Notes under the pieces: model-generated | Told to the model about the DNA's origin: nothing | Seen by the model: the letters and a program-made list of their open reading frames with translations, nothing else | Databases searched by the model: none | Source: Rhodoferax sp. | Lineage (GTDB): Bacteria > Pseudomonadota > Gammaproteobacteria > Burkholderiales > Burkholderiaceae_C | Assembly (NCBI GenBank): GCA_009693325.1 | Contig: SHXM01000004.1 | Location: forward strand, 1-44,734 | Direction of reading: 5' to 3' | Length of the DNA: 44,734 nucleotides | Translations under genes and position numbers: made by a program | Shown: positions 1 through 44,734 of the stretch, in pieces | Numbering within the stretch: the first letter of the stretch is position 1 | How the letters are laid out: the number at the start of each line of letters is the position of its first letter

Positions 1-1
1 G

Positions 2-1261
2 GTCACGCTGGCGAGTTTTGTCGGTATTTTGTGGGCACTGTCAGGCGGCTTTGCCTTTGCGCTGGGTGACAGCAGCTACACCATCCCGGGCTTTATGGTG
101 TGGATGGCGGTGCTGTACTGCGTCGCGGGCAGCGCGATCAGCCACGCCATAGGGCGCCCGCAAATCAAACTCAATTTTGTCCAGCAGCGGGTGGAGGCAG
201 ATTTCCGGCACCGCATGGTGCGGGTGCGCGAGTACAGCGAGTCGATTGCGCTGGACCGGGGCGAGGCGGTGGAGCGCTCGCAGCTCGAGTTGCAATTCTC
301 AAAGGTGGTGGGCAACTACCTGCAACTGATCAAGGCACAAAAAAACCTGATTTGGTTCACCAGCTTTTTTGGTCAGGCGGCGGTGGTGTTCCCTTTTGTG
401 GTGGCAGCGCCGCGTTTTTTCAGTGGCGCCATACAGCTCGGCGAGCTGATGCAAATATCGAGCGCTTTCGGCCAGGTGCAGGGTGCCTTGAGCTGGTTTG
501 TGGAGAGCTACAGCAGCCTGGCGAGTTGGCGCGCCACGACCGACCGGCTGACCAGTTTCGAGGCCTCGTTTGCCGCCATCGGCCAAACCGGGCCAGCGCT
601 TGTGCCCCAGGACGCAGCCGCGCTGCAGGCCACCGGGCTGCAAGTGGCACTGCCCAACGGCCGCCTGCTGCTGGCCGACACCTCGCTTCACGCCGCAGCC
701 GGCGCACGGGTGCTGCTGCAGGGGCCCTCGGGCAGCGGCAAATCAACGCTGTTTCGCACGCTAGCAGGCATTTGGCCCTTTGCCGAAGGCCAACTGGCGC
801 GCCCGGCAAAAACCATGTTCATACCGCAGCGGCCCTATTTTCCGGACGGGCCGCTGCGTGACGCCCTGGCCTACCCTGAACCGGCCGCGCGCTACAGCGA
901 CGACGAACTGCGGCAGGCCCTGACAGCGGCCGAACTCGCGCCCTTGGGCCAGCAACTTGACCAAACCCGGGCCTGGGGCCACACCCTGTCGGGCGGCGAA
1001 CAGCAGCGCCTGGCGATTGCCCGCGTGCTGCTAAAAAAACCCCAATGGGTATTTGCCGACGAGGCCACCAGCGCGCTCGACGAGGCCACCGAAAGCCTGC
1101 TCTACCGCCGGCTGCTGGGGCTGGTGGGTGAGCAGGGGGGTGGCCTGGTTTCCATCGGGCACCGGCCGGCGCTGGCGGCTTTTCATGACAGCCAGTGGCT
1201 GCTGCAAGCACAGCCAGCGGGGTCGCAGGCGGCTTTCAGCCTGAAGGCGCAAGCGACCTAG
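2..1261 (+). CDS. ABC transporter permease/ATP-binding fusion, SbmA/YddA type (5' end outside window)
   Basis: This is the C-terminal part of a single-chain ABC transporter with fused membrane and ATPase domains. The frame is open from base 2, so the true start lies outside the window. The first ~180 residues contain hydrophobic segments (about bases 30-150 and 340-420) separated by a polar stretch rich in Arg and Glu, as in SbmA/BacA/YddA-type permeases. The ATPase follows: Walker A GPSGSGKST at 722-748, signature LSGGEQQR at 986-1009, and Walker B ending in ADEATSALDE at about 1047-1083. The late H-loop histidine is in SIGHR. Family members in the inner membrane import or export peptides, vitamin B12-like compounds or long-chain acyl substrates; the substrate cannot be read from this fragment. 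Its stop codon shares the bases CTAG with the stop of the convergent gene. The family is confident; the substrate is unknown. Confidence 0.88.
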   Translation, partial: VTLASFVGILWALSGGFAFALGDSSYTIPGFMVWMAVLYCVAGSAISHAIGRPQIKLNFVQQRVEADFRHRMVRVREYSESIALDRGEAVERSQLELQFSKVVGNYLQLIKAQKNLIWFTSFFGQAAVVFPFVVAAPRFFSGAIQLGELMQISSAFGQVQGALSWFVESYSSLASWRATTDRLTSFEASFAAIGQTGPALVPQDAAALQATGLQVALPNGRLLLADTSLHAAAGARVLLQGPSGSGKSTLFRTLAGIWPFAEGQLARPAKTMFIPQRPYFPDGPLRDALAYPEPAARYSDDELRQALTAAELAPLGQQLDQTRAWGHTLSGGEQQRLAIARVLLKKPQWVFADEATSALDEATESLLYRRLLGLVGEQGGGLVSIGHRPALAAFHDSQWLLQAQPAGSQAAFSLKAQAT

Positions 1262-1764
1262 ATTTTTTCGTTTTTGTTCACCCGAGCGGTCGCCGCGGCC
1301 ATGCTTTGCAAGGCGGTGGTACTCAGACCCTGGGCAGCGCCAGGGTTGGCCGGCCCAGCTTCAAGCTGGTTTTTGACCTGCAACTGCACCTGCACCGCGC
1401 TGGCACTGGCCGCCCACAGGGCGGCAAACTGGTCCATCAGAACTTTTGAGATCGGAATGGGCGGCGGGTCCTCAGGCTTTTCGGGGGCCGGGCGGCGCAC
1501 GGCCCAGTCGCCGGGGAGGCTGCTGGCTTCTGCGCCGCGGCGCAAGGGGTCAGACAGGCTGGTGTACACGCCCTCCCCGACCTCGATTTTTTTGGACTGC
1601 CCGACCAGGTTCACCACGTCTGGCGAAGCCCCCTGGCTGCTGTTGGCCGGCGCCTGCGCCGCCACTGCCGCTGACCGCATACTGGCAACACGGCTCACCT
1701 GGGCGGCATCGTCGGCACTGTAGCCGCGCGGCGCCTGATTTTTGTCTATTGGTGTGATCGGCAT
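1258..1764 (-). CDS. Hypothetical protein, 168 aa
   Basis: I do not recognise this protein. It is rich in Ala, Ser, Pro and Gln. It has no signal peptide or membrane segment. The N-terminal half looks disordered, with a Pro/Glu-rich linker near residues 92-103 (PAPEKPEDPPPIP). An amphipathic Ala/Gln-rich stretch at about residues 105-135 could form a helix or coiled coil. A GAGG-like ribosome-binding site sits upstream of the ATG at 1764 (TGAGGCTCCCAAA). The gene converges on the ABC transporter gene, and the two stop codons overlap in the bases CTAG at 1258-1261. Codon use resembles its neighbours, and the frame is free of stops over 168 codons, which supports a real gene. The composition is reminiscent of secreted or surface-apparatus accessory proteins, but that is only an impression. 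Confidence 0.6.
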   Translation of the reverse strand: MPITPIDKNQAPRGYSADDAAQVSRVASMRSAAVAAQAPANSSQGASPDVVNLVGQSKKIEVGEGVYTSLSDPLRRGAEASSLPGDWAVRRPAPEKPEDPPPIPISKVLMDQFAALWAASASAVQVQLQVKNQLEAGPANPGAAQGLSTTALQSMAAATARVNKNEKI

Positions 1765-2017
1765 TTTGGGAGCCTCACTGGGTTAGGGGCTGGGCACTGT
1801 CAATCCAGACCTTGGGGCTTGGGCAAGCCTTTCAGGGATGGCGTCAAGTTCTTAACGGCAGAAATAGAGGCGGATTAAGGCCTATTTTCAAAAATATGTT
1901 CTGTCCGGTCAAGGAACAGACCCGGGCGCACTGACCAATGGCCAGCGGTGGTCCCAGTGCCAACCTTCACAAGTGCTGTGCTCACGCCCCAGGCAGCGAC
2001 CATGCTCCTGCAGAAAC
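1765..2017. other. Intergenic region, 253 bp
   Basis: This is the gap between the start of the 168-aa hypothetical gene and the stop of glmS. It includes a short AT-richer patch around 1885-1905. An imperfect dyad, TTCTGTCC then GGAACAGA, lies around 1899-1919 and could be a hairpin after glmS, but there is no clear U-run. No gene, RNA or convincing promoter was recognised. Confidence 0.5.
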
Positions 2018-3886
2018 TCACTCCACCGTGACACTCTTGGCCAGGTTCCTCGGCTTGTCGACATCGGTGCCGCGCGCACAAGCGGTGTGGTAGGCCAGCA
2101 GCTGCAAGGGCACCACGTGCAGCAGGGGTGAGAGCTCCCCGTAGTGCTCGGGCATGCGGATCACGTGCAGGCCCGCGCTGCTCTCCAGCCGGGTGTCGGC
2201 GTCGGCCAGCACATACAGCACACCGCCCCGGGCGCGCACCTCGTGCATATTGCTTTTGAGCTTTTCCAGCAGGGCGTCGTTGGGCGCTACTGTCACTACG
2301 GGCATGGCGGCAGTCACCAGCGCCAGCGGGCCGTGTTTGAGCTCGCCGGCCGGGTAGGCCTCGGCATGGATGTAGCTGATTTCCTTGAGCTTGAGCGCGC
2401 CTTCCAGCGCAATCGGGTAGTGCAGGCCGCGGCCCAGAAACAGGGCGTTGTCCTTGGTGGCGAAGTCTTCGGCCCAGGCGATGAGCTGCGGCTCCAGCGC
2501 CAGCACCGCCTGCAGCGCGGCAGGCAGGTGGCGCATGGCCTTGAGGTGGCGCGCCTCTTCGGCCGCGCTCAATTGGCCGCGCGCCTGGGCCAGCGCCAGG
2601 GTGAGTAAAAACAGGCCGGCAAGCTGGGTGGTGAAGGCCTTGGTGCTGGCCACCCCTATCTCCACCCCGGCCCGGGTGATGTAGGCCAGTTCGCATTCGC
2701 GCACCATGGCGCTGGTGGCCACGTTGCAGATGGTCAGGGTGTGGGTCATGCCCAGGCTTTGCGCGTGGCGCAGCGCGGCCAGGGTATCAGCCGTTTCGCC
2801 CGACTGGGTGATGGTGACCACCAGCGTGCGTGGGTTGGGCACCGAGTCGCGGTAGCGGTACTCGCTCGCCACCTCCACCTGGGTCGGGATTTTGGCGATG
2901 CCCTCCAGCCAGTATTTGGCGGTGCAGCCGCTGTAGTAGCTGGTGCCGCAGGCCAGGATCAGCACCGAATCAATGCCCTTGAACACGCGCGCCGCACTGG
3001 CCTGGCTGCCATCAAACAGTTCGGGCGCGATGCCCTCCACACCCTCCAGCGTGTCGGCAATGACCCCCGGCTGCTCAAAAATTTCTTTTTGCATGTAGTG
3101 GCGGTAGGGGCCCAGCTCGGCGGCGCCGCTGTGAGCCAGCACGGTTTTCACCGGGCGTTGCGCTGGCGTGAGCCACTTGTGTGCCTTGTCCACCAGCCAG
3201 TACTTGCCCAATTGCAGATCGACCACGTCGCCCTCTTCCAGGTACACAATCTGGTCGGTCACGCCGGCCAGGGCCATGGCGTCGCTGGCCAAGAAGTGCT
3301 CGGTGCCGCCCTGCCCCACGCCCAGGATCAACGGTGAACCGGCGCGTGCGCCGATCAGCCGCTGTGGCTCGTCCTTGCAAAACACCGCGATGGCGTAAGC
3401 GCCCTGCAGTTGGCTGATGGCGGCCTTGACCGCCTCAAACAGGTCGCCGTCGTACAGGCTGTCCACCAGGTGGGCGATGACTTCGGTGTCGGTCTGACTG
3501 TGGAACACGTAGCTGCGGGCCTGCAGGCTGGCGCGCAGTTCATCGTGGTTTTCGATGATGCCGTTGTGCACCAAGGCCACCCGGCCGGGGCGGCTGGCGG
3601 CATCTGGCCCGGGGCCGTGGCTGAAGTGAGGGTGGGCATTGTGCACCACCGGTGCGCCATGGGTGGCCCAGCGGGTGTGGGCGATGCCGGTGGCGCCTTC
3701 AAGATGGCTCTGCGTCACCTGCGTCAGTAACTCGGCCACCCGCTCGGTGCTGCGCGCGCGCTGCAGGCCGCCGGTGTGCACCGCCACGCCGCAAGAGTCA
3801 TAGCCCCGGTACTCCAGGCGCTGCAGGCCCTGCACCAACACGGGAACGATATTGCGGGTTGACACCGCACCAACAATGCCACACAT
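2018..3886 (-). CDS. glmS: Glutamine-fructose-6-phosphate aminotransferase (isomerizing)
   Basis: GlmS converts fructose-6-phosphate and glutamine to glucosamine-6-phosphate and glutamate, the first step of UDP-GlcNAc synthesis for peptidoglycan and LPS, in the cytoplasm. The protein starts MCGIVGA, so Cys1 (after Met removal) is the class II glutaminase nucleophile. RWATHG and HNGIIEN follow, typical of the Ntn glutaminase domain (residues 2 to ~225). Two SIS isomerase domains follow (about 300-440 and 470-610). They contain [39 protein letters not shown] and the conserved C-terminal NLAKSVTVE. The length of 622 residues is slightly above the usual ~609, mainly from small loop insertions. 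The start is fixed by the required N-terminal cysteine. The gene is divergent from the Lrp/AsnC gene and about 1.4 kb from glmU of the same pathway. Confidence 0.97.
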
Positions 3887-4020
3887 CAGCCATTCCCCTT
3901 TTGAAACTGGGCGAATGGTAGCGGGGTCAATACGAAATTAAACATCTTTTTATTGATAAATTACGACAATAATTTCAAGCTTATCTTAAAATAACGTTTT
4001 ATTTCTTTTTATAACTTAAT
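3887..4020. promoter_or_regulatory. AT-rich divergent promoter region between glmS and the Lrp/AsnC gene
   Basis: This 134-bp gap is strikingly AT-rich from about 3935 to 4020 against a GC-rich background. It contains TTTTTATTGATAAATTACG and TTATTTCTTTTTATAAC. It must carry the promoters of glmS (leftward) and of the Lrp/AsnC regulator (rightward). Lrp-family proteins often bind AT-rich DNA next to their own gene, so autoregulation is plausible. I did not identify a single defined operator, and exact promoter hexamers are not assigned. Confidence 0.55.
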
Positions 4021-4506
4021 ATGGAACAAATCTCACTCGATGCCATCGACCTGGCCCTGCTGGCGCAGCTGCAGCAAGATACCTCCGTGAGCAACCTGGC
4101 ACTGGCCGAGCAGGTGCATGTGTCGCCCCCCACCTGCCTGCGGCGGGTCAGGCGCCTGCGGGAAGCCGGTTGGATCGAGCGCCAGGTAGCCATCCTCAGT
4201 GTGGACAGGCTAGCCAGCCTGGCCGGCCACGGCCTGTGCGCCGTGGTGGAGGTGACGCTCGACCGGCAAGACCAGGCCGCGCTGGAAGCCTTTGAGGCCA
4301 AGGTGGCGCCCGAGGACCCGGTGCAACAGTGCTACCGGGTCTCGCCCGGGCCGGATTTTTGCCTGGTGGTGCACACCGCCAACATGCCCGCCTACCTGGC
4401 GCTGACCCAGCGCCTGTTCACCAGCGACGCCAATGTGCGCAACGTCAAGGCGTTTTTCAGCGTCAAACGCAGCAAGTTTGGCGCGGCCTTGCCGCTGCCG
4501 GGCTGA
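4021..4506 (+). CDS. Lrp/AsnC family transcriptional regulator
   Basis: This 161-residue protein has the typical Lrp/AsnC layout. An N-terminal winged helix-turn-helix (about residues 5-65) has the pattern LDAIDLALLAQLQQD and LAEQVHVSPPTCLRRVRRL, with recognition helix SPPTCLRRVRRL. A C-terminal RAM/ligand-binding beta-alpha fold (about 70-155) contains QCYRVSPGPDFCLVVHT, the family's usual turn for amino-acid effector binding and oligomer assembly. It is a cytoplasmic DNA-binding regulator responding to an amino acid or related metabolite that cannot be named here. No clear Shine-Dalgarno precedes the ATG (the upstream bases are ATAACTTAAT), yet the start agrees with the family length. The gene is divergent from glmS and could control itself or glmS; the target is inference. 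It converges on a sensor kinase gene with 14 bp between stops. Confidence 0.92.
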   Translation: MEQISLDAIDLALLAQLQQDTSVSNLALAEQVHVSPPTCLRRVRRLREAGWIERQVAILSVDRLASLAGHGLCAVVEVTLDRQDQAALEAFEAKVAPEDPVQQCYRVSPGPDFCLVVHTANMPAYLALTQRLFTSDANVRNVKAFFSVKRSKFGAALPLPG

Positions 4507-4520
4507 GCGGACTCGGCCGC

Positions 4521-5285
4521 TCAGCCCAAGGGCAGCCTAATGCTGACCCGGCAGCCGCGGTCGGGCAGGCCGCTGGCCTCAATGTGGCCGCCGTGGCGTT
4601 CGATGATTTTGCGGGCGATGGCCAAACCCAGGCCCAGGCCTTCAAAAGCCGCGCCACTGTGCAGGCGCGAAAAGGGCTGGAACAAGCGGGCCTGGTAGGC
4701 CGGGTTAAAGCCGACGCCGTTGTCGGCCAAGGTAAGTGCACACTGACTGCCTTCTTCCTGGCAGTGCAGCCGAATGCTGGCATGCAGGTGTGGGCGGCTG
4801 AACTTGAGGGCATTGGCCAGCAGCTCGGTCAGCGCCTCGCGCAGCAGGACGGCATCGGCCAGCAGCCAAGGCATGTCCGGGGCCACCTGCCAATCAATGG
4901 CCCGGGCCTGCGGCCCGTCGGCGGTGTCGGGCCCGGGCTCACGCCGCAGCTCGGTGTAGACCGCCTGCGCCAGTGCTGCGACATCCAGTGGCACGGGCTG
5001 CAAGGGGGCTTGCCCAACATGGGCCAGCCGCATCAAGCCGTCAATTTGCCGTCCCATCAGAACGGCCGCCTCGTTGATGCGGTCCAGGTGCGGCAGCGCC
5101 AGTTCGAGCTGGGGCCCAGAGAGGTCCTCGCGCAAAATCTGGGCATAGGCCCCCAGGTGGCGCAGCGGCGCCCGCAGGTCATGCGACGCGGCTCGGGTGA
5201 AATCATCGAGCTCAGTGCGGGCCAGTCGCAACTCGCGCTCCAGCCGCTCAATGCGCTGCGCCGGCGGCTCCCCGGCCTGGCTCAT
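4521..5285 (-). CDS. Sensor histidine kinase, no transmembrane segment
   Basis: This 254-residue soluble histidine kinase has a short coiled coil (residues ~8-28) and then a HisKA dimerisation domain with the H-box ASHDLRAPLRHLG (phospho-acceptor His near residue 35). The HATPase_c domain follows: N-box ELLANALKFS, D/G1-box DNGVGFN, F-box FQPFSRLH and G2-box GLGLGLAIA, ending at VSIRLPLG. All catalytic boxes are present, so it should be active. No sensor domain, membrane segment or receiver is present, and no response regulator gene lies beside it. The H-box resembles those of phytochrome-type kinases. Its ATG overlaps the glmU stop as ATGA (5282-5285), so translation is probably coupled to glmU. 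A role in envelope-precursor sensing is only suggested by this position. Confidence 0.88.
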   Translation of the reverse strand: MSQAGEPPAQRIERLERELRLARTELDDFTRAASHDLRAPLRHLGAYAQILREDLSGPQLELALPHLDRINEAAVLMGRQIDGLMRLAHVGQAPLQPVPLDVAALAQAVYTELRREPGPDTADGPQARAIDWQVAPDMPWLLADAVLLREALTELLANALKFSRPHLHASIRLHCQEEGSQCALTLADNGVGFNPAYQARLFQPFSRLHSGAAFEGLGLGLAIARKIIERHGGHIEASGLPDRGCRVSIRLPLG

Positions 5286-6727
5286 TTGCTGGGCCGCTTC
5301 CAGTTCGCAATACTGGTCTGTTTGCCGCGCGCCACGGTCAAGGCGCCGTTGGGCGTGTCTTTGGTGATGGTAGAGCCGCCGCCCACTGTGCCGCCCGCGC
5401 CTATGGTGACCGGTGCAATCAGCACACAGTTGCTGCCAATGTGCGCATCGGCCTCGATGGTGGTGCGGTGCTTGAAAGCGCCGTCATAGTTGGCGGTGAT
5501 GCTGCCCGCGCCGTAGTTGACCCGCTCGCCCACCACGGCGTCGCCCAGGTAGGCCAGGTGATTGGCCTTGGCGCCCTTGGCCAGGGTGGAATTTTTGACC
5601 TCGACAAAATTGCCAATGTGCACCTGCTCGCCCAGCCGGGCGCCGGGCCGAAGCCGGGCAAACGGGCCGACCAGCGCGCCAGGGCCCACTTCGACCGCAT
5701 CCTTGCTACCCGGCGCGCCGCCCTCTATATGGGTGAACGGGTGAATCACCGCGCCGGCGGCAATGCGGGCGTTGGCAATCACGCAGTTGGCGCCAATGCG
5801 CACGCCCTCGCCCAGCGAGACCTCGCCCTCGAACACGCAGTTGACATCGATAGACACATCCTGCGCGCAGGTCAGGGTGCCGCGCACATCCAGCCGGGCC
5901 GGGTCGGCCAGGCGCACACCTTGCTCCATGAGTTGCAAGGCCATGCGCTGTTGCCAGGCGCGCTCCAGCTCAGCCAATTGAACCGGGCTGTTGATGCCAG
6001 CCACCTCCAGCGGATCGGCAATGCAATGGGCAACCACCGGCAGGCCATCGGCCACAGCGAACTTGACCACATCGGTGAGGTAATACTCACCCTGCGCGTT
6101 GTGGGTGTCGAGCCGGGCCAGCCAGTTTTTGAGTTGCCGCGCCGGTGCGGCCATGATGCCGCTGTAGATCTCCTTGATTTGGCGTTGCTCGGCGCTGGCG
6201 TCTTTGTGCTCTACGATGGCCTGCACCGCCTCACCGGCGCGCAAAATACGGCCATAACCCGAGGGGTCGGCAAGCGCAATGGTCAGCAGGGCCAGTCGCT
6301 GGCCAGCGCAGGCAGCCAGCAGCGACCGCAGGGTATCGGCACCGGTCAGGGGCACATCACCAGAGAGCACCAGCACCATGCCCTCATCGCTGAGCAGCGG
6401 GGCAGCTTGCAGCACAGCGTGGCCGGTACCGAGTTGTGGTTGCTGGCGCACGCATTGCGCCTGCCGGGCGCCGGCAGCCGGTGCGGCCCCCGCCACATGG
6501 GCCTCGACTTCAGCCGCGCCGTGGCCAGTCACCACCACCACCTGGCGCGCCTGCAGCGCAGCCGCAGTGTCAAGCACATGCTGCAACAAAGGCTGGCCCG
6601 CGAGCTGGTGTAAAACCTTGGGCAGTCGGCTCTGCATGCGAGTGCCCTTGCCAGCAGCCATAATCACGACGCTCAAACCGCCCGGCGCACTGTCCTGGCG
6701 GAGTTGTTCAGTCTTTGTTGTCGCCAT
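5282..6727 (-). CDS. glmU: Bifunctional UDP-N-acetylglucosamine pyrophosphorylase / glucosamine-1-phosphate N-acetyltransferase
   Basis: GlmU acetylates glucosamine-1-phosphate and then uridylylates it to UDP-GlcNAc, supplying peptidoglycan and LPS synthesis in the cytoplasm. The N-terminal nucleotidyltransferase domain carries the signature MAAGKGTRMQSRLPKVLH, LSGDVPL for metal binding and GEYYLTDVV. The C-terminal half is a left-handed beta-helix of hexapeptide repeats with LRPGARLGEQVHIGNFVEVK, NHLAYLGDA and NYGAGSITANYDG, which form the acetyltransferase site. The chosen ATG at 6727 gives 481 residues. A longer frame reaches 6763 but would run into the divergent lipoprotein gene. A TTG at 6676, immediately before SVVIMAAGKG, is an alternative that matches the short N terminus of E. 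coli GlmU. The downstream kinase gene overlaps its stop. The family is certain; the exact start is not. Confidence 0.96.
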   Translation of the reverse strand: MATTKTEQLRQDSAPGGLSVVIMAAGKGTRMQSRLPKVLHQLAGQPLLQHVLDTAAALQARQVVVVTGHGAAEVEAHVAGAAPAAGARQAQCVRQQPQLGTGHAVLQAAPLLSDEGMVLVLSGDVPLTGADTLRSLLAACAGQRLALLTIALADPSGYGRILRAGEAVQAIVEHKDASAEQRQIKEIYSGIMAAPARQLKNWLARLDTHNAQGEYYLTDVVKFAVADGLPVVAHCIADPLEVAGINSPVQLAELERAWQQRMALQLMEQGVRLADPARLDVRGTLTCAQDVSIDVNCVFEGEVSLGEGVRIGANCVIANARIAAGAVIHPFTHIEGGAPGSKDAVEVGPGALVGPFARLRPGARLGEQVHIGNFVEVKNSTLAKGAKANHLAYLGDAVVGERVNYGAGSITANYDGAFKHRTTIEADAHIGSNCVLIAPVTIGAGGTVGGGSTITKDTPNGALTVARGKQTSIANWKRPSK

Positions 6728-7619
6728 GAATGCCCATCTTTTGAGTTCCCGAATTTTTCGCATTATCGGTCTGCTGCTGGCTCTGCTGATGGCCTCTTTA
6801 CTGCCCGGCTGCAGTGCTGTCAGGGTGGGCTACAACCAGGCGCCGGAAGTGGCCTACTGGTGGCTCGATGGCTATTTTGATTTCAGCTCGGCCCAGGCCG
6901 AGCGGGTGCGGGCTGACCTGGTGCAGCTGCAGGCCTGGCACCGGGCCAAGGAGCTACCACTCTACCTGGGCCTGCTTGACAGGGTTGGACGTCTGCTGCC
7001 CGGCACTGTCACAGCCGAGCAACTGTGCGATCTCTACACCGATGTCCGTCAGCGGCTCAGCGCCATGGCCGAGCAGGCCGAGCCCAGCCTCACCAGCGTG
7101 ACCCTGAGCCTGCAGCCCGAGCAACTCGCAAGGCTGTCGCGCCAACTCGACAAACGCAGCGACAACTGGCGCGAGGAGTGGCTGGACGGCACGCCCACCG
7201 AGCGCCTGGCGCGCCGCAGCAAGCAGTTGATCGAGCGGGTCGAGACCCTTTACGGGCGGCTCGAAGGCCCGCAACGCGCGGCCCTGCGAGCCAGCGTGGC
7301 GGCTTCGTCCTATGACGTCGACCTGGCTTACCGCGAATCACAGCGCCGCCACACCGACACCCTGCAAACCCTGCGCCTGATCAACAGCGGCGGGGCCGGG
7401 CCCGAACGCAACCGGCTCGAGGCCCGCGCACTATTGGAGCGTGCCCTGGCCTCGCCAGACCCGGGCTACCGCGCCCTGCAGGACAAACTCGTGCAGGACA
7501 GCTGCCGCACCTACGCAGACCTGCACAACAGCACCAGCCCCAAACAGCGCAGCAAGGCGCTAGAGACCGTCAAAAACTACGAGGCGGATGTGCGGGCCCT
7601 GCTGTCACGCCGCCCCTAG
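6726..7619 (+). CDS. DUF6279-type lipoprotein
   Basis: This is a 297-residue predicted lipoprotein. The N terminus has a positive patch, a hydrophobic stretch (residues ~12-26, IGLLLALLMASL) and a lipobox LLPGC, so signal peptidase II would lipidate the Cys near residue 29. The mature part starts with VRVGYNQAPEVAYWWLDGYFDF, which I associate with the DUF6279 family. The rest is helical and charged, with many Arg and Glu residues and SDNWREEWLDGTP. The function is unknown; it probably sits at the periplasmic face of the inner or outer membrane. Its ATG at 6726 overlaps the glmU start codon on the other strand by two bases, and no Shine-Dalgarno is visible. Translation could therefore begin at a later codon, though the signal peptide leaves little room. 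The stop is 19 bp from the convergent catabolic operon. Confidence 0.8.
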   Translation: MNAHLLSSRIFRIIGLLLALLMASLLPGCSAVRVGYNQAPEVAYWWLDGYFDFSSAQAERVRADLVQLQAWHRAKELPLYLGLLDRVGRLLPGTVTAEQLCDLYTDVRQRLSAMAEQAEPSLTSVTLSLQPEQLARLSRQLDKRSDNWREEWLDGTPTERLARRSKQLIERVETLYGRLEGPQRAALRASVAASSYDVDLAYRESQRRHTDTLQTLRLINSGGAGPERNRLEARALLERALASPDPGYRALQDKLVQDSCRTYADLHNSTSPKQRSKALETVKNYEADVRALLSRRP

Positions 7620-7638
7620 TCTTGCGCCCCGGCCCAGC

Positions 7639-8649
7639 TCAGGCCTGCAGGGCCTGCCACATGGCCTGATCCCGCTCAGCGGTCCAGATGCGGGGGTGCT
7701 TGATGCCGCTTGCCTCGTCAAAAGCGCGCGTCACATCAAAGGGCAGGCAGTGCTCGTAGATGAACACATGGCCAAACAGGGGGTCCATGGTGTCGCGGGT
7801 ATGGGCCATTGCCGCTTTGAGGTCCAGGCCCAGCGCCACGCTCTCTTGGGCGCAGCGGTACAAGGCGTTTACCCAGCGGCGGGTGTAGTCCAGCGCCTTC
7901 GCCACATTGGCGGCACCTTGCATGGCTTCGCCGCGGCCCGGCACCAGGGCCCGGGCGTTTAGCGCACTCAGCGCGTCCAGCGTGGCCGGCCACTCTTGCA
8001 AATGGGCATCCCCGGTGTAAACCCCGGCCTCGTATTCCACCAAGTCGCCCGAGAACAGCACCCCCTCGGCGGCCACCCAGGCAATCGTGTCGCCCCGCGT
8101 GTGGCCGGGCCCGGGGTGCCAGATGTCAACCCGCACCCCGCCCAGGTCGAGTGTGAGCTTGCCTGGCACTTCACCGCGCGTGGGGTCGCCACCCCCGATG
8201 ACCAGGGTGGGCCAGGTCAGGCCGGGCACCGATTCAGCCCCGCGGAAGAGGCGCGGAAAACGCTCCATCTCGCTTTGCATGTCTTGCGCGCCGCGCTCGG
8301 TGATCAGGTCCAGCGTGCCTTGGCTGGCGATGACTTCGGTGGCGCCTTCGGCCACAAAGGCACTGGCACCGAGCACGCGCACCGCATGGTAGTGGGTGAG
8401 CAGCACATACTTGATCGGCTTGTCACTGACGCTGCGGATACGGGCAATCAACTCGCCAGCCATCGCCGGCGTGGCAGTGGCATCGCTGACCAAGATGAAT
8501 TTGTCCCCAATGATGACCCCGGAGTTGGGGTCTCCCTCTGCGGTGTAGGCCCAGCAATGGGCGCTGAGCTGCTCGAAGCTGGTTTTTTTGTCGGCCAGGT
8601 CTGACTGGGATGCGAAGGCTTTGGCGCTGCTGGCGGCGGGGGTCGACAT
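7639..8649 (-). CDS. Metallo-beta-lactamase-fold hydrolase with degenerate metal motif
   Basis: This 336-residue protein has the alpha-beta/beta-alpha metallo-beta-lactamase fold. The signature motif reads LLTHYHAVRVLGAS: the HxH pair is kept but the following Asp-His (HxHxDH) is replaced by Val-Arg. Later metal-binding positions look present in HPGPGHTRGDT (His) and LFSGDLVEYEAG (Asp). The usual late histidine region reads LVPGRGEA, without a histidine. This suggests a single-metal or altered site, as in some SoxH/quinoprotein-associated hydrolases; that comparison is from memory. No signal peptide is visible. It is the last gene of the 16-gene minus-strand cluster, after the HpaI aldolase gene with a 63-bp gap. 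A good AAGGAGAT ribosome-binding site precedes the ATG. A role in hydrolysing a thioester or lactone intermediate is inference. Confidence 0.85.
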   Translation of the reverse strand: MSTPAASSAKAFASQSDLADKKTSFEQLSAHCWAYTAEGDPNSGVIIGDKFILVSDATATPAMAGELIARIRSVSDKPIKYVLLTHYHAVRVLGASAFVAEGATEVIASQGTLDLITERGAQDMQSEMERFPRLFRGAESVPGLTWPTLVIGGGDPTRGEVPGKLTLDLGGVRVDIWHPGPGHTRGDTIAWVAAEGVLFSGDLVEYEAGVYTGDAHLQEWPATLDALSALNARALVPGRGEAMQGAANVAKALDYTRRWVNALYRCAQESVALGLDLKAAMAHTRDTMDPLFGHVFIYEHCLPFDVTRAFDEASGIKHPRIWTAERDQAMWQALQA

Positions 8650-8712
8650 GGCTCACATCTCCTTGTTGTGTAGCCAAGTTTAACGGCGGCCCCGGTGTCC
8701 CGCCCGGGGGTC

Positions 8713-9528
8713 TCAGTAGCTCATTGGCTTGCGCCCGCCCTGGGCTGCTTCTTTCAGGGCGCGGGTGATGATGGCGGTGGTGACGGTGGCAAAGTAGCGC
8801 GCGCCCCAGTCGGCATAGCGGTCCTCATCGGCGGGGCTCAGGGCCAACACGCCCGGGCACTTGCCCGCTGCCGCTACCGCCTTGAGGGTGCGCTCGATGG
8901 CAGCCTGCACCGGTGCCTCGTGGAAACGGTTCTCAAAGCCCATGCTGTGGGCCAAATCGTTGGGCCCGACAAACACCGCATCCACCCCGGGCACGGCGGC
9001 AATGGCAGCGGCATTGGCCACGCCCTCGGGGGTTTCCACCATCACCACCAATGCCACATCCTGGTTGCTGCGCTGGGTGTGCGCCGGCCCGCCAAAGGCG
9101 CCGTAGCCGGCGGCGCGGGTCGAAAACGCGCTGCCGCGCTGGCCGCTGATGCCCACCGCACCTGGCGGCAGGGGGTATTTGATGCGCTGCACCAGCGCGG
9201 CGGCATGGGCAGCCGTGTTCACCATCGGGATTTGCAGCGCACCGGCGCCAATGTCCAGGGTACGGGCAATGTCCTGCTCCAGACAACGCACCACCACGGG
9301 CAGCTGGCAGGCCCGGGCCGCGCGCAGCATGTTCTCGGTGCTCTCAATGCCGGCGCTGCCGTGCTCGTTGTCGATGATCAGAAAATCGAAACCGGCAAAA
9401 GCGCACATCTCTACCAGCGCCGGGGACGGAATGCCATTGAAGATGCCGCGCAGGCGCCCTGGGCTGCGCAGTAAATCAGACAGGCTGGTATCGAGCGGGC
9501 TTATCGATGGGCTCACGGTCGGCTCCAA
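8713..9528 (-). CDS. HpcH/HpaI family aldolase
   Basis: This 271-residue class II aldolase of the HpcH/HpaI/citrate-lyase family usually cleaves 2-keto-3-deoxy or 4-hydroxy-2-oxo acids to pyruvate plus an aldehyde, using a divalent metal. Visible family features are DFLIIDNEHGSAG (base region), PVVVRC, GALQIPMVNTAAHAA, the metal-binding MVETPEGVANAAAIAAVPG (Glu) and VFVGPNDLAHSMG (Asp). The arginine region near RGSAFSTRAAGYG fits the substrate carboxylate pocket. The length matches the family. The start overlaps the end of the MetE-like gene by 16 bp, so it belongs to the same transcript. In this cluster it would be the C-C cleavage step that feeds pyruvate to central metabolism. The true substrate is unknown; the family also includes 2-dehydro-3-deoxyglucarate aldolase and macrophomate-synthase-like enzymes. 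Confidence 0.92.
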   Translation of the reverse strand: MEPTVSPSISPLDTSLSDLLRSPGRLRGIFNGIPSPALVEMCAFAGFDFLIIDNEHGSAGIESTENMLRAARACQLPVVVRCLEQDIARTLDIGAGALQIPMVNTAAHAAALVQRIKYPLPPGAVGISGQRGSAFSTRAAGYGAFGGPAHTQRSNQDVALVVMVETPEGVANAAAIAAVPGVDAVFVGPNDLAHSMGFENRFHEAPVQAAIERTLKAVAAAGKCPGVLALSPADEDRYADWGARYFATVTTAIITRALKEAAQGGRKPMSY

Positions 9529-10709
9529 AGTTGATCACTGGCTATTTTGGCACCCTCGGCCATGCTGGCGAGTTTGGCAAAGCAGATTGGCGGGTGAATC
9601 GCGCCAAAGCCAGCAAAAGTGCCAAAGCCGCAGTCGGTGGCCGCCATCACGCGCTCGCGGCCCACAATGTCGGCATAGGTCAGCAGGCGCTGCGCCACCA
9701 GCCGCGGGTGCTCGATGAAGTTATTGACCGAATCCAGCACACCGGGCGCCAGTACTTTATGGTCGGCTATTCTGCCCTCGCGCCCGGCCTTGGCCCAGAC
9801 CTCCCACTCATGGGCGTGGCGCGGGTTGGCGCCCTCGAACAGCACCGTGGCAGGCTTGGCCTGCAGCACCACGTCGAGGATCTTCTCCAGCCCGATGTCA
9901 AAGTGGTGCGGACCCTCGTAATTGCCCCAGCACACATGCATGCGGATGCGCTCGGCCGGGATGTTGCGCAGCGCATGGTTGAGCGCTTCCACCTGCAGGT
10001 GAGCATTGCGCAAAAACTCGGCGTCGTCGACATCGCGGAACTTGATGTGCCGGCCCATGGCCAGGTCGGGCGCGTCGATCTGCAAATCCAGCCCAGCGGC
10101 CACGATTACCTCGTACTCGGTGGCCATGGCCTCGGCCAGCGCCTGCAGGTACTGCTCGGTGCTGGGGTAGTAGCGGTTGGGCTGAAACACCGCAATCACG
10201 CCGGGCGAGGCACTGTTCATGAAAGCACGCACCGGCGGCGCCTCACTGCCGCCCGCCTGCGCCACCGCTGCCTGCAGGTTGGCGATGTCCTTGTGCAGGC
10301 CACTCAGGTCTTTGACCGCAATCGGGCCGGTACAAATCGGGCGTTGGTATTTAGGCGTGGCGCCGAGCTTGGCCAGGCGCTCCTTGAAGTCAGGAAAATC
10401 GTCCAGGTCGCGCGGCGTGGCGCGCGGCATTTCTCCCAGCTCAAAGCCGCTCAGCCGGTGCCGAATGTAGGTGGCGTAAGAGATCTTGCTCATCTCACCG
10501 TCACTGACCACATCGACGCGGGACCCGGCTTGCCGGGCCACCACGGCGGCCACTTCGGCGGCCATGGTGGTGTCGAACTCGGCCTCGTTGTAGTTCAGGC
10601 CGCTGTCCTGGGCAAACAGCTGGGTCACAACCCGTTCCGGCCGCGGCAGGCTGCCGACATGGGTGGTGAGTATGCGTTGTGGCGCGGTGTTGAGCGGCGT
10701 GGTGTTCAT
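9513..10709 (-). CDS. MetE-like (cobalamin-independent methionine synthase II) zinc methyl/alkyl transferase
   Basis: This 398-residue protein resembles only the C-terminal catalytic barrel of MetE. Residues 11 onward (ILTTHVGSLPRP) match the start of that barrel. The four zinc ligands expected for the family are visible in order: His and Cys in RMHVCWGNYEG, Glu in VLFEGANPRH, and Cys in MAATDCGFGTF. MetE-family zinc activates a thiol for alkyl transfer; the same fold is used by methionine synthase and by epoxyalkane:coenzyme M transferase. There is no N-terminal folate domain, so a full MetE reaction is unlikely. The ATG at 10709 overlaps the stop of the bicupin gene as ATGA. A longer frame to 10889 was rejected because it only overlaps that gene. 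Embedded among catabolic enzymes, it may move a methyl or alkyl group from the substrate; this is inference. Confidence 0.9.
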   Translation of the reverse strand: MNTTPLNTAPQRILTTHVGSLPRPERVVTQLFAQDSGLNYNEAEFDTTMAAEVAAVVARQAGSRVDVVSDGEMSKISYATYIRHRLSGFELGEMPRATPRDLDDFPDFKERLAKLGATPKYQRPICTGPIAVKDLSGLHKDIANLQAAVAQAGGSEAPPVRAFMNSASPGVIAVFQPNRYYPSTEQYLQALAEAMATEYEVIVAAGLDLQIDAPDLAMGRHIKFRDVDDAEFLRNAHLQVEALNHALRNIPAERIRMHVCWGNYEGPHHFDIGLEKILDVVLQAKPATVLFEGANPRHAHEWEVWAKAGREGRIADHKVLAPGVLDSVNNFIEHPRLVAQRLLTYADIVGRERVMAATDCGFGTFAGFGAIHPPICFAKLASMAEGAKIASDQLWSRP

Positions 10710-11869
10710 CGTTGCGACCTGTCTGTGAAACGTTTGAGGGCAAGGTAACCGTTGGCGTCGATGGCGTAGCCGGCCTCGGCCGCGCGGGCCTGCACCGCTG
10801 GCACCCAGTCGATGGTCTTGCGGGCGTCGCCCGGTGTCATCATCAACAGCAAGGCCTCCGACTCGCCCACGTTGCGGTAGCGGCGCCAAACATTGGCCGG
10901 CATGGCAAAGCTGTCCCAGCCCTCGGTGTGGCCGTTTGCGATGCTGGTGATCGCGCTGCCTTGAATATCGCCTGTGTCTGGAGCCTGATTTGATACCTCA
11001 ATGGCCACCGCACCCCGGTGCACGGTGAGCACCTGCTGGCAGGCCAGGCGGTGCAGCGAGACCTGGCCACCTGCCGGGATCTTGAGCCACTCGATCGAGA
11101 AGCCGTGCGCGTTGCCGATGGGTGCTTGCTGGTCACGGTCTTGGCTCAGGCCAAAGCCGATCACCGGGGCGAGCTGGGCGCCGCAACCGGGCAGCGCGGC
11201 GTCAAGCAGCGCGCGGCTTGACCACTGCAGATCGGTGTGGCGCACCACACGCCGGCCCATTTGTTCGGGCGTCCAGCGGCGCAGCTGGGCGATCTCTTCG
11301 GGCGTCATGGGTTGCAGGCGGCGCATGGTTTGTTCGTCCCAGGTCTGGCCGAGTTGCTCGTCGATGATGCGGTAGTCTTCTGTCAGGTGCACGCCCTGCT
11401 CGCGCGCGGCCTGCAGGGTTTGCGGGCCCCACAGGATGCCGCCGGTGTCGTTTTGCCCCAGCGCGGTGAACATAAAGCCTTCGTCGTCCCCCACATTTTG
11501 AAAGCCGCGGTAAATCCAGGTCGGCATGCTGGCAATGTCGCCGGGGCCGATCTCAGCCTTGAGCGGCTCGGGGTTGAAGCCCCAGTGCAGGTTCCAGCGA
11601 CCTTTGGTGCAAATAAAAACCTCGGCCGTGAAGTGCATGTGCGGCGGGTTGATCTTGCCCGGAGGCATGGCCACGCCGCCGACCTGGAAGCCATGCTTTT
11701 CTCGCAGGCTCACCGGCTGGTCGGGGTTTTGCGACACGCCCGGCCCGATCAGCGCGTAGTTCTTCTTGGGTGCGCAGCCCGGAATGCGGTAGTCAAGGAA
11801 GGCCTCGGTGCTGTAGCGCAGGCCGTCAAAGGGAATAAAACGTTCGCGGATATGGGCTTCGGTCAACAT
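10706..11869 (-). CDS. Bicupin domain protein
   Basis: This 387-residue protein has two cupin barrels. The first (about residues 60-150) contains PPGKINPPHMHFTAEVFICTKG, with His-x-His and Glu positioned for metal binding, and ends with GDIASMPTWIYRGFQNVG. The second (about 240-350) contains IPAGGQVSLHRLACQQVLTVHRG and WDSFAMPANVWRRYRNVGESE, but only one histidine is kept at the metal motif, so this half is probably structural. Many bicupins are metal-dependent dioxygenases, isomerases or oxalate decarboxylases. Here the first domain could be catalytic. The size resembles gentisate-dioxygenase-like bicupins, but I cannot assign the reaction. Its stop overlaps the start of the MetE-like gene (ATGA), and the pair may act in sequence. 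A GGCACTC sequence precedes the ATG, without a strong Shine-Dalgarno. Confidence 0.85.
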   Translation of the reverse strand: MLTEAHIRERFIPFDGLRYSTEAFLDYRIPGCAPKKNYALIGPGVSQNPDQPVSLREKHGFQVGGVAMPPGKINPPHMHFTAEVFICTKGRWNLHWGFNPEPLKAEIGPGDIASMPTWIYRGFQNVGDDEGFMFTALGQNDTGGILWGPQTLQAAREQGVHLTEDYRIIDEQLGQTWDEQTMRRLQPMTPEEIAQLRRWTPEQMGRRVVRHTDLQWSSRALLDAALPGCGAQLAPVIGFGLSQDRDQQAPIGNAHGFSIEWLKIPAGGQVSLHRLACQQVLTVHRGAVAIEVSNQAPDTGDIQGSAITSIANGHTEGWDSFAMPANVWRRYRNVGESEALLLMMTPGDARKTIDWVPAVQARAAEAGYAIDANGYLALKRFTDRSQR

Positions 11870-11937
11870 GGGAGTGCCTTGAGTGAATGAGCTTGGTGGT
11901 CGCTAAGCCAAAGGAGCCGATGGCGGGCGCGGCTGGG

Positions 11938-12630
11938 TCAGGCCTGCAGCCATTGCCGCAGGGCCAGGCTCAAGCGCCCGGGTGCTTCGAGGGGTACAAA
12001 ATGCCCGACACGGGGGAGTTCCAGCCAACGCGCGGCCGGTTGGGCCTGCAGCATTTCTCGCTGCCAGGCCGCAGGGCACAGGCGATCGTGTTCGCCGCTG
12101 ACGAGCAACAGCGGGCCACCAAAATCGTGCAGTGCGGGCAAGCTGTCCGGGCGCGAGGCGGCCCAGGCAAACTCGGCGCGTGCCGCCTGACGGGGCGTGC
12201 CATCGGCCATGGCCCGCACCAGCGGCCCATGGCGCTGGCGCTGGCTCGGGTGGTGAAAGTAAGCCGGCTTGGCACCACGCGCCACGGCCGCCGGGCCCTC
12301 ACGCTGCCAGACGCGCCACTGGTCGGCACTGCGGCGGCGTGCGCGCCCGCTGGCGGGCCTGGCATTGCTGGCGATCAGGGCCAGCCGCTGCACCCGCTGC
12401 GGCGCACGGCGCAGCAGCTCCAGCGCCCACAGGCCGCCCAGTGAAAAGCCGGCAATGGAGAACTGTTCGGGCAGCTCGCCCAGCAGGCGATCGAGCCAGG
12501 CGCCAGACCGGTCCAGGCCAGCATAGTCGAGCGCGCGCAGGTCTGCCACATCGCGCAGCGCGCGGCACTGGTGCCGGAAAATCCGCGCATCGCACAGGGT
12601 GCCTGGCAACAGCAGCAGCGTCGGTTTCAT
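11938..12630 (-). CDS. Alpha/beta hydrolase
   Basis: This 230-residue alpha/beta-hydrolase-fold protein has the expected catalytic triad: nucleophile elbow GFSLGG (Ser near residue 83), acid in VSGEHDRLCP and histidine in RVGHFVPLEAPG. The N-terminal LLLLPGTLCDARIF forms the first strand and oxyanion turn. It would hydrolyse an ester, thioester or lactone in the cytoplasm. The cap region is short (about residues 105-160, rich in Arg and Gln), giving a compact enzyme like carboxylesterases or 3-oxoadipate enol-lactonases. Its ATG overlaps the stop of the SnoaL-like gene upstream as ATGA (12627-12630), so translation is coupled. There is a 68-bp gap to the bicupin gene. The substrate is unknown; within the cluster it could open a lactone or release an acyl group. 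Confidence 0.88.
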   Translation of the reverse strand: MKPTLLLLPGTLCDARIFRHQCRALRDVADLRALDYAGLDRSGAWLDRLLGELPEQFSIAGFSLGGLWALELLRRAPQRVQRLALIASNARPASGRARRRSADQWRVWQREGPAAVARGAKPAYFHHPSQRQRHGPLVRAMADGTPRQAARAEFAWAASRPDSLPALHDFGGPLLLVSGEHDRLCPAAWQREMLQAQPAARWLELPRVGHFVPLEAPGRLSLALRQWLQA

Positions 12631-13667
12631 GACCAGTCCTGCAAGGTCAGCGGTGCGCGGGCCTGGTTGAACTCGCGCATGCGCGCCAGCACATCGACCC
12701 CAACTTGCCGGTGCACATGCAACAGGTCCACCAGCACCCAGTTCTCACGGATCAAGCCGTTTTCGCAGCGCCAAAAATCCAGGCTGCGCATGGTGATTTG
12801 CTGGCCCGCCGGGGCAATGCCCAGCCAGCCGTCACCGCTGATGGTGGCTTGCATATTGGGCCAGCCGCTCACCGCGACAAAGTCGCCGTCGGCAAAGAAC
12901 TCGCCTTTGCCGCCTGTGCCCCGGCGGTCGGGCATGCCGTTCAAAAACGGGATTTGGTGCCAATGGCGAAAGCCGGCAATGCCACGCCCGGTGCCGATGC
13001 CCGAGGGGCCGTACCAGCTCATGCGGGGGTGCCAATACTTCTCCAACCGCATGGCGGCTACACCGCCGGTGGCATACAGGGACAGACCCGCCAACATGTC
13101 CAGCACCAGCTGCAAACTGCGCTCAGCACGCGCCGCATCGCGCGGGCCCGCCACCAAACCATCTTGCGTGGCCGGCCCCGGCACCTGCCACTCTCGGCCC
13201 AGGCTGGGCGCCATCGGCCAGGCACCGGCCTGCAACATCAGCTCGGGGATGTCCCACAGAGCCTGCATCTCCACCACCTTGCCGTCGACCATGCGATAAA
13301 ACTCATGAAAGCGCATCGCCACCTGGTGCCCGGTGGGGGGGATGTTCAACCAGGGCCGCACAAAGGTGCCGGTATAAAAGCCGCAGCAGCCTACCCAGTC
13401 GTGCCCCTGCGGGCTGGTGCCGGCCATCACAATGGTGTCGCGCCGCTCCAGATCTGGAATGGCTTGCTGCAAGGGCAGGTAAGCTTGTTGGTACAGGCCC
13501 TGCGGCCCATCCAGGTCCTCAAACGGCGTGGCCAGATGCACCACCGCGTCAGGCCGGAACAGCTGCATCAGCGCCACGCGCACCGCCTCGGCTTCATAGT
13601 TGTATTGGGCTGCGCGCAAGGGCACCAGCGCCGCTTTGTTGCGCGCATGGACATCGTGTGTGCTCAT
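12627..13667 (-). CDS. Tandem SnoaL/NTF2-like domain protein (346 aa)
   Basis: This protein consists of two NTF2/SnoaL-like cone-shaped alpha+beta domains, roughly residues 20-165 and 185-335. Family signs are DAVVHLATPFEDLDG, WLNIPPTGHQVAMRFHEFYRMVDGKV in the first domain, and WLGIAPAGQQITMRSLDFWRCENG plus LIRENWVLVDLLHV in the second. The C-terminal motif (IRENWV, then VDVLARM) is shared with the product of 22646-23707, and less closely with that of 20673-21209. Single-domain SnoaL relatives are polyketide cyclases, ketosteroid isomerases or dehydratases, so an isomerase, dehydratase or binding role is plausible. No signal peptide is visible. It lies 4 bp from the ABC permease gene and overlaps the hydrolase gene by four bases. 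The specific function is unknown. Confidence 0.82.
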   Translation of the reverse strand: MSTHDVHARNKAALVPLRAAQYNYEAEAVRVALMQLFRPDAVVHLATPFEDLDGPQGLYQQAYLPLQQAIPDLERRDTIVMAGTSPQGHDWVGCCGFYTGTFVRPWLNIPPTGHQVAMRFHEFYRMVDGKVVEMQALWDIPELMLQAGAWPMAPSLGREWQVPGPATQDGLVAGPRDAARAERSLQLVLDMLAGLSLYATGGVAAMRLEKYWHPRMSWYGPSGIGTGRGIAGFRHWHQIPFLNGMPDRRGTGGKGEFFADGDFVAVSGWPNMQATISGDGWLGIAPAGQQITMRSLDFWRCENGLIRENWVLVDLLHVHRQVGVDVLARMREFNQARAPLTLQDWS

Positions 13668-13671
13668 GGTC

Positions 13672-14502
13672 TTAGCCCTTGACGGCGCCCTGGGTCAACC
13701 CAGAGACAATTTGCCGCTGGAACAGCAGCACCAGAATGATCAGCGGGATGGTGATGCTGACCGCACCCGCTACGCCCTGCATCAAGAACGCCTCGCTGTC
13801 GGCCGAGATGGCGTTGGCAATCGCGGCCGGCATGGTCATGCGCTCGGCATTGACCAGCGAGGAGCTCAGCAGAAAGTCGTTATAGGCCAGCAAAAAACTG
13901 AACAGGCCGGTGGTCACCACGCCGGGCCACATCACCGGGATGATGACGCGGCGAAAGGCCTGGAAGCGGCTGCAGCCATCTACCAGCGCCGCCTCGTCCA
14001 ACTCCTGCGGGATGTTGACAAAAAACGAGCGCAGCATCCAGATCGTGAACGGCTGGTTGATCGCCACCAGCACCAAAATCAGCGTGAAATACTCGTTGCG
14101 TATGCCCATGGCGTCAAACATCACATAAAACGAGGGCAACAGTGTGGAATGCGGCAGCGAGCGGAACACCAGGGCCGTGATGAGCAGCCAAAAACCCAGC
14201 GCACCGCGGTAGCGCGACAGCGCATAGCCAGCCAGGCAGCCCACGGTGAGCGAGACGCTGACCGTGCCGACGGTGACGATGGCGGTGTTCAGAGCGTTGC
14301 GGTAGAAAGCCTTGTCGATCCACAGCCGGCTGTAGTTCTCAAAGGTCACCGGGGCCAGCCACTTCACCGGCACCGAGAACGCGTCCACATACTGGCGCAG
14401 CGAGATGACCGCCGTCCAGACAATGGGCAGGCAGGCCAGCACCAGCCAGGCGAACAAGGCCAGGTGCAACAGCAGGCTCCAGCCAAGGGCAGGTCGTTTC
14501 AT
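13672..14502 (-). CDS. Carbohydrate ABC transporter permease, MalG type
   Basis: This 276-residue inner-membrane permease has about six hydrophobic helices. The first is LLLHLALFAWLVLACLPIVW (residues ~8-27). The coupling motif typical of the binding-protein-dependent family, EAA---G, reads ELDEAALVDGCSRFQAFRRVIIP (about residues 180-200) and contacts the ATPase. The C terminus IVSGLTQGAVKG is typical of MalG/UgpE/LacG. It would pair with the MalF-type permease encoded just upstream and with the CUT1 ATPase. The ATG at 14502 was chosen over an upstream in-frame start at 14598 because the upstream stretch is Pro/Cys-rich and lies inside the other permease gene. The spacing between the two permease genes is 4 bp. 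The imported compound is unknown but should be a sugar, polyol or sugar-like molecule. Confidence 0.93.
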   Translation of the reverse strand: MKRPALGWSLLLHLALFAWLVLACLPIVWTAVISLRQYVDAFSVPVKWLAPVTFENYSRLWIDKAFYRNALNTAIVTVGTVSVSLTVGCLAGYALSRYRGALGFWLLITALVFRSLPHSTLLPSFYVMFDAMGIRNEYFTLILVLVAINQPFTIWMLRSFFVNIPQELDEAALVDGCSRFQAFRRVIIPVMWPGVVTTGLFSFLLAYNDFLLSSSLVNAERMTMPAAIANAISADSEAFLMQGVAGAVSITIPLIILVLLFQRQIVSGLTQGAVKG

Positions 14503-14506
14503 GGTC

Positions 14507-15535
14507 TCATCCTCCGCGCCTTTGTTCTTTCCAGGTGCGCACCAACAGCGGCACCAGCAGCACGGCGATACCGGCGGTGGTGAGCACGGCAGCCGCACTG
14601 GCCTTGTAGGGGTTGTTCTCTTGCAGCAGGATGTAGTAGGTGAGGTACTGCACGCTGGTGGTGAAGGCGCCCTGCGTCAGCACCACCACCGGCTCAAACA
14701 CCCGGTAGGCGTCCATCAGGTGGATCAGCGTCACAAACACAAACAGCGGCGCGAGATGCGGCAGCGTGACATAAATCAGGCGCTGCCAGGCGTTGGCGCC
14801 GTCAATGCGGGCCGCCTCCAGACTGTCCTGCGGCACTGACTGCAAACCAGCATAAAAGACAATGAAGGCAAAGGGCACCACATGCCAGATGCCGTACAGG
14901 ATGATCAGCAGCCGGGCCGACCAGGCCTGCGCCATCCAAAACAGCGAGAGGCCGAACTGCGACAAAAAATAAGGCACCAGGCCGTTGTCACGAAACAGCC
15001 ACTTGATCGCCAGCGCACCCACCACCGGCGTGATGATGAAGGGCAACAGCGAGGCGCTGATGTAGAGGGGCCGCCAGCGCTGCCCCACCTGGTTCACGCC
15101 CAGCGCCAGCGCAAAGCCCAAGAGCAGCACAAAGGGCGTGGTGGCAAAGGTATAGAACAGGGTAAAGCGCAGCGCGCCTGTGAATTCGGTGGCTCGCTGC
15201 GGCGACGCTGCTACAGCGGCACCGCCAGCATCGGGCGGCGCACTGCTGCCGGCCTGGTCGCCGTCCCCGACGTCCAGCCCCAGCACCTTGCGAAAGTACT
15301 CCAGCCCAACAAAGCGGCATATTCGCAACGCGCGACCGTCGGGTCCCATCACCGCGCGCTGCGTCACCACCTCCTTCGTGCCAAACGGGCTGCTTTCGGT
15401 CACCGTGACCACCTCCATCTGCATCGCGCAGCTGCGCACCGACAGGTAAAAGGTGACTGCCAGCGGCAGCGCCAACAGCAGCAGCATCAGGACTGCTGAG
15501 GGCGCTACAAAGCGTAAAAAGGTGGCAAGGCGCAC
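14507..15535 (-). CDS. Carbohydrate ABC transporter permease, MalF type
   Basis: This 342-residue inner-membrane permease opens with helix one VAPSAVLMLLLLALPLAVTF (residues ~10-29), followed by a large extramembrane loop of about 85 residues (30-115). The loop has CAMQMEVVTVTES and a Gly/Ala/Asp-rich linker, and is longer than in most MalF/UgpA relatives. Five further helices follow. The EAA motif reads SLEAARIDGANAWQRLIYVTLP (about residues 240-260). The C-terminal RTWKEQRRGG is cytoplasmic. It forms the transport channel with the MalG-type partner; the two are 4 bp apart. The long loop may add a substrate-binding or docking surface. The gene follows the binding-protein gene by 10 bp. Confidence 0.93.
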   Translation of the reverse strand: MRLATFLRFVAPSAVLMLLLLALPLAVTFYLSVRSCAMQMEVVTVTESSPFGTKEVVTQRAVMGPDGRALRICRFVGLEYFRKVLGLDVGDGDQAGSSAPPDAGGAAVAASPQRATEFTGALRFTLFYTFATTPFVLLLGFALALGVNQVGQRWRPLYISASLLPFIITPVVGALAIKWLFRDNGLVPYFLSQFGLSLFWMAQAWSARLLIILYGIWHVVPFAFIVFYAGLQSVPQDSLEAARIDGANAWQRLIYVTLPHLAPLFVFVTLIHLMDAYRVFEPVVVLTQGAFTTSVQYLTYYILLQENNPYKASAAAVLTTAGIAVLLVPLLVRTWKEQRRGG

Positions 15536-15545
15536 GCGGCAGGGC

Positions 15546-16814
15546 TTACTTCAGGAAGCCTTTTTCAGCGGCAGCCTTGGCATAGGCCGCAGCGGCCGCA
15601 TCAAGCGCGGCCTTTGGCGTCATGGCACCGGTCATGACATCCGGGATGATCTTGCCAATCTCGCCATGGGCCAGTCCGAAATAGGGCTCCGAGGGCCACT
15701 GGGGGGCGCCGGCCTTGGCCGAAGCCGCCACACCGGTGCCAAAGCGGGTTGGCTTGTAGCTCGAACGCACCCAAATCGTCAGGTCATTGCCCTTGGCGGT
15801 GGTTTCCTCGTCCAGCGCTTCCATCAGCACCTGGAATACGGTTTCGCGGTCGCCGCCCAGATTCTTGGGCATCACCACGCCGTCCCACCACAGGTGGGTG
15901 GCAGACTTGCCACCTGCCATCACGGCCGGCGCAGCGGTGAACTCCATCTTGCCCACTATCTTGGAGGCGGCGGGGTCGTCCATGCGCGAGGCACGGCTGG
16001 CCCACAGCACGCCCATGGCGGCCTTGCCCTGCTGGTACTGGTTCATCACATCGTCCGAGTTCGAGGCCAGGTAGTTGGGCGTCATGTAGGCGGTCATGGC
16101 TTTCATGGTCTCCAAGGTTTTCACGCCAGCGTCGCTGCTGAAATCAGGCGCAGCCGAGCCGGCTTTGAAGAAGCGACCGCCATAGCCGGCAAAAATATTG
16201 GTGAATTCGGTGGCGCTGTCCCAGCCCTTGGCAAAAGTCTGGGCAATTGGGAACTCGATGCCCGGCTCTTTCTCTTTGAGGGTCTTGGCCGCGGCCATCA
16301 TGTCGGCGTAGGTGGCGGGCACCTTGATGCCGTGCTTGTCGAACAGGTCTTTGCGGTAGAACAGGTTTTGCGCGTTTTGCATGAAGGCAATCGCCATCAC
16401 CTCGCCATTGACCTTGACCAGCATGTTGTCTTCTATTTTGTACTTGGCCTTGTACTTGTTGACCAGATCGGTCATGGACTGCAGCTGACCAGCACTTTGC
16501 AGCTTGGTGAAGGTGCCCATCGAAATCACGGCGGCATCGAACGCCGACTTGCCGCTAGAGCCAAAGGCCTGCAGGGTTTCGTTTTCGTTTTGCGGCGAGG
16601 GCACCAGCTTGTACTGCACCCTCAGGCCGCCACGCGTGCAAGACTCCATTTCCTTGGCGATGTGGGTCAGCGCCGGAAAGGTGTTGCCCACGATGTTGAT
16701 TTGCCCCGGCTTGGCATCAGTGAGGTTGTCGCAGCGGGCCATTGAGACGCCGGGCAGGGTGGCCAGAAAAACCGCTGTTGCCAGCAGTGAACGGCGCAGG
16801 GTAGGTTGGGTCAT
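15546..16814 (-). CDS. ABC transporter extracellular sugar-binding protein
   Basis: This 422-residue periplasmic binding protein belongs to the family 1 (MalE/UgpB-like) solute-binding group. The N terminus is a Sec signal: MTQPTLRRSLLATAVFLATL, cleaved near GVSMA-RC. The mature protein shows the family pattern with NETLQAFGSSGKSAFDAAVISMG, TYADMMAAAKTLKEKEPG and a QYQQGKAAMGVLWASRASRM hinge region. A WW pair in ATHLWWDGVVMP could stack on a sugar ring. The ATG at 16814 was chosen over 16826 because GGAGAATCTC lies directly before it at good spacing. The ATPase gene is 24 bp upstream. As a secreted receptor it determines the substrate of the whole cluster, so ligand-binding tests on it would be the most direct way to name that substrate. 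Confidence 0.92.
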   Translation of the reverse strand: MTQPTLRRSLLATAVFLATLPGVSMARCDNLTDAKPGQINIVGNTFPALTHIAKEMESCTRGGLRVQYKLVPSPQNENETLQAFGSSGKSAFDAAVISMGTFTKLQSAGQLQSMTDLVNKYKAKYKIEDNMLVKVNGEVMAIAFMQNAQNLFYRKDLFDKHGIKVPATYADMMAAAKTLKEKEPGIEFPIAQTFAKGWDSATEFTNIFAGYGGRFFKAGSAAPDFSSDAGVKTLETMKAMTAYMTPNYLASNSDDVMNQYQQGKAAMGVLWASRASRMDDPAASKIVGKMEFTAAPAVMAGGKSATHLWWDGVVMPKNLGGDRETVFQVLMEALDEETTAKGNDLTIWVRSSYKPTRFGTGVAASAKAGAPQWPSEPYFGLAHGEIGKIIPDVMTGAMTPKAALDAAAAAYAKAAAEKGFLK

Positions 16815-16838
16815 GAGATTCTCCAAAAAGGCCGGGGG

Positions 16839-17903
16839 TTAATTGGCTTCTAGACGCAGCCGGTTCTGCGTCTGGCCATCAAAAATATGACATTGTTGGG
16901 CGCTGACGGCAAAGCCTGCCGGCTCGCCAATGCGGGCGCGGTAGTCCTTGCCGGCACGCGCGGTGACCACCTGCTCGCCGATGCGCACCATCACCAGGGT
17001 GGAGTCGCCGGTCAGCTCAAAGCTGAACACCTCGGCGCGAATTTGGGCCTGCTCAGGTGCGGCCACCGCCATGTCCTCGGCGCGCACGCCCAGAACCACG
17101 TCCACGCGGCTCTGCGTGCCAAAACCCGGCACCGACACACCTGGCGCCTCAAACACCCCGTCGCGCAGCGCCCCGGCGATCAGGTTCATCGAGGGTGAGC
17201 CGATGAAGCCCGCCACAAATAGGTTGGCGGGCTGGTTGTAGATCACCTCGGGCGTGCCAATTTGCTGGATCTCGGCGCGGCTCATCACCACCACCCGGTC
17301 GGCCAGGGTCATGGCCTCGATCTGGTCGTGCGTGACGTAAATGGTGGTCACCCCCAAGGTGTGGTGCAGGTGCTTGATGTGGGAGCGCATGGTGACGCGC
17401 AGCTTGGCGTCCAGGTTGCTTAGTGGCTCATCCATCAAAAACACCTTGGGCTGGCGCACGATGGCGCGGGCCAGCGCCACCCGCTGGCGCTGGCCGCCCG
17501 ACAACTCTTTGGGCCGGCGGTCCAGGTAGTCAGTCAGCTCCACCTGCGCTGCGGCTTTGAGCACCGCCGGCCTGATTTGCGCCCCCGGCATGCCGCGGAT
17601 GCGCAGCGGAAAGCTGATGTTCTCCTCCACCGTCATATTGGGGTACAGGCCGTAGCTTTGGAACACCATGGCCACATCACGGTCCTTGGGCTCCAGGTTG
17701 TTGACGCAGCGGTCGCCAATCCAGACCTCGCCGGTGCTGGGGTCTTCCAAGCCGGCCACCATGCGCATGGTGGTGGTCTTGCCGCAGCCGCTGGGGCCGA
17801 GCAGCACCAAAAATTCACCGTCGGCAATGTCGAGCGACATTTGCTTCACGCCCACGGCATTGCCCCAGGATTTGGACAGGTCTTTGAGCTCAACGCGGGC
17901 CAT
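16839..17903 (-). CDS. ABC transporter ATP-binding protein, CUT1 (UgpC/MalK-like)
   Basis: This 354-residue ATPase energises the importer. Walker A is GPSGCGKTT (near residue 38), the Q-loop lies in MVFQSYGLYPNMTVEENI, the signature is LSGGQRQRVALARA, and Walker B is VFLMDEPLSNLDAKLR, followed by the switch histidine in YVTHDQIEAMTLADRV. After residue ~240 comes a C-terminal OB/TOBE regulatory domain (SPSMNLIAGAL, then VVLGVRAEDMAV and a QVVTARAGKDYRARIGEPAGF end) as in MalK and UgpC. These domains mark CUT1 carbohydrate and glycerol-phosphate importers. It is 9 bp after the SnoaL-like gene of 17913-18869 and 24 bp before the binding-protein gene, within the same run. Family assignment is firm; substrate is not. 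Confidence 0.95.
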   Translation of the reverse strand: MARVELKDLSKSWGNAVGVKQMSLDIADGEFLVLLGPSGCGKTTTMRMVAGLEDPSTGEVWIGDRCVNNLEPKDRDVAMVFQSYGLYPNMTVEENISFPLRIRGMPGAQIRPAVLKAAAQVELTDYLDRRPKELSGGQRQRVALARAIVRQPKVFLMDEPLSNLDAKLRVTMRSHIKHLHHTLGVTTIYVTHDQIEAMTLADRVVVMSRAEIQQIGTPEVIYNQPANLFVAGFIGSPSMNLIAGALRDGVFEAPGVSVPGFGTQSRVDVVLGVRAEDMAVAAPEQAQIRAEVFSFELTGDSTLVMVRIGEQVVTARAGKDYRARIGEPAGFAVSAQQCHIFDGQTQNRLRLEAN

Positions 17904-17912
17904 GTTGCTGCC

Positions 17913-18869
17913 TCAAGCCTGCGGCGCCAGGACTTGCATCCAGATCGCCACCTCGTCAACCAACAACCACTCGCGCAGCACCCGCCCGTTGGCAAATTCA
18001 GCATGCGAGATGCCCATGATCTCCACCGTGTTGCCACTGGGCTCCCCATAGCGGCCCGGGCCAGCGTGCCGGGCCCGCACCCGCCAGCGCATGGCCACCG
18101 CCGGGTTGCGCTCAGCGCGGCGTACTTCGGCCAAGTGCTCAAGCTCGAACTGCGCGCCATCAAAGGCCGCCAGCAGATCGGCCCAAAAGTCCCGTATAGC
18201 GAGGTGTCCGTACAAACTCTGGCCAGCAGGTGCCGCCATCACACTGGCTCGGTCATGCAACTGAAGCACGCCATCGAGACCCTGGCCATGCCACAGCTGT
18301 TCATACAGGCCCAGGTAAGCCCGGGCAAGGGCCCCAGAGGCGATGTGCGAGCGGTAGGCACCCGGAACCGGCGGCATAGGCGGCTTGGCAATCGGTCCGC
18401 GCTGGGCCAGCCAGGCCTGGGCCAGGTCCCGCTCATGCAAGCCGATCTGCCGGGCAATCGCGGCCTGATCGCGCACCAGCCACTCATGGATGACACGGTT
18501 ATCCAGGCAAACGCAGTCGGCAATGGTGCGGGCATGGATGCGCCGAGCGCTGGCCGGGCCAAAGGCGCCGTCGCCCATATGCGTCATGGGCGAGAGAATC
18601 CGGTGAGATGACAGAAATCCGTGCTCGTCATCACCCGACCAAAGCACATCTTCAGCGAGCAGTTCGCGGTCAGGGAACATGACCAAGGTGGCCCGGGTCG
18701 AGTCCACCACCGGTCCGGCGCCCAGGCTCACGCCGCCGGGGGTCTCCACCGCACAATCGGCGCCGTAGTAGCGGTAAATATCGTCGATGCGCCGACCTTC
18801 CCAAATACGCTGGGTGATGACCCGAATATAGTGGTCAAGGTCCAGGAATTCGGCATCAAAACCCTTCAT
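17913..18869 (-). CDS. SnoaL/NTF2-like domain protein (318 aa)
   Basis: This 318-residue protein has two NTF2-like regions. The first (about residues 10-135) includes RRIDDIYRYYGADCAVETPGG and VDSTRATLVMFPDRELLAEDVLW. The second (about 170-305) includes YEQLWHGQGLDGVLQLHD, IRDFWADLLAAFDGAQFELEHL, AMRWRVRARHAG and REWLLVDEVAIWMQVLAPQA. The end resembles the polyketide-cyclase/limonene-epoxide-hydrolase-like subset of the SnoaL superfamily. It has no signal peptide or membrane segment. The ATG at 18869 is preceded by GAGGAG at 8-base spacing and overlaps the LacI-type gene stop as ATGA (18866-18869). A GTG at 18878 is possible but lies on the ribosome-binding site. It differs from the other SnoaL-like proteins in the cluster and lacks their VDVLAR end. 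Function unknown. Confidence 0.82.
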   Translation of the reverse strand: MKGFDAEFLDLDHYIRVITQRIWEGRRIDDIYRYYGADCAVETPGGVSLGAGPVVDSTRATLVMFPDRELLAEDVLWSGDDEHGFLSSHRILSPMTHMGDGAFGPASARRIHARTIADCVCLDNRVIHEWLVRDQAAIARQIGLHERDLAQAWLAQRGPIAKPPMPPVPGAYRSHIASGALARAYLGLYEQLWHGQGLDGVLQLHDRASVMAAPAGQSLYGHLAIRDFWADLLAAFDGAQFELEHLAEVRRAERNPAVAMRWRVRARHAGPGRYGEPSGNTVEIMGISHAEFANGRVLREWLLVDEVAIWMQVLAPQA

Positions 18870-19897
18870 GTCGCGCACTCCTCGTGTCGGTTTTGGCAGG
18901 AGCCGCGCAGCACCAACTGCCCGGCAATCACAATGTTGCGGGTGTTTGGCATGTCGTCCCCGCGCAGGTAGCTTTGAAGCAGCTCCACCGTGGCCTCCAC
19001 CATGGGCTGCACCGGCTGCTCAAAGGTGGTCAAGGCGTAGGATTCCCAGGCCGCTTGCGGCACATTGTCAAACCCCACCACCGACACCTGCTGGGGAACC
19101 GCCAGGCCGAGCTCATGGCGCAGGGTATCGAGCACCGCTATGGCCATCTGGTCGCTTGCGACAAACACCGCGTCCGGTCGCTGCTCGGCTTGGGCAAACA
19201 GGTCGCGCGTGGCCTGCCTGGCTTGAAGCACGTCATAGTTGCCGATTGCACGGGCATAGATGCGCTGGCCAGCCTCGGCCAAACCCTCCCGAAAACCCCG
19301 CTCCCGCTCCAGGTTGGTCGATGAATCCTCCCGCCCGGCCAGGTAGGCAATGCGCCGGTGGCCGCCAGCCACCAGAAAGCGGGCAATCTCACGCCCGCCG
19401 CCCACGTTGTCAGAGCGTACCGAGCTCACCGAGCCGGCACTGCCCGCGGCCATGATGCGGTTGAACAGCACCACCGGAATGCTGGCATCGGCGCAGCGCT
19501 GCGCCAAGGCGGAGGACAGGGTGGTGGCGCCCAGCACAATGCCATCGACCTTGTACTGCAGAATCTCGCCCACCAGGTCATCGGCGTTATGCCCATCGCT
19601 GATAAATATCAGCAGGTGGTAGCCATCCTGTTGCAGCCGCTGTGCCAGTTGCTCGAGCACCGCCGGGTAAAACAGGTTTTCGATGTGGGACAGCACCAGG
19701 CCGATGATGCGCGAGCGCCCCGTGATCAGGCTGCGGGCATGGGCGTTGGGCTGGTAGCCCAGCTTGCGCGCAGCCTCCTGCACCTTGTTGCGCATGGCCT
19801 CCGAAACACTGGCGCCAGCGGTGAAACAGCGGCTCACCGCCGACTGCGACACACCGGCCAGGCGCGCCACATCGAGCGAGGTGGCCTGCGTCTTCAT
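18866..19897 (-). CDS. LacI family transcriptional repressor
   Basis: This 343-residue repressor has an N-terminal helix-turn-helix (TSLDVARLAGVSQSAVSRCF, residues ~6-25), a hinge helix NAHARSLITG, and a periplasmic-binding-protein-like effector domain (residues ~62-340). That domain includes GLVLSHIENLFYPAVLEQLA, VSSVRSDNVGGGREIARFL, DAVFVASDQMAIAVLDTL and VSVVGFDNVPQAAWESYALTTFEQP. It binds DNA as a dimer and would release it on binding the imported compound or a metabolite. The two palindromes at 22573-22588 and 23789-23804 have the even, CG-centred dyad typical of LacI operators and are its likely sites. The gene lies inside the operon it probably controls, overlapping both neighbours by four bases (19894-19897 and 18866-18869), so repressor and enzymes are co-produced in a feedback loop. 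Confidence 0.95.
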   Translation of the reverse strand: MKTQATSLDVARLAGVSQSAVSRCFTAGASVSEAMRNKVQEAARKLGYQPNAHARSLITGRSRIIGLVLSHIENLFYPAVLEQLAQRLQQDGYHLLIFISDGHNADDLVGEILQYKVDGIVLGATTLSSALAQRCADASIPVVLFNRIMAAGSAGSVSSVRSDNVGGGREIARFLVAGGHRRIAYLAGREDSSTNLERERGFREGLAEAGQRIYARAIGNYDVLQARQATRDLFAQAEQRPDAVFVASDQMAIAVLDTLRHELGLAVPQQVSVVGFDNVPQAAWESYALTTFEQPVQPMVEATVELLQSYLRGDDMPNTRNIVIAGQLVLRGSCQNRHEECAT

Positions 19898-20676
19898 TGC
19901 GCCGTCCAGCCGCCGTCAACCATCAGCGCGCTGCCAGTCACCATGGCCGAGGCATCGCTGGCCAGGAACACCACCGCGCCCATGATGTCCTCGACCCGGC
20001 CGATGCGGCCCAGGGCAATGCGGGATTCGACAAAAGCCCGGAATTGCGCATCTTTGAGCATAGGCCGGGTCAGCTCTGTCTCTATAAAGGTCGGGCACAG
20101 GGTGTTGACCCGGATGTTTTGCCCGCCAAGCTCCCAGGCCAATGCCTTGCACAGACCCTCTAGCGCATGCTTGCTGGCGCAATAAAGCGTGCGTTTAGGG
20201 CCGCCCACATGCCCCATTTGAGAGGAAACATGAATGATGGAGCCGGCCTGCCCAAGCGCACTAAGGCCGCGCGCGACCTCGCGCGAAAGAAAAAATGCCG
20301 CCTTGATATTCACCGCCAGCACCGCATCGATGTCCTCTGCGGTGGTGTCGGCCAGCAGCTTTGGGCGGTTGGTGCCAGCGCTGTTGACCAGGATTTGAAA
20401 CGGCCCCCTGGCCGCGAGTTCCCGCTGCACCGCCAGCGCATCGGTGACATCGAGTGCCAGCACCTGGGCACGCCCACCCGCCTGCCCAATGGCCGCTGCC
20501 GCCTGCTCGAGTTCTGACACGGTGCGCGCCGCCAGCGTCACCTCAGCGCCGGCCTGCGCCAGGGCCTGGGCTGCCGCCAGACCAATGCCGCGGCCGGCAC
20601 CCGCCACCAGGGCACGCCGGCCATCCAGCCGGAACGAAGGGGTCATGGCCACAGAGCCTGCGCCGGGACGGCTCAT
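19894..20676 (-). CDS. Short-chain dehydrogenase/reductase (SDR)
   Basis: This 260-residue classical SDR has a Rossmann cofactor motif GAGRGIG (residues ~27-33), NSAGTNRP, the catalytic serine in IIHVSSQMG, and the YxxxK pair in YCASKHALEG. The end is MVTGSALMVDGGWTAQ. It should oxidise or reduce a secondary alcohol with NAD(P). The acidic residue usual for NAD preference is not clear after the second strand (LAARTVSELE suggests NADP). The start at 20676 overlaps the upstream stop as ATGA; an internal ATG at 20646 (MTPSFRLDG) is an alternative. Next to the HisD-like enzyme it suggests a two-step oxidation of a polyol-like substrate. The substrate is unknown. Confidence 0.93.
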   Translation of the reverse strand: MSRPGAGSVAMTPSFRLDGRRALVAGAGRGIGLAAAQALAQAGAEVTLAARTVSELEQAAAAIGQAGGRAQVLALDVTDALAVQRELAARGPFQILVNSAGTNRPKLLADTTAEDIDAVLAVNIKAAFFLSREVARGLSALGQAGSIIHVSSQMGHVGGPKRTLYCASKHALEGLCKALAWELGGQNIRVNTLCPTFIETELTRPMLKDAQFRAFVESRIALGRIGRVEDIMGAVVFLASDASAMVTGSALMVDGGWTAQ

Positions 20677-21209
20677 GCTGCGGGCTGCAGGCGCGGCGGT
20701 GCACGCTCGCCCCGGTCAAAGGCCTCCCAGCCCTCGCCCTGAAACGGATCAACGCCCAGTTGCTGCATCACGTGAGCAAAATCCACCGACACCCAGTTGT
20801 CCACAATCTTGCCGTCCTGCACCTTCCAGAAATCCATGTAGCGGATCTCGATGCGTTTGCCGGTGGGCGCAATGCCCATGAAGGTGCCGGTGTGTGTGGC
20901 CTCTTGCCGCCCAAAGGCGGCCATCCACTCGCCCTGCACGATGCGGGCCTCGTCAATGCACACCTTGTCAGAAAACGCAGCCTGGAACGGGCGCTGCCAG
21001 TTGTCCTGGAACGCCTTGACACCCAGCTTGGTGCCGCAGCCGGCGTTGCCCAGCCAGCGAAAGTCTTTGGCAAAAAACGCCTCAATGCCGTCGATGGTGT
21101 GGTCGTTCAGGCCGTCCACCATGCCCTCCACCACACGGCGGGTGGCCTCGGTCTGGGACAGGTCGTTGTCGCGCGTGAGCGCTGCCTGTTCGGGGCGGGC
21201 CCCTTTCAT
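20673..21209 (-). CDS. SnoaL-like ester cyclase family protein (178 aa)
   Basis: This single-domain SnoaL/NTF2-like protein fits the ester-cyclase-type family: [67 protein letters not shown] and [20 protein letters not shown]. The final stretch matches, with gaps, the end of the tandem-domain proteins in the same cluster, so the four probably share ancestry. The cone-shaped fold binds hydrophobic or carbonyl ligands and can catalyse isomerisation, dehydration or aldol cyclisation. The start at 21209 gives an ATGA overlap with the HisD-like gene stop (21206-21209); the longer frame to 21416 was rejected because it lies in that gene. No signal peptide. Function within the pathway unknown. Confidence 0.85.
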
Positions 21210-22534
21210 GCTGGTCCGTCCAGCGCCGGCACGGGCTGGTACCAGGGCACCTCGGCGCGGTCGCCGTAGCGGCGCACCCGCAGGTTGGCCTGCTCGCCGT
21301 GGCCAGCAAAGTTTTCCATGTGGCACAGGCGCGAGCAAACCTCGCCAATGCTGGCACTGGCCGCATCGGTCAGCACCCGCTGGTAGGTGCAGGTTTTGAG
21401 AAACTTGCCGACCCACAGGCCACCGGTGTAACGGGCTGATCTGTTGGTGGGCAGGGTGTGGTTGGTGCCGATCACCTTGTCGCCAAAGCTCACGTTGGTG
21501 CGCGGGCCCAGGAACAGCGCGCCAAAATTGGTCATGCGCTGCAAGAAGTAATCCGGGTCACGCGTCATCACCTGCACATGCTCGGAGGCGAGCTCATCGG
21601 CCTTGGCCAGCATTTCCTCATCGCTGTCGCAGACGATGACCTCGCCATAGACCTCCCAGGCCTTGCCGGCAATGGCGGCAGTGGGCAATATCTTGAGTTG
21701 CCGCTCCACCTCTGCCATGGTGTCGCGCGCCAGTTTTTCAGAGGTGGTCAGCAGCACCGCAGGCGAGGTGGGCCCGTGCTCGGCCTGGCCCAGCAGGTCC
21801 ACCGCGCACATTTCGCCGTCGACTGATTCGTCGGCGATCACCAGGGTCTCGGTCGGGCCGGCGAACAGGTCGATGCCAACCCGGCCATACAACTGGCGCT
21901 TGGCCTCGGCCACAAACATATTGCCCGGGCCCACCAGCATGTCCACCGCCGCCACCGATTCAGTGCCGATGGCCATGGCGGCCACCGCCTGCACCCCGCC
22001 CAACACCAAAATTTGGTCAGCCCCCGCAAAGTGCATGGCCGCCACGATGGCCGGGTGCGGCGCACCCTGGTAGGGCGGCGCGGTAGCCACCACGCGCGGC
22101 ACGCCGGCCACCTTGGCGGTCAAAACGCTCATGTGGGCCGAGGCAATCAGGGGGTACTTGCCCCCGGGAACGTAGCAGCCCGCCGCGTTGACCGGGATAT
22201 GCCGGTGCCCCAGGATCACGCCGGGCAGGGTTTGCACCTCGACATCGCGCAGGCTGTCGCGCTGAATCTGTGCAAAGTTGCGGATCTGGGTTTGCGCGAA
22301 CCGGATGTCTTCAATTTCGCGCGCCGAGAGCCGTCCAACGGCAGCCTCGATATCTGCCTGCGACAAAGCGAAGCTGGCTGGGTCCCAGCCATCGAACTTG
22401 CGGCTGTATTCGCGCACGGCGGCGTCGCCGCGTTGCTCTATGTCTTTCAGGATGCCCTCCACCGTGGCGCGCACCTGCGCGTCGTCGTCGGCCCGGCCCT
22501 GGGCGTCTTTGCCGCGTTTGAGATATCGAATCAT
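21206..22534 (-). CDS. Histidinol-dehydrogenase-like NAD+ dehydrogenase (HpsN-type catabolic paralogue)
   Basis: This 442-residue enzyme of the HisD family performs NAD+-dependent oxidation of a primary alcohol through an aldehyde to a carboxylate. The zinc ligands of E. coli HisD are all matched: Gln and His in [11 protein letters not shown], Asp in [15 protein letters not shown], His in [13 protein letters not shown]. The catalytic Glu-His pair is in ASEHVQV. No other histidine genes are nearby and the neighbours are catabolic, so this is a catabolic paralogue. In the same family, HpsN (sulfopropanediol 3-dehydrogenase) oxidises dihydroxypropanesulfonate; the product may act on a related polyol. 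The ATG at 22534 (MIRYLKRG) was chosen because the upstream in-frame extension runs through the operator palindrome. Only a weak GGGGTGC precedes it. Confidence 0.88.
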
Positions 22535-22572
22535 GACCACTGCACCCCGGTTGATCTTGCCCAAAAAATTTC

Positions 22573-22588
22573 TTGCATACGTATGCAA
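22573..22588. promoter_or_regulatory. Probable LacI-family operator 1 (TTGCATACGTATGCAA)
   Basis: This is a perfect 16-bp palindrome, TTGCATACGTATGCAA, in the 111-bp gap between the SnoaL-like gene (stop at 22646) and the HisD-like start at 22534. It ends 38 bp upstream of that start. The even dyad with central CG is the usual shape for LacI-family operators, in which the hinge helices insert at the centre. An almost identical copy lies at 23789-23804. On the minus strand a TTTACA hexamer sits just before the palindrome, so the site would cover or abut the promoter. The assignment to the LacI protein encoded at 18866-19897 is inference from co-location and form. Confidence 0.75.
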
Positions 22589-22645
22589 TGTAAAACAAAA
22601 AAAGGCTTTGGGTATTGGTAGTTTCCCGTAATTGGTGGGGCCAGA

Positions 22646-23707
22646 CTAGCCGCGCCGGGCAAACTGGCTACGCACCCGGGCCAGCACATCGACATCGAGC
22701 TGCAGCAGCACATTGATGAGGTCGATCGGCACCCAGTTCTCCCGGATCAGGCCCTGTTCGGCGCTGTAAAAGTCCATCACCCGCATGGTGATGGCGCGCC
22801 CGGTGGGCGGCAGGCCCAGCCAGCCACCGCCCTGGTGCAGCATGTGCCGGCTCGGCCAGCCGCCGGTGGCCGAGAAACGACCGTCCCCGATGCGCACGTA
22901 GTGGCTGCCCCCGTGCTGACCCATGCCCACGGGCTGAGGCAGCTTGGGGTCGCGCGGGAAGGCGGTGCGAAAGGGCAGCTGGTGCACATCGACAAAACCA
23001 TCGAGCCCGCGCGAGGTACCAATGCCGCTGGGGCCAAACCACATCATGTGCGGGTGCCAAAACTCGCGCTGCGGCATCGCCAGCAGGCCCTCGCGCCCCA
23101 AATTGAGCGTGTCGTCATAGGCACCCAAAGAAGCCTGCATGGCCAGGCTCAAGGCCAGGCTGGCGGCCGACTCCTGCGGATCCTGCGCCGAGAGCACCAG
23201 GCCATCAGCGGCCAGCGGGCCGGGCCACATGCCCTCAAAACCCGGGCTTGGCGGCAGCGGCCAAAAACCCATCTGGCGAACCGCGTCCAGCACATCGAGC
23301 AGCACCGTGCTTTGCACAATGCGCCCGTCCACCAGCTGGTGGAACTCGCCGTAGCGCAAATACAGCAGCTGCCCGGTCGCCGGCAGGCCCAGCCAATCGT
23401 GCTGAAAACACCCGCACAGGTGACCCACTGCGCCCACATAATCGCGCCCCTGGTACTGGCCGCCGATCAGCAACTGCTCGCGCCGCTCCATATCCGGGAA
23501 GGCGTGCAGCAGGGGCTGCCAGAACATCTGCGCAATGGCCGCCACGCCCTGCACTTCATTCCAGGGGTGCGAACCACGCCACTCGGCATCCGGGTGGTAG
23601 GCCTGCGCCAGCAGCCCTGGCGCGGCCGCCGGCCCGCCGTGTACCAAACTACCCATGATGGACCGGACCCAATCTTTGCTGGCCAGCTTGGTGGCTTCAT
23701 TCAACAT
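22646..23707 (-). CDS. Tandem SnoaL/NTF2-like domain protein (353 aa)
   Basis: This protein has two NTF2/SnoaL-like domains: residues ~15-165 with FPDMERREQLLIGGQYQGRDYVG and WLGLPATGQLLYLRYGEFHQL, and residues ~190-345 with EGLLAMPQREFWHPHMMWFG and WLGLPPTGRAITMRVMDFYS. The C terminus, LIRENWVPIDLINV then LQLDVDVLARVRSQF, closely resembles the product of 12627-13667. The middle stretch MMWFGPSGIGTSRGLDGF is also matched there (MSWYGPSGIGTGRGIAGF). These two are therefore paralogues within one cluster. Each has an internal duplication of about 150 residues, probably giving a pseudo-dimer. There is no signal peptide. A ribosome-binding site GGAGCCGCAGC lies before the ATG. This is the first gene of the run, with operator 2 about 80 bp upstream. 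Biochemical role unknown. Confidence 0.83.
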   Translation of the reverse strand: MLNEATKLASKDWVRSIMGSLVHGGPAAAPGLLAQAYHPDAEWRGSHPWNEVQGVAAIAQMFWQPLLHAFPDMERREQLLIGGQYQGRDYVGAVGHLCGCFQHDWLGLPATGQLLYLRYGEFHQLVDGRIVQSTVLLDVLDAVRQMGFWPLPPSPGFEGMWPGPLAADGLVLSAQDPQESAASLALSLAMQASLGAYDDTLNLGREGLLAMPQREFWHPHMMWFGPSGIGTSRGLDGFVDVHQLPFRTAFPRDPKLPQPVGMGQHGGSHYVRIGDGRFSATGGWPSRHMLHQGGGWLGLPPTGRAITMRVMDFYSAEQGLIRENWVPIDLINVLLQLDVDVLARVRSQFARRG

Positions 23708-23876
23708 GCGCTGCGGCTCCTGAATACGGCTTGCTTAACCCCACCCGAACAGACCATCCGCCCCGGCGCTGCCGGCATTCTAGTGTTCATGCATACGCAT
23801 GCAAAGCAGGCCCGGTCGTGGCGGGGATGTCGGTGTTGTGAGGGTGCCAGCCAGGTGAGCCGGGAACGACGGCGGG
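23708..23876. other. Intergenic region with the cluster's upstream control DNA
   Basis: This 169-bp gap between the 5-formyltetrahydrofolate cyclo-ligase stop and the first gene of the catabolic cluster contains operator 2 at 23789-23804. The rest is GC-rich with no gene. No clear factor-independent terminator for the upstream gene was seen, so some readthrough into the cluster is possible. Confidence 0.5.
23789..23804. promoter_or_regulatory. Probable LacI-family operator 2 (ATGCATACGCATGCAA)
   Basis: ATGCATACGCATGCAA differs from operator 1 at only two of 16 positions and keeps the CG centre. It lies about 81 bp upstream of the start of the gene at 22646-23707, the first gene of the minus-strand cluster. 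Two copies 1.2 kb apart, each before a leading gene, suggest either two controlled promoters or a DNA loop held by a tetrameric repressor. The sequence match is direct; the regulator and the looping are inference. Confidence 0.7.
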
Positions 23877-24476
23877 CTAAAGGGGCCAGGCGACGCCTTT
23901 GTCGTTCAGGATAGCGTCTAGCGGCAGGTCATGGGCTTCGGGTTGGAAGTCGGGCAAAAAACCGTTGGCAAAACCCAGGCCAACGGTGAAGGGGCGGGGT
24001 TGCAGGGTGGCGAGCATGCGGTCGTAGAAACCGCCGCCATAGCCCAGCCGGTAGCCACCGGGCGCGTAGCCCACGCAGGCCACAAACAGCAGCGTGGGCG
24101 CGATCACCGCGGTCTCCCTGGGCTTGGGTATGCCAAAGGCGTCCTCTTCCATCGGGCAGCCTGGGTACCAGGCATGAAAGCCCATGTTCTTGCTGGCCCG
24201 GTCGACCACCGGCAGGCCAATGCGCCGCGGCTGTGGCTGATCAATCAGCTCGCCGTCTTCTTTCCAGCGGTGCAGGGCTGGCAGCGGGTCGAACTCGCCT
24301 TTGACGGGCCAGTAAGCGCCAATCACGATGTCAGGGCGCCCGATCAGCCAGATGCGCATCACCCGCTGCAGCAAATCAGCCCGTTGCAGGCGATCGGGCA
24401 TGTTCAGACGTTGCTCGATCAAAACCTTGCGAAGGGCTTTTTTATCCTGCGCCTTCTGTGTTTCAGAGTTATTCAT
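23877..24476 (-). CDS. 5-formyltetrahydrofolate cyclo-ligase
   Basis: This 199-residue enzyme converts 5-formyl-THF to 5,10-methenyl-THF with ATP, recycling the stable folate pool in the cytoplasm. Family features are the N-terminal lysine/arginine-rich KKALRKVLIEQRLNM, YWPVKGEFDPLPAL for substrate binding, and the hallmark RLGYGGGFYDRMLA near residue 140 with Mg-ATP binding residues. FVACVGYAPGGY precedes it. The length of 199 residues is normal for the family. It is divergent from the transglycosylase gene, with only 9 bp between the two start codons, so both promoters must overlap the opposite coding sequence or be shared. The common names are ygfA and fau; the gene symbol is left blank. 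Confidence 0.93.
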   Translation of the reverse strand: MNNSETQKAQDKKALRKVLIEQRLNMPDRLQRADLLQRVMRIWLIGRPDIVIGAYWPVKGEFDPLPALHRWKEDGELIDQPQPRRIGLPVVDRASKNMGFHAWYPGCPMEEDAFGIPKPRETAVIAPTLLFVACVGYAPGGYRLGYGGGFYDRMLATLQPRPFTVGLGFANGFLPDFQPEAHDLPLDAILNDKGVAWPL

Positions 24477-24485
24477 AATCCTCGC

Positions 24486-26474
24486 ATGCGTTTACCGTCC
24501 ATTCTCACACCCTTCGCCCTCTCCTGGCTGATTTTGCTTGGGGCCGCTGAAGCAGGCCCCTTGCCGGCCAAAACGGTCAAAGACGAAGTCCTGCTCGACA
24601 TGAGTCAGGCCTTCAAGCAAGGCGACCGCAAACGGCTCAGTGCCCTGCTGCCGCAGGCACGGGGGCACACCCTGGAACCCTGGGCGGCGTTTTGGGAGCT
24701 GCGGGCGCGGCTTGACAGCGCCACCAGCGCCGAAGTACAGGCTTTTTTCAGCCGCTACGCCAACACCTACCAAGAAGACCGCCTGCGCGCCGACTGGCTG
24801 CTCTTGCTGGGCCAGCGCCGAGACTGGGCCGGCTTTGCCGCAGACCTGCCCAACTACCGCATGAACGACGACAGCGAGCTGCGATGCTATGCGCTCAGCC
24901 GCGACGCCCAGGCCGATGCCGCCGGCTTGGCGGGGGAGGTCAGGCGCCTTTGGTACAAGCAAAAAGAACCGGCCGAGGGCTGCAGCCTTGCGGCGGCGCA
25001 ATTGCATGCCGCCAAGCAGCTCAGCGATGCCGATATCTGGCGCAAAGCCAGGCTGGCCATTGAGAACAACCGGCCCCGTCTGGCGCGCCAGACCGCCGAG
25101 ATCATCTCCGCCCAGGCCGGCAAACCGGTTGATGACATCAGCAGCAGCCCGGCGCGGTTTTTGTTAAAAAAAGCCGCTGGCGGCAGCCACCACAAAGAGT
25201 GGGCAGTGCTGGCCCTGATTCGCCTGGCCGACAACGACCCGGAGCAGGCCGCAGGCCTGATGGAGCAGTACTGGGGTAGCCACCTCACTGAAGAGCAGCA
25301 GTCCTGGGCCTGGGCCGCCATTGGCAAGCAGGCGGCACAAAAATTGTCTGCCAGCGCCAGTGCCCACTTTGCCCGCGCGCTCAACAGCCACCTCACCGAT
25401 GACCAGCTGGGCTGGAAAGTTCGCGCCGCGCTGCGCTCGGCCCGCTGGCCTGAGGTGCTGGCCGCCACGCTGGCCATGAGCCCGCCAGTGCGCGATGAAA
25501 GCATCTGGGTTTATTGGCGCGCCCGCGCTGAACTCCAACTGGCCAAAACCGAGGCCCAGCGGGACGAGGCCAAGCGCCTGCTTGAGGGCATCGCCGGGGT
25601 GCGCGGCTTCTACGAGCAGCTGGCGCTGGCCGATCTGGGCCAAAGCGTGATCACGCCGCCGCGCCCACCAGCGCTGAGCGCCGAAGAAAAAGCCGCAGCG
25701 CGCCAGCACCCCGGGCTGCAGCGCGCGCTCTACGCCATCCAGATCGGGCTGCGCAGCGACGGGGTGCGGGAATGGAACTACAGCGTCAGCCTGCACCAGC
25801 GCGGCGGCATGTCCGACCGCGAGTTGCTTGCCGCCGCCGACCTGGCCTGTGAGCGCGAAGTGTGGGACCGCTGCATCAACACCAGCGAGCGCACCCGCGG
25901 GGTGTTTGATTTCGAGCAGCGCTACCCGATGCCACACCGCGAAGCCGTGCTCACGCGGGCCAAGCAAATCGGTCTTGACCCGGCCTATGTGTATGGCCTG
26001 ATCCGCCAGGAAAGCCGCTTTATCATGGACGCCCAGTCCGCGGTTGGCGCCGCGGGCCTGATGCAGGTGATGCCACCCACAGCGCGCTGGACTGCCAAAA
26101 AAATTGGCCTGGCCGACTTCAAGCCTCATCAAATCACCGAGCGCGACACCAATATTGCCATCGGCACGGGCTACCTCAAACTTGTGCTGGACAATTTTGG
26201 CGGCTCCATGGCGCTCGCCGCTGCGGCCTACAACGCCGGGCCCAGCCGGCCGCGCAGCTGGCGTGGCCAAACCGGCGCCCCGACGCTGGAGGCCGCCATT
26301 TGGGCCGAGAACATCCCCTTTGCCGAGACCCGCGACTATGTCAAGAAAGTACTGGCCAACACCACCAACTATGCCGCCGTCATCACCGGGCAGCCCCAGT
26401 CGCTCAAAGCCCGTCTGGGCAGCATAGGGCCGCTCGGGCCGGGCTCGCCAGACGTATCACCCGACCTACCCTGA
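24486..26474 (+). CDS. Soluble lytic murein transglycosylase
   Basis: This 662-residue periplasmic enzyme cleaves peptidoglycan glycan strands with formation of 1,6-anhydromuramic acid. The ATG at 24486 begins a signal peptide (FALSWLILLGAAEAG-PLPA). A long alpha-helical superhelix of TPR-like repeats (residues ~25-490) forms the Slt70-style ring, with many Leu/Ala-rich repeat units. The goose-lysozyme-type catalytic domain follows, with catalytic Glu in YGLIRQESRFIMDAQSAVGA, GLMQVMPPTARW, the TNIAIGTGYLKLVLDNFGG region and AAAYNAGPSRPRSWR. The longer frame to 23931 is rejected because it would read antisense through the folate gene and lose the signal peptide. The gene is divergent from that folate gene and is followed by a glutathione-transferase gene. 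Confidence 0.94.
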   Translation: MRLPSILTPFALSWLILLGAAEAGPLPAKTVKDEVLLDMSQAFKQGDRKRLSALLPQARGHTLEPWAAFWELRARLDSATSAEVQAFFSRYANTYQEDRLRADWLLLLGQRRDWAGFAADLPNYRMNDDSELRCYALSRDAQADAAGLAGEVRRLWYKQKEPAEGCSLAAAQLHAAKQLSDADIWRKARLAIENNRPRLARQTAEIISAQAGKPVDDISSSPARFLLKKAAGGSHHKEWAVLALIRLADNDPEQAAGLMEQYWGSHLTEEQQSWAWAAIGKQAAQKLSASASAHFARALNSHLTDDQLGWKVRAALRSARWPEVLAATLAMSPPVRDESIWVYWRARAELQLAKTEAQRDEAKRLLEGIAGVRGFYEQLALADLGQSVITPPRPPALSAEEKAAARQHPGLQRALYAIQIGLRSDGVREWNYSVSLHQRGGMSDRELLAAADLACEREVWDRCINTSERTRGVFDFEQRYPMPHREAVLTRAKQIGLDPAYVYGLIRQESRFIMDAQSAVGAAGLMQVMPPTARWTAKKIGLADFKPHQITERDTNIAIGTGYLKLVLDNFGGSMALAAAAYNAGPSRPRSWRGQTGAPTLEAAIWAENIPFAETRDYVKKVLANTTNYAAVITGQPQSLKARLGSIGPLGPGSPDVSPDLP

Positions 26475-26543
26475 GCGGGCCCAGCAGGCCCCAACTGGCC
26501 GGCCCAAATCAAGCCGCAACCCTGGCTGCAAGCCAAACCCACC

Positions 26544-27245
26544 ATGCTCAAGCTCTACATCGGCAACAAAAATTACTCCTCCTGGTCGATGCGGCCCTGG
26601 GTGCTGCTCAAGCAGGCTGGCATAGCGTTTGAAGAGGTGATGGTGCGCTTTGACTCCTTTGCGCCGGGCTCGGCTTTTCGGCGGCGCATCGACCCCCTCA
26701 GCCCGACCGGCAAAGTGCCGCTGCTGCAGGACGGCGACTTGCTTATCTGGGACACGCTGGCAATTGCCGAGTACCTGGCCGAGCGGTTCCCCGAGCACGG
26801 CCTGTGGCCTCGGTCAGTGGCAGCGCGGGCCCGTGCGCGCAGCATCTGCGCCGAAATGCACAGCGGCTTTGGCCAACTGCGCAGCCATTGCCCGATGAAC
26901 ATCGAAGCCGCGCTGCCTGGCACTGGCGCGCTGATCTGGCGCGACAAGCCCGGCGTGCGCAGCGATGTGGCGCGCCTGGTCGCCATGTGGCAAGAACTGC
27001 TGCGCGACCACGGCGGCCCGATGCTGTTTGGCGATTTCTCGGTTGCCGATGCTTTCTACGCGCCAATCTGCATGCGCCTGAAAACCTATGCCCTGCCAGT
27101 GCCCCCGGTGATCGCCGCCTATGTCGCTCGGGTGTGCGCCCTGCCCGGCGTGCAAGCCTGGGTGAGTGAAGCCCTGGCCGAAGACGATTTTCTGGCCTTC
27201 GAGGAGCCCTACCGATTGCAGCGCAGTGCCGGCCCGGGCAGCTGA
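26544..27245 (+). CDS. Glutathione S-transferase family protein
   Basis: This 233-residue cytoplasmic protein has the two-domain GST layout. The thioredoxin-like N-terminal domain (residues ~1-80) starts MLKLYIGNKNYSSWSMRPWVLLKQ, where the Ser in SSWSMRP is the probable thiol-activating residue. It includes PTGKVPLLQDGDLLIWDTLAIAEYLAERFPE with the cis-Pro VPLL and the glutathione-binding pattern. The C-terminal helical domain (residues ~90-225) carries FSVADAFYAPICMRL, the family's N-capping motif region. The composition suggests a YfcF-like class, but the class assignment is uncertain. It would conjugate or reduce electrophiles using glutathione. It lies 69 bp after the transglycosylase gene. 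No strong Shine-Dalgarno is visible. Confidence 0.88.
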   Translation: MLKLYIGNKNYSSWSMRPWVLLKQAGIAFEEVMVRFDSFAPGSAFRRRIDPLSPTGKVPLLQDGDLLIWDTLAIAEYLAERFPEHGLWPRSVAARARARSICAEMHSGFGQLRSHCPMNIEAALPGTGALIWRDKPGVRSDVARLVAMWQELLRDHGGPMLFGDFSVADAFYAPICMRLKTYALPVPPVIAAYVARVCALPGVQAWVSEALAEDDFLAFEEPYRLQRSAGPGS

Positions 27246-27348
27246 GGCTGCTCGAGCAGCCCGGCCGTGTGCTGGGGCGGTAACTTGGCTGTAACCCGCC
27301 TAGCTGCCACAAGTTAGCATCAAGCTCCGCCCACTCTGCCCCCAGGCC

Positions 27349-27723
27349 ATGACACCCAGCGCCCCGCCCGCCCTTGCACCATCCGTCACACCGCAGCAGG
27401 CCGCGGCCGCGCACGGCAGCAGCCCAGCGCCGGCCCCTGTGCGCAGCCTGCGGCCATGGGGCTGGTATGAGGTGCTGGCAGAGGCACCCGGCTACAAGGT
27501 CAAACGCATCGGCGTGGCGCCGGGCCAGCGGCTCAGCCTGCAAAAACACCTGCACCGGGCCGAGCACTGGATGGGTCTGCTGGGCTGCGCCCGGGTCACC
27601 GTGGGCGAACGCAGCCTGGACCTCTTGCCCGGCCAACACATCGACATTGCGCTGGGCGAAGTGCACCGCCTGGCCAACCCGGGCAGCGCCGGGCGGCCCG
27701 ATCAGGCGAGCAGCAAATGCTGA
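27349..27723 (+). CDS. Mannose-6-phosphate-isomerase-like cupin, C-terminally shortened
   Basis: This 124-residue protein starts with a Pro/Ala-rich leader (residues 1-32) and then a cupin of the type found at the C terminus of mannose-1-phosphate guanylyltransferase/mannose-6-phosphate isomerase. It contains RPWGWYEVLAEAPGYKVKRI, PGQRLSLQKHLHRAEHW with metal-binding His and Glu, and GQHIDIALGEVHRLANPG. In the family LANPG is followed by about 25 more residues with an EVQ strand and a GEDDIVR end. Here the frame instead ends within 16 residues (SAGRPDQASSKC), so the last strands are missing. The stop overlaps the start of the ROK kinase gene by seven bases (ATGCTGA). It may be a decayed or altered gene, or a binding-only domain. 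Confidence 0.72.
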   Translation: MTPSAPPALAPSVTPQQAAAAHGSSPAPAPVRSLRPWGWYEVLAEAPGYKVKRIGVAPGQRLSLQKHLHRAEHWMGLLGCARVTVGERSLDLLPGQHIDIALGEVHRLANPGSAGRPDQASSKC

Positions 27724-28715
27724 GTCCCGGCGCTACAGCGGCGGATGACTTTCGGCTGCCAGCTGGCGCCCGCCCGGTGGCCTGTGTCGACATTGGTGGC
27801 ACCAAGGTTGCGGTCAGCGTGGCTGACGCAGCAGGCCTGCGCGGCCGGCTCAGCGAACCCACTGTGCGCACCGGCGACCAGGGGGCGCTGGCCGCGCAAA
27901 TCATGCGCCTGCTGACCCAAAGCTGCAGCGCCGCCGGACTGCGCATGAACGATATACAGGCACTGGGCGTGGCCTCGTGCGGGCCCTTTGTGATGCACCA
28001 GGGCCAGGTCGAGCTGGCCGCACCCAATATTTGCGGCGGCCTGGCCGGACCAGCGCGCGGCCTGCCCAATGACTGGACCAGCGCCTGGCTGGAGGCGCCG
28101 CTGCGGCGGCACTTTGCCCAGGTGAGGGTGGAAAACGACGGCATTGCCGCCCTGGAGGCCGAGCGCCGCTGGGGCGCCTTGCAACAGGGGGGCGTGCCAC
28201 TGGCCCACTGCGCCTATGTCACCTGGAGCACCGGCATTGGCCTGGGCCTGTGCGTAGACGGCCATGTGCTCAGAGGCAAAAACGGCAATGCCGGCCACGC
28301 CGGCCACAGCTTTGTCAGCGACAACCAGGACGCCCTGTGCGGCTGCGGCAACCTGGGCGATGTCGAGGGTCTGGTCGCGGGCAATGCCATTGCCCGGCGC
28401 TTTGCAGCACTGGGCTACCCCAGCGCTGCTGCCTTGTTCGCAGCAGGCCAGGCCGGCGACAGCGCTGCCAGCGCCCTGATCGACGAGCTTTGCCGGGTGA
28501 TGGGGCGCGCCCTTTACAACCTGATCGTCACGCTCGATCTGCAGCGCATCAGCATCGGTGGCAGTGTGTTCTGGCACCACCGCGCCCTGCTGCTGCCCAA
28601 GCTGCAAGCCCAGATTCAGGGCAAACTGCCCTCGCTCACCGATGGCTGCGAGCTTCTGAGCGCCGGCCTGGGCGAGCGCGTGGGCGACTTTGCCGCCCTG
28701 GCACTGGTCGCCTGA
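27717..28715 (+). CDS. ROK-family sugar kinase
   Basis: This 332-residue protein has the ROK layout. The N-terminal phosphate-binding motif is ACVDIGGTKVAVSVAD, followed by GVASCGPF, VENDGIAALEAERRWG (catalytic Asp in ENDG), STGIGLGLCVDG and KNGNAGHAGHSFV. The ROK zinc motif expected to read as Cys-x-Cys-Gly followed by Gly-Cys-x-Glu appears as LCGCGNLGDVEG: the third cysteine is Asp. It would phosphorylate glucose, fructose or N-acetyl-sugars with ATP; the sugar cannot be deduced. The altered zinc site could weaken folding or activity, or mark a regulatory role. Translation is coupled by a seven-base overlap to the preceding cupin gene, which belongs to sugar-phosphate metabolism. An alternative view is a ROK regulator, but there is no HTH domain. 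Confidence 0.86.
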   Translation: MLSPGATAADDFRLPAGARPVACVDIGGTKVAVSVADAAGLRGRLSEPTVRTGDQGALAAQIMRLLTQSCSAAGLRMNDIQALGVASCGPFVMHQGQVELAAPNICGGLAGPARGLPNDWTSAWLEAPLRRHFAQVRVENDGIAALEAERRWGALQQGGVPLAHCAYVTWSTGIGLGLCVDGHVLRGKNGNAGHAGHSFVSDNQDALCGCGNLGDVEGLVAGNAIARRFAALGYPSAAALFAAGQAGDSAASALIDELCRVMGRALYNLIVTLDLQRISIGGSVFWHHRALLLPKLQAQIQGKLPSLTDGCELLSAGLGERVGDFAALALVA

Positions 28716-29037
28716 GCCCGGCGCCAAGCCCACCCAAACCCGCCATTCCCACGCCGCCTGCCGTGCATCCCTTGGACACGGGAATCGATGACTTCCCCAA
28801 TTGGCCGGTCTGAGCCGGGAACAGCGGCTGTGAGTGGCCGGGCCTGGCCAGCGCAAAAATTGATAATCTCGAAAAAAATAGCTTTTTCATCGATTATTAT
28901 GTTCAAAACTTTGTCTAGCCAATACACTCTCACCGTCAAAAAAGCCTGGCAATGGCGGGTTTCGCGCTAGGCTGTGCACCGACGCTCAACATCGGCCCCG
29001 CGGGTAGTCAAAACAAAACAGAGGTAAGGGATGGCTT
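28716..29037. other. Intergenic region, 322 bp, with AT-rich promoter-like centre
   Basis: This gap separates the ROK gene from the signalling island. Bases 28855-28935 are AT-rich in a GC-rich setting. They hold an imperfect inverted repeat (ATAATC at 28863-28868 and GAAAAA from 28871 pair with TTTTTC at 28883-28888 and GATTAT at 28892-28897). This may form a hairpin or a regulator site upstream of the gene starting at 29038. The flanks are GC-rich and contain no gene I can support. Promoter hexamers were not assigned. Confidence 0.5.
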
Positions 29038-30216
29038 GTGAATCTGCTGGTTAACGCTGCCTTGCTCGAACGCATGGCCGAGGGCGTTATTTTGCTGAAC
29101 GCCAGCGGGCAGGTAACCGACTTCAATGCGGCTGGGCGGCCCTGGTTGGCGGCCTGTGGCGAGGCCCGGGCCAGCTTGGAAAAGCACATCAAGCGCCATG
29201 CGGCCGAGCTCGCCGACGGGCCCTGTGTGGTCGATGTTTTTGGTCCGCAGGCAGGCGTTGGCGCGGCGATTGAGGTGCACCTGTGCAGCAACGGCCCGCA
29301 GTCCTATGCCCTGTTCATTGCGCCGCCGCTGGCGGCGGCTCCAGCACCCGCCGTGCCCGCCGATAAAACCGGTTTTCTAGACCTGCTGGGCGAAGAGATA
29401 CGCCACGAAATCACCCAGTGGCGAGCCCAACTGCAGGCGGGCCAAGCCGGGGCCACAGATGCGGGACTGCTGGCTAGGCACTCGGAGCGCCTGGGGCGGC
29501 TGTTTGTGGTGTTCGACCAGCTCTCGCGCATCAGCCATGATGACGCACTGGGCCAGGGCGAGCGCCTGGCGCTGCCAGCGCTGCTGCAGGAGGTTTTGGC
29601 AGACATGCCGCACCGGCGCGCCGACTACGCCCTGATCAGCACGCCGGCCGGCAAGGGCCGGGCCCTGGGTGTGGTTTATGGCAACGCCGGCTTGCTCAAG
29701 TGCAGCCTGCGCGGCCTGCTCGAAGCGCTTGACGAAGCCGCGCCAAAGCACAGCCAGATCGAGTTGCAAATGCGCCAAAGCGGCGCCTACATCATGCTGA
29801 GCACTGGCTTTGCCACGGGCGCGCGCCGGGGCCCAAGGGAGCCGGCGGCAGCAAACCCGCAGGCCAGCGAGCCGCTGCGCCATGCCCCCGCCCTGCACAC
29901 CGAGGCAGATATTCGCCTGCCCATTGCGCGGCGCATTGTGGCGCTGCATGGCGGCCAACTCAAAACCGTTGACGCCGACAGCGCACGCCGGGGCGGCCCT
30001 GCCGGCCTGGCCTCTTTCACCCTGGTGCTGCCCACTGGCGCCATGCTGCCGGGCGGGCGGCGGCTGGAATGCGCCGACTGCCCCACCGCACAGCAGGCCC
30101 AGGCCTATGCCCGCGACCTCGCCACCCTGATGCCAGGCCCCGACCCAGGCGCCGATGTATCGGGCGAAGAGGTGGCGTTTTTAATGCAAGTGATGGCTGA
30201 AAAACCCCGCAAGTAA
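29038..30216 (+). CDS. PAS / degenerate histidine-kinase-like protein (copy A)
   Basis: This 392-residue protein opens with a PAS-like region (residues ~1-110: ALLERMAEGVILLNASGQVTDFN). A HisKA-like segment EEIRHEITQWRAQL follows, with a His-Glu pair where the H-box would be. The ATPase-like region has only faint boxes: GLLKCSLRGLLEAL replaces the N-box and DIRLPIARRIVALHGGQL ends it, with no clear DxGxG or GxGxG. The tail has CADC then QAQAYARDLA. The paralogue at 36108-37204 keeps the tail, including the CxxC. The start is GTG with AAGGGA six bases upstream. It probably senses a ligand through PAS and acts as a non-catalytic partner of the adjacent kinases. No membrane segment. It leads the five-gene plus-strand run 29038-36072. 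Confidence 0.72.
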   Translation: MNLLVNAALLERMAEGVILLNASGQVTDFNAAGRPWLAACGEARASLEKHIKRHAAELADGPCVVDVFGPQAGVGAAIEVHLCSNGPQSYALFIAPPLAAAPAPAVPADKTGFLDLLGEEIRHEITQWRAQLQAGQAGATDAGLLARHSERLGRLFVVFDQLSRISHDDALGQGERLALPALLQEVLADMPHRRADYALISTPAGKGRALGVVYGNAGLLKCSLRGLLEALDEAAPKHSQIELQMRQSGAYIMLSTGFATGARRGPREPAAANPQASEPLRHAPALHTEADIRLPIARRIVALHGGQLKTVDADSARRGGPAGLASFTLVLPTGAMLPGGRRLECADCPTAQQAQAYARDLATLMPGPDPGADVSGEEVAFLMQVMAEKPRK

Positions 30217-30230
30217 ACCAAGGACAAGCG

Positions 30231-30593
30231 ATGAAGACTGTGCTGATTGTGGATGACCATGCCGACATGCGCCGCTTGTTGTCGATCTCGGCTGGCAGCG
30301 ACTTCCATGTGCTGGAGGCCGAGGACGGAGAGAGCGCGCTCGAAGCGATCAGGCGCCAGCGCCCGGATGCGGTGCTGCTCGACATCATGATGCCCGGCGC
30401 CATGGACGGGCTGCAGGTGCTCGACGCCATTCGCGCCGACCCCGCCCTCAAGGGTATCCGGGTGGCCATGGTCACCGCCCGTGGTCAGGCCAGCGACCTG
30501 GGCATTGGCAAGGCACACGGGGCTGATGCTTATTTTGTCAAACCCTTCAGTCCGCTCAAGCTGCTCAGCTGGCTGCGCAGCAACCTCAACTGA
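30231..30593 (+). CDS. Single-domain response regulator (CheY-like)
   Basis: This 120-residue stand-alone receiver has all the standard residues: acidic pair in VLIVDDHADM, phospho-acceptor Asp in VLLDIMMPGAMDG (near residue 52), Thr in AMVTARG and Lys in YFVKPFSP. There is no output domain, so it would signal through protein contact, as CheY and Spo0F do. It lies 14 bp after copy A and 19 bp before the membrane sensor kinase gene, so those kinases are its natural partners. It could carry phosphate from the kinases to the HD-GYP or hybrid kinase; this is inference. The start is preceded by AAGGACAAGCG. Confidence 0.92.
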   Translation: MKTVLIVDDHADMRRLLSISAGSDFHVLEAEDGESALEAIRRQRPDAVLLDIMMPGAMDGLQVLDAIRADPALKGIRVAMVTARGQASDLGIGKAHGADAYFVKPFSPLKLLSWLRSNLN

Positions 30594-30612
30594 ACCGGCC
30601 AAGACCCGCGCC

Positions 30613-33138
30613 GTGGACAACAAGCTTTTGGCCCATCTGGGGCGCTGGCAACTGGCCGTTTGGCTGAACTGCTTGTTCTGGCTTGGGCTGCTGGCTGATA
30701 GCGCTTGGCTCGGGTTCGAGACAATGAAAGAGCGCCAACAAGCTTCCGTTGCCCTGGCACACCAAGGCGCCTTGCGCTACCTGTCAGCCAACCTGCGGCA
30801 ACAGTTTGACCAGACCGATGAGCTGCTTTGGGTAGCGGTGGCAAACTTTGGGCGGGCACGGAGCCCAGCAGCAACAGCAGCAGCAACAGCAGCAGCAGCA
30901 GCAGTAACAGCGGGCATCCCCCTCGCCTCGTCTTTCATTTGCCCTGGCTTGACTGTGCTGAACGCCCGGGGCGAGGTCTCGCTCAGCGAACCCGGCGTGC
31001 AAGAAAGCGGGCGAGAAAGTGAGCGCTTGGTCGCTGATTTAGCCTGGCACCGCGCCAACAACACCCAGCAGATGCACCTGGGCGAAATCTACCAAAGCCC
31101 GCAAGACGACCGATTGCAATGGCATGTCAGCCGACGCATCAACACCGCATCGGGCGAATTCGCAGGCCTGGTGGCCTGCCATATCGACCTGAATGCCAGT
31201 TTGATATTTGGCTTGGCGCGCCGCGATAAAGACGGCACCAGTCTGATTGCCCTCAGCGATGGGCAGGTGTTGCTGCAAAACACCGATGCTGGCACCAAGC
31301 TGGGCGTGGGCAGGCTAAGCCCTGGCCTGCTTGAGAGCATCCGCCTTGCTGAGGATGGCCCGCGTGCGCACCTGCAGCAAGACCCTGACGGCGAGCTGCG
31401 CCAGTACAGCTGGCAGGCAATGGCTGGCAAGCCCGTGCTGATAGTCAATGGCATGTCGACGAAAAACATCGACGCGCTCACCGCCCCTGCGCGGCAACTG
31501 ATCGGCTGGCTTGTTGGCCTGACTAGCCTGCTTATCGCAATCGCTACGGCCGCCATGCTGTGGGGACTGCGGTCTTTGTTTGCGCAGTTCCGCTTGCGCC
31601 TCAATGACGAGCAGCAACTGATTGAGCAACAGCAGTTGCTGCAGCAGGTCCTGACCACTGCTGGCGCCGGGCAATGGCAATTGCAATGGCCAAGCATGCG
31701 GCTGACTGTGTCAAATCTGCTGGTGCTGCGTCTTGGGTTGGACGTCGGAGGCGACGGTAACGCCTCTGATTATCTTCAGCAAACCAGCACCTTCTCGGCG
31801 AAAGTCTGGCTGCGGCTGATCCACCCAGCAGACCGGGGCCTGGCCGAAGATTTTGCACAAGCCAGGCGCAAGGGTCTTCAGACCAAGCTTGAGGTGGTGA
31901 TTCGCCTGCGCCACCAAGCCGGCCATTTCTGCTGGTTTCGCCTGACCGGCCAAGTTCAGCCGAACAACATTGGCCAAGGCAGGGTGTTGAACGGCCTGGC
32001 CATTGATGTCACTGAAGAACGCTTTGCCCGCACGCAAATCGAAGACCGCACAACACAATTGAACACCCTGTTTTCGATCAGCCCGGACGGGCTGGTGGTG
32101 TTTGACGCGCAACGGGTGGTCAAGTACGCCAACCCGGCCTTCGAGCGCTTAAGCAATGGCCGCTCGGAGCAGATTAAAAACATGCGCGAGGCCGTGTTTT
32201 CAAGCTGGCTGGGTAGCCTGTGCACGGCCGAGCGGGGTTTTTCGGGAATTGCACTGCTGCGCAGCAAAGCCAGCACAGACCCGAACTCAGCCTGGGAGCT
32301 GATCACCACAGAGGGCCCGCCAAGCCGGGTTTTACGCTTGTCGCTGGTGCTCAGCAGCGCACAGAGCGTGTCGCAAATTCTCTACCTGCGCGATGTCACC
32401 CACGAAACCGAGGTGGCAAGAATTAAAAATCAATTTTTAACAAGTGCCGCGCATGAGCTGCGCACCCCCCTGGCCAGCGTGGTGGGCTTTGCCGAAATTT
32501 TGGTCACTCATAATGTCACAGCGGACAAACAGCTGGAGTTTGCCCGCATCGTCTGGCGCCAGTCGCTGCATCTCTCGGGCATATTGGACGAACTGCTTGA
32601 CATCTCGCGCATGGACGCCCGTGGCGCGGCTGGCTGGCATCTTCAGGCGCTTGATCTCGCCGAGCTTGCTGGCCAGGTGCTGGCTTCTTTTCAACCGCCA
32701 AGCGGCCATCTGCGGGCAAGGCTTCAGCTCTCGCCCATAGGCGTCCGGGTTGATGCCATGCGGGCGCAGCAGGTGATTCGAAACGTGTTGTCCAACGCCC
32801 ACGTCCACAGCGAACCGGGCAGCCCGATCAATATCCGCCAGGCCCCGGCCCAGCTGCACCCGGACAGTGGCGCCCCTTTGCTTGGCATCGAGATCCAGGA
32901 CGCTGGGCGCGGCATGAACGAGCAAGAATTAGCGCAGGCCTTCGACCGTTTTTACCGCGCCGACCCCAGCGGCAGCCGGCCCGGTACCGGCCTGGGCCTG
33001 AGCCTTTGCCAAGACATCATGAAGCTGTTGGGCGGCCTGATTCTCCTGCGCAGCGCACCGCAACAAGGCACCACGGTGACGCTCCTGTTTGTGCAAGACG
33101 CTCTGCCGGTGGGCCACAGCCCAGCAGAGCCGGGCTGA
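30613..33138 (+). CDS. Membrane-bound sensor histidine kinase with PAS domains
   Basis: This protein of about 841 residues has two membrane helices: LAVWLNCLFWLGLLADSAWL (residues ~15-34) and LIGWLVGLTSLLIAIATAAML (~296-316). The periplasmic sensor between them, about 260 residues, is dCACHE-like in size and contains an alanine/threonine run encoded by a CAG-type repeat at 30866-30910. Two PAS-like domains follow (~345-480 and ~500-600, TLFSISPDGLVVFDAQRVVKYAN). The kinase core has the H-box AAHELRTPLASVVGFAE, N-box RNVLSNAHVHSE, G1 IQDAGRGMNE and G2 PGTGLGLSLCQD, so it is active. The start is uncertain: GTG at 30613 keeps the first membrane helix but has no clear Shine-Dalgarno, and the next ATG at 30724 would lose it. 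The gene is 2 bp from the HD-GYP gene. Confidence 0.86.
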   Translation: MDNKLLAHLGRWQLAVWLNCLFWLGLLADSAWLGFETMKERQQASVALAHQGALRYLSANLRQQFDQTDELLWVAVANFGRARSPAATAAATAAAAAVTAGIPLASSFICPGLTVLNARGEVSLSEPGVQESGRESERLVADLAWHRANNTQQMHLGEIYQSPQDDRLQWHVSRRINTASGEFAGLVACHIDLNASLIFGLARRDKDGTSLIALSDGQVLLQNTDAGTKLGVGRLSPGLLESIRLAEDGPRAHLQQDPDGELRQYSWQAMAGKPVLIVNGMSTKNIDALTAPARQLIGWLVGLTSLLIAIATAAMLWGLRSLFAQFRLRLNDEQQLIEQQQLLQQVLTTAGAGQWQLQWPSMRLTVSNLLVLRLGLDVGGDGNASDYLQQTSTFSAKVWLRLIHPADRGLAEDFAQARRKGLQTKLEVVIRLRHQAGHFCWFRLTGQVQPNNIGQGRVLNGLAIDVTEERFARTQIEDRTTQLNTLFSISPDGLVVFDAQRVVKYANPAFERLSNGRSEQIKNMREAVFSSWLGSLCTAERGFSGIALLRSKASTDPNSAWELITTEGPPSRVLRLSLVLSSAQSVSQILYLRDVTHETEVARIKNQFLTSAAHELRTPLASVVGFAEILVTHNVTADKQLEFARIVWRQSLHLSGILDELLDISRMDARGAAGWHLQALDLAELAGQVLASFQPPSGHLRARLQLSPIGVRVDAMRAQQVIRNVLSNAHVHSEPGSPINIRQAPAQLHPDSGAPLLGIEIQDAGRGMNEQELAQAFDRFYRADPSGSRPGTGLGLSLCQDIMKLLGGLILLRSAPQQGTTVTLLFVQDALPVGHSPAEPG
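30866..30910 (+). repeat. CAG/CAA-type trinucleotide repeat inside the sensor kinase gene
   Basis: About 15 triplets, mostly GCA in frame with ACA interruptions, encode an Ala/Thr run (AATAAATAAAAAVTA) in the predicted periplasmic domain. Such runs can expand or shrink by slippage in whole codons without breaking the frame, so length may vary between strains. Confidence 0.85.
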
Positions 33139-33139
33139 A

Positions 33140-34297
33140 ATGGACATTTTTTTGTCGGCCCGGCCCACCGTTTGCCTGCTGGCTGAGACATTGGCTGGGC
33201 CATTGGCCGATGCATTGAACGATATTTGCAGCCTGCAGACCCGCCAGCCCGATGCGCTGGCACCCGACGCACTGGCCCAGGGCGCGTTGCCAGACCTGAT
33301 TTTGATCGACGGCGACCTGCCCGGCGACCAGAGCAACAGGCTGTGTCTGGCGCTCAAGCATCACCCCCGCACCCAGCGCATCCCGGTCATCTGGCTGAGC
33401 AGGCGCAGCAGCACGCAGGATCAAATCAGGGGCTTTGCGTGTGGCGCGGCCGACTACATTGCCAGCACTGTGCCGCCCGAGCTGCTGCGCGCGCGGGTGC
33501 AGGCACAACTTGTGCGCCACGGCGGCTCGGACGTGCTCAGCGATATCAACCAACTGCTCGAGCAAACTGTGCTGCGAAGCACCCAAGAACTCGCCACCGT
33601 ACAGCATGTGACCATCGCCGCCCTCACCGCACTGGCGGAGACCCGCGACAACGAGACCGGCAACCATATCCAGCGCACCCAGCACTATGTGCGGGCCCTG
33701 GCCCTGCGCCTGCAAAACCACCCGCGCTTTGCATCGTTTTTGACCGCCAGCACCATCGAGATGCTGTTTCGCTCAGCCCCGCTGCATGACATCGGCAAGG
33801 TAGGTATACCCGACCGTATTCTGCTCAAGCCCGGGCGTTTTGAGCCTGAAGAGATGGCCATCATGAAAACCCACACCACCCTGGGCCGCGACGTGATCGA
33901 GCAGGCCGAGCGGCTGATTGGCGCCAAGGTGGGTTTTTTGACCATCGCCAAAGAAATCGCCTACTCACACCAAGAAAAATGGGACGGCTCAGGCTACCCA
34001 GAGGGCCTGGCCGGGGAGGCCATCCCGGTCTCGGCGCGGCTGATGGCGCTGGCCGATGTGTATGACGCCATCATCAGCCGGCGGGTCTACAAAGAAGGCA
34101 TGTCCCATGCCAGCGCCGTGCACATCATTACCCAAGGCCGAGGCCAGCACTTTGACCCTGACATCGTCGACGCCTTTTTGGCCATCTTGGACGAGTTTCA
34201 AGACATTGCGGCGCGCTATGCCGACAGCGACGCCGACCTGCAGAAGAAACAAGACTACCTGGAAATCGCCACCGTCAACCAGAGGGCAAACACGTGA
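33140..34297 (+). CDS. Response regulator with HD-GYP cyclic-di-GMP phosphodiesterase domain
   Basis: This 385-residue protein is RpfG-like. An N-terminal receiver (residues ~8-120) retains Asp in LILIDGDLPG but lacks the acidic pair (LLAETLAG) and the conserved Lys (DYIASTVPP). The C-terminal HD-GYP domain (residues ~155-360) is intact: TRDNETGNHIQRTQHYV, the HD pair in PLHDIGKVGIPDRILLKPG, MKTHTTLG, HQEKWDGSGYPEGLAG and LADVYDAI. It should degrade cyclic-di-GMP and so promote motility or dispersal. The degenerate receiver suggests control by protein contact rather than standard phosphorylation. The ATG at 33140 was chosen over 33089 because it follows the kinase stop by one base and starts the receiver. 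The stop overlaps the hybrid kinase GTG (GTGA). Confidence 0.92.
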   Translation: MDIFLSARPTVCLLAETLAGPLADALNDICSLQTRQPDALAPDALAQGALPDLILIDGDLPGDQSNRLCLALKHHPRTQRIPVIWLSRRSSTQDQIRGFACGAADYIASTVPPELLRARVQAQLVRHGGSDVLSDINQLLEQTVLRSTQELATVQHVTIAALTALAETRDNETGNHIQRTQHYVRALALRLQNHPRFASFLTASTIEMLFRSAPLHDIGKVGIPDRILLKPGRFEPEEMAIMKTHTTLGRDVIEQAERLIGAKVGFLTIAKEIAYSHQEKWDGSGYPEGLAGEAIPVSARLMALADVYDAIISRRVYKEGMSHASAVHIITQGRGQHFDPDIVDAFLAILDEFQDIAARYADSDADLQKKQDYLEIATVNQRANT

Positions 34298-36072
34298 GTG
34301 CCAACACCGACAACGAATTGTCTGCCCTGCGGGAGCAGGTCAGGCAACTGCAGGCCGAGGTCTTGCGGCTGGGGCAAGCGCCGCAGCAGGCGGCGTCAAA
34401 GCTCGATGCCCCTGAGGCAAGGCCTCTTGATCTGCTACTTGCAGAACCAGACAGCTTGCTACGCAGTGCCATCGACTGCATGGCCCAAGGCCTGCTGGTA
34501 ACCGATGCTCGGGACGGCCGCGTCAAGGTCTTCAACCAAGCCTTTTGCCGGATCTGCGACTTCGACCCCGAGTTCATGGCCACTCGCCCGCAGCTCAGCG
34601 AGCTGGTGCGGCTTCAGATTGCCCGGGGCGATTTCGGGCCAAACATGAGCTATCTAGGCCCGGAGATTCAGCCGTTTATCACCGCGGCCAGCCTGCCCCG
34701 CCCTGGCGCCCCCTTTGGTTGGATCGAGGTCTCCGCGCCGCAGGTCTATGTGCGCAAAACTGCTGCCGGGCGCTACATAGAAGTGCAGTCACACCTAGCT
34801 GAGGCTGGCTTTCAGGTTCGCACCTTCAGCGATGTCAGCGACTTTGAACTGGCCAGGCAAGAGGCCCAGGCCGCTGTTGCAGCAAAAGGGCACCTTTTGG
34901 CTTCTGTCAGCCACGAACTGCGCACACCGCTGACCGCCATCATCGGGTTGAACCAGTTTTTGCTGCGCGGGGCACACAAGCCAGAGCAGCAGAATTTAAG
35001 CCGCCGTGTGGAGGGCGCGGCCCAGTGGTTGTTGTCACTTATCGACAACTTGCTGGCTTGGGGCAAGTCAGAGTCGGGCAAGATGCAAATACGAGCAGAG
35101 GCTTTTGTACTGCGCAGCCTGCTCGAAGATCTAAGTAGCGTCCTGTCGACCGGGCCCGGTGTATACCGTGTGCCACTGGTGTTTGATGTCGACCCGGGGC
35201 TGCCAGACAGCCTGATCGGGGATGGCTTGTGGCTCAAGCAGGTGCTGATGAACCTGGCGCACAACGGGCTCAAGTTCACAGCCCGGGGTGAGGTGCGCAT
35301 AAGCGTACGCGTGTTGCGATCAACACCCGAGCAGGTCTGGCTGCGCTTTGAGGTCAAAGACAGCGGCATTGGCATCGCGCCAGACCAGCAGGCCCGCATA
35401 TTCGAACCATTCCAGCAAATCAGCCAGCCCAGCGGGGCGCAGTACGGCGGCACTGGGTTAGGCCTGACCATCAGCCTTGAACTGCTTGCCCTGATGGGCG
35501 GCCAATTGCAGCTCGACAGCGCAGCGGGGCAGGGCAGCTGTTTTTATTTCGAGCTGGCCTTCGGCCTGCCCAAGCAAGTTGCAGCCGCCGCTGCTCCGGC
35601 ACCAGACGCGCGCGCTCCAGCACCGGCTGTAACGCGCCTCGAGCCAGCCCAAGCTCACGGCCAGCTGGCCGGCTTGCGGGTGCTGGCGGTTGACGACAAC
35701 GCCAACAACCTCCTGGTGCTGCAACTGCTGCTCGAGCCGCAGGGCTGCCTCGTGACGGTGCTTGACAATGCGCCAGCAGCCATTGAGCAACTGCGGCAAT
35801 CGCCAACGAGCTGTGATGTGCTGTTGTTGGACATGATGATGCAAGGGCTGGACGGCCCCACCGCCGCCCTTCAGATTCGCCAAGAACCCGGCCTGGCCCA
35901 CCTGCCGATTGTTTGCATGACAGCCAAGCTGTTCGAAGAAGATCGCCAGCGCTGCCTGGATGCCGGCATGAACGCCATCATCGACAAGCCATTTCGAACC
36001 CCCGAAATCATTGCCATTTTGTCGGCCTACCTGAGACCAGCAGCGTCCGGCCCGGCAGCCAGCGGCGCCTGA
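34294..36072 (+). CDS. Hybrid sensor histidine kinase with receiver
   Basis: This soluble 592-residue hybrid kinase begins with a coiled coil (residues ~3-30), then a PAS-like domain (~55-190, MAQGLLVTDARDGRVKVFNQAF). HisKA carries the H-box SVSHELRTPLTAIIGLN (~residue 205). HATPase has the boxes NLAHNGLKFTARG, VKDSGIGIAPDQ and YGGTGLGLTIS. A C-terminal receiver (~465-580) carries VLAVDDNANNL, LLLDMMMQGLDG (phospho-acceptor Asp), CMTAKL and DKPFRT. All catalytic parts are present. The start is GTG at 34294, overlapping the HD-GYP stop by four bases. An Ala/Pro-rich linker joins kinase and receiver. Likely part of a phosphorelay with the stand-alone receiver of 30231-30593, or acting on the HD-GYP protein. 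Confidence 0.92.
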   Translation: MSANTDNELSALREQVRQLQAEVLRLGQAPQQAASKLDAPEARPLDLLLAEPDSLLRSAIDCMAQGLLVTDARDGRVKVFNQAFCRICDFDPEFMATRPQLSELVRLQIARGDFGPNMSYLGPEIQPFITAASLPRPGAPFGWIEVSAPQVYVRKTAAGRYIEVQSHLAEAGFQVRTFSDVSDFELARQEAQAAVAAKGHLLASVSHELRTPLTAIIGLNQFLLRGAHKPEQQNLSRRVEGAAQWLLSLIDNLLAWGKSESGKMQIRAEAFVLRSLLEDLSSVLSTGPGVYRVPLVFDVDPGLPDSLIGDGLWLKQVLMNLAHNGLKFTARGEVRISVRVLRSTPEQVWLRFEVKDSGIGIAPDQQARIFEPFQQISQPSGAQYGGTGLGLTISLELLALMGGQLQLDSAAGQGSCFYFELAFGLPKQVAAAAAPAPDARAPAPAVTRLEPAQAHGQLAGLRVLAVDDNANNLLVLQLLLEPQGCLVTVLDNAPAAIEQLRQSPTSCDVLLLDMMMQGLDGPTAALQIRQEPGLAHLPIVCMTAKLFEEDRQRCLDAGMNAIIDKPFRTPEIIAILSAYLRPAASGPAASGA

Positions 36073-36113
36073 GGCGCAGGCCCGGCGATGTTTGCTTGGG
36101 ACGCCCCTCAGGC
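36067..36113. terminator. Inverted repeat over two convergent stop codons, possible bidirectional terminator
   Basis: GCCTGAGG (36067-36074) pairs perfectly with CCTCAGGC (36106-36113). The arms include the stop codons of the hybrid kinase gene (TGA at 36070-36072) and of the convergent degenerate-kinase gene (TCA on the plus strand, 36108-36110). The loop is 31 bases and there is no U-run, so it is only a weak terminator candidate. Confidence 0.35.
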
Positions 36114-37204
36114 AGCTCTGAAAAGCGATGTGAGTGCCGCCAGGTCGCGGGCGTATTGCTCGGCCTGACGAGGCGCCAGACAGTTGGTGCAGGCCGCGAG
36201 ATTGCGGCCCAGCAGGGGCGCGCCGGTGGGCAGGCTCAAGTGAAAAGACTCGATGCCGCGCAGAGGATCATCGGCCTGCGCGGCCGGCTGGCTGACGATC
36301 TTCAGCTGCCCCCCGTGCAGGGCCACAATGCGCTGGCAAATGGCTATGCGGGTATCGGGGCCGCCAGACAGCGTGCTCTGGGGCAGGGGCAGGGCCCGGG
36401 ATGGCGGCCCGGGCGCGCGGGCAAACGCCTGGCTGAAATGGCCTGTGAGCACCACAAAACCGCCACTCTGGCGCACCCGGATTTCAATTTGGCAAAGCGC
36501 GGGCGCAGTGTCTGCAATGCCCTCGAGCAAGCCCTTGAGGGCGATTTTCAACCAACCCGCATCGCCAAACAACATGCCCTGCTGGTCTGCGGCATCGCTT
36601 TGGGCCTGGTTGATGCTGAAGTCGCCGCGCCGGCGTGGCAACTCGGCAATCACCGCCTCGCTCAGGGTCTGCAGGTTGACCCGCTCGCCCTGAAAAAAAG
36701 CGTCTTTTTCGTGTAGCTCGCAGAGCTGCTCCATGGCAATCAGCAGGCGGCTCAAGCGCCCGGACTGCTGCTGCACCCGCGCCAGTTGAGCCGCAGTGTC
36801 GGGCGCAGCCGTGGTGATTTGCTCGCGCAGCCGGCTCAGCTCGTGGCGGAAATCTTCGCCCAGCAGGAAAAAAAACTATCCTGCGCCGCTACCTCGGGCA
36901 GGGCGGCGCTGGGCGGCGGGTGCCCGGTAATGAGCACAGCAAAATTATGCGGCTCGTTTTTGCACAGGTAAAAATCTGTCGTGCCTGCCGTGGGCGCAAA
37001 GACCGAGTCAACCCGCAGCGGCAACTGCACCGTGCCAGCAGCCACCTTGCCCATGAGCTCGCCCAGCGCCGCTGCGCCAGCCAAACAGGCCTTGAGCCAG
37101 GGGCGCGCAGCGCGGTTGTAATCAGTCACCTGCGCCTGCGGGTTGAGCAGAATCACCCCTTCTGCGAGCCGCTCCATCAGGGCCGAATTGAGGGCCAGGC
37201 TCAC
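36108..37204 (-). pseudogene. PAS / degenerate histidine-kinase-like protein (copy A'), frameshifted at a T8 run
   Basis: This is a paralogue of the product of 29038-30216 on the opposite strand. The first part (GTG start at 37204, GTGA overlap with the upstream HTH-receiver gene) reads ALMERLAEGVILLNPQAQVTDYN. It ends shortly after the frame shifts near 36868-36875, where the coding strand has eight T. One extra T restores the frame to SFFFLLGEDFRHELSRL, joining the second part of about 240 residues to its end at 36108. Restored length is 365 residues. The tail keeps the CxxC (CTNC, then QAEQYARDLA). The span of 1097 bases is one short of a multiple of three. The run could be a phase-variable tract, a real mutation, a translational slip or a sequencing error. 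If restored it would act like copy A. Confidence 0.78.
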
Positions 37205-37833
37205 GCGGCTGTCCGGCCGGCGCGATGCGCCTTGAGCTCCCATAATGCGCTTGCAATACTGAGCAATTTTTCAAAAGAAATGGGCTTGGGCAGCACCAGA
37301 AAGTTATCCGGCACGCCCCCACGCAAAGCGATATCTGCCCGGCTCAAGCCGGTGACCACCACCGCCGTCATGCCAGCATGCTCGGCCTTGCTGTTGAGTA
37401 TTTTGAGCATCTGAAAACCATCAACCCCCGGAATATCCAGGTCGATGAACAGCAAATCGGGCCGAAACCGCTCAATCACCATCAGGGCGTCGATGCCGTT
37501 GTCCACCACCTCAAGCACCGGGCCCATCGGCCAATGCCTGAGAATAGTTTGGTAGAGCAAACGCAGGTCGGCGTCGTCTTCAGCCACCAACACCCGCAGC
37601 GCGCCGCCCGAGGACACAACGGCCGCCTCCGTCGCTACCGCAGCCGGTTTGTGGTGCAGCATGCAGTTGATGGATCCCCGCGTGATGCGGCGGTGTCCGC
37701 CCGGGGTTTTCCAGGCTTCGAGCAGACCGGTGTCTACCCACAATTGCACCGTGCCCACCGAAATCGACAAAATCTCGGCTGCTTCGCTGGTGGTGCAAAA
37801 TATTTTTTGCTTTTTCAGATCAGTGCTCGCCAT
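37201..37833 (-). CDS. HTH-17 DNA-binding response regulator
   Basis: This 210-residue protein has an unusual domain order. A MerR/excisionase-like helix-turn-helix is at the N terminus (residues ~10-58: TTSEAAEILSISVGTVQLWV, TPGGHRRITRGSI). A linker follows, then a C-terminal receiver (residues ~78-200) with VLVAEDDADLRLLY, LLFIDLDIPGVDG (phospho-acceptor Asp), VVVTGLSR and the Lys in VLPKPISFEK. It could activate or repress transcription on phosphorylation by the kinases of this island. Its stop overlaps the degenerate kinase copy A' start (GTGA). A direct repeat GCTCAA-N4-GCTCAA lies 43-58 bp upstream and could be its own site. The family is clear; targets unknown. No strong ribosome-binding site is visible. 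Confidence 0.88.
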   Translation of the reverse strand: MASTDLKKQKIFCTTSEAAEILSISVGTVQLWVDTGLLEAWKTPGGHRRITRGSINCMLHHKPAAVATEAAVVSSGGALRVLVAEDDADLRLLYQTILRHWPMGPVLEVVDNGIDALMVIERFRPDLLFIDLDIPGVDGFQMLKILNSKAEHAGMTAVVVTGLSRADIALRGGVPDNFLVLPKPISFEKLLSIASALWELKAHRAGRTAA

Positions 37834-38027
37834 GGGAATAGAGCATAGCCCGTTTTTGACAGTATTGTGGAATCAGCTCAAAAATGCTCAATTCGCCCAA
37901 GCCACCCCCCACCCCACACGTCATCCCCGCTACGCACAACCGTCATCCCCGGCCACGACCGGGGATCCAGCAAGTCATGGATCTCCGCATGCGTGAGCAT
38001 GACGGGAGCACCAGCCTGCCTTCGACC
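37834..38027. other. Intergenic region, 194 bp, mostly a repeat element
   Basis: Between the HTH-receiver gene and the CCA-adding enzyme stop. It contains a direct repeat GCTCAA at 37876-37881 and 37886-37891 (10-bp spacing) and the REP-like element at 37919-38008. No gene is present. Confidence 0.6.
37919..38008. repeat. REP-like palindromic element
   Basis: It begins with CGTCATCCCCG (37919-37929), repeated at 37941 with CCGGGG completing a hairpin (37947-37952 and 37959-37964). GATCCA and TGGATC (37964-37969 and 37978-37983) form a second hairpin, and ATGACGGGAG closes the element (37999-38008). CGTCAT and ATGACG are terminal inverted ends. This resembles the dispersed GTCATNCCC...GATCCA repeats found in many proteobacterial genomes. 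It lies after the CCA-adding enzyme gene and may act as a terminator or attenuator. Confidence 0.75.
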
Positions 38028-39245
38028 TCACAGGGCGCGAGTGGCAGGGGACTGGCGGGGCGGTGGCCTATTGGTGGAGCCAACCGCTGGGTCCGGGCTT
38101 TTGAGCGCTGCGACTCGGGCTTGATAGATGGCTTGGCCGATGTCGCGGCCGCCGGCGCCGGCGGCTTGGGCTTGGGCGGATACCGTGGCCGTGTCGACGC
38201 TTTGCGCTGCGGCAAGGGCGGCCAGCAAGCATTGGCCAGCGGGGTGGGCGTCGGCTGGTTCGGCCAGGGACAAGCAGGCGCCGGCCAGCGCGATTTGGGC
38301 CAGCCGCTCTGGCCGGCGAAAGGCGTCGCAGCGCTGCAGCAATTGAACCAGGCCTGGGGCATCCAGCTCGGTGCAGGTCTGCAGCCCTGCCTGCTCTCGC
38401 CTCAGCAACTCGGCCAATTCGCGACAGGCAGTTGGCAGGGGCAGTTGCTCGGGCAGGGACAGGCCGTGCAGCAAGCAGGCAAAGCGGGTGGGCAGCGGCG
38501 CAGCAAGCCGGGCGGCCAGGTCGAGCACCTGCAGGCGCCTTGGCGCAAGCGCCAGGCCAGCCGGCGGCGCAGACCACAGGAGATCGACTTGGGGCAGCAG
38601 CCGCACCAGCGCAGCGCAGTCGCGCAGCACCTCCAAGAGGCGCGAGGGTCTGGCCTCCATCAGGCCGGTGGCAAGCTCCTGCCAGACCCGCTCGGGCACC
38701 AGGTGGTCGGCCTCGCCGGCCATCACCATCTCGCGCATCAGCACCAGGGTCTCGGGCGCCAGCGTGAAGTCGGCAAAGCGCGCCGCCAACCGGGCCACGC
38801 GCAGGATGCGCACCGGGTCTTCGCGAAATGCCGGCGTGACATGCCTGAACCTGCGCTGAGCCAAGTCTGCCTGACCACCCCAGGGGTCGATGATGTTGTT
38901 TTTGTCGGCACCCAAAGTGCCATCTGGGTTGAGGCTGTGGGCGGCAACCGCCATGGCGTTGATGGTGAGGTCACGGCGCGCCAGATCCTCTTGCAGGCTG
39001 ACATCTGGCGCGGCATGAAACACAAAGCCGTGGTAGCCCGGGCCGGTCTTGCGCTCGGTGCGGGCCAAAGCGTATTCCTCGTGGGTGCGGGGGTGCAGAA
39101 ACACCGGAAAGTCGCGCCCGACCGGCAGGTAGCCCTGCGCCAGCAACTGCTCGGGCGTGGCGCCCACCACCACCCAGTCGCGGTCTTTCACCGGCAGGCC
39201 CAGCAGGGCATCCCGCACCGCGCCGCCGACCAGGTAAATATGCAT
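38028..39245 (-). CDS. cca: CCA tRNA nucleotidyltransferase
   Basis: This 405-residue class II nucleotidyltransferase adds or repairs the CCA end of tRNAs with CTP and ATP. The N-terminal catalytic head has LVGGAVRDALLGLPVKDRDWVVVG, with the two metal-binding aspartates in DRDW, and RRDLTINAMA. The EDPVRILRVARLAARF neck and a helical body follow. In E. coli the C-terminal HD domain shows His-Asp in FATLCHDLGKG. The matching stretch here is TRFACLLHGLSLP, where the Asp is lost, so phosphohydrolase activity is doubtful while nucleotide addition should remain. The start MHIYLVGG is typical for the family. It is essential in many bacteria and lies next to the acyl-CoA synthetase gene (56-bp gap). 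Confidence 0.94.
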   Translation of the reverse strand: MHIYLVGGAVRDALLGLPVKDRDWVVVGATPEQLLAQGYLPVGRDFPVFLHPRTHEEYALARTERKTGPGYHGFVFHAAPDVSLQEDLARRDLTINAMAVAAHSLNPDGTLGADKNNIIDPWGGQADLAQRRFRHVTPAFREDPVRILRVARLAARFADFTLAPETLVLMREMVMAGEADHLVPERVWQELATGLMEARPSRLLEVLRDCAALVRLLPQVDLLWSAPPAGLALAPRRLQVLDLAARLAAPLPTRFACLLHGLSLPEQLPLPTACRELAELLRREQAGLQTCTELDAPGLVQLLQRCDAFRRPERLAQIALAGACLSLAEPADAHPAGQCLLAALAAAQSVDTATVSAQAQAAGAGGRDIGQAIYQARVAALKSPDPAVGSTNRPPPRQSPATRAL

Positions 39246-39301
39246 GGCCCCAGTTTAGCGGTGGGCCGTGGCGGCCGCACTGCCCGCAGACGCCGTGCGG
39301 C

Positions 39302-41011
39302 TCAGCCCGGGCGGGCGGGCTCCTCGAAAAACTCGCAGGCGTTGCGCAGGCCTTGGCCCGGACGGGCGCTCTCTTGGGCACGCAGGTCGACCCGACGAAT
39401 CTTGCCCGAGATGGTCTTGGGCAGGTCGCTGAACTCGATCCGGCGCACCAGCTTGTAAGCCGACACCCGCTCGCGCATGAAGCGCAATATCGCCGCTGCC
39501 GTGGCAGCATCAGGGGCATGGCCTGGGGCCAGGATCACATAGGCCTTGGGCACAAAGCCGCGCAGCGGGTCGGGCGAGGGCACCACCGCCGCCTCGGCCA
39601 CGGCGGGGTGCTCGATCAGCGCGCTTTCCAGCTCGAACGGGCTGATGCGGTAACCCGAGGCCTTGAACACATCGTCGGCCCGGCCCACATAGGTGATGTA
39701 GCCCTGCGAGTCACGCTGGCCAACGTCGCCGGTGTGGTAGTAGCCATCGCGCATGGCGTCAGCCGTCTTGTCGGCGTCGTCGGCGTAGCCGTTCATCAGT
39801 GCGGTGGGCCGGTGCGCCAGGTCGATGCAGATCTCGCCTTCGTCGGCCGGTTTACCGTCTGGGTCGAGCAGCACGATCTGGTAGCCGGGCAGCGGGCGCC
39901 CCATCGAACCAGGCTTGAGTGCCGCCCCCGGCGGGTTGCCGATCTGGGCGGTGGTTTCGGTTTGGCCGTAACCGTCGCGAATGGTGAGCTGCCAGGCTGC
40001 GCGCACCTGCTCGATCACCTCGGGGTTGAGCGGCTCACCGGCCGAGATCAGCTCGCGCAATTGCACCGGCCAGGCCTTCAGGTCCTCCTGAATCAGCATG
40101 CGCCAAACCGTGGGTGGTGCGCACAGCGTATTGACCCGGTGCTCGACCAGCGTGGCGAGGATGGCCGGGCCATTGAAGCGCGGGTAGTTGTAGATGAAAA
40201 CACAGGCCTGGGCATTGAACGGGGCAAAAAAGCAACTCCAGGCGTGCTTGGCCCAGCCAGGCGAGCTGATAGTCCAGTGGACATCGCCCTTTTTCAGGCC
40301 CAGCCAGTACAGGGTGGACAAATGGCCCACCGGGTAGCTCTGCTGCGTGTGCTGAACCAACTTGGGCTTGGCCGTGGTGCCCGAGGTGAAGTACTCGAGC
40401 AGGGGGTCAGTAACGCGGGTCGGCTCAGGCGGGCTGAACACGGTGCTGGCCTGCTTGGAGTGCCAGTAGTCGGCCCAGCCCGCAGGCAGCTCAGTCGCCG
40501 CGCTGGAAACGCTGACCAGCGACAGGCCGCCTGTCACGGCGTGCGGCAAGTCGATGATCTTGGCCATGCCGGCGGCGTTGGTGATGACATGGCGCACCTT
40601 GCCCCGTTGCAGCCGGTCGGCCAAGTCGTCGCCAGACAAAAGCGTGGTGGCCGGGATCAGCACCGCCCCGAGCTTGATAGCCGCCAGCATGGTTTCCCAC
40701 AGCGGCACCTCGTTGCCCATCATCAGCAGGATGCGGTCACCCTTGCGCGCGCCCAGGGCGACCAGCCAGTTGGCCACCTGGTTGGAGCGGTGCGACAGCT
40801 CGGCATAACTCAGCCGAAACTGCTGGCCCGAGTCTTCCACGATGTGCAGGGCCGGCGCCGGGTTGTCACGGGCGATGCTGTCAAAGTAGTCCAGCCCCCA
40901 GTTGAAGTGATCCAGCACCGGCCATTCAAACGCCTGGACGGCGGCGTCGTAATCGGTGCGGTGCGTCAGTAGCAGGTCGCGGCAGGACAGGAATTGCGCG
41001 AGTTCGGTCAT
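39302..41011 (-). CDS. AMP-dependent acyl-CoA synthetase (medium-chain type)
   Basis: This 569-residue ANL-superfamily enzyme activates a carboxylic acid to an acyl-adenylate and then to an acyl-CoA. The P-loop-like A3 motif is EYFTSGTTAKPKLVQH. The following region includes TISSPGWAKHAWSCFFAPF and RDGYGQTETTAQIG (A5), then YYHTGDVGQRDSQGYITYVGRADDVFKASGYRISPFELE (A7/A8 hinge, split here over the Asp and Arg), and the catalytic lysine in PKTISGKIRRVDLR (A10). This fits medium-chain or benzoate-type acyl-CoA synthetases. The protein is cytoplasmic. The gene stop lies 56 bp before the cca start, on the same strand, and the SMP-30 gene is 55 bp upstream. A role in catabolism of a fatty or aromatic acid is likely; the acid is unknown. 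Confidence 0.93.
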   Translation of the reverse strand: MTELAQFLSCRDLLLTHRTDYDAAVQAFEWPVLDHFNWGLDYFDSIARDNPAPALHIVEDSGQQFRLSYAELSHRSNQVANWLVALGARKGDRILLMMGNEVPLWETMLAAIKLGAVLIPATTLLSGDDLADRLQRGKVRHVITNAAGMAKIIDLPHAVTGGLSLVSVSSAATELPAGWADYWHSKQASTVFSPPEPTRVTDPLLEYFTSGTTAKPKLVQHTQQSYPVGHLSTLYWLGLKKGDVHWTISSPGWAKHAWSCFFAPFNAQACVFIYNYPRFNGPAILATLVEHRVNTLCAPPTVWRMLIQEDLKAWPVQLRELISAGEPLNPEVIEQVRAAWQLTIRDGYGQTETTAQIGNPPGAALKPGSMGRPLPGYQIVLLDPDGKPADEGEICIDLAHRPTALMNGYADDADKTADAMRDGYYHTGDVGQRDSQGYITYVGRADDVFKASGYRISPFELESALIEHPAVAEAAVVPSPDPLRGFVPKAYVILAPGHAPDAATAAAILRFMRERVSAYKLVRRIEFSDLPKTISGKIRRVDLRAQESARPGQGLRNACEFFEEPARPG

Positions 41012-41066
41012 GGCTTAATCAACTCCGGTGCCGGCAGGGGCCGGCTTGATGGCGTCAGTTTAGCGC

Positions 41067-41978
41067 TCAGCTGAACCCGGTGGCCTTCAGGTACACCGCG
41101 TACAGCGAGGTGGTGCCGCAGATGAACAGGCGGTTGCGCTTAGGCCCGCCAAAGCAGACGTTGGCCACCACCTCGGGCACGCGCACCTTACCGATCAGCG
41201 TGCCGTCAGGCGCCAGGCAGTGCACGCCATCGCCGGCCCCGGCCCACAGATTACCATCCACATCGAACCTCACGCCATCAAACAAGCCGATGCTGCAGTG
41301 GGCAAAGTGCTGCCCATTCTGCAGGCTGCGGCCGTCTGGCGCCACGGCGTAGCGGCGCAGCAGGCGCGGGCCATCGGGCACATGGCTGGCGCCGGTGTCC
41401 ACCACATACAGCCAGCGCTCGTCGGGTGAAAACGCCAGGCCGTTGGGGCGCACCATGTCTTGCACCACCGGCTGCACCTCACCACTGTGCGGGTCGATGC
41501 GGTAGACCCAGGACGCGCCGATGTCGGACTCCGCGGCATCGCCCTCGTAGTCGGAGTCGATGCCGTAGGTCGGGTCGGTGAACCAGATGCTGTCGTCCGA
41601 CTTGACCACCAGGTCATTGGGCGAATTCAGGCGTTTACCGTTCCAGTGGCTGGCCAGCACGGTGCGCCGGCCGTCGTGCTCGCGGCGCGAGACGCAGCGG
41701 CCCCGGTGCTCACAGGTCAGCACCCGGCCCTGCCGGTCCAGCGTGTGGCCGTTGGCGTTCCAGGCCGGCTGCTCAAACACCGAGACCGAGCCGTCGGTCT
41801 CATCCCAGCGCATCACCCGGTCGTTCGGGATGTCGGACCACAGCAGGTAGCGCCCGGCCGGCACATAGACCGGGCCTTCCGCCCAGCGGCAGCCACTGGC
41901 GAGCTTCTCCAGGTGCACATTGCCCGGGGCATAAGCCGCAAAACGCGGGTCCAGCACCTCAAAGGTTGGGGTCAGCAT
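41067..41978 (-). CDS. SMP-30/gluconolactonase family protein
   Basis: This 303-residue beta-propeller lactonase carries the metal ligands of the SMP-30 family: Glu in RWAEGPVYVP, Asn in LNSPNDLVVKSDDSIWFTDP, and Asp in WLYVVDTGAS. It should hydrolyse a sugar lactone such as gluconolactone. No signal peptide is present, so it is probably cytoplasmic. The ATG at 41978 is preceded by AAGGAGACCCCG, a strong ribosome-binding site, and is preferred over the upstream ATG at 42017. The neighbours are an unknown TIM-barrel-like gene upstream on the same strand (92-bp gap) and an acyl-CoA synthetase downstream (55-bp gap), suggesting a small catabolic set. Confidence 0.93.
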   Translation of the reverse strand: MLTPTFEVLDPRFAAYAPGNVHLEKLASGCRWAEGPVYVPAGRYLLWSDIPNDRVMRWDETDGSVSVFEQPAWNANGHTLDRQGRVLTCEHRGRCVSRREHDGRRTVLASHWNGKRLNSPNDLVVKSDDSIWFTDPTYGIDSDYEGDAAESDIGASWVYRIDPHSGEVQPVVQDMVRPNGLAFSPDERWLYVVDTGASHVPDGPRLLRRYAVAPDGRSLQNGQHFAHCSIGLFDGVRFDVDGNLWAGAGDGVHCLAPDGTLIGKVRVPEVVANVCFGGPKRNRLFICGTTSLYAVYLKATGFS

Positions 41979-42070
41979 CGGGGTCTCCTTCAAAGTAGTC
42001 AGGGTGCAGCGCGGCAATGCGCCAGGTCAGGGCCGGATTGTGTTGCACATGCTTGGCTCTGCGACGCTCG

Positions 42071-43531
42071 TCACTGCCGCGCAGCCTGCACCACGGCACC
42101 CAGCGCCGCCAGCTTGGCGTCTGACAGGTAGCCATAGCGGTTGATCCAGACCCGAGCGCTGGCGCCGGGCTGCTGGCTGGCCTGCACGGCCAGCGCGAAG
42201 CGGGCCTGCACATCGGCCAACGGACCATAGCTGTGGGCATAGGTGATCACCGGCACCGAGCCGGCCAGCGCCTGGGCCTGTTGCAGCTTATTGCGCTGGG
42301 CCTGTGCGCCCACCGGGTGTGGCTGGTCGGGCGTTGGGTAATGCTGCCGGGCGCCGTCGACCGCAGCGGTGTCGCAACAGCCCAGAAAATCGGCCATGGC
42401 CGCCGTGACCGCGTCCAGCGCTGGGCCGGGTGCCGGGCCTACCAGGTCACGCGCCCAATAGCGGGCCATCATGGGCCAGTGCATGGTGTAGAGCTTCAGA
42501 CCCACGGCATCGGCCGTGTCGGCCAGGGCGTCCCAGGCAAAGCCCGACCATTGGCTCCAGGGGCCGGGGAACACCTGGGGCTGCAGGCTGCGGCGCGGCC
42601 CGGGCACGGTGTCCAACGCAGCACGGTAAGCGCGCAGCAGCGCCGCCACACTGGCGCGTTTGCTGGCCCACAGAGGCTGCCCATCGCCATGAGCGCCAAA
42701 GAACGCGTCCCAGCCGGCTTCGCGCAGGCTCGCCCGCACCGCTGACGCACCCTGCGGCGCTGCGGCCTGGGCGGCGGTGCGCCAAGCCGTCCATTGCGCC
42801 ATCACCAGGCGGCCGTAGGCCAAAGGCTCGACCCCCTGCTGCCGCAGAGCCTGCTGGCCATGCAGGCTGAAATCGAACAGGGCGCTGCGCAGGTCATAGG
42901 GCGGGTACTCGGGCCAGTCGATGCGCAGGCCGTGCACGCCGGGGTAGCGGCAGGCCAGCTCGGCCAACAGGGCGGCACCGTAGGCCTGCACATGCGGGCT
43001 GGCCAGGCTGGCGTTGCGATCCACCCGCTGCGGGTGCAGCAGACCATCAGGGCCCCGGCACTGGTCTTCATCGACCGCGCCCGAGAACTGCACCCGGTAG
43101 CCGGGCGGGCTGGCGGCCATGACCTGCAAATACACGGCCATGCCGCGGGCTCGGGCACCGGCCACCACGCGGTCGATCAGGTCGGGTTGCGCCAGCGTCA
43201 GGGCCCCGGGTGGCGAGGGCTGGTAGCGCAGGCCACGGTAGCGGGACAAGTCATGCACCAAGGAGGGCGCGGTGCGCACCCAGGTTTCGCGTTGTCCCCA
43301 CAGGTCGCGGTCAAGCGGCCGCACGATGCCGGCGTCACCATCGGGCGGCGGCGCGCGCGCGCCCTCCCCCGCTGGCGCAACTTCCAACAGGTAGGGGCTG
43401 GTCACCAGGGCATTGGCGCCGAGCGCCTGCAAGCGGTCGAGCACCGCATCGACCCCCTCACTCTGGAACCATTCCGGCATCACGGTCACGCCGACAGACA
43501 AGAGGGAGGCTTGAGTTGGATTCATTGCCAT
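42071..43531 (-). CDS. TIM-barrel-like protein of unknown function (486 aa)
   Basis: I do not recognise the family with confidence. The strand/helix pattern suggests a (beta/alpha)8 barrel of the glycoside-hydrolase type. VGVTVMPEWFQSEGVDAVLDR, LGANALVTSPYLLEV, RGMAVYLQVMAASPPGYRV and YPGVHGLRIDWPEYPPYDLR look like successive barrel strands, the last with acidic residues (D, E) at the mouth. Later AVGLKLYTMHWPMMARYW and VPVITYAHSYGPLADV fit the remaining strands. There is no signal peptide, so it is probably cytoplasmic. Such proteins often bind or cleave sugars or sugar-like compounds. The adjacent genes (SMP-30 lactonase, Bug-type binding protein) support a sugar-acid context. It is divergent from the Bug gene with 30 bp between starts. 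Confidence 0.65.
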   Translation of the reverse strand: MAMNPTQASLLSVGVTVMPEWFQSEGVDAVLDRLQALGANALVTSPYLLEVAPAGEGARAPPPDGDAGIVRPLDRDLWGQRETWVRTAPSLVHDLSRYRGLRYQPSPPGALTLAQPDLIDRVVAGARARGMAVYLQVMAASPPGYRVQFSGAVDEDQCRGPDGLLHPQRVDRNASLASPHVQAYGAALLAELACRYPGVHGLRIDWPEYPPYDLRSALFDFSLHGQQALRQQGVEPLAYGRLVMAQWTAWRTAAQAAAPQGASAVRASLREAGWDAFFGAHGDGQPLWASKRASVAALLRAYRAALDTVPGPRRSLQPQVFPGPWSQWSGFAWDALADTADAVGLKLYTMHWPMMARYWARDLVGPAPGPALDAVTAAMADFLGCCDTAAVDGARQHYPTPDQPHPVGAQAQRNKLQQAQALAGSVPVITYAHSYGPLADVQARFALAVQASQQPGASARVWINRYGYLSDAKLAALGAVVQAARQ

Positions 43532-43561
43532 GCTAGTCTACAAGTTCACAGGAGACCTGCG

Positions 43562-44620
43562 ATGCCAACGCTCAAGCGACCCAACCCGAACCGGCACACC
43601 CCACCGGCACCAACTCACCAAGCGCCCCATAGCCCCCCGCACCGGCGCACCTTGGCGCTGTTGGCGCTGCTGCTGACAGGCGCCGGCCTGGGTCAGGTGC
43701 CGCTATCGGCATCGGCGCAAGATGCCTTCCCGGACAAACCGATCAAGCTGATCGTGCCGGTGGCCGCAGGCGGCGGCGTGGACACCGCTTTTCGCACCAT
43801 TGCCCCCTACTGGGGCGAATTGCTGGGCCAGCAGGTGGTGGTAGAAAACCGCCCGGGCGCCGGGCAGGTGATTGGCATTGATGCGGTGGCCAAATCAAAA
43901 CCAGATGGCTACACCCTGGCCGGCGTGGGCGTGCCGATTGCTTTCAACACCGCCCTGGGCAAAAAGCTGCCCTATGACCCGGTGAAAGATCTGGCGCCCA
44001 TCGCCGAGGTGGTGACTCAACCGCTGCTGGTGGTATCCCACCCCTCAGTGCCGGCCAAGACCTTCAAGGATTTGCTGGACTGGGCCCGCAAGCAGCCAGC
44101 GCCACCGGCCTACACCAGCGGCGGGCCCGGCAGCTATGGCCACCTGTGGTTTGAGATGGTAGGGGCGCAACAGCGCATCGCCTGGCAGCACATCGGCTAC
44201 ACGGGTGTAGCGCCGGCCCTGCGTGATGTGATGGGCGGCCAGGTGCCGGTGCTGGTGGACGCCATCGTGCCCACGGGCGTGCAGGTCAAGGCCGGCAAGG
44301 TGCAGGGCTTGGCCATAGTTCGCAGCAAGCGCTCCCCCATGCTGCCCGACGTGCCCACACTGCAAGAATTGGGCATCGCCATGCCCGATGCGGCGCCGTT
44401 TTATGGTGTGGTCGGGCCGGCCGGCATGCCGCCGGCGGTGGTGGCCAAACTCAATGACACCCTGGTGCGCGCCTTGCGCCAGCCGGCACTGGCGGCCAAA
44501 CTGTCTGACATGGGCTTTGACATCGTGGGCGGCAGCCCCGACGACTACGGCCGCAAAATTCGCAGCGAGATCGAGCTGTGGAGCCGCATCGTCAAAGACA
44601 ACCAGATCAAGGTGGATTAG
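43562..44620 (+). CDS. Tripartite tricarboxylate transporter substrate-binding protein (Bug/TctC family)
   Basis: This 352-residue periplasmic protein has an extended Pro/His-rich N terminus (~27 residues), a hydrophobic segment LALLALLLTGAGLG and cleavage near ASAQ-DAFPD. The mature protein has the Bug pattern PDKPIKLIVPVAAGGGVDT, VVVENRPGAGQVIGIDAVAKSKPDGYTL, LPYDPVKDLAPIAEV, GSYGHLWFEMV and AMPDAAPFYGVVGPAG. The family binds carboxylates or sugar acids and is greatly expanded in Burkholderiales. TctA/TctB membrane partners are not present in the window. The ATG at 43562 is preceded by AGGAGACCTGCG, a good ribosome-binding site; the longer upstream frame is rejected because it is antisense to the TIM-barrel-like gene. 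The ligand is unknown; the nearby lactonase suggests a sugar acid. Confidence 0.92.
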   Translation: MPTLKRPNPNRHTPPAPTHQAPHSPPHRRTLALLALLLTGAGLGQVPLSASAQDAFPDKPIKLIVPVAAGGGVDTAFRTIAPYWGELLGQQVVVENRPGAGQVIGIDAVAKSKPDGYTLAGVGVPIAFNTALGKKLPYDPVKDLAPIAEVVTQPLLVVSHPSVPAKTFKDLLDWARKQPAPPAYTSGGPGSYGHLWFEMVGAQQRIAWQHIGYTGVAPALRDVMGGQVPVLVDAIVPTGVQVKAGKVQGLAIVRSKRSPMLPDVPTLQELGIAMPDAAPFYGVVGPAGMPPAVVAKLNDTLVRALRQPALAAKLSDMGFDIVGGSPDDYGRKIRSEIELWSRIVKDNQIKVD

Positions 44621-44700
44621 GCCGCAGGCCACTGCTGACGGGGGCATAGTGGGCTGACAGGTGGCCTTGGCGCGCTGAGGCCCGGCCAACAACAGCTCAG

Positions 44701-44734
44701 GCTGGGGTGAGGCTAGGGTGAGGCTGGGGTGAGG
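44701..44734. repeat. Tandem 11-bp repeat, cut by the window end
   Basis: Three copies of GCTGGGGTGAG (44701-44711, 44712-44722 with one change, 44723-44733) lie downstream of the Bug gene. More copies may follow outside the window. Function unknown. Confidence 0.8.

What the first reader, a model, noticed from the sequence alone, without database searches (positions are those of the whole stretch)
7639..23707. Sixteen-gene co-directional catabolic cluster with an unidentified substrate
Seen in the sequence: 16 minus-strand genes with small gaps or overlaps encode a CUT1 importer, LacI repressor, HisD-like and SDR dehydrogenases, four SnoaL-like proteins, alpha/beta hydrolase, bicupin, MetE-like transferase, HpaI aldolase and MBL-fold hydrolase. 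Known family roles suggest the order import, alcohol oxidation to acid (HisD-like, SDR), rearrangement (SnoaL, cupin), ester or lactone opening, and aldol cleavage to pyruvate. I know no described pathway with this exact combination. Inference: catabolism of a polyol-, sugar- or sulfonate-like compound, possibly methylated.
Basis: partly seen in the sequence, partly recalled or inferred. Interest (0 to 1): 0.8.

Follow-up and report, generated by a model that had tools for sequence, protein, structure and literature searches.

The report
Undescribed polyol-like catabolic operon
A block of about fifteen bacterial genes appears to import and break down a still unknown sugar-alcohol-like compound, and because much the same gene set recurs in quite different bacteria it points to a common environmental nutrient whose breakdown pathway I could not find described.

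Summary
The 16 minus-strand genes exist as described. Fifteen (8713-23707) form a conserved catabolic unit; the sixteenth (MBL hydrolase, 7639-8649) had no relative in the other loci then held and is probably a bystander. Of 80 loci fetched with one SnoaL gene, 31 carry HisD-like, SDR, LacI, bicupin and alpha/beta-hydrolase genes together. A 16-bp LacI-type palindrome stands before hisD-like and, with two mismatches, before the first gene; these are the only such sites in the genome bin, and 18 of the 31 relatives also hold one. The HisD-like enzyme is not the sulfonate enzyme HpsN: it and 59 relatives compared lack the sulfonate-binding histidine, and this bin carries a separate HpsN and a separate HisD. 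It belongs to a third subgroup of unknown substrate. Best reading: a LacI-controlled pathway for a non-sulfonate polyol- or sugar-like compound. HisD-like and SDR enzymes oxidise it, bicupin and hydrolase rework it, and an HpaI or RraA aldolase releases pyruvate. The roles of the SnoaL and MetE-like proteins and the substrate are unproven. Six literature searches aimed at this gene set showed no matching pathway.

The parts
22646..23707 (-). double-domain SnoaL-like protein (SnoA)
   Evidence: PF07366, two stretches; best-matching family for 30-85% relatives in many of the fetched loci
21206..22534 (-). HisD-family dehydrogenase, third subgroup with motif GKYPL; E320/H321 and zinc-ligand positions Q252, H255, D354, H414 invariant in 53 sequences (numbering from 22540)
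20673..21209 (-). single-domain SnoaL-like protein (SnoS)
   Evidence: PF07366; 69-80% identity in roseobacter-type and several gammaproteobacterial loci, 34-51% in six others
19894..20676 (-). SDR dehydrogenase, Ser152/Tyr165/Lys169 invariant in 55 sequences
18866..19897 (-). LacI-family repressor
17913..18878 (-). double-domain SnoaL-like protein (SnoB)
   Evidence: PF07366, two stretches
16839..17903 (-). CUT1 ABC transporter ATPase, UgpC/MalK type
   Evidence: above the NF008653 cut-off
15546..16814 (-). periplasmic substrate-binding protein (start 16814 or 16826)
   Evidence: nearest solved 5iai E 1.4e-13, SmoF 2.7e-11, sorbitol SBP 4rya 1.2e-9
14507..15535 (-). CUT1 permease 1
13672..14502 (-). 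CUT1 permease 2
   Evidence: start chosen by eye from the translation
12627..13667 (-). double-domain SnoaL-like protein (SnoC), the marker used to fetch relatives
   Evidence: 240 relatives, 80 kept; AlphaFold2 pLDDT 91.4; NTF2/SnoaL fold
11938..12630 (-). alpha/beta hydrolase; S63 and H210 invariant, D182 nearly so, in 52 sequences
10706..11869 (-). bicupin; H76, H78, E82 and R120 invariant in 34 sequences; the two halves share secondary-structure order
9513..10709 (-). MetE catalytic-domain-like transferase; zinc-type residues H258, C260, E292, C360 invariant in 40 sequences
8713..9528 (-). HpaI-type class II pyruvate aldolase; H56, R81, E165, D191 invariant in 28 sequences
7639..8649 (-). 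MBL-fold hydrolase, probably not part of the conserved unit
   Evidence: PF00753; no relative at E<=1e-3 in the other loci then held
22573..22588 (.). perfect palindrome TTGCATACGTATGCAA, presumed LacI operator upstream of hisD-like
23789..23804 (.). second presumed operator (2 mismatches) upstream of SnoA

Best explanation
The genes at 8713-23707 form a LacI-repressed catabolic regulon for a small, non-sulfonated, polyol- or sugar-like compound, perhaps one released by aquatic phototrophs. The CUT1 ABC transporter imports it. The SnoaL/NTF2-fold proteins, helped by the MetE-like zinc protein, convert the imported compound into the substrate of a five-enzyme core; this step is inferred. In the core, the HisD-like enzyme oxidises a terminal CH(OH)-CH2OH group to a carboxylate with two NAD+, and the SDR oxidises a carbinol to a ketone. 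The bicupin and the alpha/beta hydrolase then isomerise or dehydrate and open a lactone or C-C bond. The HpaI-type aldolase (RraA in roseobacters) cleaves the resulting 4-hydroxy-2-keto acid to pyruvate and an aldehyde. Shown here: co-inheritance of the genes, shared operator sites in part of the relatives, conserved catalytic residues, and failure of the HpsN membership test. Inferred: substrate class, step order, and the roles of the SnoaL and MetE-like proteins.
For: Gene content: of 80 loci fetched with SnoC alone, 46 carry the same HisD-like group (60% identity or more); of these 42 also SDR, 42 LacI, 43 SnoB, 37 hydrolase, 36 bicupin, 35 SnoS, 27 MetE-like; 31 of 80 have HisD, SDR, LacI, bicupin and hydrolase together. 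A small core LacI/HisD/SDR/MFS/hydrolase/HpaI/bicupin stands on a Klebsiella plasmid with no SnoaL gene found and on a Pantoea plasmid beside a second HisD-like and two SnoaL/NTF2 genes. Operator: at up to 2 mismatches the 16-mer occurs only at the two cluster sites in the 2.77 Mb bin, with 0 for the reversed control; 43 of 88 loci scanned hold at least one site with up to 3 mismatches, 82 sites in all against 2, 5 and 6 in three shuffles. In one Rubrivivax genome the four sites with up to 2 mismatches fall on the SnoA-HisD cluster, on a separate LacI-ABC-hydrolase-bicupin locus (two sites) and 17 bases before a MetE-like gene. Replaceable parts: HpaI/RraA and ABC/sodium symporter/MFS. Catalytic residues conserved. 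Importers nearest to sugar/polyol SBPs. The bin has a separate HisD and HpsN and MetH.
Against: No gene names a substrate. 23 of 80 SnoC loci carry none of the five core genes, and in Rhodobacteraceae and Rhizobiaceae SnoC stands beside class III alcohol dehydrogenase and GlpK-like genes or an aldo/keto reductase, so SnoC also occurs outside this set. MetE-like is absent from the Paracoccus cluster, so it may not be essential. Operator: 13 of the 31 five-gene loci have no site with up to 3 mismatches, mostly gammaproteobacterial ones such as L021, L026, L028, L035, L041, L061, L062; in 12 relative genomes there were 25 sites against 4 for the reversed control, and 2 of 12 had none. In Colwellia polaris one-mismatch sites precede TonB receptors and a pullulanase, so the consensus is of a general LacI type. 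Shuffles kept only base composition, and many loci are closely related Ruegeria. SBP similarity is remote.
Confidence: 0.6

Rival explanations
1. The cluster degrades DHPS or another sulfonate, with the HisD-like protein acting as HpsN.
For: HpsN is the closest solved relative: 383 bits against 257 for the best histidinol dehydrogenase. One remote SBP match is the sulfoquinovosyl-glycerol binder SmoF. The bin has an Xsc match above its cut-off, cut by a contig end. Lys of the sulfonate contact (Lys353 of HpsN) is kept in the FGDK stretch.
Against: The HpsN motif G-R-Y-A/S-H, whose His binds the sulfonate (PMC11382572, passages read), is GKYPL here and G-[KR]-[YF]-P-[LMI] in 60 of 60 group members including the window. 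The same bin has a better HpsN (570 bits, motif GRYAH) beside a taurine-type SBP above cut-off. No desulfonating enzyme was seen among the 16 genes.
Confidence: 0.04
2. The substrate is a methylated carbocyclic polyol of the mycosporine/4-deoxygadusol type: MetE-like removes the methyl group, HisD-like oxidises the ring CH2OH, SnoaL proteins dehydrate, bicupin and hydrolase open the ring, HpaI/RraA cleaves a 4-carboxy-4-hydroxy-2-keto acid.
For: Many carriers are aquatic by record title or source, one Ruegeria from Galaxea fascicularis, one haloarchaeon from a saltern. RraA replaces HpaI. MetE-like/NTF2 pairs lie near a GcvT-like protein (LigM type, recalled), metF and purU in sphingomonads. 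L-serine dehydratase lies in 5 of 80 loci. The chemistry of the ring is recalled, not from a call.
Against: No MAA-related gene was seen in the cluster, and the listings of two searches showed no MAA catabolic gene (15 of 23 and 15 of 578 papers listed). The importer is sugar/polyol-like. The core occurs in enterobacteria and rhizobia. The fold search gave oxalate decarboxylase/vicilin-type bicupins, not ring-cleaving dioxygenases, among the 50 rows shown.
Confidence: 0.07
3. The substrate is a deoxy- or O-methyl sugar or sugar acid handled by a non-phosphorylative route (dehydrogenase, lactonase, dehydratase, pyruvate aldolase).
For: An amidohydrolase of fuconolactonase type in 26 of 80 loci; an L-fucose-isomerase-like gene in the Chloroflexi locus L053; LacI and CUT1; HpaI relatives include 2-keto-3-deoxy acid aldolases.
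Against: No classical sugar-acid dehydratase is present among the 16 genes, and a 4-electron HisD-type step is not needed in those routes (family knowledge). The amidohydrolase scores 120 bits against a 400-bit fuconolactonase cut-off and is absent from the window cluster.
Confidence: 0.2
4. The genes are a loose neighbourhood or a tailoring pathway for a natural product rather than one catabolic route.
For: SnoaL proteins are best known from polyketide biosynthesis; nearest folds include IdmH, ChaU, SnoaL2 and polyether epoxide hydrolases. SnoC occurs without the core in 23 of 80 loci.
Against: Importer plus LacI plus pyruvate aldolase; no synthase among the 16 genes; operator sites before dispersed pathway genes in Rubrivivax.
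Confidence: 0.09

Closest known systems
HpsN, sulfopropanediol (DHPS) 3-dehydrogenase, with the DHPS operon of roseobacters and Cupriavidus
   Same: HisD-fold zinc dehydrogenase, 45% identical to this bin's own HpsN, same catalytic Glu/His and zinc-ligand positions, and an SDR partner as in HpsO/HpsN operons (PMC11131964, passages)
   Different: sulfonate-binding motif absent in 60 of 60; importer is CUT1 rather than a sulfonate transporter; SnoaL, bicupin, MetE-like and aldolase genes added
Histidinol dehydrogenase HisD
   Same: family and active-site residues; hydrophobic residue at the last motif position
   Different: separate HisD next to a HisG-like ORF elsewhere in the bin, 36% identical to the window protein; no his genes here
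HpaI / RraA class II pyruvate aldolases
   Same: metal and catalytic residues conserved; the two replace each other between otherwise similar clusters
   Different: the curated HpaI, GarL and rhamnonate-aldolase models score below cut-off, so the substrate is untyped
MetE catalytic domain / epoxyalkane:CoM transferase-type zinc thiol transferases
   Same: partial PF01717 match and invariant H-x-C...E...C; the CoM transferase comparison is recalled
   Different: no solved relative by phmmer at E<=0.01; MetH present in this bin
SnoaL-type cyclases and NTF2-fold hydrolases or dehydratases
   Same: fold and PF07366
   Different: tandem double-domain form in a catabolic operon with an importer; the two-domain PDB matches align at about 15-17 A rmsd, so only the single-domain folds agree

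Membership tests
HpsN (DHPS 3-dehydrogenase) | motif G-R-Y-A/S-H with the sulfonate-binding His126 | tested here: not met
   window GKYPL; 60 of 60 group members lack the His; own-genome HpsN has GRYAH
HpsN (DHPS 3-dehydrogenase) | catalytic Glu318/His319 and Asp352 of the HisD fold | tested here: met
   E320, H321, D354 invariant in 53 sequences
HpsN (DHPS 3-dehydrogenase) | sulfonate transporter or desulfonation genes in the operon | tested here: not met
   none seen among the 16 genes
HisD (histidinol dehydrogenase) | sits with histidine biosynthesis genes | tested here: not met
   HisD on C109 at 528 bits lies after a HisG-like ORF (HisG by eye); none in this cluster
HisD (histidinol dehydrogenase) | motif G-S-A-P-L | tested here: inconclusive
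   last residue Leu/Met as in HisD, but G-K-Y/F-P-L/M overall; this bin's own HisD reads GKAAY, so the HisD motif itself varies
MetE-type zinc methyl/alkyl transferase | zinc ligands H-x-C, E, C (ligand pattern recalled) | tested here: met
   H258, C260, E292, C360 invariant in 40 sequences
MetE-type zinc methyl/alkyl transferase | curated methionine synthase model | tested here: not met
   best 85 bits against a 406 cut-off
SnoaL polyketide cyclase family | NTF2/SnoaL fold and PF07366 | tested here: met
SnoaL polyketide cyclase family | polyketide cyclase activity | not testable with these tools
   needs assay
Class II pyruvate aldolase (HpaI) | metal and catalytic residues (pattern recalled) | tested here: met
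   H56, R81, E165, D191 invariant in 28 sequences
LacI-controlled catabolic operon | palindromic operator at the promoters, confined to the operon | tested here: met
   2 sites in the 2.77 Mb bin at up to 2 mismatches, both in the cluster; but only 18 of 31 relatives with the five genes hold a site
LacI-controlled catabolic operon | repressor binds the site and is released by a pathway ligand | not testable with these tools
   needs EMSA

The most novel reading that the evidence does not exclude
This regulon is the first genetic route for breaking down a methylated carbocyclic sunscreen-type polyol (mycosporine or 4-deoxygadusol core) of aquatic phototrophs. A third class of HisD-family dehydrogenase oxidises the ring CH2OH, SnoaL proteins dehydrate the ring, the bicupin and hydrolase open it, and an HpaI or RraA aldolase ends the route.
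Probability: 0.07. Interest if true: 0.85.

Novelty: new variant of a known kind. Interest (0 to 1): 0.52.

Why it matters
A LacI-type pathway shared by bacteria of several classes, with partial versions in enterobacteria, rhizobia and a haloarchaeon, implies a common nutrient not yet matched to these genes. The HisD-family subgroup has a motif (G-K-Y/F-P-L/M) that separates it from HpsN, so annotations of such proteins as 'histidinol dehydrogenase' or 'hpsN' (seen) are probably wrong and can be corrected. The operator sequence and the small core give a direct way to find the substrate.

Tried and rejected
Sulfonate/DHPS reading: rejected by motif and by the separate HpsN. MBL as a pathway member: dropped, no relative at E<=1e-3 in the other loci then held. 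Colwellia polaris operator-like sites as a clue to the substrate: they precede TonB receptors and a pullulanase, and the C. polaris cluster itself (L028) had no site with up to 3 mismatches, so I read them as a different LacI regulon. SnoC neighbours in Rhodobacteraceae (class III ADH, GlpK-like) and Rhizobiaceae (aldo/keto reductase, MraW, TerB): judged mostly unrelated to the window pathway. Bicupin fold search: only general oxalate-decarboxylase/vicilin-type matches, TM about 0.5, no function. Rfam: no match in the window. tRNA: none. MetE-like neighbourhoods in two haloarchaea, Pantoea and Rhodococcus gave no common substrate. Papers: passages read in PMC11131964, PMC11382572, PMC5374385 and PMC11423573 (their 'ester cyclase' is the unrelated Mg-protoporphyrin enzyme); all other papers seen only as search listings with the start of the abstract.


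Full report
What is there. Between 7639 and 23707 all sixteen genes run on the minus strand with coding-type GC3, gaps -16 to +105 bp. In transcription order: SnoA (double SnoaL), HisD-like, SnoS (single SnoaL), SDR, LacI, SnoB (double SnoaL), MalK-type ATPase, binding protein, two permeases, SnoC (double SnoaL), alpha/beta hydrolase, bicupin, MetE-like, HpaI aldolase, MBL. The window lies on contig C51 of a 2.77 Mb bin in 190 contigs, 89% complete.

Is it a unit? I fetched relatives with SnoC alone; 256 stretches matched, 240 encode relatives, 80 were kept. Of those 80, 46 carry the same HisD-like group at 60% identity or more; among these 46, 42 have the SDR, 42 LacI, 43 SnoB, 37 the hydrolase, 36 the bicupin, 35 SnoS and 27 the MetE-like gene. 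31 of 80 have HisD, SDR, LacI, bicupin and hydrolase together; 23 of 80 have none of the five. Identity thresholds for the other families were 25-45%, and many loci are cut by contig ends. L002 (Rhodoferax) keeps all fifteen genes in the window's order and L003 fourteen of them. In L005 and L006 the cluster stands beside glmU as in the window. Within the window's family it is rare: 2 of 250 genomes including its own at E<=1e-90, and the two same-genus genomes listed lack it. In the order, 8 of 300 at E<=1e-50, the best matches outside its own genome being only 40-46% identical. The pattern is patchy and cross-class, so horizontal transfer is likely, though I made no tree.

Boundary. The MBL gene (7639-8649) has no tblastn match at E<=1e-3 in the other loci then held. 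L005 has a transporter-like ORF in the corresponding place. I leave it out of the unit.

Modules. Annotated plasmid records show how the set is built. Three roseobacter plasmids carry it with RraA in place of HpaI, two of them with an amidohydrolase. A Paracoccus plasmid has it without MetE-like. A sodium symporter family gene occurs in 17 of the 80 loci, mostly gammaproteobacterial. A small core of LacI, HisD-like, SDR, MFS transporter, hydrolase, HpaI and bicupin stands on a Klebsiella plasmid, and on a Pantoea plasmid beside a second HisD-like gene, an ester cyclase and an NTF2 gene. Sinorhizobium medicae has ABC, HisD-like, SDR, LacI, cupin, RraA, amidase, hydrolase and one ester cyclase. 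Vibrio and Salinivibrio have TRAP, otnK, aldolase, otnI, bicupin, HpaI and hydrolase without HisD or SDR. A haloarchaeon has ABC, aldehyde dehydrogenase, MBL, five ester cyclases and MetE-like. In Aminobacter the HisD-SDR pair stands with a CoA ligase. I read this as two modules: SnoaL plus MetE-like upstream, and HisD, SDR, bicupin, hydrolase and aldolase downstream.

Regulation. A perfect 16-bp palindrome lies at 22573-22588 before hisD-like, and a copy with two mismatches at 23789-23804 before SnoA. The window expectation at up to 3 mismatches is 0.11; 1 of 100 shuffles had two or more. In the whole bin, at up to 2 mismatches, these are the only two sites, with 0 for the reversed control. 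Of 88 loci scanned (80 and 8 chosen plasmid loci), 43 hold at least one site at up to 3 mismatches, 82 sites in total against 2, 5 and 6 in three mononucleotide shuffles; the nearest cluster gene is mostly MalK, SnoA or HisD. In a Rubrivivax genome the four sites at up to 2 mismatches fall on the SnoA-HisD cluster, on a separate LacI-ABC-hydrolase-bicupin locus (two sites) and 17 bases before a MetE-like gene. This ties the MetE-like gene, the hydrolase and the bicupin to the HisD cluster even where they are not neighbours. Against: 13 of the 31 five-gene loci have no such site, among them L003, and L005 whose upstream part is not held; 12 relative genomes gave 25 sites against 4 for the reversed control, and 2 of the 12 gave none; in Colwellia polaris similar sites precede TonB receptors and a pullulanase, so the consensus is not unique to this repressor.

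The HisD-like enzyme. HpsN is its closest solved relative, 383 bits against 257 for the best histidinol dehydrogenase. The HpsN structure paper gives a motif that tells the two families apart, G-R-Y-A/S-H in HpsN and G-S-A-P-L in HisD, the final His binding the sulfonate (PMC11382572, passages read). The window protein reads GKYPL, and 60 of 60 group members including the window (62 aligned less the two own-genome paralogues) read G-[KR]-[YF]-P-[LMI]. The group was chosen by similarity to the window protein, and many rows are closely related. The bin has two other HisD-family genes. One, on C181, is a clear HpsN: 570 bits, motif GRYAH, one ORF away from a taurine-type binding protein above its cut-off. 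The other, on C109, follows a HisG-like ORF (by eye) and is 36% identical to the window protein. The window enzyme is therefore neither; zinc-ligand positions and catalytic Glu/His are intact. I call it a third subgroup with unknown substrate.

Other enzymes. Catalytic residues are invariant in HpaI (28 sequences), the MetE-like zinc site (40) and the SDR (55); in the hydrolase (52) S63 and H210 are invariant and D182 nearly so. The SnoC model (pLDDT 91.4) is a tandem NTF2/SnoaL fold; nearest solved folds are two-domain polyether epoxide hydrolases (domain arrangement different, rmsd about 15-17 A) and the SnoaL-type proteins AclR, IdmH, ChaU and SnoaL2. The bicupin model (pLDDT 90.7) resembles oxalate decarboxylase and seed storage bicupins at TM about 0.5. 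Its N-terminal half keeps H76, H78 and E82, with Arg120 where a fourth His is usual in cupins (the usual motif is recalled). The MetE-like protein stands beside NTF2 proteins and near a GcvT-like protein, metF and purU in sphingomonads, and MetH is present in this bin, so methionine synthesis is not its likely job.

Mechanism and substrate. I commit to a polyol- or sugar-like, non-sulfonated compound oxidised at a terminal diol, reworked, and cleaved to pyruvate. The importer's nearest solved relatives include sugar and polyol binders (5iai, SmoF, a sorbitol SBP), all remote; the second Rubrivivax importer gives a similar list at higher scores. Many record titles and sources name aquatic genera or hosts, which suggests a phototroph product; I did not tabulate habitats, and the core also occurs in soil and plant-associated bacteria. 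The mycosporine reading is a chemical guess with low probability.

Known or new. Six searches of the held open-access library were aimed at the gene set; four returned no or only three papers, and one search listed 20 of 91. None of the titles and abstracts shown describes this pathway, and two candidate papers were checked and concern another 'ester cyclase'. Two further searches were on HpsN and two on mycosporines. Subscription papers are mostly not in that library. I rate it a new variant of a known kind: a LacI/CUT1 catabolic operon with a new HisD subgroup and an unusual SnoaL/MetE-like upper part.

Noticed in passing
G000 contig C181, L135:7799-9127: A genuine HpsN orthologue (motif GRYAH) followed by a PLP-aminotransferase-like ORF and a taurine-type ABC binding protein, suggesting sulfonate use elsewhere in this genome; an Xsc match above cut-off lies at the end of contig C121.
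   Followed up: partly
window 36108-36776 and 36836-37243 (minus) versus 29038-30216 (plus): By eye, two minus-strand ORFs look like the two parts of a paralogue of the sensor-type protein at 29038-30216, about 60 bases apart: either a broken gene or an assembly error. Described only.
   Followed up: no
window 39302-44620: An acyl-CoA ligase, a lactonase-like beta-propeller protein (SMP-30 type by eye) and a tripartite-transporter type binding protein (by eye) stand close together, perhaps a second catabolic locus.
   Followed up: no
L097 (Halobellus limi plasmid): A haloarchaeal cluster with ABC importer, aldehyde dehydrogenase, MBL hydrolase, five ester cyclases and a MetE-like gene, i.e. 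the upper module without HisD, bicupin or aldolase.
   Followed up: partly
L102 and L109 (sphingomonad plasmids): MetE-like plus NTF2 plus IclR genes near a GcvT-like protein, metF, purU and folD, linking this MetE-like family to one-carbon metabolism.
   Followed up: partly
L099 and L100 (Vibrio, Salinivibrio plasmids): Bicupin, HpaI and hydrolase follow otnK-aldolase-otnI with a TRAP transporter and no HisD or SDR, suggesting an acid enters the same lower route.
   Followed up: no
L160:1912-15276 (Colwellia polaris): A starch-type locus (TonB receptors, pullulanase, tryptophan-halogenase-like protein, aldo/keto reductase) carries operator-like sites close to those of the window cluster.
   Followed up: partly
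L161 (Rubrivivax genome, contig C125): By eye, the operator-bearing MetE-like gene lies between a glmU-like and a CCA-transferase-like ORF, i.e. perhaps the same chromosomal neighbourhood in which the window keeps the whole cluster.
   Followed up: no
window 10706-11869: The two halves of the bicupin model share the same order of secondary-structure elements, consistent with an internal duplication whose second metal site has degenerated.
   Followed up: no
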